64,000 nucleotides of DNA from Scenedesmus sp. ARA3. Its lineage: Eukaryota; Chlorophyta; Chlorophyceae; Sphaeropleales; Scenedesmaceae. A program made the position numbers and the translations under genes. The notes under the pieces are model-generated. The model ran no database searches. It was not told where the DNA came from and saw only the letters and a program-made list of their open reading frames with translations. Below, piece by piece: positions 1 to 64,000 of this stretch; the first letter of the stretch is position 1; every line of letters begins with the position of its first letter. Where the stretch lies: the NCBI GenBank assembly GCA_004335835.1, contig RWJK01001857.1, positions 31,652-95,651 of the forward strand. Direction: 5' to 3'.

Positions 1-328
1 ACTGCATGGCTTGGCGTGCTGCTGCTGCTAGCCTCACAGCTGCGGCTGCAGCATAGACAGTTCTGCACACTTACTGCTGCAGCAAAGCTGCTGTTGCTGC
101 CAGCAGCAGCAGGAGCAGCGGCATGCTGAGGTGGCAGCAGCACCTCCCCGCTTTCTGCTGTTGCAACGCTGCTGCTGCAGCACTGTTCAACAAAGGCAGC
201 AGCAAGCGCAGGGCAGCCCCCAAAGTGCAGGTGCACATAGCTTGCAAGCACATTGCCAATGCTGTACCCTTCGGGCTCTGGCTCAGCTCCTGGCAGCACC
301 TTCAGCAGCTGATACGTGTGCCGCAAGC

Positions 329-364
<36 letters not shown>

Positions 365-2650
365 GCTGTGTGTCCGTGGAGAGTACTACAGGTACTGCTG
401 CTGCCGCTGAACCATCTGCGCTGTTGCTGGCTGCTGCTGCTGCTGCTGCTGCTGATGCCTCCTGAGCCACAACCTCACTGAAGTGGTACAGCTGCCCCCG
501 AGCTGTCACCCCAGCAGGAAACAGAGGGCTGGCATCTAACACCTGAACCTCAACATACCCCATCTTCATGCCTCCCATGCGGATGCTGAAAGGCAGCACA
601 CCAGCAAGCGGCACCAGCTGCTCCTGCTTTTGTTTGAATGTGCTGCTGCTGCTGCTGCTGCTGTCAGTGCTTGCTGCAACTCCAGCGTCTGGCTGCTGCT
701 GCTGCTGCTTTGGGCTGCATGTTGATGCCTTACCGTTTGCAAGGTTGCTGCTGCTGCTGCTGCTAGGCTGCTGCTGCTGCAGCACCCCTTTGCTCAGGTA
801 CATCAGCCCCCCACACTCCGCATACACCACCCCTCCAGCAGCAGCAAATGTGCGCAGCTGCTGCAGCAGCGCTGCGTTGCTGCTCAACTGCTGCAGATGC
901 TGCTCGGGATACCCCCCACCCACATAGATTCCAGAAATGCCAGCTGGCAGTGAAGCATCTTTCAGGGGGCTGAAGTGTACTAGATCAGCACCTGCTGCTT
1001 GCAGCAGCGTCAGGTTGTCATGATAGTAGAAGCAGAAGGCTTCGTCACGCGCTACTGCTATCCTGCACCTGTTGCTGCTGCTGCTGCTGCTGCTGCCGCT
1101 GCCATTGCTGTCAATATGTGCTACGGCTTTCGCGTGTTCAGCAGCACTGCATGTTGGCACTGGTACAGCAACATCATCCGGAGACTCAGATTGCGTAGCT
1201 GCGGGAGTTTCTGCATCAGCTGCTGCTGCTGCTGCTGTCGCAGGGGGTGGCGGGACAGCTGCTGTTGCTGCTAGCTGCAGCAGCAGCTCCAGGTCTGTGT
1301 GCTGCTGCACAAGCCTGCCCAGCCGCTGAACATACTCAGGCACCTGCTGCTGCTGCTGCTTCTTCTTCTTGTCATTTCCCAACTTATCCTGCTGCTGCTG
1401 CTGCTGCTGCTGCTCGTGTGGCATGGTGAGGCCCAGGTGCCGCTCAGGCACAGCCACAGCCGCATCCTGCAGGCAGCAACGCAAAGCAGGGCTGGTTCTT
1501 TCACACAATTGCAGTCTGCGACACACTCATGTGCATCCCACGGAAGCAACACAGCAGCTTATGGTGATGTTGCACGCAACCAGCAGCTCAGTGAGACCAA
1601 TTTCCATGTGCTCTGTATGGCCCTGCAGCTCTCTGCTCAGTGCAAGCCAGCCAAATGTCAAATTGTTTTCTACCGTATCACAAGGCTGCGTTCTAGTGCT
1701 AGGTGTAACGCTGCAGTGAATGGTGAAGCACAATCCCAACAGCTCTGAGCGCAGCAAGTGCAGCAGCCAGCTGCTGTGGCGACCCACTAGTGTACTGCCT
1801 ACCTTGGGTATGCATCCGAGCACCTGTACTGCTGCCAGGCCAACTGCACCACGCGGCTGCTGCTGCTGCTGCTGCTGCTTGTTCTCCTGCGCAGCAGCTG
1901 CTGCTGCTGCTGGTGCTGCTGCTGCTGCCAGCGCCTCCTTCAGCCACACCCCATGTGCAGCACTGCCCACTTTGTTCAGCAGCAGGCCCCTCAGGTTCAA
2001 ATCCTGGTCAAACTCTGCGTAGCCTTTGACCAGCGCTGCTACAGACCGTGCCATGGCCCAGCAGTCAACCACCAGCACCACTGGAGCACCCAGCCACTTG
2101 GCAATCTGCAGCAGCACCAGCAGAAGCATGCACAGAAGAGGAAAATGACATAAGCATTGGCTCATCCGCGCACTTACCAGAACTCAAGACATAACACCTG
2201 GCTCTCAGCACAAGCACCTGCTGCATATTCAGATGTACCACAGCGGCAGCAGCTGCTGCCAGCCACATAGCAGCCTGCCTTCCAGTAACCCTGCTGTTGC
2301 TGCTTGTCAGTTGGCATCATATAAAGCAGTTCAAGCAGCTCTGCTGTTTCCCGCAGGCTGCAGGAAAGCAAGCGGCTACCTGTGCTGTCCTGCTGTCTGC
2401 ATGGAACCAACAGTGCTGTACAAGCAGCTGTTTCCTGCAGGCTGCAGGGAAGCACGCGGCTCATCTGTGCTGTGCTGCCGTCTGCATGGAACCAACAGTG
2501 CTTTACAAGCAGCAAATTCCTGCAGGCTGCAGGGAAGCATGCGGCTACCTGTGCTGTGCTGCCGTCCTCGCTGCTGCCGTCCCTGCTGTCAAACAAGCCC
2601 ATCACTCCCTCCACCACAGCAATGTCAGTATCTGCGGTGTGCCTGCACGC

Positions 2651-2710
<60 letters not shown>

Positions 2711-2760
2711 NNNNNNNNNNNNNNNNNNNNNNNNNNNNNNNNNNNNNNNNNNNNNNNNNN

Positions 2761-2817
<57 letters not shown>

Positions 2818-4204
2818 CTGTCACATGCAGCATTCATGACCACATATGATGCCAGCATCTACAATGCATCATCAAAAAATAAGGTTGCTCCAGGAGCAGT
2901 GGCTCAGCCCATGTGTCACTTACACCAAGCCGTTGTGTTGCTTTGACCAGGCTCATGTCATGTTTGACCAGGCATGGGTTTGCTTGCTCACCTACGGAAG
3001 GTGTCCAGCACCTGCTGATGTGTCTATAACAGTATTTATGCACTCGGCCTAGCCATTTGTCGCGTTAAATGGCTAGGTGCTTTTGTGTTAGTTTGACCAG
3101 GCACATGTCATGTCTGACCCGGCGTAAGTGTGCTTGCACACCTGTGGAAGGTGTCCAGCACCCGCTGACGTGTCAGCATCCAGCCATGTATAAGATAGCG
3201 TGAGAGTACTGGTTTATGTGCAACAATTTGGGGACTACACCACTGGTTGAAGCCTTGAAGCCCAAGAAGGCCGAGTAATTGAACCATAAACCCCGCATCT
3301 CCCTTTCCAGACATGACTATTAGCCAGCCGAACAGGACCAACACGTCCGTGCTACTGTTCGCCGGATTACATACAGTAGTCGATTTGTCTCTTTTGCTGG
3401 CTCACCTGCGGAAGGTGTCCAGCACCTGCTGGCTTCACTTCAAATGGCTAGGTGTTTTTGTGTCGCTTTGACCAGGCACTTGTCATGTTTGACCAGTCAC
3501 ATGTCATGTTTGACCATACCTGTGGAAGGTGTCCAGCACCTGCTGACGTGTCAGCATCCAGCCATCAAGGTTGATGGAGGGCCGGCCAGTAGCTGCAGCG
3601 TGGTGCATAGGGTCTAGGAAGTCAGGCCCAACCTTGAACCCTTGCACAACAAGGCCTTGCTGCCTGCAGGAAAGATGTTGGTGCAGCAGTTTAGAGGATA
3701 GCATGCTAGGATGTGTGCCCCAACAACGCAGCATCTACAGTTTTGCGGCTGTGGTGTGTGTATGCTTGTTATGGGAGCCACTGAGCTGCGGCTGCGGGTG
3801 CACTAGCGTGCCTATGATGCGTTGATAACTTGTGCATGTGCTTTGCACTTGCACGTAGATGCTCCTGATGAGCCTGGTTGTATTGTTGAATGCCAAGGTG
3901 CCAAGCAGGGCTTTCACGTAGCACAGCAGCCACAACAGCAGCAGCAGCTTGTGCCTGGCAGCTGTTGCAAAGTGTGGATTTCGGCAAACTTCTAAAACTG
4001 TGTGATCGATAGGTTGCCAGCCTGCAACCATATCTTTTGCAGACATGCCTTGTTGGTCTTAGCTTGTGAAGTAATGCCTGCAGCAGCAGCAGCAGTACCA
4101 CTGCCATGCTGCAGTGCAGCACACCTGAGCGCCTGCATCACTCCCGTCGCCAGCGACGTCTTCCCCACGCCACTGTGCGTGCCCGCAATCACAATGACCT
4201 TCAT
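1..4204 (-). CDS. CobB/CbiA-type cobyrinic acid a,c-diamide synthase homologue, 3' end at or beyond the window edge
   Basis: Family role: ATP-dependent amidation of the a and c side chains of cobyrinic acid (or a related tetrapyrrole) using glutamine. The ATG at 4204 opens directly onto a P-loop (AGTHSGVGKTS). Exons, with matching phases: 4125-4204, 3520-3663, 2549-2642, 1803-2105, and 1466 down to about 75. They give, in order, FKVGPDFLDPMHH and LDGWMLTRQ, VVEGVMGLFD, APVVLVVDCWAMARS, then a class I glutaminase-like domain with the nucleophile Cys in YAECGGLMYLS, and the C-terminal motifs GYVEVQVLD and GNVLASYVHLHFG. Long poly-Gln, poly-Ala and poly-Ser runs interrupt the last domain and are absent from bacterial relatives. 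The reading frame stays open to base 1, but a GTAAGT donor at 69-74 suggests another exon further left. Family assignment is firm; the substrate in an alga is unknown, since green algae are not known to make cobalamin de novo. Confidence 0.85.
2651..2815. repeat. Long CAG/CTG triplet tract with an assembly gap
   Basis: About 20 perfect AGC units lie on each side of 50 N (2711-2760), so the true length is unknown. On the sense strand of the CobB-like gene this is a CTG tract ending about eight bases before the acceptor of the third exon (2642). Confidence 0.95.
2925..3515 (-). repeat. Three diverged copies of the exon 2 end and its intron in the CobB-like gene
   Basis: The true end of exon 2 (LTRQQVLDTFHR plus donor) lies at 3520-3560. 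Partial copies of the same exon end lie near 2990-3025, 3140-3190 and 3404-3435. Two of them also carry the neighbouring intron element containing TTTGACCAGGC and CATGTCATGTTTGACC. The 3140-3190 copy still reads GWMLTRQRVLDTFHR. Two further short copies of the exon 3 end (GSTAQ region) sit at about 2350-2400 and 2440-2490. Confidence 0.8.
3048..3077. repeat. Perfect 11-bp inverted repeat (hairpin)
   Basis: The arms CCTAGCCATTT (3048-3058) and AAATGGCTAGG (3067-3077) pair perfectly around an 8-base loop. The right arm recurs alone near 3441-3450 without its partner. It lies within an intron of the CobB-like gene; no function can be read from it. Confidence 0.6.
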
Positions 4205-6416
4205 GGCTGCCTGATTGCTGCCTTATAACGCCAATGCAGCACCGTCCTGTGTTTGGTGCGTCCGTCGCAGATGTCGCACTCTATCGCGCAGAATCCGCGG
4301 CATCGACGCATATGATCATTGAATTTGCTGTCATGTACACGTTGCTAGCTGAGCGACATCAATCCTTGACACCGACAAGCAGCTACTGCCAACCAGGTGA
4401 CTGGTCAGTGACATGGCGTGGCATATCTTCCCACGTCGTCCGATTCTTTCATGTATAACCGCGTTAGTATAATCGTTTTGCACTAGCACATACCACCTCA
4501 CAGACAACAGGCAGTCACCATGGCAGGGGAGGTGCAAAAAGTGTTCAATGTTACTTGGATCTGTTGACCAGTGGCAAATTTCATCTGAATCCAATGCACT
4601 ACACCATCTCATGCCAGGCTGCTGGCCACTTCAATGCACCAAAAAACCAGTTTCAGTAAACCTGCCAAGGGCTGCCATCCGCAGACCCCTGCAAGCTCCT
4701 GCACTCAAGTATAACATGTTCCCAGCCAGCCAAAACTAACACAAGGCCACCGCAAACATCTCCTCACATTGCGTTGCTGCCTCTGCTGCGGCCATGCAGG
4801 ATCCCAAAAAGCCATTTGTATGCCAGGCCATGTGCAGGCCTGGAGCTTTTTGGCCCCGCACGGCGTGTATTGCAATGGCTGCTGCAGCGGCATGCCCAGC
4901 TGACACCCCAGACAGGGCCAGTATGCAGATATATGCTGCAGCATCCGCCCACAGCAGCCATGCACACAGAGCATGCAACAGCTGTCCCCTCCTGACCGAC
5001 TGAGCACGCCCATGCGTTGTGCGTTCAAAGCCGTTCGCCACCCGACACCGACACCAAGCAAGCAACATGCACACCTGCAAAAGCAGTGCACCGGTTTCAG
5101 CTGGCAAGGCCAGCACACCAGACACTGCTATGTACACTACATCTGCCTGGCCAATGTAAATGCGCCACATATGTACAGCAGCCAAACTCAACTCAACTGG
5201 AGATTGAGCTGAGTTGAGAGCCGCAGGCCGCACTAAAAAGGCACAGGCACACCCAGCCATGTACACCGTGACCCAGTGCAGCAAGCAGCAGCAGCGCACT
5301 GCACAGCTGCTGCTGGTGACACCGTCCAGTAGCATACACGCACTAAATTGCCGCATTGTTGATCCGGTCCAGGGGCCATAGAGCGTGCAGCATTGCAGCT
5401 CTGTAATGGTTTTTATATGACACCCACCCCACCCCACCTACACCCTAGCCCCCCAAGCAGCACTACTGCATCACCTGTGTGCCCGACCTACATGGCATAG
5501 TATACTGACGTGCCATGCATGTGCATGCGGTGCATTATCAGTGCAGTAAGCCAGGCATTCACCGGAACTGCAGAACAGGGCACACACGTATGCAGGTGGC
5601 TTGCACTGCATCCAGATGCAGTGAGATATGCAGCCATGCGACATGACAGGCTGGCACGTTGCCTTTGCTTGCACCACACAGGTAGTGCTGCTGCACCTTC
5701 CGGGAAGAAGGTGCACAAGCCGCACAGCCGCAGGCATGCGACAACAGACTAACAGCATATATAGAAGTTCATGCGGCTCCTCAGAGAGCTGCGGCTGCTG
5801 TCCCGGCACAGCAGTGCACACATCCAGAACCCCACAGCCCCGCCTGCTCCCCAACCCTGGCACCAACAGAGTCCCCTGCACTGCGCCATTGCTGCACTAG
5901 GGCCAGCAATGTCCAGTGCTGTTCATGGTGCGCATCCCCAACCCCCACCCGTGAAACAGCAGATGATCCTGAGCGCTGCTCTCGGCACAGAAGCACAAAT
6001 GGGCCCAAACACCAGTGGCCCAGCAGACAAGTGCTGCTGAATCACTCCGCATTGCATACAGCCGCCTTGCTCCATCGCAGAAACTCGCCACACAACACAA
6101 AGACGCCACTTCCGGCTTTTGGCACATCATCCAAGCCAATCAGCCGCATTGCTTTGGGGCAACAGCCTGAACACACGCCTGCGGCACACTGCACAAGACT
6201 GCACACATAATGTCACAGCCGTTGCTGCCAAGCTGCGTTTAAACCGACCTGGCAGCAGCTTCAGCTTGCGGCACTCCATTAGAACCAGCCAGGCAGTCGC
6301 CAAGCTGCCGCCAGCTGCGCCAATTCTCAGATCAAGCAAACCGCAAGGCAAGCTGCTGTTGCTGCTGCTGTTGCTGCTGCTTCTGCTGCTGCTGCTGCCG
6401 CTGCTGCTGCTGCTGC
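4205..6416. other. Intergenic: upstream of the CobB-like gene and 3' flank of mannanase 1
   Basis: No supported gene. A 233-codon open frame on the minus strand (4736-5437) starts only at GTG, has no recognisable domain and overlaps equally open frames. A 9-bp inverted repeat (CTCAACTCA at 5187-5195, TGAGTTGAG at 5210-5218) and a TATA-like stretch near 5756 are the only structures noted. CTG triplets at 6357-6418 run up to the stop codon of the mannanase. Confidence 0.6.
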
Positions 6417-9400
6417 TTACGCAGACCTGCGCAGCTTCTTGGCGGACGGCGTGGTGCAGCCCTCAGGGAAGGCACCAGTGCCGGGCTTGCAGCAGGCCGC
6501 CTTGGTGGGGAACACCAGCGCCTTGCCAGCCTTCAGGTCATCAGCCAGCTTGCTGCCAATGTCATCGGCCTTAGCGGGCGCCTTGGCAAAGTAGGCGGTG
6601 GCTGCTGCCGGCACGTTGGCGCAGTTGCGCTCGCCGGAGGCCTGGTCCAGCGTGCCGAACCACGCGCCCAGGTTGCACTCAGGCCTAGGGGGCACGCTGT
6701 TCATCTTACGCTTCATGAACTCGGAGTGGTCCTGGATGACAGCCATGGTGGAGTCGGAGTCGTCCACGCCGTACGGCCCGCGCGCATCCTGGCCGTCAAA
6801 CACGGGGATAGCCAGCTTCCAGAACAGCGAGCCGGCGATCGGCTGCTTGCCGTCGATGGCCTTCTCAACGGATGCATAGGTGGACTGGTAGATGGGGTCG
6901 CGCAGCTGCTGGATCATCCACTCGGTCTGCTGGTCGGCGTTGAGCTTCTTGCCGAACTCCTCAAACATGATGGGCTTGGAGCCGGAGGAGAGGTTGGCGC
7001 CGGCAGTCATGTGCGACTGCACCCACTTGTCCAGGAAGGCGGGGATCTTGTCCTGCAGGGGCAGAAAGAAAAGGAGTTGGCGGCAGCGTGTAAGCTTCGA
7101 TCCAAAGGTTCTGGACAGTTGCGGAAGGTTGTGTGGCTGGCGCATAAGTTCCTGCAAGCTGTGCACAACGACACAGACCACGGCATGCACTGCTGACCTG
7201 TCACACTGCCTGCATCTGCGGACCCCAAGGCTGCCCTGCTAGCTTTGCTGCCGACATGCAGCACCGAGCATCTGCGCGCACCTGGGGGAGCATCCAGTTG
7301 TCAGGCCACGCGTGCACGGTCGCAAAGTCGATGTTGGGCAGGTTGGTGTTCATCACAAAGTCCTGGCCCAGCTCGCGCGCCCACGCCTGCGGATTGTACT
7401 GCATCAGCTGCGGCGTGCTGTCGCCGTAGAAGCCCTCCGAGCCAATGGTGATGAGGTGGTTGGGGTCCAGGCTGCGCACGTGCGTGGACATCTCAGCCAG
7501 CCAGTTCTGGAAGCGCTTGTTGCAGTCCTTGTTGGACGCCAGCCACGACTCGCAGCGAGGCTCGTTGATGAGGTTCCACGCGATGATGGTGGGGTCGTCG
7601 CGGTACACGCGCCTGCAGGAAACACGAAGACAGATGAAGGCCTGAGGTCAAACCAAAGCAGCATGCACAGGGTTCTCAAGATGCTGCTGCTGTACAAAAG
7701 GACAATGTGCTGCAACTGCCAGCAACCGGCTACAAGTGCTCCCCTACAAGGCATGCCAGCAGCCCTGCCTGCAGGACTGCTGCTCTGCCAAGCTCTGCTC
7801 ACCCGTTGATGCTGTTGTTCCTGTTGACGAGGAATGCCACGTGGTTCTTGTAGAACTTCTTCGCGTCGGGGTCCGAGAAGAACAGCGCGTGGCGCTCCGT
7901 CTCGTAGCGCTTCAGCTCCTCGCCAGCGGGGCCGGTGCCGTAGATGGCAGCGGTGGGGTCGCCCACCAGGTCCTTGAAGGGAGAGGCCAGCGTGCGGTTG
8001 GGGGCAGTGGAGGACCTGTAGAAGTGAAACAAACAGCACACGATGGTGATGCAGGGGAGTGATGCAGGATGATGAGCAGACGGCGTAGCTGGCCTGCGCT
8101 AGGGCAGCCATGTCTGTGCACGCGGGGGTTGAACATAGGACCTTTGCAGGAACCCTCCAGCTGCTGTAAGAGCATCACTGCTGCCATCAGTTGCTCGCCC
8201 TGCACCGCCTGCCTCACGTACCGCTAGCAGCAACACCCAGCAGCCGCACCGCCACTCACCAGTCCACGTACTGGTCCACGCCGTTGTAGTACTTCCAGTT
8301 GTCGATGAACGACAGGATCACCTGCAGGCCGTACTTGCGTGCCGTCTCCAGCACAAAGTCCAGCGACTTGAGGCCACGCTCGTCGTACTTGCCGGGAGCC
8401 ACCTGCAGGACACACCATTGCAGGAAACAACAAGCGCAGCAGGGAAGGGGTCAGGGCTATGTTGCAGCTGCTTGCGAGGCTGCTGCAGCATGTCAGTGAT
8501 GCACAAGAATGAAGCGGTTGCGTATGTTGCATATGTTGCTGCTGTTAGATATGTTGCGCTGTGCTGGTGCTGCTGCAGCTGGCTCAGCAACCACTGCGAA
8601 GCAGTATGCTTGCACGCATAGGCGTTTACAGGCAGAAACACGCCGGACCAGACTTAAAGGTGTGGCAACATGTGAGCTGCTGCGCTGCTGCCTCTCCTGC
8701 AAGCGCACCTGGAAGGGGTACAGTGCTGTGGTGGTGTGTGCCCACATGCGGACTGTGTTGATGCCGCGTGCTGCAGCCGACCGCAGAGTGTCGTCAACAA
8801 TCTGTGCTCCAGACCGGTCACCTGCACAATAAAATGTTGACAACGTCAGGAGCAAGCACCAAAAACACATCAGGGATCCTTAACAGCAACCCAAACCATT
8901 GTCCCAACAACTGCCTGCGGCAACAGCTGGGGTCGTACCAACAACTGGAAGCCACAGATGCAACTGACGTAACAGGCTGCTGGCAGCTGCATAATGTGTG
9001 TTTCTAAATCAAAGGCTTGTATAGTTCGCTGGCGAGCAACAATGGCAGTCCGGTGCACCCATTGCTGCTTGGCGCTCGTGTATCAGCTGCTTGCCGCGGC
9101 AGCCACGCGGTTGTTGCTACTGCTGCACTCCTCAACCACTGCAGCAAAGGCTCCTAGCATGCTGCTGTTGCTTGCAGGAATCCCACCAGACATGCAGCAA
9201 ATCACCATCAAAGACAGTGAAACAGAAACTGCACAAGAATGCTGCTGCAGCTAGTCCATGCACTGTTTGGCGCTGCACAGCGTTGTACGCACCGACTGTC
9301 TCTGCACGACGGGATACCATTGCTGCTTCTACCAGCTCATATGCGTTGAAGCCAGCCGTGTAGTAAGGCCTGCAGAAGCGCTCAAACTGTGGGAGCAGGG

Positions 9401-9979
9401 AGACAGACGACAGTGCAGAGCAGGTCAGAAAAGCAGCAGCCTGAGCTAAGCTGAGGGGCAACTGTTTGGCAGTGACCATCAGCGACTGCTGCGATGAATG
9501 CGTGAGCGCCGTAGAATGTCTTGTCACAAAAGGCATCAACCATATATGATTTATGCGTGCGAGCAAACCCAGTGCAAGAATGGACTGGCAAGGAGCGCGG
9601 GCTGCGCAACGATTCAGGGACACTGAAGCACCCAAGCAGCCCTCTGAAGCGCCTGAAAGCTCACCGATTTGTCCGTGACTTTCAAGAATGACTCTTTCTG
9701 CTCCTCCTTGGTCACCTCCTCATCGGCAATGGGGACAAAGTCCTTTGACAGCTCCGGTCCAGTGATAGCTGCCTCCAGCGTCTCGTACTTCTTCCCGCTT
9801 TTGCCAGTCACTTTCATGACGACGATAGGCACAGCGATTGGGATGGCTAGCAGCAAACCAATGGCCAGCACAGCAAAGAAGCGTGGTATGTGCGGACTGG
9901 GTGGCTTCTGCTGCTTCTGCGGAGCCTTAAGTGCTGCTTTCTGTGGCCCTCCTTCCATGTCTGCTGCAGGGGCGCTCAT
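6417..9979 (-). CDS. Membrane-anchored GH5 endo-beta-1,4-mannanase (paralogue 1)
   Basis: Predicted to cleave beta-1,4-mannan backbones at the cell surface or in the secretory path. Seven exons sum exactly to 614 residues: 9665-9979, 9293-9386, 8709-8821, 8260-8402, 7803-8015, 7282-7612, 6417-7052. An N-terminal cytosolic stretch with an Ala/Lys/Pro/Gln-rich segment is followed by one hydrophobic helix (about residues 33-56), giving a type II membrane protein. The GH5 fold follows: INTVRMWAH, FIDNWKYYNG, the acid/base Glu in WNLINEPRCES, GSEGFYG, VHAWPDNW and the nucleophile Glu in FEEFGKK. The arrangement matches plant-type mannanases (GH5 subfamily 7). A C-terminal extension of about 100 residues ends with paired cysteines (ACCKPGTGAFPEGC) and is shared with the next gene. 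Its introns are short, have ordinary pyrimidine tracts and carry no junction copies, unlike its paralogue. Confidence 0.9.
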
Positions 9980-12900
9980 TGTGCGAGGCCAAGACTATGC
10001 AAGTCTTGCTGCTCAACGCCCGGTGTGGCGCCTGGCAAGTGCGCCAACGACACCGGCGCTTTAAACTTCAACTATGTAAATATGTTTGAAGTTTTGTTCA
10101 GCCTAGAACCAGCAGACGTAGCAAACACCGGCAAGTGCAGGGCGTCGTGCGGGCAACTGCAGGTGAGAGGCACCTTAGGTGTTTCAGCTGTGTGATAAAA
10201 GAAAGTATAACGTGTTGAGTCCAACTCAGCGAGCGTGGAGTGAAGGAGAAGGCCTCCTGAGCACCTTATGCGCAAAACCTGTTAACAGCTCAGACTGCGT
10301 GTCACTTCTCAGGCTAGCTGCGCTTGTTGGACGATTGGTATCTATGAAAGAATTTCAATTATCATTGTTGTTTGTTTCGTGCTCCCGTGGCCCCGATGCA
10401 ATCCAGCTGGCGCACCAACTGTTCAGGGCAAGGCTGCACCTGCGCACTGATGTTGAGTGAGCTGTTAAAGTGGACGTCAGTCGTTTATTCTTCTTACATT
10501 CAAAAGGTTCGATCCTGAGCATGTTCAACGACAGCAGGTACCTACCCGACGCTGGCAACCGTGGCCTGGGACTAGCACCTGCCAGCACCCACCAGACCCA
10601 ACTGTATTTTCCGGTGGACAGTCTCGCGCAGCACTGTATGTCGTACTTTGTCAGGTAGTCCACACATATATAAATCAGTGGCAAGGCATTGGAAGTGTAC
10701 AGCATTGTTAATCCAAGGACAATTGCGCATGGCAGCTGGCATGCAAAGCAGTGCTGCGAATCGCCAGCTGTGGGTTGAGAGGAACCTAAGGCCAGAGGAT
10801 GAATTTCAGAACTATTGTTACAAATCTCGCAACCCAGCCAACAACATGCTGTGACGCTGTTTGCAAAGAAGCGGTGCTGTCAGGACTGAGCTGTATAGCA
10901 CTGGCTGTCAGCACATTTGCGGACTCCTGCAAGCCCAGCCCAGGGTTTGAGTGCAAGACAGCGGACACAACATAAGCAAGACACTGGGAGACTCCCTACA
11001 CTATCAAATGCATGCTACAGGCTTCCGCAGTGCAGGCAGATGCCAGTGTTTGCTGAACTCCACATGCTCAGGCCCGGACAGAGAGCTTCAAAGAAACTTT
11101 CCTGACGCTGGCTGATGTGATGGCTCGCTTTTCCATGCTTTGACGCTTTGTTGTACTGCCAGCTGACAGCTCTGAATGCGACATCACTCGAGAGTGCCCT
11201 GTTGTGTCAAGCATATGCACCATGATATGCACTGCACAATAGGCAGCATACCGTTTGCAGTGCTGCACCGGGCCAAGAACAGCACATCGTGAGACCATGC
11301 TTCACATTGATTGCGTATTCCGCCGGTGTGGGAGTACCTGCAGCCATTTAGACCCAACTACTACTCTATCCAAGAGATGCATCCTGCCCTGTCGCTGCTA
11401 TTCTGGCAAGGCAGCTGTGTTATATATAAAGGTCGCAGCGTAATACTGCGGTGCCGTTGCATGCCGGCATGCACAGACATCTGTGCAAAAGGATGTGCAG
11501 GTTACAGTTGAATCCGCGTCGTCATTGCCAAGATGTGGGTTTGTTACCGTAACGTGATGGCATCACAACCAGCAAGCAGCCGCTGCTGCCAACATGCCGC
11601 TGCTGCCGCCATAGCAACGTGCGCTGTGCAGGCACCAACTATACACCGTAGCACAGAGCTGCTACAGCACTGCCGGCACCTTGCCAGCCAACTGCACTGA
11701 ATGCTGTCACGGCTCCGACAGCTCGATGCACGCTGCTGCCTGGCAACAGCAATCGACCAGTTTTACTGTATATGCGGCAGCATCATGTGGCACCATGCGT
11801 GGCGTGCAAATGATTTAGTTCTGTTGGCAACTGTTATACTTGCAACTGTTCAGTGACAATGCAGCAGCACAGGCTGCTGGCCATTGCAACTGCAGCACAT
11901 GGAAGCTGCTGCTGCACCGCAGCGCCCAGCACATATGGTGCCCAGCCCTCTGTGCATGCCACAAGACGCTTCATGATCAGAGCACTTGCGTACCAGCAAA
12001 CACTTCAATACCAAAGCATATGTGTACCACGGAATGCTTCCAAACCACAGCGTCTGTGCACCGCATCTCATGTACAAGCCTTGCCACTGGGTGAAGGCAC
12101 AACCAACAACACAAGGCTATGGCATAAACCAGTAACAGCGGTCTGTACATGTCATCAACACTGCCATCGTCCACCACGAGCAGACATACCATATGCAGCG
12201 AGTAGTGTAGGCTGCAGCAGCCATGTGCACAACATGGCGTGCCACTATTACACACAGCTGCTGCTGCGGCAGCAGCACATGCCACTGCAGCTCTTAACAG
12301 ATGGCACAACATGTGTTTGCCAGGCGTTTATGTTATGTGTCGTGACACAGAAGCTGAGCTTCTGCCAGCGACACGCAGCCTGGCCTGTTGCCGTTGCTAT
12401 CAGTTCACAAGCTCATGTGCCTTTCCAGACAATGAGCTTGACTGCACAAGATTGAAAACCAGCAACTAGGGCTCTGCAGCGACACCAAAACATGCACACC
12501 TGCTGCCTCAAACACTCCCCTGCGCTGCCGCGCAGTCAGTATGGAGTGTTGCCAGTGCCCACCAAAACATGTGACACACAAAGCCCTAGGCATGCCACTA
12601 AGCACTGCTGCTGAAACCCTGAAACCTCATCACCATGCACACAGCCCTGAAACTGAAAGCTGACCCTGTAACAACTCCACCTGTGCACAATATGAATGGG
12701 TCGAGGCTCATGTCAAAGATCACATCCAACTGCTGCAGTGCGGCTAATCTCTGTGCATGCCGAGCCAAACATTCCGCCTGACAATGCATATACAGCCACC
12801 GCTGCGCCTGTAACACAATAGCAGGACACTTGGACGCCTGCAATGCCGAACCCCACGCAACCCAAATGTGCACGCCAATCCAACTGCAACTGTACCCGAC

Positions 12901-13861
12901 GTCACAGGGTATGCCGACAGTCGATGCACTATGACTGACAAGCAGGTAGCGCAACACCTACTAGCGCCACAAGAGACAATGCAGCCAGCATGCACCCTAA
13001 CAGCCCTACACCCTGCATGCTCAACGTGCTACACCAGCCGCATGCAACAGACCACACTCACCTCCGTCACCGTCTGCTGCCACGATGCACATGGAAGTGC
13101 TGTTGCATCTGCCAAGTGCTGCCATATGTGGTTCTGACACTGGCGAAATGCTTTGCTGCAGCAGATCTCAAACAAAACTCACACCGCAGTGCCCCCAAGC
13201 AACGCCTGTCACGTAGCCACCACGCCCCAGCTGTACTACACCTGTTCAAGGGTCATTCATTGTTTGATGCAGCCCTTCCCACCGACTATCAGCATCTGCA
13301 ACACGCTGCTGCAGCTGTCACTGCCGGGCACTGACATGCCACATCACTGAAGCACAGCCCAACTGGCATGATGCAACACTTTTAAGCATCAGCAGCAGCA
13401 GCAGCAATGCTTGAAGGCTTCAGCACTGCTGCTGCTGCTGCTGCTGAGTCAGCTGCTGGGTGCCTAGGCAGTCCAGCGCCTGGGGCAGGCTACCTGCATA
13501 ATGGCAACGCATTCCCTCCATGGGTCGCACTGCCCGCCGGCTGTTGCGCCTGTCCGTTGACTGCTGCTGCTGCTGCGGCTGGCAGCTGCTGCAGCTGCCA
13601 ACCGGCCGGCTGCTGCGCCTGTTGACGGCTGCTGCTGCTGTGGAGGCTGGCAGCTGCGGCCGCCTGCCTGCTGCTGCTGCTGCTGCTGCGGAGGCTCACG
13701 TGGCGCTCACATGGTGCACCCCACTGCAGTTTCTCTGCCACCCGTCACTGCCACGCCACTACACCCCAGCCTCGCCAAAACCACCTGTCCCTCACCCACC
13801 GCTGCAACACACGTCATAACAATGTAACATGTTATATTACAGTCATGTAACACCAAGCAAC
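9980..13861. other. Intergenic, 3.9 kb between the two mannanase genes
   Basis: I see no supported gene. Open frames here (for example 201 codons at 11853-12455 plus) have unstructured composition rich in Cys, His and Thr and no recognisable motif. TATA-like stretches occur near 10670 and 11420. CTG/CAG runs cluster at 13385-13445 and 13560-13690. The region should hold the promoter of mannanase 1 and the 3' untranslated end of mannanase 2. Confidence 0.6.
13837..13841 (-). terminator. Candidate polyadenylation signal TGTAA for mannanase 2
   Basis: On the minus strand TGTAA starts about 21 bases past the stop codon at 13862. TGTAA is the usual poly(A) signal in chlorophyte nuclear genes. The element is short and recurs nearby on the other strand, so chance is possible. 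Confidence 0.45.
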
Positions 13862-16800
13862 CTACACGTTGCAGCCCTGCGGGTACGCGCCCAGGCCTCC
13901 CGCCCTGCAGCAGTCCAGCCGTGTAGGGTACACCTGCACCTTTCCACTGTACAGCGCCTTTGCATATGCCATGCTCACTTCACTCAACTCAAGCTCTTCT
14001 GCTGTTGCAGTGGGGGTGCCGTCAGGGCCATACAGGTTGTAGTATGCCAGAGAGACCTCGGGTGCATTCACACAGCCGCGCTTTGCTGCGCTTGGTGCTG
14101 CAGATGCGAACCAGGCGCCGAGCTTCTTATCGGGTGAGGCCGGCAGCACGCATCCGGGGCGGGGTGGGATAGCATTGACTAGGCGGTGCATTACGTTGGC
14201 GTGTGTTTTGATGACGCCCATGGTGGAGTCGTCCAGGTCAACACCATAGGGGCCTGCAGCAGCAGCAGCAGCAGGCGAAGGGGAAAGATGGTAAAGTGTG
14301 AGCGTCCAGTGAAAGCACCCGCTGCAGGATCATGCCAACAAGCACAGGAGACGCCAGATGCAACTGCAACCACTGCCAGGCTTCAATATCAATATCAAAT
14401 CTTACGAGATTCTGCAGTCACATGTTACTAACACAAATTGTAACAACAAAAGAACACAGCAAATCACCCTTGGGCACGCCCGGCACGGCCCACTTCCAAT
14501 ACAGCCTCCCCAGCAGCGGCGTGTCCTCCTCAACCGCCTTCTGCACCGCATCTCATTTTCCCCTAAAACATGTCACGATCAAGCTGAATAACAACAACAA
14601 TAACACACACTCACCCTTGGGAAGGCCTGGCACGGCCCATCCAGTAGAGGCTCCCCAGCAGCGATTTGTTCTCCTCAACCGCCTTCAGCATAGCATCTCA
14701 TTTCTAGGCCCCAAATCATGTCACTAACACGCTATATGACAACAACAATAACACATGCTCACCCTTGGGCAGGCCCGGCACGGCCCACTTCCAATACAGG
14801 CTCCCCAGCAGTGGCTTGTTCTCCTCAACCGCCTTCTGCACCGCATCGTATGTCGCACCAAACTTGTCACTAACAAGCTGTATAACAACAACAATAACAT
14901 ACACTCACCCTTGGGCAGGCCCGGCACGGCCCACTTCCAGTACAGGCTTCCCAGCAGCGGCTTGTTCTCCTCAACCGCCTTCTGCACCGCATCGTATGTG
15001 GCACCAAAGACGGGGTCGCGCAGCTGCCTGATTGCTGCGGTGTCATCTGGGCTGTCCAGCTTTTTTCCAAACTCCTCGAACAGCAGTGGCATGCCGATGG
15101 ACTCTGCTGCCTCAAGGTGGCTGGCAAGCCACTCGCGCAGGAAGCCGCCCTGCTGCTCGTTGGGGCTGCGAGGAAAATTGTGAAGTAACAGTGAGAATGT
15201 GTGTGGGCGTCAAAGCGCTGAGCAAGGTTGGTGCCACGGATGGCGTGGCAATGTCAGCCGCTGGGAGGGTCTGTCGAAATGCACACACAGGCATCAGTTG
15301 TACCACACACATGTTTGTAGGATGTCTGTTTGTGCTAGCGTCCAGTCACGTGTATGTGCCCTTGCCACCCACACACATGTGCCTAGCATGCAGGTGTTTC
15401 CACATGTAGTCAAAGTCAATGCTAACTCACATCTCCCAGTTGTCGGGCCAGGCGTGTGCCACCGCAAAGTCCATGTGCCTGTTGTCGTCCACAAAGTTCT
15501 GGCCGGTCTGCGCTGCCCAGGGCTGAGGGTTCTTGCCCTGGTTGGCGTCACCCTGGCCAAAGAAGCCCTCGGAACCTGCGGTTGATAAAGAACATATGTT
15601 TGGATATTAGCCGTTGACCTGAAACCTGCAGATCTAGATCAAGCATTGGAAAGAGGCTGACATATGTTAAGTCGATTCAAGGAGTGGTGCTGAGGTGGTC
15701 GACGTCCTGATTTGCCAATGGAGGAACACCTGTAGCACGACGCTGAGTCAAACTGTTGCTGGCCGTGCGCAGCTGCTGCTGCGGTTGCTGCTTGCTCTGT
15801 GTGCAGCTGCATGTGCTGCTGCTGCTGTTGCTGACCGTGCGCCCAACCTGCTGCTGCTGCTGCTGTCACTCACCGGATGACACCAGGTGGTGCTGCTGTT
15901 GCTGACCAAGTGCCCAACCTGCTGCTACTGCTGCTGCTGCTGCTGCTGCCAGCACTCACCGGATGACACCAGGTGGTTGGGGTCCTTGCTCCTCACATAG
16001 TCACCCATCTCCTGCAGGCACAAACAGTAGCAGCGGCAGCAGCAGCAGCAGCATGTGAGTGGATGCAGTGTTTGCATCACATAGTTACCCATCTCCTGCA
16101 AGCACAGCAGCAGCCAGTAGCACAGCTGCGTGTGAGTGGGTGCGATGTGACGGTTGCCACTGACATGTGTGCACGCTGGCGTCACTAGAGCTGAAGACAA
16201 TTGCTGCCGTGCAATCCGGATAACCTTGCTGCAGCTTGCCAGCAGGCACTGCTAGCAATGAAGACCTTATTCTTTGCAAACCAAAGGGCTAGCAGTAAGC
16301 CCTCGGGATGATGTGACACCCCACCTTGAACCAGGATGACAGCGCGCCGGAGCACCATAAGTGGCTGGCATCAAATTTTATTTTTCACCATCCAGGCTGC
16401 GCACCGCAGAAACCTGACCGCTGTAAAGCAGCAGAAACCCACCTTGAACCAGGATGACATTGCGCCGGGGCACCATGAGTTGGCAGGCATCCATGTCTCG
16501 CAGCGCGGCTCATTGATCAGGTTCCAGGCGAGGATGGTGGGGTCGTTCTTGTAGAGCAGGCCGTTGATGCTGTTCTTGCGGCCTGCGCAGAAATAACATG
16601 GGTGTTGTTATGTGTGGTGTTATGTTTCACTTTGTGGTTGATCAGGTTCCAGGCGAGGATGGTGGGGTCGTTCTTGTACAGCAGACCATTGATGCTGTTC
16701 TTGCGGCCTGCATGGACACAATATGTATGTTGTCATTTGTGGTGTTATATGTTACTTGGTGGTTGTTGAGGCTTCCAGGCGAGGATGGTGGGGTCATGCT

Positions 16801-17540
16801 TGTACAGCAGACCATTGATGCTGTTCTTACGGCCTGCAGTGTGACGACCCACATCATCAATGTGTTCGATCTGAGTAGCTGTTGATGTGTTGCCTAAACA
16901 GGATAATACAGTGAACATAAATATCTCATCAGTATGGTGATTACCCACCCGTGATGGCGTCCACGTGGTCCTTGTACAGCGCCTTGCAGGCCTCCTCCTT
17001 GAAAAACAGCGCGTGGCGCAGTGTCTCGTACTCGTTCTGGGCCACAGACCGCACCTGCAAGAAGACGGGAAAATCAAGGCAAAGAAACATAACAGCAGCA
17101 TCAGCATCAGCACATGTATGTGAAGAATAGCGCGTGGCACGGCGTCTCGTACTCGTTCTGAGCAATCCAGCGCGCTTGGCGCAGCATAAGAGAGAAGATA
17201 GAGACAGCAGATGAGGAAGTGAGGCCATATGGCAAAGCTTCAGCAGATCATATGCTGTCTCCTGCTGCTGCACAGCTGCGCCTCAACGTCCGCTGCACCG
17301 CGTGCGCCAGGCCGCACCACTTGTCCTGTGCTGCTGTACACAGCTGAGCTATGTGCTGCTGTCTGCTGCTGTGCGGGCGCCAGTTCGTGCACACCGTGGT
17401 GCCTGTGTGCAACAGACATCGCGTGCTGCTGTCTGCTGCTGCTGCACCGTTTGCTCCACTTGCTGCGCACCGTGGTGTCTGTGTCGCCTCCGTTCTTCTC
17501 CTCGAAGCGGGCCATGGTTCTGCCTGGGCCACACCTACAG

Positions 17541-17575
<35 letters not shown>

Positions 17576-18084
17576 TTGCGCCCGCACAGCAACCAGCTGG
17601 ACTAGCACCATGATCAGAGCATATCTGCATTTGCAGAGGCGCAAATACAGGCGCTTGGGGCGTGCTGCTCAACTGACCACCTGCTAAAAACCTTCTTGTG
17701 GTACATGTCCCTCCTCAACACCCACACACACCTGCCTCAAACACCGCTGCAACCACCCAGTAGCCGCACCGCCACTCACCAGTCCACGTGGTCCACACCC
17801 GCTGCAGTATACAGTATCACAGCTGAGCCCAAACACTGAACGAAGGGCTGCTGTTGCCACTCACCAGTCCACGTACTGGTCCACACCGCTGCAGTATACA
17901 GTATAAGCCCTGTTGGAGAAGCTTCCCAGCCTTAGTAGGCCACACCAGCAGCCGCACCGCCACTCACCAGTCCACGTACTGGTCCACGCCGTTGTAGTAC
18001 TTCCAGTTGTCGATGAACGACAGGATCAGCCGGATGCCGTGGCGGGACGCAGAGTCAACCACATAGTCCAGCGCCTGCAGTAGT

Positions 18085-18118
<34 letters not shown>

Positions 18119-19479
18119 GCAGCACAGTTCTTGTCATGGATCAGCCGGATGCCGTGGCGGGATGCAGAGTCGATCACATAATCCAGCGCCTGCATGCAAG
18201 GACAGCACACACTTGTTGTCATACGCTGTTTCTACATGATGTGCCCATTGACCAGCCATGATGCGTGCTTCTGCAGGCCAAGTTGAAGCGTCACAGGTGC
18301 ACACAAGTTCACACAGCAACATTATAGCAGCCGTGTTATTTATTTTTATAACACCAGGGCTCACCTGCAGCCCCTGCTCAACACACATCTTATGGGTGCG
18401 CACATTCGCATTTTTCATGCTAGGCTGTCCATCTTTACACATCTGCCGTGCTGACACTACGCGAACGTTAAACTGGGTGTTTAAGGCACACGGGCTCACC
18501 TGTAGGCCCTGCTCGTCAAATTATCCAGGTGCCGTCTGGAAAGGGAACTGCTCGCTGATGCTGTGTGCCCAGGTGCATGCGTAAAAATGGTGCAATTCAC
18601 AGTTGACCTGTGCCCTGAACCAACCTCATTGTGTGCTTGTTCAGGGGCGCTTGCAATATTACATGACCAGATAATACACGCAAACACTAACAGCTGCGTA
18701 ACCATGAAATCCATGCACAAAACGATGCAATCGCGCACCTGCAGGCCCTGCTCGTCATACTTGCCGGGTGCCGTCTGGAAGGGAACTGCTCGCTGATGCT
18801 GTGCGCCCAGGTGCGCGCATTGCTGTCACAACTTGGAGCTGACCCATGCCCGAAGTAAGCACAAAGTGTGCTGCTCTATGCCATTTGACGTTTGATATGA
18901 AAACAGGTAAACACAAAACCCATGGTATACACAAGGGCGCACCTGCAGGCCCTGCTCGTCATATTTTCCGGGTGCTGTCTGGAAGGGGAACTGCTCGCTG
19001 ATGCTGTGCGCCCAGGTGCGCGCTGACGTCATGCCCATGCTCGCAGCGTTTTTGAACACAGCATCCACGTCACTCTTGCGGCCGGCTGCAGTTCACAACA
19101 GCAAGTAAAGCGAGAACTGGTCAGTATTGTTCAGGACATCGTGCTGTGTGCTGGTGTGCATGCAGCAACGAGCGTGCTGCTGCTGTTGTTAAGCTCCTGC
19201 TAACACATATGCATTGATGCCAGCATCCCCCCACCCGCTGCACCGCAACATCATTCCGTTGCTGCGCTGTTTGATGTGCGCTCTGCTGGTGCTGCTGGCG
19301 CTGCAAGTCTGTGTTGCAGCTGCTGGCGCTGAACGACTCCTGCGCTTGCTGCCCCGCTGCTAATGCTGCTGCTGCTGCTGCTGCTGCTGTCACTCACTGG
19401 CTGCCATGGTGGTGAGCTCGAAGGCATTGAAGCCAGTAGGGTAGAAGGGCCTGCAGTTCTCATCGAACTGCAGCCAGCA

Positions 19480-19510
<31 letters not shown>

Positions 19511-20300
19511 TGGTGAAAACGCAGAAGCCCGGCAATTGAAATGCTGTCATGACACCGCAGACGGTTAGATACACATGCGTTATTGCCTTGTTTGTCCTGT
19601 ACACGCTCTTGCGACGTGCGCGCATTCGTCTAGGGGTGGCTACCCGCAGTGCAGTGTTACCCCAGGGGGGTTGCTGCTGTGGCAAGTCCAGGATGCAGTG
19701 ACACACCAACGCCGCACAATTCAGGCAGCGCGTTCAAATCGCATAAACATGATAGGCAAATTTCGATAGCGTTTGCTGCGTTCGAGAGCCCTGCGTCGCT
19801 GCTGCCGTAATTGCCGGGAACAGTAATGGATGTCTTGCCACTGCAGCTGCTCGCACCTGGCCATTCGCGATCTTCACAAATGGCGTCCACTTCTCGCTCT
19901 CGAACGTTTTTTTCGCCACTGCGTCCTTGGTCTTGTTCAGAGTGCGTGTGGGCACCTTGAGCGTGGTGTTTGACGTGGTGAGCTGCCCATCAGCTCCAAC
20001 GAAAGAGTTTGGATCCACGTCGCTGCCTGTCTGGCTGTTGATGCCACGCGAGTTGGAGTTGGCCAGCTGAGTCCTGCTCTGATTGTTTTTCTGCGAGGCC
20101 ACCGCTGCAGGCACCACGATGGCGGGAAGAAGCACGCAAAGCAATCCTAGTCCTGCAAGAGCTTTGCCCTTGGGCGTTGAGAGGAGCTGCTTGCTTGCTG
20201 CAGCGGCACCAGCAAGCTTGCCGGTCTTCGCTGCTGCTGCAGGCTTCACGGGGTCTGCTGGGATGTCTTGCACGACAACTTGTAAGTCCGAAGACGACAT
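13862..20300 (-). CDS. Membrane-anchored GH5 endo-beta-1,4-mannanase (paralogue 2)
   Basis: Same architecture as the gene at 6417-9979, roughly 610 residues in about ten exons. The ATG at 20300 is chosen because a longer frame upstream begins only at TTG. Residues about 49-70 form one hydrophobic segment. The catalytic part reads TGFNAFELTTMAA (19398-19467), MTSARTWAHS, FIDNWKYYNGVDQYVDW (near 17965-18073), the acid/base Glu in WNLINEPRCETW (16440-16585), VHAWPDNW-type sequence (15430-15577), the nucleophile Glu in LLFEEFGKKLD (14911-15168) and the Cys-containing C-terminus CCRAGGLGAYPQGC ending at the TAG at 13862. Introns are expanded by copies of exon edges and by CTG tracts. Several introns occur at positions different from its paralogue. 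The family call is firm; some exon edges are approximate. Confidence 0.85.
14460..14870 (-). repeat. Three extra copies of the mannanase 2 exon end encoding LLGSLYWKWAVPGLPKG
   Basis: The intact exon lies at 14911-15168. Downstream in the transcript, copies at about 14762-14860, 14615-14700 and 14467-14555 repeat its last 25-30 codons plus the donor and following intron, with a period of about 145 bases. The nearest copy is almost identical in protein; the middle one has lost the frame near its end. Confidence 0.9.
16595..16845 (-). repeat. Two extra copies of the exon start carrying the KNSINGLLYK motif (mannanase 2)
   Basis: The intact exon ends its upstream side at about 16585. Upstream copies at about 16640-16715 and 16775-16840 each repeat the acceptor and 20-25 codons (RKNSINGLLYK, DPTILAW). 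A short copy of the other exon edge (SSWFK region) lies at 16322-16346. Confidence 0.85.
17760..18200 (-). repeat. Copies of both edges of the mannanase 2 exon LDYVVDSASRHGIRL to DQYVDW
   Basis: The intact exon is at about 17967-18073. An upstream copy of its start is at 18130-18192. Two short copies of its end with donor (DQYVDW) lie near 17777-17800 and 17862-17895. A CTG tract (sense strand) at 18080-18122 lies just before the intact acceptor. Confidence 0.85.
18495..18800 (-). repeat. Two copies of the exon end TAPGKYDEQGLQ (mannanase 2)
   Basis: The intact exon (GRKSDVDAV to KYDEQGLQ) is at about 18943-19085. Copies of its last 60-70 bases and donor lie at 18740-18800 and 18500-18560. 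Both lack one G of a four-G run present in the intact exon, so they are frameshifted relative to it if read from the same upstream side. Confidence 0.8.
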
Positions 20301-21169
20301 TTTGGCTGCTTGTTTGACTCGCTCGCCTGCAATGTCCCCGAGCAACTACTGGTTCCCCCGCTTCAACGACAAGCAGGTTGACCTGTTCGGCCTGCAATCA
20401 GCAACGTGACATCCTCTGGTTTGACCAAACGTGTGTGGCGTTGACTGCGCTGCAGAGGCGTCTTTGCGGAAGCACCAAACGACTGGGCGCCCTGGAGGTG
20501 ACAGGACAACAACTGAACGGCCCCGGTGACACTGATGGCGGAAGGGCACAAACACTGATGAATGAGATGTGATCGCTGAAAAAGTCTAATTTCACCGTCT
20601 GGGAGCACGTCACCGACCCTTGGAGTTACAAGTGACGCTTGCCCGAGAGCCGGTGACCATACTCTTCAGGCCTCAACGTCGCAAAATTTGCCTCAAAATC
20701 CATAGAAATAACGATGCAATGATGTTTCGCAGCCCCGCATGCCATGAAGGTAACATGTGTGGGTGGGTTGCAGCAAGAGGGTTGGGGCTCCCCTGCATGC
20801 TGTAGGCGCCACAGCAACTGCTCATCCAGGCAACACGCTCCATCGCAAACAGCTGGATCACTGGTTGAGCATCATCATACAACGAACAGCAGTGCGGGGC
20901 GCACTGCACGCGTGACAGACAGGAACATACACATGTCAGCGCAGCCCTGTCCAGCCTGGAGTCAGCCTGCGGCAGCTCCAGGGAGAATGTTTGACCTAAC
21001 CTGTCTTCTGCTGCAAGCAGACAGATGGCAGCCAAGCCCAAGTAAAGCCCTGCAGGAGTCAAGTCACTTGAAGGAGGCCACAACACACCGCAAGGATCGC
21101 TGGAAATACCCAAACCACTGCCTGAGACGGCACTTTTTTCACTGCACAAATACCCACTGTGGCACAATC
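20301..21169. other. Intergenic between mannanase 2 and the ZUFSP-type gene
   Basis: About 870 bases that should contain the promoter of mannanase 2 and the 3' untranslated region of the ZUFSP-type gene. I see no gene and no clear TATA box. Confidence 0.5.
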
Positions 21170-24100
21170 CTAGTCGACCAGCCTGTCTTCTGCCGCAATC
21201 TTTTTGAGCGAGTCTCGCGCAGGGCCTGCAGGAACCAGCCCAGGGGCTACGTACAGCACCTGGTACTCGGGCTTGCGTGACAGGCTGGCCATGCCCCGCT
21301 TCACTCGCCGCTGCCAGCCCTGCTTGGCCCTGCACAGCGGTGACAAGAGGGACACATTGCAGCGACAGTGAGTCCCTCATGTAACACACAAATCGTGAGT
21401 GGTGATGTACAGCACCTGGTACTCAGGCTTGCGCGAGAGGCTGGCCATGCCTCGCTTGACACGGCGTTGCCAGCCCTGCTTGGCCCTGGAAAGACAGCGT
21501 GTGTGGCAGTAGCAAGCACGGCGTGGCGGGTAAGGCGGTTGCGCTTTGCAGAGCGCAGTGCAGCTACAACAGGTCGCATAACCCAGGTCCCCCCGGTCAA
21601 TGACTTCTTTGCAGTCCCATGGCTTTGTGCAACTCACCTGAGGGAGCCCAGCAGCTCAGCAGCAGGCATCCCAGGGTCCAGGATCACCAGGCTGTACTCA
21701 GCAGCAGCAGCAGCGCCGCTGCGCGCCTCAGCGTGCGGCGGCAGGCAGCGCTCGATGCCCACCACGGTGCGGGAGTGGCCCTCGTGCTGCAGGTACAGCG
21801 GCGGCTTGCCTGCAGGGAGATAGTATGTCGGAAAACAGGTAGCAGCAGCAGCAGTGCGAGCATGTGGGTGCGGGAGTGACCTCCGTGCTGCGGGTACAGC
21901 GGCGGCTTGCCTGCAGGGAGATAGTATGTTGGAAAACAGGTAGCAGCAGCAGCAGTGCGAGCATGTAGGTGCGGGAGTGACCTCCGTGCTGCGGGTACAG
22001 CGGCGGCTTGCCTGCGGGCAGCAGCAGCAGCAGTAGTGGGATCATGCGGCTGCAGGAGATGCTAATTATGCGCAGACTTTGCACCCTGCTACAGTAGTGG
22101 CGTGCACAGCTTGTATGAGGAGCCACTTGAAACAAAACCGATGCAGGCGGGGGGCTGTGTCGCTGCACGTGTGAAAGGCATGCACATTGGCGGGCAACAC
22201 ATCAGCACCAAGAAAAGAGTGCACATGCTACAAATTGTCAGACTTACTGTGCAAAGCGCATGTTGCAAGACAGATTTCACTGAAGATCATCATCGGCAAT
22301 CACACTGGTTTAGGCGGCACTGTCCTTGTCAGCACACGACTCACCAGTCACAATGACAGAGCTGCGGCGTGGCATCTTCTGCAGCCCGCCGCCGCTGCTG
22401 CTGCTGCCTGCAGTGGCATGCACAGCAGGCAGACCCACTGCTCCATTCACTGCTGCTGCTGCTGCGGGTGGGTCAGCTGTAGACAGCCAGCCAGGCTGCT
22501 GCTGCTGCTGCTGCTGCTGCTGAGCAGGCACTGCCCTCCTTTGACTGAAGTAGGCCCAGATCCACTCAGCCATGCGCCTGTGCCTGCTGGGGTCTAATGG
22601 CTGACCGACACCACCTGCTGCTGCTGCTGCTGCTCTGGTGCCACCCTTGTTGCTGCTGCTGGGATCCGCGCTGCTGCCTACCTGCCCTTGCTGCTGCTGC
22701 TGCTGCTGGTGGTTGCCGCGGTCCACATACGGCAGGATACTAGGATGCCCTCTGCCGCTGCCGCTGCTGCTGCTGCTGCCACTGCCTGCACCAGCTCCTC
22801 TACCCCTGCCCCTGCTCCTACCACTGCTGCTGCTGCTGCCCCTTCCAGCTGGCCCGCTGGGCCCAGCCTGTCTGCCAAAGGCCCTGAATGGCGAGTGCTG
22901 CTGTGCCTCAGGTGACTGCCTGCAGCTGCTGCATACATCGTAGTTGGGCGTTTGGTAGCTTTTGTAACGAATGCCAATGATGGGGCCCTGCTGGCATACG
23001 TTGCAGGCAAAGCCTGTGTGGATGGTGGCTCCCGAGGCATCTTCTGCTGTTGGCGGCGCTTTGCCTGTGCAGCAATGAAGTAAGGAATGTTGAAGGGTTG
23101 GAAAAATTAATTGGTTGTTGTGGCAGAGGGTGGTGCAGAGTTGTGAGCGCAGGCAAGGGTTGCTTGGCACCTCCCTGACTGCTGTGCCTGAACCCACAGC
23201 TGAACCGCGGCGGTTGCCTGATGACAGCAACCGCCCCTTGCAGCATACAACACAAACTCAGCATGACTCCCGTCCCAATCAGCATCCCATCAGTGATTGT
23301 CCGTATTAAACCTACACCAACAAAGATGCTGGCCCACACACAACACAGCACTGTCTGCCCTGCCAGGGCACCACAGCAGCAGTGCCACAGGTGCGTATGG
23401 AGCTTGACATGTTTTGTAATCTATGATCGTATCTATTGATTGTTGAAGGACTTAAAAGGCGCTGCTATACCACCGATACGGTTGCTTTGCTTCCACAGGC
23501 CGTTCGCTGCTTCATCACGTCGTGCGCGCTTGCAGCCAGTACGCGCAGCAGCAGGTGAAACTCGGGGTAGCAATCACGTGCAGCAACGCACGGACGCAGC
23601 ACAGACTGGCTGAGCTGCACCGTGCTGTCCACCCTGCTGCTTACAGCATCCGTGGACACAGACTCTGCTCTCAGCGTGATCAAGTCATGCGTGGCAAAGC
23701 CGGGGGCAGTGCCAGCACCTGTCGTGCTGGATGCGATGCTGCAGCTGGAAGCAGCAAAGCTGCCAGTGAGTAGCACCGCAGCTGCAGCAGCACTACAATT
23801 CAACACAGTACACTGCATGCTGATCATGCACGCCAGTGTGCTACGTGCTTTGCGAGTGTGCTACGTGCTTTGTGCTACGTGCTTCGTCGCAACAGAGGCA
23901 CGGAAACATCACCCTCATCACAAGGCGCAATATGTTTGCAGCAGCGGTGTTGGCACATGGCTGCATGCCCATCCTCAGGCAGAGTTTCCTTGCACACGCA
24001 GCACATACAACCAACGTCACAGCAGCATCAGCTGAGGTACAATTCGCTGTTGCAGAACATACCACTAACAGCAATATAACATTCATATATTGTTGTTTAT

Positions 24101-25487
24101 GCACCCACAGACTGAGGGCTGGCTGGAGCTGCTGCAAGCGCCAGGCACCCACTGGAGGCTGGTCTTCACAGCAGGTGGGCTGCCACACCCTGGCTTTGCA
24201 CCTGTGCTGATGCAGGACGCCACACCCTTGCATGCGCCACACCCTTGCATGCGCCACACCCTTGCATGCGCCACACCCTTGCATGCGCGTGGTTGATGCA
24301 GGACGCACTGTGTGTCCTGCAAGCAGAGCCATACTAATTCAAACCTCAGCCATAGTTTAGAAGCAGTACAACACAGAGGCAAGCTGGCTTGCCTCCTGTG
24401 AGGTATGCAGGTTTCGGCCGCGGTGTCACAGGATGTGCGCCTGTTGAACAAAAGTGTCTAGCTGCAACTGCAAGCAGCTACTTCCTGCATACAAGAGACA
24501 GCTGCACTTGCACCTGTCAACCAAGGAGCGCGCCGACGAAACAAGATGCGACAGCCATAACTGCTGCTGCTGCCGCTGCTGCTCGGTCAGATGAGAAGCA
24601 GGTGCAGGCTGCCAAGAAGAAGCAGCCCAACAAGGGAGGCGTGTACTTCCCCATCGCTGCATGCCAGGTGGGGGCAGCATGGGTTCAGAAGTTTAGAAAA
24701 TGACAGTTGGCAGCATTGCACAAAGTGTTGTTTGTGCAGCAGCCGAACCCATGGGCCCACCAAAGGAAGCCTCCCACATTACGCCGATGTTAGACAACCT
24801 CGGCATTCCCTGCACTGCTCCTGCTGCCGCCGCAGACATTTCACGCGGCGCAGGCGGACTTTATGAACAGCGTGTTCCTGGGCCCCACCAACTTTCTGAC
24901 CTCTGCATTGCTGCTGCTGCTGCTGCCGCAGAAATTTGACGCGGCGCAGGCCGACTTTGAAAACGGCGTGTTCCTGGGCCCTATTGCTTCGCTCACCTTC
25001 AACGGCCCGTATGCAATGAAGGGCAAGCAGCTCACATTTGATGTGGTGAAGATGAACATCGGGCTGGGGCCGTGGCGCTTCAGCATCCCTTTCAAGAAGG
25101 ATGCGAAGGGCATCGCTGAGATGGACCCGCAGTGAGTTATGGATGTGTTGTTGTGTGTTGTTTGTCTTATATCGCTTCCGCAGCAGCCTCATGCAGTCCC
25201 ACCACAGCGCAGCCACAAATCAGGGCAGGGCATGGAATAGGATACTTATGCTGCAGCTACAAGACCGGTGAAGTTTGTAGAGACCTGCAAAGCTTGTGTG
25301 TTTGTGGCAGTCGGTTGCCTGGTACTGATCTGTCAAGTTCTCAGCGTTGCTCTGGCAATGCACTTAGGGCACTTGGCCCACTGCAATTGCCGCTGCTACT
25401 GCTGCTGCTGCAGGGATGCCAAGAAGCTGCCGTTCTTCCTGTATGCATACATTGACAGGGACATCGTGGTGGCTCGGGGCTTACTGC

Positions 25488-25518
<31 letters not shown>

Positions 25519-28152
25519 ACTGCTGCTGCTGCAGGGATGCCAAGAAGCTGCCGTTCTTCCTGTATGCATACAATGACAGGGACATTGTGGTGGCACGGGC
25601 CTCACTGCTGCTGCTGCTGCTGCTGCAGGGATGCCAAGAAGCTGCCGTTCTTCCTGTATGCGTACATCGACAGGGACATCGTGGTGGCGCGGGGCAGGAG
25701 CGGCGGCCTGGCAGTGTGGCAGCGCGCCAGCAAGGATTGGGAGGCAAAGGCTGGAGTGCTGGCAGTGTACAAGTGATTTAAGTAGAGTTTGACTGTTGAC
25801 AGAGAGTTTGCATATAGCATGTAACTGTGATTAGATGGTGGAATTGAAGGCAGTTGAGGTATGTGTGTGGTTGTTTGGGGCGGTGTGGTGTCAGGCTTGC
25901 CCCAGGCTTCAGTTGATGCAAGTTTGGCGCAGTTTATTTGCAAATCAAATCAATTGATGACGTGATGGTGTTGATGTCGTTGTGGAGGAAGTGCGCATGC
26001 ATACAGTCAGTCAAACTACAACACAGAATTCTTCGATTATATGCAGTGCGGGTGGCAGCCTTTTGACAACCATGGCTTGCTTGGTTTGAACGCCCTTGTG
26101 AGACAGGGAGGGTTGGATTGCGGTTTTGCTGGGGTGAGCATGCTCCTTGTTTCAGCAGAGACACAGGAGCAGCACCAGAGCTGCTAATCATCATTGAAAT
26201 TGCTTGCATTACACATCATATGCGTGGTAGGCGAATGCGGCAGCAGCATTGATTTTGGCCGGGTCTGCTGCCATCTGTTTTGTTCGGCAGATTCCAAGTG
26301 TCTCGAGCATTCACAAACAAACGGTGGTACTGTGATTGTAACTTTTGTGTACAGTAATCGCACTCCATGAGGGCGGCCGGGGCGAAGCTGCGCAAATTCC
26401 AGGCGGACACGGACCTAGAACTGTTCGCAGTCAGCCCCGCAGACGCAGCAGCCGAGGCTGTTTCAAATAGAGACAACCAGGTATACTTCGGCAAGGGAGC
26501 AATATCTTTGCGGGAAGGTGAGCACATCATAACCCCGGCCAACCACCCGGGAGCAGTACAACAGTTCCCATCACTCCAGCCAAGACAGTAGCAGTTCACC
26601 AGCTGCAACACGCTTCCGGACAGCATGCATGCCATGCAAAGCCTTACCATCACTAAGTAACGTGACAAACGATACCAAAACGGGCTTGCAGGAGACGTTG
26701 TGCTGGACTGTGGGGCCAATGTGGGCTCTTTTGCACGCATGGCAGCGCCAGTCATCGGCCCCACAGGCACAATCTACTGCTTGGAGCCCATGCCGGATGT
26801 CTGCACTGCCCTGAAGCTCAACATCATCAAGTACAAGGAGTGGGCAGACCAGCGGAAGCTGAAGGTGGCAAATGTGGAAGCCATCTGCGCAGGTGCTGCT
26901 CATGCTGCTTGCAGGACAGCCATTGGGTCGTGTGCCAACCAAAAAAGACAGCGGCATGGGACAACAGCAGCAGCACATGCAAGCGGCAGCCGCATAGCAT
27001 CGGTGTACATGCGTCTTGAAGCCATGTTTTGAGTAGCGTTCGGCTGGGAAAAGAGTTGATGTATGTAAGCTCCACAGGCCGCACTGCTTTGCAGCACTTC
27101 ATGTGGTTGCTGCTGCAGTGGCTGCTTGCAGCCGCCCAAATGCCAGCATTTGCAGCAGCAGCTTCTCAAGAACAAAAGGCACCTGTTGCTATTCCCCTGC
27201 AGGTGTTGGTGACGAAGGCAGCCAGCCAGAGCGCGAGTTTGCATACTACCCTCGCCTCACAGCCATGAGCAGCATGTACCCGGATGAGGCGGATGCAGCG
27301 CAGGCCACTTTCAGCCTGGTGCTGCACCGACCGCAAAGCTTCTCACTGCTGGAGGATTGCGGCAAAGCAGTTGCACGGTGAGCTGCAGGCGCGCACGCAT
27401 GGGCACAGGCAACTGCATGCATCTTGCGGAGGTGAATTTGACGACAGAACTAGAGAATGATTAGGAGAGACAGAATACATACAGTCAGGCGGATGAGCGC
27501 AGGCCACTTTCAGCCTGGTGCTGCACCGGCCGCAGAGCTTCTCACTGCTGGAGGACTGCGGCAAAGCAGTTGCGCGGTGAGCTGCAGGCGGTCGCACGCA
27601 TGGGCACAGGCAACTGCATGCATCTTGTGGAGGTCAAGTTGACGACAGAACTAGCGGACGATTAGGGGAGATAGCGTACATACAGTCAGGCGGATGAGTG
27701 CAGGCCTCCTTCAGCCTGCTGCACCGACCCCAAAGCTTCTCACTGCTGGAGGATTGCGGCACAGCAGTTGCACGGTGAGCCCCCAGCACTGACGTGCATG
27801 AGAAACATTGCAACTGTATGCATCTTTTGGGGGCAACACACGAAAGCAGAAAGGTCAATTTAAGCAGGGAAAGGCAGCATGTACGCGGATGAAGTAGATG
27901 CGGCGCAGGCCACTTTCCGCTTGGTCCTGCACCGGCCGCACAGCTTCTCACTGCTGGAGGACTGCGGCAAAGCAGTTGCGCGGTGAGCCGCCGGCAGTTG
28001 CATCGCCACATCAAATCACTACGTGTGTGCTCAGGACATATCGGATTCCAGCAAGTGAGATGGCTTGAAAGAGATAGTAAGGCAGGTGCGATGCAGCTGT
28101 AGACCATAGTGTCCCAGCTGTGTCTCTACAGCCTTGATGCTGGGTATCCTCA

Positions 28153-28187
<35 letters not shown>

Positions 28188-31100
28188 TGCCGCTGCTGCA
28201 TCAGCAGCTGCTCGCCACAGCTGTACAAGCTGGTGCACTCGCTGTTCTTCCGGGCGCTGCTGCTGCGGCCCGCGGAGAAGGTCATGTGCCCCATGGTGAC
28301 CGTGTCGCAACTGATACGGCAGTACAACATCAAGTGAGTTTGGGTGTGTGGCTGCACATCAGCGTACTCTGCTGCTGCTGCCGCTGCTGTTACTGCTGTT
28401 ACTGTAGCAACAAGGTCATCGGCCATACTGTGATGGCCTGGCAGTTGGCTAGTTTTGTGGGATTGGTGGCGATTGTATGCTTTTTGCAGAGCTGCTGACC
28501 AGCAGGAACAGCAGCGGCTCTCTGTTGCGACCTGTGCAGCATGGCAGGGCAGGGCAGGGTCACAGCCAGCCTGGTGGCTGCAAATCGGGTGGTTAAGAGC
28601 TACAGACAGAGATGTCCGCATATAATCTGAGTGCATTTACTGCTGCTGCTGCTGCTGCTGCAATGGCTGCAGGGAGGTTGGCCTGCTGAAGATCAACGTG
28701 GAGCGGGCAGAGTGGGACGTGCTGGCAGGCATCCAGGAGCAGGACTGGCCCAAGGTACTGATTCAAAGAATAAGCAGCTGAGGAAGCACTGCTGTAACTT
28801 TGAAATGCAACTTGCAAATTGTGGAGCATGCTGACCGCGTCCATCCTGGTTCAGCTGTCTGCACCTGCACTCGATGCTGTGTGTTATCATTGCGTGCAGG
28901 TGCGCCAGGTCAGTGCGCAGGTGCACGACATCCGCGGCCGAGCGGAAACACCTGCGCTTGATGTGTTTGAAGGTTCAACAGACTATCTGCACCTGCATTG
29001 TGTGCTGTGTTGCCGCCCGCAGGTGCGTGACATCCGCGGCTCATTAGTTTCAACTGTCTGCATCTGCACTGTGTTGTTGTCGCTGCCCGCAGGTGCGCCA
29101 GGTCAGCGCACAGGTGCACGACATCCGCGGCCGCGTGGGGCACCTGGCAGTGCTGCTGCGGCGGCGCGGCTTCCAGGTGACAGTCTGCCAGGAGCCGCGC
29201 TTTGCGTCGTGCAACCTGCACATGGTGTATGGCTGCAGGCCATAAACACCAAAGGCGGTGTACCCTTGGGGCTGCAGCAAGTAACGGCTGATACTGCTGC
29301 TGATGTTTATGCTGCAGTCGTGACAGCAGCGCTAGCTATATATCAAGTTATTTGGTTGCTGCGTAGAGGGATCCCTGTGCCAGAAAGGGGTATGAAAATG
29401 GCTGCGCTTTCAGGTGGCCGTCTGCCAGGAGCCGCGCTTTGCTCGTGCAACCTGCACATGGTGTACGGCTGCAGGCCAGGGCAGTGAAAATTCCGCTGAC
29501 ACTGACGGTGGTGATCGCGGTGTTACAGTGACGCTGCTGGCATGACGGCCGGCATGTCACATTGTTGTTTATGCGTGCTCGCCAGCAATGAATGATGTGG
29601 CGAGCAACCTGCATATGGTGTATGTACGGCTGCAGGCCGCAGCGGTTACGGCTGTGCAACTGTATGCTGATGCTGCTGATGGTGGTGATGGTGTTTGTGC
29701 AGCAGCCATGACCGCAGTCCATGCTTAAGCTGTTGTACGTCACCGACGGTACAATGCCACCACCGTACAATAGTAGAGGGCACTAGTGGGGCGGTGGGCC
29801 TGCACATACGTATGGCTTCTGAAACCGCAGCACATGCTTTCACAGCGGCCTTGTCTGTTTCACTGCTTGGTGGGCCACAGGGCTGCAGTTGGGCCCTAGG
29901 CTGGAGCTGGACTGCAGTCCCACAGCACGCTCAGCATGAGGCTTGGGCCAAGAAGCAGCAGGAACAGCTTGCACATTGTAGGGGCTGTGGACACTAGCTC
30001 TGGATTCTGTGATGCAGAGGCGCAGCATGCTAGAGCGGTTGTGACATGAAACTAGTGAGTTAGCAACCTGAGGCGAATTAGGCTGCAGCTGTTGAGCATG
30101 TGTGGCAGTACCAACGTGCTGCAGCAGCGCGCAGATCATTGAGTACATTGTGTTGATTATTTCGTCTAGCCCACCGCTGGTGCACAGCAGGCAACCTAGA
30201 ACTGCTGTCGCTTGTGCTGAATGTGCACCTGATGTGCTACCTTGTGTTCTAGCTGCGCATGCATTTGTGTTGACAGCAAGCATGCAACACCTTATAGATA
30301 AGTAGCGGTAAGGCATGCTGGTTCTGCTTGCAGTGGGGCCTGCGCATACAGGCATATGTGAGATGTGTGGCATGTGTATCCAAGCCAGAGAGTTGCCGCA
30401 TGCTGGAATTAAGCTTCCAGACTGGTGTTTTCATGTGTGCACCTTTCTCTCTCTCTGAAGTAGGGCGCGGCGCCGTAGAGTAATTTCTGTGATAGGTGCA
30501 CATGGCGCTCGTGCTGCGGATATTGCGTACATGAAGCCCCGCAGGCTGCCCTGCAGCGCTGGCTACCAACCCAGGCAGACCAAAGTAGCTGCACCTGTAA
30601 CCATACAAGCCCGACAAGGCTAATCAGCAAACCGTGTCTACCTTAACTTCAGCTAACCCGACAGCATGAAAGAAACACTCACCTAGGAACTTCACCAGCT
30701 GTGCCCTGCAGCCGAAGTAACGCAGCAGTGCGGCAGCCTCCGTAGTGCCCACCCACTTCCTGCTGCAAACATAACACAAATACAAACTACTACACAGCCA
30801 TAGCTCACCTAAAAACTCAACTAGCTGCGCCCTGCATCCAAAGCAGCGCAGCAGCGCTGCCGCTTCAGTTGTGCCCACCCACTTCCTGCTGCACTGCACG
30901 CTGCCGCCAAACATGGCGGCACCGCCTGGGTCGAACCCCGCTGCCCAAGCAGCCTCCAGCCAGGCCTGCAGGGAGGCTGCAAAGCAGTGCAGCAAGCAGG
31001 CGGGCGTGGCAACAAGGTCAGCCATAGACATGTGTGCTAATACTACCCTTGCACAGCAGTTCTCCATTTGAACAGCACCACACACATGAGAACAATGTGC

Positions 31101-34100
31101 AATGAAATCGACTAAAGCCAAACATGGTGGCAGCCCCTGGGTCGAACCCCGCTGCCCATGCTGCCTCCAGCCAGGCTTGCAGGGAGGCTGCAAAAGCAGG
31201 CAAGAGTGCGGCAGACAGGCAGGAGTGCGGCGGCGATGTTTATACGTGCTTCGGTATGCATGGGCAGCGAACAAGATGCATACACAGCTCGCGCGACGGT
31301 GGGTACTGTGCAATCAAAGCCTGCAGCCAAACATGGCAGCACCACCTGGGGAAACCCCGCTGCCCATGCTGCCTCCAGCCAGGCTTGCAGGGAGGCTGCA
31401 AAAACAGCAGGCAGGTGGGGCACGCAGGAGCAGTGATTACGGACTGTGCAGCATCTATCTGCACATACTAAAAAAAACCTCAACAGTGTGAATTTTATAT
31501 GTTCTGTTGGTGACGTGCAACCCTTCAAAGCCCATGCAAGTTTCCCTGTTGCAAGCACAACACAAATCAAACACGTCTGCACCCGCTCAGCAATGTTAGG
31601 TACGGAGCCGCAGCCGCCAAACAGCGCCGCCCTTACAGCAGGCTCCCCGCGCAGCAGCTGGTGGCTGTCCTGCATCGATTGCCGGATCCCCAACATTTGA
31701 ACTTACATGTTACCTTACAAGTTGTCAATGTGCACCCCTCCAAAGCTCTTAGCATCCCGTCTTAACAGGCTATTCAGCGGTCCCTCAATTCTGGCATTTT
31801 CTTACGCGTCATTTCATTCTAGCCGTTGCGGAACCGCTGCAACTGCACATATTGCACGATAATGGCCAAGTGGAGGAATTCTTCCACCGCTGAATAGCCT
31901 GTTAAGCAAACCCAAATTAACAAAAAAATCTGCACCCACTCACCAACATCGGGTACGAAGCTGCGGCCGCCGAACAGCGCCGCACTAACAGCATCATCGC
32001 CCCGCAGCAGCTGGTGGCTGGCCTGCATCTGTTGCGTGCTTGCCAAGCGTGCAAAATGACCCAAGGAGTGTTGTTGTTATTAGTGGATCCTTAAAAAGCT
32101 CATTGCATGCTGAACAACCCAGACAATCCATCAACGCCCACTCACCCACGTCAGGCACAAAGCCGCAGCCGCCAAACAGCGCTGCTCTTACATCAGCATT
32201 GCCCCGCATCAGCTGGTGGCTGGCCTGCATCTGTATGTTGCGGAAGCCACAGCCCCAGCCGCTGTCTGCTTGCCCAGCGCCGCTGTGAAAGCCCACCGGC
32301 CCTGCATTGCAATGTAACAACAGCAGTGAGTTGCGGCCAAATGATTCGAAGTCTGCATCTGTATGTTGCGGAAGCCGCAGCCCCAGCCACTGTCTGGTTG
32401 GCCAGCTCCACTGTGAAAGCCTACACTTCCTGCATTTGCACGCAGAGCACAGTGGTTTACAGGAATGGTCAGTTGATGCTTGCATCTGTATGTTGCGGAA
32501 GCCGCAGCCCCAGCCGCTGTCTGCTTGGCCAGAGCCGCTGTGGAATCCAACGCTCCCTGCATTGCAATGTAAAACAGCAAGAAGTGCATCGAACGTTCAA
32601 TTGAGGCTTGCATCTGTATGTTGCGGAAGCCGCAGCCCCAGCCGCTGCCAGGCTGACCAGCGCCGCTATGGAAGCCTACACTACCTGCATATGCAGCCAG
32701 CACCGGTGTGAACAGTTTGAAACAACAGTGCATCTGCACGTTGCGGAAGCCGCAGCCCCAGTCTGCGTCAGCCTGGCCAGAAAAGCTGTGAAAGCCTGCA
32801 CTTCCCGCATTTGCACGCAGAGCACAGTGGTTTACAGGAATGGTCAGTTGATGCTTGCATCTGCATGTTGCAGAAGCAGCAGCCCCAGCCGCTGTCTGCT
32901 TGGCCGGCGCCGCTATGGAAGCCTATACTACCTGCATGTGCACCCAGCCACAGAGAAAACAATTTAAAAAGCTGGGATAACGTTGTATCCGCATGTTGCG
33001 AAGGCCGCAGACCCTCGAAGCAGGATTGCAGCAGCTGCAATCTAAAACCAGAAACTCCCAAGCAAGCAGCTGCTGCAGCAGATGCCACATCTGACAACAC
33101 ACCACGTACAAACAGCAATGCTGCAGCCGTGTTGACAGGCAAGCTTCCCTGACAGGAGCACCACGCTGTGTGGCTTGGGCTGCGCCTCGAGGCAGGACTG
33201 CAGCAGCCAAAACACACCTAACAACCACACCAGCAGCTGGTGCGGGCGGCCAGATCGAAAGGCAGGACAAACCAAGCTCACACACTCACCGAACAGCAGC
33301 ACCACACTGTGTGGCTTGGGCTGTCCTCAAAGCAGGCCTGCAGCACATGCCTGACATTTGACAACGCACTAAAAAATGGCAGACCGGCAGGCTCATTGGC
33401 AGGCAAACGCGACAGCGAAGCTTGACACGCAAGCTTACCTGACAGCAGCACCACACTGTGTGGCTTGGGCTGTGCCTCAAAGCAGGCCTGCAGCAGCGGG
33501 ATGACATCAACGCTGTGCAGCTCTGCATGGCCATCAGGCTGCTGCAGGGTGGCGAGCTGCCCAGGCACGATCGGCAGCCGCTCCTGCGGCCTGCAGACAA
33601 GATAGTGTTGGGTCAGGTGCGCATAGAGTTGGTGAGGGATTCGCCAACAACCTGCAGGCGTGCGAGTGGATGGCCCGCCCTGACCGGATCAGGTCCACCA
33701 AGTACATGTGACTTGTGCTGCAGAACCACATAGCTTGTGACCACGTGTCCCCTTTAAGTACAGCCGCCGCACCTGGCCTGCTGGCGCTGCGGGTTGCTGG
33801 GGAACTCCACCCACCAGTGGCCACACAGCAGCACGAGCTTGTTCAGCTGGTGCATGCACACCAGCCCCACCTGGTGTGTATTCCAATTCTGCACCCTTGC
33901 ACTTGCACAGGTACGTTGCTGCTTTCAACCTTCACAAGCAGCAGGACCCCGCCTGTATCAGGACACGCTGTCTTGACTGCCAATAAGTGCTTCTCCAGCA
34001 GATTTTGGACGGCTTATTGATGCGTAGCAGACTCACCTGGGCTGCTGCCGCTGCGGGTTGCTGGGGCACTCCACCGACCAGTGGCCCGCCTGGCCGCAGC

Positions 34101-34345
34101 GGAAGCACTTGCCGGGCCGCTGCACACAGGCATATTGGCAGGCAGATGCAGCTGAGAGGAAAGAGGAAAAACAGGCAGATGCAGCTGAGAGGCAAAGCTG
34201 AGAGGAAAGAGGAAAGACAGCAGCGCACAAGATGGGCAGCGTGCTGCCATGCTGCTTGCGCACCGAGTCTGCACACCTGCACTGTTACACAGCGCCTGCA
34301 GCACTGGCAGGTTGCAGTAAGCCAGGTCCAGGAGAACATGCAGAT

Positions 34346-34394
<49 letters not shown>

Positions 34395-34526
34395 CCTACA
34401 CTGCAGCTGTAGCCTCTACCTTGTCAGAGAAGCCAAACTTCATCTGCAGCTGCTGGTGCTCCTGGTCCACGTCCTGCTGCTGCAGCTCAAACTGCTGCTG
34501 ATCCATCTCCTGCAGCCTGCAGCAGC

Positions 34527-34569
<43 letters not shown>

Positions 34570-35146
34570 TTGTCACAATGTTTGATATGCATGCATGCAT
34601 GCGTGCGTTCCTGCAAGTTGCACATACCTGCTGCTGGTGTCCTAGTGGTGCAGCTGTGCCGCTGTGCCAACCAGCAACAGCAACAAAAATGATATTCCTG
34701 ACGCAGCTGCAAATTTCATCAGGCTGATGCACACTGCTGCATGTGTGCAGCCATCTTCTTGTGAAGATACGCAACAGCATGCGTGCAGCCATTTCTTGCG
34801 AAGGTACGCACACATTCAATCTGTTAACGTGACAGTGCAGCAACTACGCTTGCCTGTGTGCTTCCTCGTGCGAGTCCAGCTCATGCAGAGCCAGCAGCGC
34901 CCCACAGCCAGCTGAGCAGTAGACCTTCTGCTCGTCTGCATCATCTAGGTAGCCACCTTCATCGTCTTCTTCATCATCGTCTATATGTACAGCCGCATGC
35001 TGATGCTGCAGCTGCTGCTGTGACCGCTGAGCTGCTGCGGCTGCAGGAGGCTCATCTTCAAAGTGCAGGGCAACATGCACTTCGATTTCGCTTTGTGAGC
35101 AGAACAGAGAGCAGATAGGGCAGCTAACTAGGTCATCATTATCCAT
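21170..35146 (-). CDS. ZUFSP/ZUP1-type deubiquitinase (peptidase family C78) with zinc fingers and an inserted ZZ domain
   Basis: Predicted cysteine protease removing ubiquitin chains; human ZUP1 is K63-selective and linked to DNA-damage signalling. Nine exons with matching phases sum exactly to 666 residues: 34854-35146, 34420-34516, 34037-34119, 33439-33590, 32146-32301, 30809-30976, 22345-23064, 21638-21809, 21170-21329. Order of parts: a C2H2-like finger from CPICSLFC, an acidic stretch, a second finger (YCSAGCGALLALHELDSH), a Gln-rich coiled coil, a CCHC zinc knuckle (CFRCGQAGHWSVEC), then the C78 core with catalytic Cys in SGWGCGFRNIQM, KWVGTTEAAALLR, a ZZ finger (HTGFACNVCQQ to YDVCSSC) with low-complexity sequence, WIWAYFSQRR, catalytic His in LQHEGHSRTVVGIE and Asp in LVILDPG. 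The intron at 23065-30808 holds two plus-strand genes. The first intron uses a GC donor. Phase continuity supports one gene rather than two halves. Confidence 0.87.
21395..21490 (-). repeat. Truncated copy of the last ZUFSP exon
   Basis: About 95 bases upstream of the intact final exon repeat its acceptor and the codons for AKQGWQRRVKRGMASLSRKP and EYQVLY, then diverge. The intact exon (21170-21329) alone continues to the stop codon. Confidence 0.9.
21850..22020 (-). repeat. Two copies of the ZUFSP catalytic-His exon start
   Basis: The intact exon starts at 21809 with KPPLYLQHEGHSRT. Copies at about 21860-21915 and 21965-22015 read KPPLYPQHGGHSRT, so both keep the catalytic His but carry the same two substitutions. 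They were therefore probably duplicated from one another. Confidence 0.85.
23501..25776 (+). CDS. Fibrillin / plastid lipid-associated (PAP) protein
   Basis: Fibrillins bind lipophilic compounds in plastids (plastoglobules, thylakoids). Supported exons: up to 23764, 24111-24174, about 24555-24667, 24932-25131 and 25629-25776, with phases that join. They encode SVDTDSALSVIKSC, then WLELLQAPGTHWRLVFTA, GGVYFPIAACQ, FENGVFLGPIASLTFNG, LGPWRFSIPFKK and the C-terminal FFLYAYIDRDIVVARGRSGG, which is the typical PAP ending. The part before 23625 reads PFAASSRRARLQPVRAAA if spliced at 23553/23584, which resembles a chloroplast transit peptide. No in-frame ATG is visible there, so the true start must lie in an unseen upstream exon. 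The gene lies wholly inside an intron of the opposite-strand ZUFSP-type gene. Copies of exon starts occur at 24837-24900, 25415-25480 and 25532-25600. Confidence 0.8.
24219..24286 (+). repeat. Minisatellite: four perfect 17-bp units
   Basis: The unit GCCACACCCTTGCATGC is repeated four times without a mismatch in an intron of the fibrillin gene. A partial unit precedes it near 24183-24192. Confidence 0.95.
25412..25606 (+). repeat. Two copies of the last fibrillin exon start
   Basis: Each copy has a CTG tract, a CTGCAG acceptor and codons for DAKKLPFFLYAY and DRDIVVAR, then falls into the next CTG tract. The first keeps IDRDIVVARG; the second reads NDRDIVVARA. Only the third, at 25629, continues to the stop. 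Confidence 0.92.
25820..25824 (+). terminator. Candidate polyadenylation signal TGTAA for the fibrillin gene
   Basis: TGTAA lies 44 bases past the TGA at 25774-25776, a usual distance for chlorophyte transcripts. The rest of the gap to the next gene (25777-26366) is A/T-richer and shows no other feature; it should contain the promoter of the FkbM gene. Confidence 0.5.
26367..29245 (+). CDS. FkbM-type SAM-dependent methyltransferase
   Basis: Class I methyltransferase, probably an O-methyltransferase; the acceptor is unknown. Six exons sum exactly to 296 residues: 26367-26517, 26692-26892, 27203-27377, 28205-28333, 28673-28754, 29093-29245. The SAM site is VVLDCGANVGSFARMAA (about residues 52-68), followed by IYCLEPMPDVC, then LLKINVERAEWDVLAGI and DWPKVRQVSAQVHDIRGR, which match the FkbM pattern (LKIDVEGAE, QVVMEVHD), and the end NLHMVYGCRP. 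The usual Gly-Ala of the VEGAE motif is replaced by Arg-Ala. The gene lies inside the large ZUFSP intron on the other strand. Junction copies inflate its introns: three after exon 3, two before exon 6 and further pieces past the stop. Confidence 0.82.
27477..27984 (+). repeat. Three copies of the FkbM exon 3 end, each with a GTGAGC donor
   Basis: The intact exon ends at 27377. Copies at about 27488-27577, 27696-27776 and 27872-27983 repeat up to 33 codons (TFSLVLHRPQSFSLLEDCGK region) and all keep the donor in the same phase. The period is about 205 bases. The first copy has a one-base deletion and four substitutions, all synonymous. Confidence 0.92.
28895..29045 (+). repeat. Two copies of the FkbM exon 6 start
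   Basis: A GCAG acceptor and VRQVSAQVHDIRGR recur at about 28900-28945, and a shortened form (VRDIRG) at 29023-29043, upstream of the intact exon at 29093. Confidence 0.85.
29246..30680. other. 3' flank of the FkbM gene and remainder of the ZUFSP intron
   Basis: Degenerate copies of the FkbM terminal exon (VCQEPRF and NLHMVYG regions) lie at about 29410-29485 and 29605-29640. Beyond that I see no gene; open frames are short and unrecognisable. A short CT repeat is at 30449-30460. Confidence 0.55.
30683..31410 (-). repeat. Copies of both edges of the ZUFSP exon AWLEAAWAAGFDPGG to WVGTTEAAALLR
   Basis: The intact exon is 30809-30976. A copy of its end with donor lies at 30683-30765 (FGCRAQLVKFLG). 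Copies of its start with acceptor lie at about 31115-31190 and 31330-31400 (WLEAAWAAGF). All keep the phase. Confidence 0.88.
31590..32035 (-). repeat. Two copies of the end of the ZUFSP catalytic exon
   Basis: The intact exon ends at 32146 (RAALFGGCGFVPDVG plus GTGAGT). Copies at about 31935-32030 (AALFGGRSFVPDVG) and 31590-31680 (AALFGGCGSVPNI) lie downstream in the transcript; both keep about 25 codons. Confidence 0.85.
32340..32940 (-). repeat. Five upstream copies of the ZUFSP catalytic-cysteine exon start
   Basis: The intact exon starts at 32301. Copies lie at about 32352-32430, 32480-32563, 32605-32690, 32730-32810 and 32855-32935, with a period of 120-135 bases. Each encodes a version of GFHSGAGQADSGWGCGF and keeps the catalytic Cys. 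Four of the five keep an AG acceptor in the same phase as the intact exon; in the 32730-32810 copy the acceptor reads CGG. The two most distant copies carry several replacements. Confidence 0.93.
32995..33438 (-). repeat. Copies of the ZUFSP exon end LLQACFEAQPKPHSVVLLSG
   Basis: The intact exon is 33439-33590. Copies of its last 15-20 codons with the donor lie at about 33290-33345, 33145-33205 and, very degenerate, at 33000-33030. Another diverged copy, of the zinc-knuckle exon end (FPSNPQRQQAR), lies at about 33770-33860 downstream of the intact knuckle exon (34037-34119). Confidence 0.8.
34347..34391 (+). repeat. Perfect CTG tract, 15 units
   Basis: Fifteen CTG triplets on the plus strand in a ZUFSP intron. 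On the sense strand of that gene it reads CAG and lies shortly after a donor (34419), the opposite orientation to the tracts that precede acceptors. Confidence 0.95.
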
Positions 35147-35582
35147 TCTGACTGTATTTGGTTGTGATAGAATAGGCTAGCAGCAGCAGCAGTAGCAGCA
35201 GCAGGTCGGCAGTGCTGTCCTTTGTGTGTGATGGTACAACACAACATATGCACCAGCTCAGCACACGTTATACGGCTTTCTGCTTCGATATAGATGCTAT
35301 GCGCTGGAATCCAGTTGCATTAGGCGTTTGCGATGATTCAAACAGCTGTAGCAACATCAAAGACTGGGGTTTTCTTATCATTGAACACTTGCACAGACAA
35401 GCCCGCAGGGGTGTAGCTCCTGTAGTCAATCGTGGCGTTTGAGCGAGAACTCTAGCTTTGCTATCGTCGTGAACGCTTGCGCATTTGGATCAAGATGCTA
35501 CCGCTAGCGTTTGGCGTGTCGATGCTGCACATCCCAAACTTGCTTTTGGGTAAAGACTATCTAGTTCGAACGACACACGCAA
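35147..35582. promoter_or_regulatory. Shared upstream region between divergent genes
   Basis: About 430 bases separate the ATG of the ZUFSP-type gene (minus) from the first candidate ATG of the next plus-strand gene, so it probably serves as a bidirectional promoter. A short CAG run lies at 35181-35205. No clear TATA box is visible. Confidence 0.4.
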
Positions 35583-36646
35583 TGGCAGTGAGCTTGTGCC
35601 AACCATACCGGGGCAGGTGAGTACAGCAGGATGCTCCAACATTCGGTTCTGCAAATTTTGTCCCCTCGGGGCCTGCCTGAGGCTGATCTCCGCTTTTACT
35701 GCCCTTCACGGCAACCTACTGTCGACTACGATCGCAAAACAGCAAGCGCTACAAGCAGATGGTGGGTCACCCAGCACAGTCAGCGCAGCAGTTGCACCTT
35801 GGCACTGCAGGTGCATCTCCAACATGTTGTCTAACACATCCCCGTGCTTGCGCAGCAAGTGGTTCTGTAACGCAGGTTGTGTTCACGGGCAGTAACTTCT
35901 GCTGCACATGCAATAGCTTCAAAGCCTCGTGTGGCTCTGGCAAGTGCCCTTGCAAGCAACAGACCACAGCAACAACCTGTGAACCAACAGGGCTTTGTGT
36001 GCAAACACCATTTTTTCAGGTTGACTACTACCAATGGAAGCTGGAGCGACGCTACGAGCGCAGCATGACATACAAGGTAGGCCACACTCTGCAGGAGCAG
36101 CGGCACCACCCACCACTGCTTGCCACAGGAACTTGCTTTCTAGTACTGCTCGCTTGCTGTTGTCAGCAACAAATGCTTGTTGACTGAGCACGCCGCAGCT
36201 TGAGGCTCCTCACCGCCCTCTGCTGTTTGTGCTACTCTTGCTTTTCTTCAAATTGCTGCTGTGTGGGTGCTGGGCTGCAGAGCACTGCCTTCTGCCATGA
36301 TGCGCTGGTGTGGTGGACTGTGCTGTACCAGCTGCTGCGGCTGGCACAGCTGGCAGAATCTATGATGAGTGGCATGCGCTGAGGCAGTGCTGTTATGACA
36401 GCAGCAGCACCAGCAGCAGCACCAGCAGCAGCAGCACCAGCAGCAGCAGCAGCATGCCTGCTGTTGTACAGCTGGCAGAGGCCATTATGAGTGGCATGCG
36501 CTGATGCAGAGAAAGCTGCCGCCGCCGCCGCAGCAGCAGCAGCCGCAGCAGCAGCAGCAGCATGCCTGCTGTTGTACCGCTGGCAGAGGCGGTGGTGAGT
36601 GGCATACGCTGATGCAGAGAAAGCCGCCGCCGCCGCCGCCGCCGCC

Positions 36647-36686
<40 letters not shown>

Positions 36687-36766
36687 GCCTGCTGTTGTAC
36701 CGCTGGCAGCGGCCATGATCAGTGGAATGCGCTGATGCAGGGAAAGCCGCCGCCGCCGCCACCGCC

Positions 36767-36799
<33 letters not shown>

Positions 36800-38249
36800 C
36801 TGGCCATATGATGCGCCTGCAGTCACCCGTGCCGTCCTTTCATACTTGTTGCGTCACTGCCAAGGATGGATCTTACTTCAGCAGAGTGTGAGTGTTCCAT
36901 ACATCGCAAGTTTTGTGCCACTACCCCGCCTTTTGTATGCACGTGCCAAGCATGGGCCCAGTGGTGTAGCATGCATACTTCCCAGCTGATGTGGCCCCTG
37001 GCATGCCAGGAGACGTTTGAGAAGAGTTTGAGTGTTGACTTGTAGGCTGCGCAGTAGCACAGCTAGCGCCAGTTTTGCAGTGTAGGAGGTGTGCGCTGGA
37101 GGAGTCAATCGACTGCGTTCAATGTACCATACTTTTGTCTGCAGATGCAGCAAGTTGTACAACAGAACACATCAGCTGCCAGCCTGCAAAGGCATTTGTA
37201 AAAGTAGCACCTGTTCCATGTTGTGAGCAAGTACATGTTTTGAAAACTTGGTATGGCAGCATCAGCATGGCAACGGCCAGCCTGCATGCGCCTTTGAGTT
37301 TATCAGCTGACAAGCATCCTGCAGGGCGGCAGTTTAGACAGCAGCTGATGCAGCAGGCACATTGGATAGGGTGTGTTTGGCATGTCTGGCCCTATTGTAT
37401 AGGGTGTGTTTGGCATGTTGTGTTGCTTGCGCCTGCATGTATGTGGTGCAACGAGTTCAGCTGTTGCTGGCGGCAAAAGTCTTTTGTGCTGGCAGTGTTG
37501 CGTTGCTTGTTGCAGACGCACCCGTCGGCATTGCTATGCATGCATACCCACCTTAATGGATTAGGATGGCCACGCTTTTAGATGCCAACAGCCACTTCAG
37601 TAAAGCTCAAGCATGTCATTGGGAACCAACAGCACAGTTCTTCGTGCAGCTCTGATGCCTGCATCTCACCCTGCTTGCATCTGTGTGGAAGTGGCAGCAC
37701 AGCTGTCACGTATGGTTAGGAGCATCCAATCAGGCCTTGCCAATGTGCTGCTGTTTACCGCCTGAGGTGTTTCGTTCTGCCAGGCTGTGTTCATGCTTGC
37801 TTGCCTGTACCCTGGCCTCTATGACTGCTTGGTCATGCGCTCTGTGCATAGTAGCAATGCTGTCACGATTTATACTTCATCCATCCATGGTTTGTGCAAG
37901 GCAAGAAATGCTGCCTGATGCTGAGTCACCATATGTGTCATATGGAGGCTTCAGGCTGTAGCCTGATAGGCATGCGCTTAGTACCGACAGGCTGGGCAAC
38001 TGTTGGTTGACGCAGTTGCGTTGGCCTAGGCTGGCACCAAATGCTTCACCAGTGGCCCAGCTGCTTTGAATGCTCAAACCCTGTTACATGATTTGTAACA
38101 AGCCCTGGCACGTCTGCTGTTGTTTGCAGATTCTGCTGATGGGCCTTGTTGAGGTTGGTGGATTGTTGCGGCTCGAAGAGTTGTGGGCAAGACTATCGCG
38201 GAGAGCCAAGACGTTGTTGAGTAACCCCTGTAGTGCCTTCTCACATTAG
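35583..38249 (+). CDS. Unrecognised gene, multi-exon model uncertain
   Basis: I do not recognise the family. Exon-like blocks with good splice signals and joining phases are: a block ending at about 35811 (RWWVTQHSQRSSCTLALQ), 36020-36076 (VDYYQWKLERRYERSMTYK), from 36281 (CHDALVWWTVLYQLLRLAQL), about 36800-36890 (TRAVLSYLLRHCQGWILLQ) and 38130-38249 (ILLMGLVEVGGLLRLEELW to a TAG). The later blocks are rich in Leu and Trp and could be membrane-embedded or helical. The ATG at 35583 is only a candidate, since its exon ends in a phase that does not join cleanly to every possible next exon. The 36281 block ends in tandem copies whose donors are mostly lost. The long span 36890-38130 would be an intron and shows nothing recognisable. 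Confidence 0.35.
36370..36798 (+). repeat. Tandem units with compound CCG/CAG expansions
   Basis: Units of about 110 bases repeat the end of the 36281 exon (pattern CTGTTGTAC, GCTGGCAGAG, then AGTGG and ATGCGCTGATGCAG). From the second unit on, each is joined by a CCG run followed by a CAG run; the longest CCG run has eight to nine units. Only the third unit has a GTGAGT donor (36596); the others read ATGAGT or ATCAGT. Confidence 0.88.
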
Positions 38250-38327
38250 TGTGAACATCTGCTGCTTTGGTAAACCTTGTTCAGCAGAAAATATGTATTT
38301 GATTGACTATTGACGGCAGCAAGAAGC

Positions 38328-41300
38328 ATGGCTGGCTGCAGCTCGGAGCTTTCGATGGAGAAGCAGAAGAGTGGCAAGAAAAAGCTGGGGAGCTGGCTCA
38401 AAAAGCTGGTGCAGCACAAGGACAAGGGGCTCGATCACCAGCACAGAGATTTCAGAATTCCTGAGCTGCAGTATCTCTCACCGCTGAGCGCCCACAGTAA
38501 CCGGAAGAAGCAGCACTTGGCCACGCAGCAGCTAGCAGCACGTCATGCGCAGGATGATTGTGGACAACAGCTCGCCTCATCCGATCAAGAGGCCAGCCAA
38601 GTGGCCAGGTGCGTGCATGCTCCGCAGCAGGTCCCGTTGACTCGTACCAACCTTCAAACGCAGCAGCAGCTGGCCACCTGTGGCGATCAACGGCTCACAT
38701 TGGATGCATGTTGCCTTGTGCAGGATTGAGGACCAAGGATTGCTGTCTAGCTACGCGTCTGAGCACTATGGCAGCGAGTGCAGCCTGTCAGAGTCTGTCA
38801 GGGCTGCCACTGCACACATGGCAACGCTGCGCAGCCTGCTGGTCAACCACATAACAGAAACACAAGAGGCCAGGACTGTAAATGGCAAGCTTACGGGCCC
38901 AAACCTTTTGGAGGCCCTGCAGGAGCGCCAGCACCAGCTTGCAGGTGGGCAGCTGATTTGCCGCTTCATTTGCAGCAGCATGTGTCACCACGTCGGACAT
39001 TGTCAGCCCTGCCATTTGAGCAGCACCTGCAAACATGCATCTGCTCTGCCAGCGCAGATCACCCTGCACGTATGTAACGTAAAGCCAAAGCACCCATCCT
39101 CCACTGCGCGTGCCTGCCAACGCACACCACAAGCCATGTCATCGTCACACATGCAACCCTGCTTGCTGCTGCTGCTTGCTGTCCTGCAGGCGCGACAGCC
39201 AGCCGCAGCAGCAGCAGGCCCTGCAGCAGCAGCCGGCACCCGCCAGGCAGCCCAGGCACAGCAGACAGCCGCGTGCAGGCCCTCATGGCAGACCAGATGC
39301 AGCTGCTGGACCTAGTTGGCACGCTGATTGATGACCACAGGCGCTGCCTGCTGGAGCAGCAGCGGCTGCGGGAGCAGCTGGCAGCCATGCAGCAGGCGCT
39401 GCATAGTGAACGGCTGGACAAAGACAGGGTTGCAGCGCTGGCTGATGTCAGGTGGGTGAGAAGAGAGGGAAGTTGGGTGTGGGTCCTCGCACCATTCAAG
39501 ACGATATGAGCCACAGCAGGATGAGCGCAGGGTTTCGGATGTGTTTCTTGCAAGGCAAAGGTAGGTCCTGGCCGGGCTGTGTCACAGCTATATCAACAGC
39601 TGCTGTAGCTGCATGTATGCGAGCAGTTGGCGGCGATGCAGCAGGCGCTTCACAGCAAGCGGCGGGACAAGGACAGGGTGGCAGCGCTGGCTGACGTCAA
39701 GTGAATGGGGATTTTGCTGCTTGCAGGAAGAGCTTGCTTAATGCACTGTCTAGTGTGTCATGGTTGGCCCTACACATGCAAATTGCACTGATTCTTGCTT
39801 TTTCATGCTTTCCTGCAGGCTTAAGGAGGCCTCCAGGGCACAAGCGCAAGACTTGTGATTGAAAAATCACACGATGGTTATATCCAGCGCTCGATTTGCA
39901 TACCGATTGCGCTGACACTTGCTTTTTGCGTTTTCCTGCAGGTCCGAGGAGGCCTCCAGGGCTCAGGCAGACCTCGCGGCCGCATCAGCAGCAGTGCAGC
40001 AGCTGCACACCAAGCGAGCCATCAGCAGCAGACGCATCCAGCTTCCCCCGGCAGACCCGGCAGCAGCAGCAGTAGTATACCAAAACAGCCACCAGGCCGG
40101 TGGTGGTGAGAGGCAGTCTGTGTCTGTGCTGAGTGATGTTGAGCAGGAGTGCAGCAGCAGCGCTGCAGTGCAGCCGGTCAGCGGCAGCGGCCGGGGTGAG
40201 GTTAGGCGGGAGGATGGCTGGCAGTTGAAAGCTGCAGGTGAGAGCGGCGGTGCTGGTGGTGCGCTAACTACAGCGTGCCTGGTTGTTGGGACGGCGTGTT
40301 GGTCGGTTGAGTATAGCTGGTTGTGACAGGCCGTGCTTGCATGAGTGCATGCAGGCCCTGGCGTGGATACAACGTTGTTCTGAACAAGATGCTTGTGTTG
40401 CTGCCATCCTACCCAACAACGCCTGCTAACGCCTGTACCACTGCCTGTGCGTGGATTGGCAGGTGCTCCCATCGATGCCAGCACACAGCCTCTGGCAGCA
40501 GGCGCAGCAGCAGCTGCACCGCTGGGCGCCAGGAGCAGCAGCAACAGCAGCACGCAGGCGCGCCGCACAGCAAGCAGCGGCACTGTGCAGGCGCGCAGCA
40601 GCAGCGGCAGCAGCAGCAGCAAGGGCGCAAACAGCAAGCTTGCAGGCAGCCAAAAAGCTTCATTTCCTTGTGGCGCTGCCAGCAGCAGGAACAGCAGCAG
40701 GCGGGGTGCGGCGCCGCCTAGCGCAGCAGCACCCTCAGCAGCAGCAGCAGCACCAGGCCAGCGTGTGCGGCAGCGAAGGCTGTTGGGTGGAGGCTCGCAG
40801 GGCAGCAGCAGCAGCGGCGGCGGCGGCAATTCGTCAAGTGTTGGCTCAGCAGCTGGTGCGGAGGCTGAGACACACCAGGCTGGCACAGCAAGCAGCGGCA
40901 GCAGCAGAGGCAGGAATGGTGATGAGGAGCAGCAAGCTGCTGGTGACGCCTCTGTGCATGTGCAGCTGGTTCAACAGCAGCANNNNNNNNNNNNNNNNNN
41001 NNNNNNNNNNNNNNNNNNNNNNNNNNNNNNNNCAGCAGCAGCGCCTTCTGCAGCAGCGAAGCTTGCGCAGCGGCAAGCCTCCGCACTCGAGACGCTGCTG
41101 CTGCAGCGGCTGCACAAGGGCAGCACAGCAATAGGCTTGCCAGATGCCCTGCAGCAGCAGCTGCTACATGCCAGCATTGACACAGATACCTCCTCGCTAT
41201 CGATTGCGCTTGCTGGAGCAGATCCTGATGCTGCTGCTGCTGCTGCAGCCGGGCTTACAAAGCAGCAGCTGCAGCAGCTGCTGCAGCGGCCATGGCGGGG

Positions 41301-42556
41301 GATGCAGCCGGGTGGCATTGTCAGCCAGGATGCATCACCAGCAAAAGCTCCAGCAGCAGCAGCAGCAGCGGCTGGTGTGGGGCTTGAGCAGAGGCCGAGG
41401 CGTAAGCAGTGGGAGCGACCTGGAAATGCTGCAAAAATAGCGACAGTAGAGCCAGCAGCAGCAGCAGATGACAGCAGTGAATCAGAGAGTGACAGGGAGA
41501 CTGCAGAGGATGGTGTAGCAGCAGATAGTGTAGCAGAGGGCAGCGACACTGACTGGTCAGATGACAGCAGAGCAGCAAGCAGCGGATCTGACAAAGATGA
41601 CGCAGATGACGATGACGATGGCAGCAGCACTAGCAGCAGCAGCAGCAGCAGTAGCAGCAGCAGCACAGACGGCAGCGAAGCAGCAGCTCCGCGGCAGCAG
41701 CAGGGCCGGCAGGACCTGACAGGCAGAGCAGCAGGACCGGCAGCAGCAGCTGGCGCTGGCAAGCGCCACGCTCAGCAGCAGCAGCAGCAGCAGCAGCGCG
41801 TGGCAGGCAGCCCTCACAGTGCTGCTGGCATGCGCAGCAGCAGCAACGGCAGCAGCTGGCCTGCCATGCAGATCTCCCTTCTGGCATCCAACTCAGCAGC
41901 CCTAGCAGGGCTCCAGCCGCCTCAGAATAATAACAATAACAGCCTTGTTATAACAAGTGGCGTGAAGCCGTCGCCATGTAAGCAGCGGCGGCTGAAGCAG
42001 AGCAGTAGGAGCCGCAGCCAGCCTATTCAGATCTCCTCATCGCTCGAGTCAGCAGAGACGCTGTCAGTTGCGACTACAACTGCAACTCGACATGCAGTGG
42101 GTTCAGGGTTTGGCAGCCGCAGCAGCAGCCTCGCAACCGCAGCCAGCTGCCTGCACTGCGGAGCAGATGCAGCAGCATGTACTTGTGGCTGCTATGAGGC
42201 TTGCAAAAGACACAGCAGGGCCAGCGGCAGCAGTAGCTGCGGGCAGCAGCAGCAGCGCAGCAGCGCTGGCAGCAGTAAGACAGCAACAGCAGCAGCAGCA
42301 GACAGGGTGCGCAGCTCTGTTGAGACGCTAGGCTCCTCCATGTGCAGGAGAAAGCTGGGGCTGGGGCCTGCGGCCCCTGCTGCTGCTGCTGCTGCTGCTC
42401 CTCAGGCTGGTGAAGTGTCAGCCAGGCAGCAGCGGCAGCGGCAGCGGGTGACTCCACAGCAGCCCCAGCAGCAACAGCAGCAGCAGATGGGGCTGCAAAT
42501 GCAGGAGGTAAGCAGCGGCACTGCAGATCCTCAAGCAGTGCACAGCCACAGGCCTC

Positions 42557-42591
<35 letters not shown>

Positions 42592-43530
42592 AGTGCTTTT
42601 GACAGTGACGACGAGCTGTCGAGTGCCTCTGACCTAGCCTGCGGCAGTGTGGCTTCTGCTGCCACTGGCTGCACCACCCTCAGCAACTTGGCTGGAGTGG
42701 ATCTGCAGGCAGCTTCACAGGCAAAGCCCAGACCTGCTATTGTACCTCGCCTGGGCTTGCCTCTCACTGGCACAACACAGCAGCAGCAGCAGCAGCAGCT
42801 GAAGTGCCAGGACAAGCCGGCAGCAGCAGCAGCGAGGCCAGGCAGCCAAGGGGAGAGGACAGCAAACAGGGCCCTGCTAATTGCGCAGCAGTGTGACATG
42901 GCACCGCTGATGTCACAGCCTGGCAGCAGTCGCAACAGGGGAGGGGTGAGCACACCACGCTCACAAGTAGGCACTCCCAGAAGCACTGCAAGCGGCTCAG
43001 CAGCAGCAGCAGCAGCGGATGCTGGAGGAGGGGCAGCAGCAGCAGCACGGCAGCAGAGCTTCACTGCCAGGCAGCAGCAGCAGCAGCTTAGTGCGGCACA
43101 GGCTGCTGTAGCACCAGCAGGTGGCAGTACAACTGCTGCTGCTGGCAGTACAACTGCCACATCATCGCCTCGGGGTAGCAACAGCGCCAACAACTCTAGG
43201 CGCTGCTCAGCTGCAGGCAGTACAAATGGCGGTACAGTCGCCCCCAGCAGGGCCGGCAGTACAAATGGTGGTACTGCTGCCAGTAGGGCCAGCAGTACAA
43301 ATGGCGGTACAGGTACTGCTGCTGGGCAGTACTGGGGGTCAAGTGCGGGCTCTTACCCAGCTAGTGCGGAACCTAGCAGGCAGCCAACCCCTACAGGGGA
43401 GCTTCCAGCTGGTTACATCTATGTGCCAGCTGCTGCTGCTGCTGCTGCGCTGCCAGCGGCTGGTGTTACTGCTGCTGCTGCTGCTGCTGCCGGCGAGCCG
43501 TTTGGGCCCCTGGTGGTCCAGCAAGAGCCT

Positions 43531-43566
<36 letters not shown>

Positions 43567-45702
43567 GGTGGGGGTGTTGATGCAGCTGCTGCTGATGCCA
43601 ATGAGGATCCAGCAGCAGCAGCAGCAGCAGCAGCAGTGGCGGATGATGCAGCGAGTGAGGGCGCAGCCAGCAGCAGCTGCTGCAACAGCAACCACGCGCT
43701 GGAGTTCTACCAGCCAGTCCCAGATGCCCAAGCAGCAGCACAAGTGCTGACAGTAGGCACTCCACGCAGCACAGGCAGCGGCACCCCTCGGGGCCTCACC
43801 CCTAGTTCAGCTGCTGCTGCTGCTGCCAGCTCTTTTATGACGATGCGCCCTGCACACATGTACAAAAGTGTGAGCACAGTATACGCCATGTATAGTCCTC
43901 TGCGAGGCGGGCTGAGGGCCCTGGGGCAGCCAAAGGGAGCAGCAGGGGGTGCTGAGCAGCAGCTGCAGCAGCAAGGATACGGCTCAACAGCAGCAGCAGC
44001 GATAGGGCTAGCTGTAGGAGAGCCAGGAATGGATGTGCTTCCAGGGCTTGGTATGGGAGAGGTGGCTAGTGGCAATGGGAGTGAGCACCATTGGCATGCT
44101 TTGCTAGGCACAGTACCAGAAGAAGAAGGTGCAGCATGGGTGGCAGCTGTGCAGCAGCAGCAGCAGCAGCAAGAGGAGGGAGTGGTTGAAGCAGCAGCAG
44201 CAGCAGTGGGTGGAAGTCCAGAGGCTGGTGTATTGAACGGCAGCAGCAGCAGCAGTCCTGAGGAAGCTGGCAGCAGCAGCAGCAGCTCCTCCCAGCAGCA
44301 GCAGCGCAGTGGCTTTGACGGGCTCTTGCCAGCAGCAGCAGCAGCAGCACCGCAGCAGGTGCTGCCGACTCTGCAGGACTTCCGGCAAGAGCTGCAGCAG
44401 GAGGAGATGCAGCGGCAGCAGCAGCAGCAACAGAAGGAGAAGGATGTTGTTGACAGAGGTCCTCTATTTAGGCCTGGCAGCACTTCCCCTGTCGCTGCTC
44501 GCCGCAGCGCTGTGCGAGTGAGCAGGCAGCTGCTTGGCAGCATGCAGCAGCAGCAGCAGCAGCGTGCGTCGCTTCCGCGTCTGATAACAGCAGCAGCTGG
44601 GGACAGTGATGGTGATGCTGCTGATAGTGCAGGGGGCCAAGCAGTAGGCCCTCTCACTGCATCCTCTCCCACGCGGCGCAGGAACAGCATCAACATCATT
44701 AGGGCTAGCGCGGGCAGCAGCAACAGCACCGCAGCTGCGGCGGCTGCACTGCAGCAGCAGCGGCACCAGCAGCATTCGCTGCGGCAGCACAGGGAACAGC
44801 ACTCCCTGAATAGCAGCAGCAGCAGCAGCAGGCCGAGTGGCGTCAATGCGCGAGTGGAGGCTGCAGCAGCAGCAGTGGCGGCTCGTGTGGCTGCAGTGGC
44901 TGCTCGCAGTAGCAGCCGCCAGCAGCAGCAGCAGCAGCAGCAGCGAGATGAGGCTTCAGGAGACGAGCAGCAGCAGTCTGAAGCAGTAGCTGCAGCAGTG
45001 CAGCCTTCTGGTACCAGGGCGCAGCAGCAGCAGCAGCGGGATGGTGGCGGCGGCAGCAGCAGCAGGACACCGCTATCCACCAGCCAGCGGCAGCAGCAGG
45101 CGCGGCAGCGGCGGCAGCAAGCAGAGGCGCTGGCAGCAGCGGCAGCAGCCGAAGCTGCTGTTGCCCGCAGCCGCCGGGGCAGCCGCAGCACATCAGGCCG
45201 CAACAACAACAACAGCAGCAGCAGTAGGCGCACATCAGCAACAGGGGGTGCAGGACACACTCCCAGGGCCTCAGCTAGCCGGCACTCAGCAGCAGCAGCA
45301 GCAGCAGCAGCAGCATCTCCTGACAACCAGCTTGTCACTAGCTACCACAACCCAATGGTGGCACTGGAGGATGCCGGCCTCGGTTCAGCAGATGAAGAGG
45401 CGTTACTTAGCGCTGGTTTAGTGCCAGGGTTTGGCGCCGCTGCACTGCGGCGTAGCAGCTGCTCGCCGGAGGCCTCTGGCCCTGCTGCTGTCTCTGCCGC
45501 TGCTGTGCCTGCACATATGACGCCGCTAGCTAGGGAGCGAAGTAAGGGCAGTAATGCTGCGGGCGGCCGGGAGCAAGGCGGTTGTGGAGCTGAGGGTGTT
45601 GAGGGGGAGCAGAGCAGCGGGGCAGGCGGGCAGCTGCACTGGAACCCGCTGTATGACCCGAATGCGATGGCGTGCTCCCCCATTCCTGGTTACACCATGT
45701 AG
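38328..45702 (+). CDS. Very large Ser/Ala/Gln-rich, mostly disordered protein with an N-terminal coiled coil
   Basis: Not recognised. Five exons (38328-38608, 38724-38944, 39190-39451, 39942-40237, 40463-45702) have phases that sum exactly to about 2,099 residues, given the 50-N gap. The N-terminus is basic (KQKSGKKKLGSWLKKLVQH). Exons 2-4 encode helical, charged sequence likely to form coiled coils (MQLLDLVGTLIDDHRRCLLEQ, LREQLAAMQQALHSERLDKD). The 1.75-thousand-residue last exon is dominated by poly-Ser, poly-Ala and poly-Gln made from CAG units read in three frames, with an acidic Ser/Asp patch (about 41460-41680) and repeated SPR/TPR-type sites (TPRSTASGS, TPRSTGSGTPRG). It ends LHWNPLYDPNAM, SPIPGYTM. 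Folded, more conserved-looking islands are YHNPMVALEDAGL and the C-terminus. Such composition suits a scaffold or phase-separating protein, but no function can be assigned. A copy of exon 3's end lies at 39625-39702 and of exon 4's start at 39820-39857. Confidence 0.75.
40983..41032. other. Assembly gap of 50 N inside the giant coding exon
   Basis: Placeholder gap within CAG repeats. Both flanks are open in the same frame with 50 N, but the true length is not known, so the residue count across it is uncertain. Confidence 0.98.
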
Positions 45703-45784
45703 CTGCCATCAGCATGTTACCACTGAAGCCAATGCTTCCACCCTCTACATCATGCATTGGCCATGCTGTGCCCCAAGGGCGGTG

Positions 45785-46147
45785 TTGCTGCGGGCAGGGG
45801 CACATGGGTGGTTGTGGGGCTGAGGGTGTTGAGGGACCGGTGGGCAGCTGCACTGGAATCCGCTGTATGACCCGAATGCGGTGGCGTGCTCCCCTATTCC
45901 TGGTTACACCATGTAGCTACCATCAGCATGTCACCACTGCAGCTGAGTGCTTCCGCTCTCTGCATCATGCATAGGCCATGCTGTGCCCCAAGGGCGGTGT
46001 TGCTGGAAGGCAGGGGCACATGGGTGGTTGTGGGCTGAGGGTGTTGAGGGCGAGCAGAGCAGTGGGGCAGGCGGGCAGCTGCACTGGAATCCGCTGTATG
46101 ACCCCAATGCGATGACGTGCTCCCCCATTCCTGGTTACACCATGTAG
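45785..46147 (+). repeat. Two extra copies of the terminal coding segment and stop of the giant gene
   Basis: The intact end (EGVEG, then LHWNPLYDPNAM and SPIPGYTM with TAG at 45700-45702) is followed by copies ending at 45915 and 46147, each again ending GYTM plus TAG. The unit is about 215-235 bases. They lie past the first stop, so they would be 3' untranslated sequence or alternative last exons. Confidence 0.92.
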
Positions 46148-47676
46148 CTATGATCAGCATGGCACAACTCGAGCCAAGTTTTACCACCTCATTATACACT
46201 GTTCAAGGTAGAGGGTGTGCTGGGGCTATTGGTATGTTAAGCAATGGGACGATGGCGTGCTTTTGCCCACTCCTGTTTTGAACAGCAGATCGCTGATGGG
46301 GCCGCTGCCGTGGCTGGAAACAACACAAACTCACCCTTTACAACAAAGACTTGCGGAGTATGATGATGCTGGTGGTGCTGTTGCTATGCCTGATGGGTCA
46401 ACAAAATAAGCATGGCGGGCACGGAGAAAATAAAAATACCTGGGCGCCAGTGTCGATCAAACAATCAACCGCTTTGTTAGCGGGGCCTGATGGTTGTTAC
46501 TGCAACGCAGCTGTTGCGTTATGTTGATGCAGTGACACAATGCTGCCCAGGGCTCCTGTTATGACCCTTGCATGGTACGCCCTGCACACTGTGTTACTGT
46601 GTACGTACTGCTCGGACCCTCATGAGCGGAGTAGCGGCCGCTGGGCTGTGCCTGAGGCAGGTTTTCAGTCCTGAGATGGTTACAGTGAGTGTGTGCAAGG
46701 AGTTTGCAGATGTATTATACTGTGTTGCATTATTGTGCAGCTGCTGTTGTATGTGCGTGATGAGGTGTGACGCTTGCTCGATATTACTGGACACTTGACA
46801 AGCTCAGGGCGCGGCTGTGAATGTGACTTCTGTGCTGGCAGCCGTGTGTGTGACTGCTGTGCGCCTCGTCTGCGTCACTCCACTGCTCGTTGATGCCAGC
46901 GCTCCTGCTGTCTTGTAATGGTTGCAGGGGGCGTGATTACCTGGCGGTTGCACCCTGGCAGCGCACCTGAAAGCACAATGGGGTTTCACCTTGAAACTCT
47001 GTTTGGGCAGCTGCTTCTGCAGAGGTACAGTTGCAGCGGTCCGTCTGCTGCACTTCGTGAGACTGAAAGACAGCGCATTTGTACTAATATATTAGCTTTT
47101 TTTGCGCTGAACTCTGCCTGGCACGCCCATCACGGTGTTTGTTCTTTGAACTTCAAATCGTTCAAACTTGTGAAGTGACAAACACATCTCCGAAACGAAC
47201 GCGGGGCGTTTCACAGTCGAAGTCGATGATGGCGTCTAAGACGCAGTTTCTTGGGTCCATACGCATGCAAACACGCTGACGTCTTGCAGCCCGCCCTCAG
47301 AACACGGAAAAAGTGGCTTGGCCCTAGCTCAGATAACCTGCACGATACGCACACAACGCTGATAAGTACCATCTTTTGACATATTTTCCTGGGATCAGTT
47401 GCCGTGCGAAGCATCGCCCCAGGTTGGCAGCAGCACCCAGCACACCCACAGCAGCAGACAGTGGAAGGCCAGAGCCTTCTGTAGTCCGTTGCTACCGCAG
47501 CCAGCAAAACTGCATAATCAATCAAATACTCAGTTGTTTTGTCAGCGATTTTGCAAGCGCTGTAACAGGAACTGACCTCTCACATGCTGCCTGTGCAGGC
47601 CTCCACAACAGCAGCAAGTACTTGCAGGAGCAGCGGTCCGTTTGCGAACCAAACCCTGTAATACAACTCTGCCAGC
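46148..47676. other. Intergenic between the giant gene and the nuclear-type protein gene
   Basis: About 1.5 kb without a supported gene. Open frames on either strand are short and unrecognisable. A GA-rich, A-rich segment lies near 46420-46440. The last 500 bases should contain the promoter of the gene at 47677; no clear core element is visible. Confidence 0.5.
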
Positions 47677-49157
47677 ATGAGCAGCCGTGGCACCCGTGGT
47701 GGTGCTAAGCGCAAGGCAGAAGAGGTAGCTGTGCCTGCTGCTGCAGCAGCAGAGGCAGCTGCTCCAGCTGCAAAGAAGCGCTCCAAGGCCGCAGCAGCAG
47801 CACCTGCGCCTGCCAGCAAGCAGCCAGCAGCAGCTGTAAAGGAGAGCAAGAAGAAGGCTGCAGCACCTGGTAAGGAAAACAAGGTACAGAAGGCTGGCCC
47901 TGCAGCAGCAGAAGCAGCAGCAGGAGGAGGTGGCAAGGTAAAGAAGGCAAAGGCCAGCCCTGCGCCACCAGCAGCAGCAGGCAAGGCCAAGCGCAAGCAG
48001 CAGGCTGCCGCGGCTGCAGCCCCAGCAGCAGCAGCTGCCACCAAGAAGAAGCCAGCAAAGAAGCAGGCCACCGCTGCCGCAGCAGCAGCAGCAGCCGAAC
48101 CCAAGAAGCAGCCGAAGGAGAGCAAGAAGGCAAAGAAGCCCAGCAAGAAGCAGCAGCAGCAGCAGGCTGAGGAGCAGGATGAGGAGCAGGATGAAGATGA
48201 GCAGCAGGATGAGGAGGAGGGGCCACAGCAGCAGCCGGTGCACGAGCAGTTCATGGCACTGGTTGCGGAGAAAGAGGCAGAGCTGGGCAAGCACTGCATC
48301 GTGCTGGGCCAGTTTGATGGCGATGAGGATGAGGCCACCATTGAGGACCTGATGGGCCTGCAGAAGGTGTTTGTGCCGGAGCAGGTGCAGGACGACTTCA
48401 TCGAGGTGAGCGTGATCGTTTGTTCCTGCTGCTGCTGCTTCTGGCTGCTGCAGCTGTGGAGCGAGCTGGATGACGTGGGCAATCAGAGAGGCATAACCCG
48501 CACATCCTCATACTTTTATCACTCACACCTCAACCACAACTTTGCTGCTGCTTCTGGCTGCTGGCTTCTGGCTGCTGCAGCTGTGGCGGGAGCTGGACGA
48601 TGTGGGCAACGGCAGCATGCACAAGCCGCATTTTCTCAAAACGCCGCAACACTGACACCTTGATTCGTCCGCTGCTGCTGCTGCTGCTGCCGCCGCTTGT
48701 TGTAGCTGTGGAGCGAGCTGGACGACGTGGGCAATGAGAGCGAGGATGAGGGCGAGGATGAGGACGAGGACGGCAGCGACGGCCTGGCAGCATTCATGAA
48801 GGCATTCATGGTGAGCTGGCTGCGGTGCAAAGTTCAGCAGACTGCCGATTTGAGGTGTACTGGCTGTGCTGATTACTGCCTGCGGAAGGGCCTGCTGTTG
48901 TTTGCTGCGGCACAGACTGGCTAGCAACATAACGGAATACGGTCTGGCTGCCGTTACGAAGGCCATTCAAGGTGAGCTGGTTGCATCCATGATGTGTTTG
49001 CCTGGCGTTGTGGTGACGTGCATGCATGCTTGCGATTGTTGTCCAAGGGTTTTCCTTGGGTCTGGAGCAGTTGCAAGAGCAGGGCTTGAAGGGCCCGCAC
49101 CGTGCATGGTGGCCAACCCTCAACACTGCAGTATCGCACGCAACCTCAACTGTGTGT

Positions 49158-49203
<46 letters not shown>

Positions 49204-49293
49204 GCAAGTTCCTGGGCACGCAGCACAGCGGCCAGATGCAGGCCATATTCAGCAGCCACCTCAAGGCGGTGGACAAGGCGATAAAGTGAGTCA

Positions 49294-49325
<32 letters not shown>

Positions 49326-49674
49326 ATGGCAGCAGATGCAGCAGCGTTGTGCCGCTTGAGCAGATTCACGTGAACGCACCCCCAACTCGTCACGTGACAG
49401 CACTCCCACCCACACGTAGCAAACTTCATGTGCACATGCTGCTGTGCTGTGCGTGCAGGGCCAAGCTGTGGCAGACGGGCTTCTGCTGGTGGCCAGCCTC
49501 GGCAACAACCTCCATTGCACAGCCTGAAACTGTTGATATATTGTGTTTTCAAGCACATGCTTTTTTTTGCGTTGTGTGCAGGGCCAAGCAGTGGCAGGCG
49601 GCCTTCTGCCGCTGGGCAGCCATTGTGATGGCAGCACGCAGGGAGAGCCACTGGTGGGAGGACACAGGTGAGAA

Positions 49675-49706
<32 letters not shown>

Positions 49707-49898
49707 CAGGCAGCAGCAGCAGCAGTTTGATGTATGTGCATGTGAAGCAGCATGCCTGCTCAACATGGCAGCCTGAGCAGCAGACGCGCGCCTTGCATTA
49801 TTCCGGGAACTGTGCAGCTGGCATTCTGCTGTGAACACCCCGTGGGCTTCCTGTTCATTCAGCTGCCACCTGACGCTTGTACTGCATCTTTTTTCTGC

Positions 49899-49933
<35 letters not shown>

Positions 49934-50164
49934 GCAGACAAGCCTGCTGCTGCCACGGTCATCTACAACAAGCTGCGGACGCAGTGGGGCAAGCTCAAGG
50001 AGCGCAGCGATGAGGTGAGCCATCAACAGATGTTATCGGCTTTTGGTAAATAATGGTTGTGGTGCTGGCATGCGATCAGTTTATTGGTGCTGTTTGTGCA
50101 TGGTTGCTTGCAGGAGCTGGGCGGGCTGGTGACGGAGGGCAGCGGCTGCCCAAAGGCGGCACTG

Positions 50165-50208
<44 letters not shown>

Positions 50209-50560
50209 GGCTGTACACCTGCAAGCTGCAGGAGCTGGGTGGGCTGGTGGCGGAGGGCGCTGGCTCATGTTGATGCTGACCTTGCTGCTGATGCTGCTGC
50301 GGTTGCTGTCGCTGCTGTGTCTCAATTTTCGAACTGCAGGAGCTGGGCGGGCTGGTGGCTGAGGGTGGCGGCTGCGCCGAGGAGGCACTGACTGCTGAGA
50401 TTGCTGCTGCTGAAACTGCTGCTGCTGATCTGAATTCCTGCAGGAGCTGGGCGGGCTGGTGGCTGAGGGTGGCGGCTGCCCCAAGGAGGCGCTGGGCGGC
50501 TACCTGAGCGGCATGGCTGAGGAGATGCGCGGCATGGACTACGAGGTGGAGGACGCCTAG
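47677..50560 (+). CDS. Lys/Ala-rich then acidic nuclear-type protein, family unknown
   Basis: Not recognised. Six exons sum exactly to 398 residues: 47677-48405, 48706-48810, 49203-49285, 49582-49667, 49938-50014, 50444-50560. Residues 1-165 alternate Lys and Ala/Pro like a histone H1 tail, with several basic clusters that could act as nuclear localisation signals, and contain a KEN triplet (PGKENKV). Residues about 165-190 are Gln/Glu/Asp-rich. The rest looks folded: HEQFMALVAEKEAELGKHC, LWSELDDVGNESEDEG, FLGTQHSGQMQAIFSSHLK, WQAAFCRWAAIVMAARRES, YNKLRTQWGKLKERSDEELG, ending MRGMDYEVEDA. A chromatin or nucleolar role is an inference from composition only. CTG tracts precede three of its acceptors, and junction copies occur before the second, fourth and sixth exons. 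Confidence 0.75.
49156..49199 (+). repeat. CTG tract of about 14 units directly before an acceptor
   Basis: The tract runs to within three bases of the AG acceptor of the exon at 49203 and replaces the normal pyrimidine tract. A similar tract lies at 50166-50209 and another at 49899-49929. Confidence 0.95.
50105..50400 (+). repeat. Three copies of the last exon start of the nuclear-type protein gene
   Basis: GCAG acceptor plus ELGGLVTEG / ELGGLVAEG codons recur at about 50114-50165, 50230-50270 and 50339-50395, before the intact exon at 50444. The intron stretches between them carry CTG tracts. Confidence 0.92.
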
Positions 50561-51785
50561 AGAGCTTGCAGGAACGGTGCAGCGCCTGCAGGAACAGGAG
50601 AGTTTCCCTGCGTCATGCGTGCAGCGCTGGGGCAGCGGTGCCGTTAAAGTGAGAGTCATTGTGCTGCACCATTGCTCTGAAGCCTATGGCGGCCTGAGCG
50701 GTGTTGCCAGGAGTTGCGTGGCATAATTTTGAGGTGGAGGATGGAGGAAGCGCTTGCAGGATCTGGGCGCAGCGCTTGCAGGAACAGGGCAGCGCTTGCA
50801 GGAACAGGGAAGCCCTTGCAGGACGCGTATAGGGCTGCAGGAATGCTGCAGATGCAAGTCAGAGAGGCCTGTAGCGCTGCTGGCAGCGGGACCTGAGTTG
50901 CAGTAACAGAGTTGTGTTGTGCTGATTCAGTCAACAAAGTGTGTGTTTCCCCAGGGACCGCTGCCTGCGGTGGAGTTTGCATGGTTATCATGAGCATCAA
51001 GGTGGTGATGACCATGTAACAGTGGACTTGTGGCCGGGCAACATGCTTCACAGAAGCCTTGACAGCCTTGTCAGCCTACGGCAATCATCAGCATCACGTT
51101 ACCAAGCAAGCCGCAGCCCCAGCGCCTGCGCCAACACCCACGGCACGCAGGTTTCATAGTCACGTTTTATGACCATTTGTACTACAGAAAATGCAGCACT
51201 ACAGCAGGTAACAACCGAAAAAGAAGGTGCAGCACTGGATCTCGCAGGCCACTGCAATCCCCTCCTTGTGCTGAGTTTGGCAGGGACCACTGCGACCGCC
51301 CAGACACACGAGCAGAGAGAGCTGCTGCCAGCAGCAGTGACTGGCACTGCAAAACGGACGCCCTTGTGTTGGAGCTCATCAACCAGTGCATCACTGTTGC
51401 GCCATGTGATGCCCAACAGTAGTAGGCACCAGCTCAACTTGATTGACTGAGTCACAACTTTGTGAACTCGAGATTGGGCACATGTGCTACGGCAAAATGA
51501 TTGCAACAGCGCTGTTGCCACTGTTGCCAGCAGTAAAAGAAGTTTCATCATGATCAAAGGAAGAATGGCTGATTACGTTACGGAACACTCTGGAACTCAC
51601 GGCTCACTGGGCTCACAAGGCTTGAAGCCCTTCAACAGTATCCACCCACAAACAGCCGCCACCATGTGGCAAACACATGTTGAACACCAGCCCCACAACC
51701 TGCGACTGTTGCGCACACAGACCCAAACCTGCGACTGTTCCACAGCAGTTTGTACAAATTCTTGAAACGCCGTGCCGCTACACGC
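50561..51785. other. 3' flanks of two convergent genes
   Basis: No supported gene. GCAGGAACAGGG-type units recur at 50570-50830 (GCGCTTGCAGGA pattern), a loose repeat. A TGTAA lies at 51015-51019. An open frame at 51099-51557 minus has no recognisable motif. Confidence 0.5.
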
Positions 51786-52295
51786 GCAGCCACGATGCGG
51801 GCATCACGCCCGCCGTGCCTGCCCGGTTGGCACGCCGCATCCTGCTCATGCTGCTTGCAAGCAGCCCTTGACAGGGCACCATAGAGCTCCCTGTCGAGCT
51901 GCGCTATGCCTGCAACACGCGGTACACACCAGTCCACACACCTTTGACAGGTTGAATGTTGCACACACGCCAATGTCTGGTGCCTTTCTTTAAACAGTCA
52001 AACGTGTGACTTTGCAGCCCAAGCAAACATATTGCTGCTACACCCGCAACCACGATGCAGGCATCACACCATGCGCATCCTGCTTGTTGGCGCGCCGCAT
52101 CTCTGCCTCGTGCTGCTTGCCAGCCGCCCTCAGCAGTGCGCCATAGAACTCCTCGTTGAGCTGCGCTATGCCTGCCTGCAGCACTTCCCTGTGGTGCATG
52201 ATGTGCAGCTGCCCCAGGGTACCTGCATGGTCCAGGGCCTGGATGTCATGCAGCAGCCGGACACAAAGCGCAACAGCGCTGCCATGCCCCAAACA
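51786..52295 (-). repeat. Two copies of the terminal exon of the coiled-coil gene
   Basis: The intact terminal exon (52308-52586) is repeated downstream at about 52038-52292 and 51786-51930, again covering GIAQLNEEFYGALLRAAGKQ and ending MPASWLRV plus TAG. The furthest copy has an indel that changes frame after ALSRAACKQHE. Confidence 0.88.
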
Positions 52296-52307
52296 GGCAC
52301 CTCGCCA

Positions 52308-53331
52308 CTACACCCGCAACCACGATGCAGGCATCACACCATGCGCATCCTGCCTATTGGCGCGCCGCATCTCTGCCTCGTGCTGCTTGCCAGCAGCCCT
52401 CAGCAGTGCGCCATAAAACTCCCCGTTGAGCTGCGCTATGCCCGCCTGCAGCACCTCCCTGTGGTGCAGCTGTCCCAGGGTGCCTGCATGGTCCAGGTCC
52501 TGGATGTCGTGCAGCAGCGTGGTGAAGTGGGACAGCACCAGCGGCAGCTCGTCTGGGCAGGTGGCTGCGAGGCGCTCCGGGGTCTCTGCAGGGGGGCAAG
52601 GGCAGGGGGTAATGTTTGACAACGTGAAGGTGAACGTGCATCCTTTGGGGTTGAGGAGGTGGGAAGAGGTGTATGGGCAGATTGCTGCAATAGTCGGCTG
52701 CGGGGCTGCTGGCTTGCAGCAGCACCTTATATACAGTGCCTTGCTGATGGCTGATGGCTGTTGTCTAGCAGGCAATCTGCTGCAGCGACTTCAACACCAC
52801 CTGACAGCAGGCTGCAGCTTGCAGGATGCACTGCTTCAGCGCCTGTGAAGTCTAGAACAGCCTGAAGTTATGCCTGCTGCTAGGAGACGCTGGCAGTAGT
52901 TGGCATGGCCCAATGGCTGATTGTTTGCTTGTACATGTTTGTATGCTTGTACATGCTTGTACATGCTTGCACTGCTGCGTTGCACCTCGGGATCCCATGC
53001 TTGTAGGACTCACTTGGTGGGAAGCTGAACGAGCCTGCAGGGTTCAGGTCCACTGCCCCACCCCATGCTGGGCTAGCAGGGCGCTGCTGCTGCTTTTGCT
53101 GCTGCTGCTGGTGCCCATCCGGTGATGTGGATGCCTTGCTGGTTGCTACTGCCTCCTGCTGCGTGTCTGATGGCGCTGCAAACAGCAGCTGGGACCTCAT
53201 GCTGAGGTATGTGGGGCTGTGGCTGCTGCTGCTGGTGGCGCTGGGGTTGCTGCTGCTGCTTCCGAGGCGCTGCTGCACCTGCTTGCACCTTCTGAGGATG
53301 CTGCTGATGGTGTCGTGCACGCCAGCATACT
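52308..53331 (-). CDS. Unrecognised coiled-coil-like protein, 5' end unresolved
   Basis: Family not recognised. Two exons join in phase: about 53015-53331 and 52308-52586. The first encodes YAGVHDTISSILRRCKQVQQ followed by a Ser/Gln-rich linker; the second encodes LPLVLSHFTTLLHDIQDLDH and QLNGEFYGALLRAAGKQHEA and ends MPASWLRV with TAG at 52308. The helices are amphipathic, as in small coiled-coil complex subunits. The first visible exon needs one base from a preceding exon, so the start lies further right; an ATG at 54041 opening a 73-codon block with a GTGAGC donor (53822) is a candidate but its phase does not fit directly. Confidence 0.45.
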
Positions 53332-54667
53332 CTGCAGCAGTGCAGCAGTGTTGCAGACGTAAACGATAGCTGTGGGTTTCATGTTATGCTGCAGATGCTG
53401 CCGGTTGAGCTGCGTGGCTGCTGGGTTTGGATGCAGCAATGCAGTTTCAAGCAGTTACGGCACTGCAGCCGGTCACTGATTCATGCCAGTGGCTGCTACA
53501 GAGATGTCAGCCCCTGGCTGCTGTGGACGTGTCAGCCAATGTTGTAGCTGCTGCTGACGCATTGACCAGCAGCAGTTCAGCAAATGCCACCAACCTGAGT
53601 GCAGTTGCTTCTTGCGCTCTTCAACCATCTTTTCCTGTTGCAGGCAGCAGCATGCAACGAGAGCAACATCAGTGCAGGAGCATGAAACTTGGTGGAACCG
53701 TTGATACTGTCATGTCATGGCTTGGGTTCTGGTATGCACCATGCGCTGTCGACAAGGTTTGACTGGACGCATCACACACATGCATCCTGCAAAGTCCTGG
53801 CAGTGGCTGCAGCACTGCTCACCCGCTGCTGGCTGTTCAGGCTGCCTGCCCTTGCTGCTGGTCCTGGCAGAGGTGGCTCGGGCACCCTGTGCTTCCAGTA
53901 GGCGACCACCCAGGCAGGCCTTTTGCGTGAATGAGGGCTGCGGGGAGGCCTGGGGCTTACTACATGGCTGCACACTGCTGCTGTACGGGAGTCGAGCAGG
54001 GGCCTCTTGTCCACCTCGCTGCGAGTGCTTATTGGCTCCATAGCAACCAAATACAGTTAAACGCTGACCTTAAGGTTAATGGTACTCTAATGAACGATAG
54101 AGTCGACGCCTGCTTCGCGTAGCGTGTTTTGGCGGGTCAATCGCTGCTTTGACATCAAGAGGCTCAGGTGCTGCACAACTACAAACACAAATGCTTCAAC
54201 AACTCATTGAAAGCATATATAAATGCTGAGTGCCTAAATGAAGTGCTATTTCCTTGCAGCATTGCTCACCAAACCCTGCTTTCGTTGTCATCATCCTAAG
54301 CCAGGCTTAGCCTGGTTTTCGCAGTTACATTTCTTACATTTAGACTTATTTGTTACCTGTTTTGAGTGTTTTGTTTTACTTGCGTGTCTACGCACTTGTC
54401 CCACCCAGTGTCACCGCGACACCAGGACAGGAGGCTGCAAGGGTCCAGTATACGATGGTGCTGGACAATTCTACACGATTTCTCGATTTTAATGCGTAAA
54501 CAGGTAGTCACCAGCTTGTGAGTACACACTTCAGTCACAAACCGCCGTGTACTTCTTCCCGCCACGATGAACGCAGCAGCGCAAACAATCGTTTCTACAC
54601 TAAATCAAAAGCTTTAGAGCTCCTGCAGCGTTATCCGCAGTTTGTGTCTTCAGAGGGCGTCGTCGTG
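53332..54667. other. Upstream region between the coiled-coil gene and the first MFS gene
   Basis: May hold 5' exons of the minus-strand coiled-coil gene (candidate block 53822-54041) and the promoter of the plus-strand transporter. A TATA-like CATATATAAA lies at 54212-54221, about 450 bases before the transporter's ATG. Otherwise nothing recognised. Confidence 0.4.
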
Positions 54668-56085
54668 ATGGCTAGCTCCATCAAGCGTCATGATGCTGGC
54701 CAGCAGCAGCAGGAGCAGCAGCAGCTGCATGGCGCGAATCTCACAAACTGTCAGTTCGCGTGTTTAGCCCTCACCCTTTCGTTGGGAACAATCAGCCAAT
54801 GGTATGACTATACAGGTGAGCAAGCGCATCGTAATTGGCGTTCCAGCCAGCATCAGTGCAGCGTGCCTGAGGCAGGAGCAGCCCATCTACTGCCAGGGCA
54901 AAATGCATATGACTACACACCAGGAACATACAAAAACAGCAGCAGCAATTGCCGCAGCTGAATGCTTAGCAGATAGCACAGATAGCACTGCACCCTGTGC
55001 AACACACGGCCTGCGCAGCAGCCAGCACTCCACAAGAGCACTGTGAGCAGGCTGGTATCCTTGTCACATGTTTCGCCAGGTCAGCCTTGCTGAAATGCCA
55101 AAGCCACACAGCTCGCTTGCTGATGGCATGTGCCAGCAACTGTTTTATACTTTTTTTCCTCCGCCTGCACGCGCAGTCCATTGCTCATCCTGTTACTGTC
55201 TGCTGCGCTCTTCCTGCAGTCTACACTCAGCTCAGCACCACACTTGCAGGAGTCTTCTTTCCTGCAAGTGACTGGATCACAGCACACCTCAGCTTCTATG
55301 GTGTGTATGCAGCAGGCTTCCTGGCTAGGCCCCTCGGAGCAGTCTGCTTTGGCCACGTGAGTGCAAAAGCAGCACAGTGTGGCCGCATATTGTGGCAGCA
55401 ACAGCCAATGCCAGCATCAGCAGCAGCTGCATCATCAAAGCAGCGGTGGCGGTGGCGGCAGCAGCAGCAACAGCAGCACCCGTCCAGCAGCTGCTAGCTG
55501 TTACACTGCTCAAGCTGTTCACACGCAACACACACCAAGACACCGTATCAGCCACCAGCAGCTGTCAGACTGCACAGCTTTGTTATGTTTTTTTACAAAA
55601 GCATCTGATATGTTTCACCATACAGTCAGAAGCAACCGGCTTAAGGACATGCTCTTTCATCCTGTCGTATGCTCGTCTCAGGTTGCTGATGCCTTCAACA
55701 GGCGTGCCTCAGTGGTCCCTTGCATGTGGGTGACGCTTCTATGCTGCACTGTACAGTCTGCAGTAGCTGACCCTGATATTTGCGCTCTATATGCGTGCCG
55801 CAGGTTTTTGATGCTTACAGCAGGCGCGCCTCTGTGGTGACCACCATCTGGGTGACGCTTCCATGCTGCACACCGTACAGTCTGCAGTAGCTGACCTTAA
55901 CACTCGCGCTCCATTTCCTCCATTTTATGCTGCAGGTTGCTGATGCTTACAGCAGGCGTGCCTCAGTAGTGACCACCATGTGGGTGACGCTGCTGGCCAC
56001 AGTCGGCATCGGCTGCCTGCCGACCTACCAGCACGTTGGCGTTGCAGCACCCGTCATGCTGCTGGTGCTGCGCTTTGTGCAGGGT

Positions 56086-56119
<34 letters not shown>

Positions 56120-57146
56120 GTACAGCAGCAGCAGTTGGCAGCAGGAGCTAGCCGTTGCAGCGGTAGCAGATACATCAGGCAGTGTGATCAGCAGCAAGCA
56201 GCATGTTGCGGTGGCAATGAACCTCGTTTTGCCATGTGGCAGCAGCAATATCAGCATCACCAGTAGTGGCTATCAGGCAATGCTGGGAGCAGATGTCTCG
56301 GACTGTCCGCAGCACACAAACACCTTCAGCATCAGCAGTGCTGACAATAGCGAAGTGTGAAGACGCAGGCAACACAACCAAGACAACAGATGCCCTTCAG
56401 TTGAAAAACAACCAGCAGCTGCAACGGCTATGGCTCATGTTTTGCTGCTATTGCTGATGTGGTTTGCCGCTGGCTGCTGTGCTGCAGGCATGTCTGTAGG
56501 AGGCGAGGTGAGCTGAGCTGAGGGCAACAGCTGGTCTGAGCAGCAGCATCAACCGCAGTAGCAGGCATAGCTGCAGCATCTGCAGCAGCCACAGCCGTAG
56601 CCGCAGCAGCACCACAGCAGCGACGTCCACAGGTAAACAAGGAGCAGAAGGAGTACCAGTGAATACATAGGATGTGGTGCCGATGTTGCACTGCATGAAC
56701 GAGGAACATTAATGCCAGCAGACTCCAGTACCACTGGCGTGCTTGCTGATGCTCTACTTTTTGCTGCTGATGTGTGCAAAACTGCTTTTCCCTTGTTCGG
56801 CTGCTGTGCAGTATGGCGCTGCTGTTGTGTACTTGTTTGAAGCTGCTCCTGTAGGCAGGAAGGGCCTCTGTGCATCACTGGCCCAGCAGGCAGTAGGTGC
56901 GTGGCGCTCTGGAGTGCACCTGACTGATATAGACATTCTTCACAATACCAATGCACTGGCAGCAGCACTCAGCCTGACGATTGCACAGCTGCTTAAAAAA
57001 CTGCAAGATCAGCTGCAGTCGCCTGCTATGGGTGGGTGAATGCATTGCCTGCTGTTATTGCTCAAATGCACATGCCTGGCAGGCGCTGTTGTTTACCATG
57101 CACTTGTCAATTCCATGTCGTGTTGACAACGCACATGCCTGGCTGC

Positions 57147-57187
<41 letters not shown>

Positions 57188-60100
57188 TGCTGCATGCAGC
57201 GCCCGGCATCATTCTGGGCATCCTGGCCTGCCTGGGAGTGCTGCACTTCTGCACACCAGGTGAGCGGCGGCAGCAGCAGCAGCAGCAGTGACAGCAGCAG
57301 CAGGGGCAGCAGCAGCAGTGACGGCAGCTACATCACCAGCAAAGGCAGCAACTAAAGCAGCAGTGGCAGCTGCGTCAGCAATCGCAGCGGTAGCAGCAAT
57401 GCAGCAACTGTGCAGTGCATTTGCAGCAGACAGCCCTGCTTATACACTGGCGTGTCGCCTCAAACCTCATCCAGCGCCCGTCAACATTATGTGTGCAAGC
57501 CCGGGGTCCGCCTTCAGCATCATCCTGTCTCCGTTCACGCACGTTGCCTGCCATCAATGTGCATTGCAGGCCAGCTGCTGCTGTGGGGCTGGCGGGTGCC
57601 CTTCCTTGCAGAAAAATTAGCAAAATAATCCGCCCTGCATGTTTGCACCCTGCTGACACTCAGTCTTCACCATGGCTGCCATTGTGATGAACTGCAGGCC
57701 AGCTGCTGCTGTGGGGCTGGCGCGCGCCCTTCCTTGCTGCAGCCCTCGCAGCACCTTTCGCTGTGCTGCTCCGCGCTAGTATGGTCGAATCTATTGAGTT
57801 TATAACCTCCAAGCGGCAGCATGTGCTGCAGCGCGTGGCGGCGACGGCAGCAACGCGCGTCGCCGATACGTTCGCGACGCAGCGCACGACGTCGGGAAAG
57901 CTGATGAGTCGCCGACAGATCCAGCGGCAGCTGCAAAATGTAACAAAAGTGGTGCTTTCACCAAACAGCAGCATACAGGAAGATGATGACGTGGCAGATG
58001 ATGCATCAAATGGCGAGGAGCATCTGGATGCACATGCAGCTCTTGATGGAATGGAGGGGATGTCAGCGCGGCGTGCGCGAGGGGTGTCAAATGCTGGCAC
58101 CGTGTGCAGCAGCCGCGTGCACGAGCGGGTGTCGGAAGGAGGCAGTGTATTCGGCCGTGCTTCACATGGCCGCGGCAGCTGCCATGCAGCAGCAGCAGCA
58201 GCAGCAACCGCTGAGCTGCCGCTATCAGCCAGGCCCTCAGACGATGACGATGCAGGGGACAGCTACAGCAGAGGATGCGCTGCAGATGATGCGCATCAGC
58301 AGCCAGGCACAGCAGCAGCAGCAGCAGGTGCGCTAAAGCGCTGCATAACATCGGACACAGACAGAGCAGTAGCTGGATCCGAGCGCACGCCAGGCACTCC
58401 CCACACACCCTACTCCCCATTCAGCCTTACTCAGCCACTCTCACCACAGACTGCTGCTGCAGCAGCAGCAGCAACAGATGGTGGAGGTGCAGCAGCACCC
58501 AGCCAAAAAGCAGAGCTAAAGCTATGGCTAGACGAGTCAGCTGCTATAACAGATATCGGCTGTGAGATGCAGTACGTGGCTCAGCTGGAGCTGGCTGGGT
58601 CGAAAATAACAACGCATGTGCCGCTGGCAGTGCTGGCGCGGCAGCACAAGCAAGTGCTGTGGCTGCAGTTTTTCCTGGAGGCGAGTTATGCTACAACCTT
58701 CTACATCTTCACCGGGTGAGTCGCAGCATTAGCTTCGTCAGTTTCCAGCGTGATAGCGTTTGTTGCATCGACGGTGCGGCACACAACAACTGTTAGCTGC
58801 AATGCGGTAGCAGTTTCACTGCTGCAGCGTGGCGTGTGACGTTGAGTTGGAGTGGAGTTGAGGTGGAGTTTTTCCTGGAGTCCAGTTATGCTGCAACCTT
58901 CTACATCTTCACTGGGTGAGTTGAGACGTCGATTGAGACGTCCGTGGTAGGCTGCTGCAGCATGCACACAGTAGAAATGCACGATTGTGTCAAGTCCTGC
59001 GGCGACTTTCTATGTCTTCACTGCTTCTGCTGCTTTGCTGTCTTCAACACGCAGCTGGCTGCCCTCCTACCTGCGAGCCACCACCAAGCTCCCGCCCCAA
59101 TCCATCATGTGGGCCCTACTGGCCGGCATGGCCCTCTTCTCTCTTACAATGTCTATTAGTTGCTCATATCATCGTCCGCTGCTGCGGTGCACCTACTCAT
59201 CTATGCTGGCCGCTGCTGCTGCTGCTGTTGTTGTTTTGCTGAATGCAGTTGGCTGCCCTCCTACCTGCGAGCCACCACCAAGCTCCCTCCTCACTCCATC
59301 ATGTGGGCCCTACTGGCAGGCATGGCCCTCTTTGCTGCAGCAGCACCCTACGGAGGCGTCTTAGTGGACAGGGGCCTCCCAAAAGTGTGGGCCCTGATGG
59401 GCCTGAGCCTTGGAGTGGTGGCAACAAGCATCCCAGTCATGTTTGCGCTGAACGCGGGCTCCTTTGTGCACCTGATGGTGCTGCTGCCCGCCATGCTGGG
59501 GGTAGCTGGAGTGATGGGAGGTGTGCTGAGCAGCATTGGGCCGCAGATGTACCCGGCGGCTGTGCGGGTAACCGGGTTCACTCTGGGTGAGTGCAGCGCA
59601 GGAATTCATTGCTTGTGCGGCAGTGCATTTGCTAAGTTTCCTTGTTTCGGTGTTTGTTGGGTACCTGATGGTGCTGCTGCCGGCCATGCTGGGGGTAGCT
59701 GGAGTGATGGGAGATGTCTTGAGCAGCATTGGGCCGCAGATGTACCCGGCGGCTGTCAGAGTCACTGGCTTCACCCTGGGTGAGTACGTGGCTGCCTGCC
59801 ATGCACGCCTTGGCATTGTGCGCTCTTGTACAGTCTTTGTTACTTCTGCTCATTTACTCTGGGATGTTCCGTACATGCATTTTGCACCTGAGGGTGCTGC
59901 TGCTGTGCATGCTTGGGGTGGCTGGGGCCATGGGCGGCGTGCTGAACAACATCCTGAACTTTGCCGTTGCTGCTGCAGGCCACAGTCTTGCCATGTCAGC
60001 GTGGGGAGGCCTGTCCCCCTTCATGGTCTCAGCCATTGTGCTGCTGGTGCAGCCCTCCGCACTGGCAGCAGGCCTGCTGCTAGTCGTCACCGGCCTAGTG

Positions 60101-60367
60101 TCCTGGGCAGCAGCAGTGCCACTGATCAGTCTGATGCCCCACATAAATGCACAAGGGGTGCGGCCCGCGCCGCAGCAGCTGCTGGTGAACCCTTACAAGT
60201 ACCTGGAGGGGTTGAAGGAGCGGCGACGGAAGAGGAGGGATGCGGGGGGCGGCACGGCTGCTGCTGCTGCTGCTGCTGCAGCAGTGACGGCGACGGCGGC
60301 AGCGGCAGCAGCAGTGGCTGCGGCAGGGCATGGTGTGGGGAGGCAGGAGGCATTTGAGGGACGCTAG
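54668..60367 (+). CDS. Major facilitator superfamily transporter, MHS (metabolite:H+ symporter) type
   Basis: Predicted proton-coupled carrier of a small polar metabolite, with 12 membrane helices. Nine exons sum exactly to 780 residues: 54668-54815, 55220-55356, 55936-56083, 56488-56507, 56812-56896, 57200-57259, 57698-58715, 59249-59586, 59979-60367. Family marks: ISQWYDYTVYTQLS in helix 1, LSFYGVYAAGFLARPLGAVCF, a motif A site degraded to GHVADAYSRRAS, the MHS signature RFVQGMSVGGEYGAA, LLWGWRAPFL before helix 6, and PQMYPAAVRVTGFTLG with GHSLAMSAWGGLSPF near the end. The central cytosolic loop is enlarged to about 250 residues of acidic, Ser/Ala-rich sequence, and the C-terminal tail is Ala-rich; bacterial relatives (ProP, ShiA, KgtP) are about 440-500 residues. 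Substrate unknown. Confidence 0.88.
55675..55865 (+). repeat. Two copies of the MFS 1 exon 3 start
   Basis: The intact exon (55936) begins VADAYSRRASVVTTMWVTLL. Copies at about 55680-55740 (VADAFNRRASVV) and 55803-55862 (VFDAYSRRASVVTTIW) lie upstream and diverge after 17-20 codons. Both keep the CAG acceptor. Confidence 0.92.
57140..57187 (+). repeat. CTG tract before the MFS 1 exon at 57200
   Basis: About 15 CTG units with one TTG break end 12 bases before the acceptor. A truncated copy of the following exon's start (LLLWGWRVPFLA) lies at 57571-57606, before the intact one at 57698. Confidence 0.9.
58864..59155 (+). repeat. Copies of both junctions around the MFS 1 intron at 58716-59248
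   Basis: The end of exon 7 (FFLEASYATTFYIFTG plus GTGAGT) is repeated at 58868-58919 as FFLESSYAATFYIFTG. The start of exon 8 (WLPSYLRATTKLPP) is repeated at 59052-59150, upstream of the intact exon at 59249. Both intron ends were duplicated independently. Confidence 0.92.
59655..59965 (+). repeat. Two copies of the MFS 1 exon 8 end
   Basis: After the intact end (59586), about 59665-59780 repeats LMVLLPAMLGVAGVMG to VTGFTLG with its GTGAGT donor, changing one residue (GG to GD). A more decayed copy (MLGVAGAMGGVLNNI) is at about 59895-59965. Confidence 0.92.
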
Positions 60368-62542
60368 GTGGCAGCAGCATCACGTATGTATGCTCTGGCG
60401 TGCTGGTGCTGCTGGATGTGCTGCAGCACTGCACTAATTGGAGACAGCAAGTGAAGAGATGCAGATACCCATTGTGTGTTTGGCCTGAGGACGTATTCAA
60501 GAAACAGCGGCTTTCAGTTATAGGGGAAATGTGTTTGCAACTAGCATCTTATGCCAGGCAGCATCTGTCATATCCAGATATCCAGCTAACACTACTTCAA
60601 TCCTCATCTGCTCGACACCGAGCTTGAGACACGTGGGTACACCTTGTTACAGCTTGTTACTCATCATGGTGCATTGACCAGCTACACGCCACACTGCACA
60701 ACACACAAAATACGACTTCAGCTTTGAATGAAGCAGATAGCCATGGTGGTGGTCGCGGCGCTGCTGCTGCTGCTGCTGTTGCTGGCTTGCGGCCTGAGAG
60801 TAGTGCACTGCAGCAGCATAGGCTCTGGCTCTCAGTACTAAGCAAGCAGCACACCTGCTGCATACCTGATGGGCGGCAGGAAGTTTGATGCATGTTCAGC
60901 GGATGCTTTTGATCTGTGAAAAGGTGCAGGACTTGGCATTGTTCCTAGGCCAGCACTTTGCGTGCGGCATGTCAGGATTGGTGATGACTGTTCAAGCTTT
61001 GTGCTGCTGTGCACTGCTGAAGAATGGGGAGGTCAAGAGCAACAAGGCATGCCACACGTTTTTTTTGAAAGATGGCAGGGATGGCCTGTTCAGCAAAGCG
61101 CTGCAAAGTGGGGAGGATCTTGGAGGGCTGGTCATCTTTGCAGGGGGGGTTTCCATATGGGGCTGCTATTGTGCAGGGGCCTCAGGCTGCTGCACAGCCT
61201 GTTGCCGGGCAGCCTGGGTTGCTGCTTTACGTGCAGACGGTGTCTGAGATACCCATTGCCGCAGTCACTGCACAGCGGTGTGCAAGACCAGGGGCCAGCA
61301 GGGCCCTTGTGTCTTTGAGCCTGGGCGGTGGACGGCATGTGGTGCAAAGTTAGCATGAGTAGTGGCTGCCCAGCTGTTGTGTGGCCATGCTGCAGCTTCT
61401 ATGTTGAGCTGTACCATTTTTGCATGACTGGCATGTCACATGCGGTAGTACCGCCGGCAGCTGTTGGCTGATTCTAATAGGCTATCACTGACGCTGAGTC
61501 AGCAACTGCACTGTGGATACAACACACATTTCTCAGTAGCATATGAGTGCATCAGCATCAGCACCAGCACCAGCATCAGCATCAGCACTGCCATTGCTTA
61601 CCATGTTGCCATTCAAGCCGTAACACGTTTCAACATTGATCATTGATGGTCACCGATGTGACCGATGTGACTACTGGCAGTGCTGCCCAACAGCGCAACA
61701 CAACAAACCTGCGTCCTTGTCTGGAGCAAAGAGTGTACTGCCTTCCTCTTTGGTGCTCCAGGCAACAAAGAAGTAAATCCCTCAGCCACTGGCAGTTCAA
61801 CTGGCTGAAGAAGTTCAACTCGAAGTGACTTCTGAGTCAAGTCTGAAGTTCTCAAACCATCTTCAACACTCCGCAGTGCCGTACAGCAGTGGATGCACTG
61901 GGCACCGAGCTTAGATCTGCCGAATTTGAAATTCACTGAAACAGCCGGTGGCCAAAGGCTTGACATACGGCATGCACAGCAGCGCTGTACATGCATGTGC
62001 ACAGGGTCCTTGAACAGCAACCTTGCGTGCTGTGGTTACATTGGTCTTAGGGCCTAGAATGCTTCTGATTTCGCAGCATCCAAAGGAGCCCTCCCTCGAC
62101 TGATCATCAGTGACAGCTGCCTGGGGCAACCAAGCCCTTGTGAGCACCGGCGCACACCGAGCCGCATGAATCCCCAGAAACAGTCAAAACACTTGAAAGT
62201 AATAACAATCAGCTAAACCTCAGGACACCTCAGCTGTCACCCGAGTTTCCGTATGTGTGAACAGTGTGACTCGATTAGCTAACCTTGTCAGCTTTCTTTG
62301 ATGATGCGGTGCCTTTTGTCATCTTAGTGTCAACGATTTCCAAGCATGCCTTGCTCTGACGCCATCGGAGGATAAGGCGAATCAGTGTAGCAATCGCCAC
62401 CCCTAACGGGCCCAAACCGACTCCATCTCGCGGAAACACAGCTGAACACGCCCGAGCATTCAGGATTTTGATTTACAAGAGCAAACCTACAAACCGTACC
62501 GGCTACATCACCCCGTGGTGCCTGTTCGCACTCTCCGCAAAC
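60368..62542. other. Intergenic between the two tandem MFS genes
   Basis: About 2.2 kb. Open frames at 60885-61353 plus exist in all three frames but show no family motif. A hexamer-like CAGCAY repeat is at 61550-61590, and a double GATGTGACC unit at 61655-61672. No gene supported; the right end should hold the promoter of the second MFS gene. Confidence 0.55.
61550..61590 (+). repeat. Simple repeat of CATCAG/CACCAG units
   Basis: About seven hexamers alternating CATCAG and CACCAG; noncoding. Confidence 0.85.
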
Positions 62543-63576
62543 ATGGTAGAGCAAGCAGCAGGGAAGCAGTTGCAGCACGGGAGCCCACATGGCTACGGCG
62601 CAGAGCTCACCACAAGGCAGTTTGCGGTTCTGATCGTTGCTATCGCGCTCGGAACGCTGCTGGAATGTGAGTGTAGCAGATGCCCATGAGTCAGCACTGC
62701 TGCTCCTGCTTGCAGGAACAGCAGCAGCACCAGGCCGCTGCTAGCTAGCCAAACTGCATGAACTCCTTGAATAGACATATGCAACAGCAAGCAGCTGGGT
62801 TGAGCACGAGCTCAGCAAGTGCATCGGGGCGCTTGTCCCTGTAGCATGGTAACTGCAGCAGCACTGTGGCGTCACTGCTGGCAGTAACTGGAGCATGCAC
62901 TCACAGGTGTCGTGCCTTTGTGCTGTTTGAGCTGCGTTACTAACAGATAACGCGCCTGCACTCAATAATTTCTGAAAATTGTTGCAGGGTATGACTTCTT
63001 TGCGTACAGCCAGCTGAATGCCTACCTGACAAAGGTCTTCTTCCCTGCGGGGGACCCCGCGGTGACGCAGCTGTCCTTCTGGGGCGTCTACGCAGTCGGC
63101 TTCATCTCACGGCCCGTGGGAGCTCTACTGTGAGAAAAACTGCAGCATTCTAGCAGCAGCAGCAGCAGCAGCTGTATGGCAATCCCACAGCATGTAGGTG
63201 CTATGTGCAGCCGTTTCTTGCAGCAGCAACAGTAACTGCAAAGCGCGCCAGCAGCGCTGACATTTGCAGCAGGTGGTTAACATCTGCATGGCATCTGCTT
63301 GGTGCTCTCACAGGTGGTTTGCAGCAGTAACCCATTGTTGAGAGCACTTCAGTGTCAGCAGACTGGCACTGGTGCCGCAGTACGACTTGCGGTGTAGCTG
63401 ATGCTGCTTTCTGTTGCGCTGCTGCTGCCTCTGCTGCTACTGCTGCTGCTGCCACTGCTGCTGCTGCTGCCGCCGCAGGTTTGGCCACTTGGGTGACACC
63501 AGGGGCAGGCGGATCTGCCTGCTGGTCAGCGTCACGATGATGGCCATTCCTACAGTGCTCATTGGCTGACCCATGC

Positions 63577-63616
<40 letters not shown>

Positions 63617-63942
63617 TGTTGCTGCCACAGGTTTGGTCACCTAGGTGACACCAGGGGGCGGCGCATTTGCCTGCTGGTCAGCGTCACTATGATGGCCATC
63701 CCTACAGTGCTGATTGGCTGCCTGCCCACCTTTGCCCAGGCGGGCATTGCAGCACCTATCTTGCTGGCATTGCTGAGGGCCATACAAGGCCTGGCAATGG
63801 GAGGTGCGTGGTGGCACTGCTGCTGCTGCTGCTGCTGCATCAATCTAATCGTCAGCAGTCCTGGCGTAGTGCAGCAGGATGCACTGAGATGCTGCTATGT
63901 TTGCATGGTATGTTGCGGAGATGAGCAATGATTAAAACGACG

Positions 63943-64000
<58 letters not shown>
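62543..64000 (+). CDS. Second MFS transporter of the MHS type, cut by the right edge
   Basis: Tandem relative of the gene at 54668. Visible exons join in phase: 62543-62666, 62988-63129, 63631-63803, with a GTGCGT donor after the last. They encode an N-terminal tail, the helix 1 end LGTLLEWYDFFAYSQLNAYL (a canonical MHS start), LSFWGVYAVGFISRPVGALL, an intact motif A (FGHLGDTRGRR), IPTVLIGCLPTFAQAG and RAIQGLAMGG. Unlike the first gene, motif A is well kept and helix 1 has the classical EWYDFF. Intron positions match those of the first gene, so the two arose by duplication. The remainder lies beyond the window. Confidence 0.87.
63425..63570 (+). repeat. Copy of the motif A exon start in the second MFS gene
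   Basis: A CTG/CCG tract, a CGCAG acceptor and codons for FGHLGDTRGRRICLLVS to VLIG are followed by a TGA. The intact exon (63631) follows after another CTG tract (63580-63612). The copy would truncate the protein if used. Confidence 0.92.
63943..64000 (+). repeat. CTG tract running to the right edge
   Basis: At least 19 perfect CTG units that continue out of the window, in the intron after the exon ending at 63803. By analogy with other introns here it may lie just before the next acceptor. Confidence 0.95.

Follow-up and report, generated by a model that had tools for sequence, protein, structure and literature searches.

The window, that is, the whole 64-kb stretch analysed here (contig RWJK01001857.1 of Scenedesmus sp. 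ARA3), harbours two mannanase genes, an FkbM gene and an MFS gene (MFS 1), the exons of which were fixed by spliced alignment of homologous proteins 97-99% identical to the window genes, and further genes that are predicted models. The alignments assign the stretch to Tetradesmus obliquus or to a species very close to it. The predicted models were obtained with a gene finder for which the four anchored genes served as the new training set, run on repeat-collapsed sequence; in the setting used, it recovered 56 of the 60 junctions of the anchored genes and called 18 extra sites. Long open frames were discarded as a training set: only 9 of 84 were kept, most being non-coding in their own frame, and a finder trained on them called 2263 and 685 introns, mostly false. 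Two predicted genes scoring below 40 were left out, one at 52038-53200, the other being the second MFS gene (62.5-63.8 kb); the sequence there does contain repeats, of 270 and 152 bp. Among the predicted models, the Pfam PAP_fibrillin score of the fibrillin-like gene is slightly below cut-off, and the nuclear-type gene at 47.7-50.6 kb has no Pfam match.

Self-alignment of the window returns dozens of local repeats. In a uniform search of the adjoining introns, 22 of 99 tested exon edges, i.e. more than one in five, have copies, 35 in all (9 of the 108 edges were dropped, the exon being shorter than 24 bp or low in complexity). These copies lie in 19 of 54 introns and in 9 of 10 multi-exon genes (Table 1); GT or AG is kept in 34 of the 35. 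Reversed-sequence controls give at most one match per distance class. The core observation of the first-pass annotation, namely that exon-intron junctions are copied, more than 25 times, is thus borne out, including for MFS 1, one of the two MFS genes it had named. In the same search the six introns of mannanase 2 yield no copy, which provides an internal negative. The consistent placing, with copies of exon starts upstream and copies of exon ends downstream, is forced by geometry for any one-junction duplication.

Table 1. Anchored genes of the window, and exon edges with their intronic copies
Feature	Interval	Strand	Edge and copies	Basis
mannanase 2	6420-9958	-		spliced alignment, 587/604 identical
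mannanase 1	13865-20300	-		spliced alignment, 627/633 aligned residues identical; P0017
FkbM	26367-29242	+		spliced alignment, 290/292 identical; P0165
MFS 1	54668-60364	+		spliced alignment, 661/667 identical; P0121
CobB/CbiA-like gene	2992..3142	-	donor 3142; copy 2992 (offset 150)	predicted model; CbiA Pfam match
mannanase 1	14441..15008	-	donor 14909; copies 14763, 14615, 14468	exon fixed by P0017
mannanase 1	16320..16491	-	donor 16443; copy 16325 (intron-side homology not significant)	anchored
mannanase 1	16513..16838	-	acceptor 16582; copies 16707, 16833 (period 125)	anchored
mannanase 1	17753..17999	-	donor 17968; copy 17865 and short 17780 (latter uncounted)	anchored
mannanase 1	18023..18194	-	acceptor 18074; copy 18189	anchored
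mannanase 1	18487..19023	-	donor 18943; copies 18739, 18500	anchored
Peptidase_C78-like gene	21242..22058	-	acceptors 21329 (copy 21485) and 21809 (copies 21910, 22011; period 101)	predicted model
fibrillin-like gene	24815..24981	+	acceptor 24932; copy 24836	predicted model
fibrillin-like gene	25388..25695	+	acceptor 25629; copies 25535, 25414	predicted model
FkbM	27269..27996	+	donor 27377; copies 27576, 27774, 27982 (spacing 199, 198, 208)	exon fixed by P0165
FkbM	28850..29133	+	acceptor 29093; copy 28900	anchored
ZUFSP-like (Peptidase_C78) gene	30901..31435	-	acceptor 30976; copies 31187, 31395	predicted model, Pfam
ZUFSP-like (Peptidase_C78) gene	33132..33507	-	donor 33439; copies 33290, 33149 (33149 without GT)	predicted model
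gene at 38.3-40.4 kb	39348..39968	+	donor 39451 (copy 39700); acceptor 39942 (copy 39819)	predicted model
nuclear-type gene, 47.7-50.6 kb	50109..50494	+	acceptor 50444; copies 50340, 50232, 50114	predicted model
MFS 1	55668..55994	+	acceptor 55936; copies 55804, 55682	exon fixed by P0121
MFS 1	57565..57737	+	acceptor 57698; copy 57570	anchored
MFS 1	58664..58921	+	donor 58715; copy 58915	anchored
MFS 1	59021..59332	+	acceptor 59249; copy 59055	anchored
MFS 1	59464..59785	+	donor 59586; copy 59779 (outside main count)	anchored

Within the four anchored genes, an unrestricted test (same strand, offset up to 1500 bp) shows that 22 of 26 self-alignment pairs match a stretch crossing one junction to intron sequence; the other four comprise two exon-intron pairs, one intron-intron pair and one low-complexity pair, none being exon-exon. 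With a 10-bp margin a copy is found at 11 of 60 junctions, two of which rest on the low-complexity pair, and with a 2-bp margin there are 25 copies, all with GT or AG, of which 24 lie within the adjoining intron. The proteins encoded by these genes are left intact, as had been claimed, for the four spliced alignments contain neither insertions nor deletions.

The phenomenon extends beyond the window. Across 14 sampled stretches, in which genes scoring at least 40 were considered and 426 of 464 edges were tested (short or low-complexity exon edges being dropped), 84 copies occur at 51 edges, about one in eight, and GT or AG is retained by 81 of the 84, in agreement with the proposed doubling of splice sites. 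Twelve of these stretches, from other contigs, contribute 36 copies, spread over 23 of their 292 edges, and genes with copies on the sampled stretches include those of the complex I 49-kDa subunit and eIF3i. The spread is patchy, none of the 63 introns on three other-contig stretches bearing a copy, and copies show no correlation with GC3 (Spearman 0.05, P 0.76). The earlier statement that most genes are affected is true of the window (9 of 10), the figure for the whole sample being 18 of 33 genes.

The copies are direct, head-to-tail, and their unit comprises exon and intron on the two sides of one junction, which places them among junction-spanning tandem duplications. Their spacing over the 14 stretches ranges from 84 to 305 bp (median 130 bp, 84 spacings) and is regular within arrays, the largest of which reach six evenly spaced units. 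In-register intron homology past the splice consensus (beyond 6 nt) is found in 33 of the 51 nearest copies, at a threshold passed by 5% of random pairs; this test replaced a gapped identity threshold that proved uninformative, random pairs reaching 0.73 median, so that its 75/83 and the per-base intron rates were discounted. Regular spacing together with intron-side homology indicates true tandem duplication, as the first-pass annotation had suggested. The other 18 nearest copies, one of which is not assessable, have no intron homology past the consensus, some of the exons being 95-98% identical; this loss exceeds what simple decay would produce and counts against the explanation favoured below.

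The explanation that I favour, and regard as probable, combines tandem duplication across single junctions with exchange between alleles that have diverged. The segments involved, of about 85-250 bp, would straddle one exon-intron junction and be duplicated in tandem, presumably via break repair or unequal exchange; small tandem duplications arising from repair of staggered breaks have reportedly been described in rice. A one-junction duplication would be tolerated because the intact exon keeps the outermost splice site and the spare edge is spliced out with the intron. Duplications within exons, or over an entire exon or intron, would for the most part be eliminated, and such a tolerance filter would leave those internal to introns and those crossing one junction as the only well-tolerated classes. 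A copy would then be dead sequence, accumulating frameshifts, its intron part decaying faster than its exon part.

Copies were also expected by the first-pass annotation to be more frequent at junctions than at other positions, which holds: exon edges are copied more often than deep intron or exon sequence, and some of this excess is to be expected, since exon-derived parts remain recognisable for longer than intron parts and since the presumed tolerance filter acts in the same direction. For exon windows situated over 120 bp away from an edge, the neighbouring intron holds a copy in 1 of 163 cases on contig C1443 and in 5 of 354 on other contigs, as compared with 75 of 384 and 51 of 852 edges, respectively. 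Relative to deep intron the excess is 1.8 to 3.2 raw, and 3.6 to 6.3 with intron pairs counted once; uniform placement would yield one-junction and intron-only duplications at about 0.42 to 0.33, and 51 edges are seen against about 11 intron-only groups. The edge excess is thus larger than the roughly twofold reckoned for decay, and this counts against the favoured explanation. A cruder tally of 172 in-gene events (15 of 226 unmappable events and 39 of 211 intergenic or gene-end events being left out) gives 112 one-junction, 30 intron-only, 27 exon-only and 3 multi-junction events, where 51.6, 79.2, 37.0 and 4.1 would be expected; since this tally is based on aligned length and enters arrays more than once, edge-level counts and the test of the 26 pairs in the anchored genes are preferred. 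The purge inside exons is not evident from this tally over predicted genes (27 against 37.0), though at least 4 of the 8 events called exon-only in the window turn out otherwise when the anchored models are used.

The part played by alleles is suggested by the coding-type differences. Third codon positions differ in excess over first and second ones between exon and copy (ratio 3.2, 95% interval 2.6-4.0) and between copy and copy (2.9, 2.2-3.7). Translational constraint was considered as the cause of this bias; the ratio in the 9 of 84 copies with frameshifting indels, 2.7, argues against it. If most copies represent the edge as found in another allele, whether by unequal exchange between diverged homologues or by later exon recombination, the third-position differences would be accounted for. 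The covariance of third with first-second position changes cannot tell an allelic offset from weak constraint, and for FkbM and MFS 1 no second copy in the assembly appears among the matches listed. The sizes of the Tetradesmus obliquus assemblies, 109 and about 208 Mb (PMC5552973), are, in my own reading, compatible with diverged haplotypes. Introns might, on a more tentative view, constitute an archive of exon-edge alleles, in which unequal exchange between strongly diverged homologues drops edges and their splice sites into neighbouring introns, leaving fossil alleles and a stock of splice sites ready for use, while the introns grow in steps of about 130 or 205 bp.

The same differences could be expected if the copies were functional, that is, if selection maintained them as alternative exon edges whose splice sites work, giving alternative or regulatory splicing; the intact GT/AG and the identity at intron positions 1-6 (87%, against 53% at positions 7-18, ungapped) point in this direction. 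I nevertheless consider this unlikely, for the copies in the anchored genes have one splice site and, by eye, no consistent partner at the far end, spacings are even over the three phases (29, 28 and 27 of 84), the bias is unchanged in frameshifted copies, and no protein gap is seen in the spliced alignments. Plain neutral tandem duplication within one chromosome, with no allelic exchange and with the junction bias due to selection and decay only, is the simplest process, and would fit tandem structure, regular spacing and frameshifts; it is disfavoured, and doubtful in my judgement, as I reckon that the third-position ratio it would give does not exceed 2 for exon against copy and is smaller still for copy against copy, i.e. 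below even the lower limits observed.

An assembly artefact, in which conserved exons served to join the two haplotypes of a heterozygous strain end to end, would likewise yield coding-type differences and diverged intron parts; the window contains two 50-base N runs, and this assembly amounts to 87 Mb, against 208 Mb (PMC5552973) and, going by the available excerpts, 172 Mb (PMC7590803) in other strains. Such an origin is improbable given that arrays run to as many as six evenly spaced units, and given the position of the N runs, neither of which lies between an edge and its counted copies; moreover, protein P0122, from another T. obliquus record (longest contig 5.07 Mb), holds two tandem versions of the MFS 1 exon start at the same junction (59249). 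The suggestion that CAG/CTG triplet tracts cause the duplications, through slippage or recombination, is very improbable and was not upheld, for although such tracts lie in or next to some arrays (e.g. 25388-25693, 36423-36799 and 63431-63720), tracts of at least five exact units occur in 17 of 43 introns with copies and 54 of 189 without, little surplus considering that copy-bearing introns are 1.7 times longer (median 499 against 292 bp).

Introner elements are known to multiply intron sequence in algae, as dispersed copies. The FkbM and MFS 1 arrays differ from them: none of the 28 listed FkbM matches outside its own locus covers the FkbM arrays, and those of MFS 1 are not covered among the matches listed (of 189). 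Intron gain of the Rogers type involves exon-internal duplication of an AGGT-bearing segment that gives a new intron; no exon-exon pair occurs among the 26 in the anchored genes.

Junction duplications have been proposed as one way in which introns and splice sites arise and introns lengthen, and they are mostly studied as single cases; a genome in which 51 of 426 tested edges are copied would allow direct measurement of their rate, of their decay and of how splicing ignores the duplicates. It also carries a warning for annotation, as the public T. obliquus protein P0122 includes a tandem version of an exon start.

The claim that no described genome behaves in this way needs care, for the available excerpts of earlier studies contain single or related cases from potato (PMC4974935), human (PMC2812944) and two green algae (PMC3887541). 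No description of such exon-edge copies in algae was found among titles and abstract openings, and the words "intron" and "tandem" are absent from the available main text of PMC12571836 and PMC7590803. The two green algae are reported to have denser tandem repeats of 1-50 bp near intron-exon junctions. Small duplications from staggered-break repair are, as excerpted, local and head-to-tail as well, making this a candidate mechanism; those described involve insertions under 100 bp and are not tied to junctions (PMC8355091). In human segmental duplicates, tandem repeats likewise lie over exon-intron boundaries and are linked to alternative splicing; according to the excerpt they amount, after curation, to 27 intron modifications in recent paralogues, whereas in the alga they are spread over many genes (PMC2812944). 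Closest is the potato RdRp gene, where a splice site and part of an exon were copied by a tandem duplication across an intron-exon boundary; as far as the excerpt goes, it concerns one gene, with a new intron and an extra exon proven by RNA reads, alongside which an 83-bp duplication within intron 1 is noted (PMC4974935). Unlike in potato, the algal copies lie inside introns, leave the protein unchanged in the four anchored genes and number dozens in 64 kb. Single junction duplications are already known, whereas here about one tested exon edge in eight carries a copy.

The gene models on which the following counts depend start from spliced alignment of homologous proteins to four genes: two mannanases, an FkbM gene and an MFS transporter (MFS 1). 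The near-identity of mannanase 1 and MFS 1 to T. obliquus proteins (Table) indicates that the window derives from T. obliquus or a very close relative; the second mannanase matches P0001 at 587 of 604 residues, and the FkbM gene P0165 at 290 of 292. No insertion or deletion interrupts any of the four alignments, and GT stands at all 30 donors, the acceptor AG being imposed by the aligner. This anchored set (30 introns, 60 junctions) served to train a gene finder, which recovered 56 of the 60 junctions with 18 extra sites and was applied to the sequence after its duplications had been collapsed. The assembly amounts to 87.3 Mb in 1567 contigs; the window spans 31652-95651 of contig C1443, and the two N runs in the window mark the contig as a scaffold with unfilled gaps.

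In self-alignment the window is densely filled with local repeats. Among the 26 pairs inside the anchored genes, 22 match a stretch holding one junction to intron, two are exon-intron, one is intron-intron, one is of low complexity and none is exon-exon. Projected through these alignments, 11 of the 60 junctions have a copy at a 10-bp margin; at 2 bp there are 25 copies, all but one within the adjoining intron, and the alignments continue flush across both exon edge and splice consensus. Over 264 kb, exon edges were then sought by one uniform procedure within their adjoining introns; of 426 edges, 51 have copies, 84 in all: 35 at 22/99 in the window, 13 at 6/35 in the rest of its contig, and 36 at 23/292 in twelve stretches of other contigs. 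GT or AG is kept in 81 of the 84. The two genes matching separate parts of the Peptidase_C78 profile (Table) might be paralogues, or else fragments of related genes.

Over all sampled stretches, 43 of the 232 introns and 18 of the 33 genes contain copies, the median intron length being 499 bp with copies versus 292 bp without. Variation between genes exceeds chance (simulated P < 0.0002). Mannanase 1 has copies in 5/10 introns and, beside it, mannanase 2 in 0/6. On other contigs, copies lie in 5 of 10 introns of the complex I 49-kDa subunit gene (C1100; its model is collinear with solved chains, E 3e-215, except that it misses some 32 residues), in 8 of 13 of a gene that looks TPR-like (L016) and in 1 of 5 of an eIF3i gene (Pfam EIF3I; L017), while the uniform search found none in the 63 introns of stretches C300, L009 and L018.

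Copies of exon edges are commoner than copies of intron or deep-exon windows, both in the window and on other contigs. In the window, the adjoining intron holds a copy at 80% identity for 24 of 100 edge windows, whose centres lie 10 bp within the exon, for 0 of 60 exon windows at 120 bp, and for 3 of 83 windows lying 20 bp into the intron; on other contigs the figures are 23/295 versus 4/264. Reversed queries yielded at most one match per class throughout. When intron windows are limited to those without exon-copy bases, copied windows number 75/384 at edges, 14/285 in introns near the junction and 116/1401 deeper on this contig, and 51/852, 10/689 and 81/2412 on the others. The excess of edges over deep introns is 1.8- to 3.2-fold across four thresholds, or 3.6- to 6.3-fold once intron counts are halved, because each duplication within an intron enters the count twice, from either end. 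If units with the observed spacing were placed at random, 42% of events would be one-junction, 33% would be intron-only, 18% would be exon-only and 6% would be multi-junction. By my own estimate, slower decay of exon-derived sequence, in which only one branch evolves freely, should produce an approximately twofold excess, so that a further factor of about two is left. Purging inside exons is visible in the anchored genes (0/26 exon-exon pairs), and not in the event count over predicted genes (27 exon-only against 37.0 expected).

The copies are tandem duplications. Spacing within arrays is regular (199, 198 and 208 bp in FkbM; 146, 148 and 147 bp in mannanase 1), and 33 of the 51 nearest copies show in-register homology on the intron side beyond the first six bases, at a cut-off that 5% of random pairs reach. 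In genome searches, which skip common words, none of the matches listed elsewhere for FkbM, and none of those listed for MFS 1 (part of 189), touches the arrays; hence these copies do not look like dispersed elements. Sixty-eight of the 84 spacings fall at 84-156 bp, 15 at 193-249 bp, one at 305 bp and none at 157-192 bp, an interval holding 11 of all 211 duplication rows; the two bands are seen over all sampled stretches.

Coordinates of features in the window and in stretch L012
Feature	Coordinates	Strand	Remarks
Run of 50 N	2711-2760		flanked by two GCA tracts
Mannanase 1	13865-20300		627/633 aligned residues identical to T. obliquus P0017
Peptidase_C78-matching gene	21170-22573	minus	profile part 120-199
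Last anchored FkbM exon end	29169-29242		recurs 237 bp downstream
Recurrence of FkbM exon end	29406-29478		93% identity; beyond the aligned protein's end
Peptidase_C78-matching gene	30078-34815	minus	profile part 53-105
Array, ZUFSP-like gene	32225-32947		about six 128-bp units; intronic by a model that is poor there
Run of 50 N	40983-41032
MFS 1	54668-60364		661/667 aligned residues identical to T. obliquus P0121
Copy of MFS exon start	59055		junction shared with P0122
Array, L012	2612-3483		period ~100 bp; called intron-only, gene model weak there
Array, L012	970-2017		period ~150 bp; called intron-only, gene model weak there

For copies neutral from birth, differences from the exon should be equally frequent at codon positions 1 and 2 and no more than doubled at position 3. 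The observed differences are 84/1528, 71/1532 and 246/1526, a third-position ratio of 3.2 (bootstrap interval by edge 2.6-4.0), rising to 4.5 (2.9-7.3) in the anchored genes alone; between copies they are 58/735, 38/726 and 138/725 (2.9; 2.2-3.7). I read this signature as one left by exchange between diverged homologous chromosomes: the divergence would have accumulated in a coding allele, before the sequence turned into a copy. Weak constraint may be the cause instead, for the statistics do not separate the two. Translation of the copies is not a likely cause, for the bias persists in the frameshifted ones (9 of 84; ratio 2.7, versus 3.0 without frameshift), and base composition is an unlikely one, given that at CpG sites alone position 3 differs in 70/224 and positions 1 and 2 in 30/346. 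As to exchange between diverged homologues, assemblies of T. obliquus strains of 109 and about 208 Mb (PMC5552973) are compatible with diverged haplotypes, but no second copy of FkbM or MFS 1 is found among the matches listed in this assembly.

A further annotated T. obliquus protein, P0122, holds two tandem versions of an MFS exon start at the very junction copied in the window, and thus records, at the level of protein rather than DNA, a duplication at the same place in another assembly. Glutamine is present in both versions and in the window copy, histidine in the window exon; the changed sequence would seem to be the exon rather than its copy. P0122, a public record, appears to include a translated junction copy, probably an annotation error; errors of this type may recur in the genus.

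The literature already has single cases of duplication over an intron-exon boundary (PMC4974935, PMC2812944), as well as break repair yielding small tandem duplications (PMC8355091). Compared with the published single cases, the novelty of those reported here seems to lie in how dense and widespread they are, in the two classes of spacing and in the coding signature that the copies carry.
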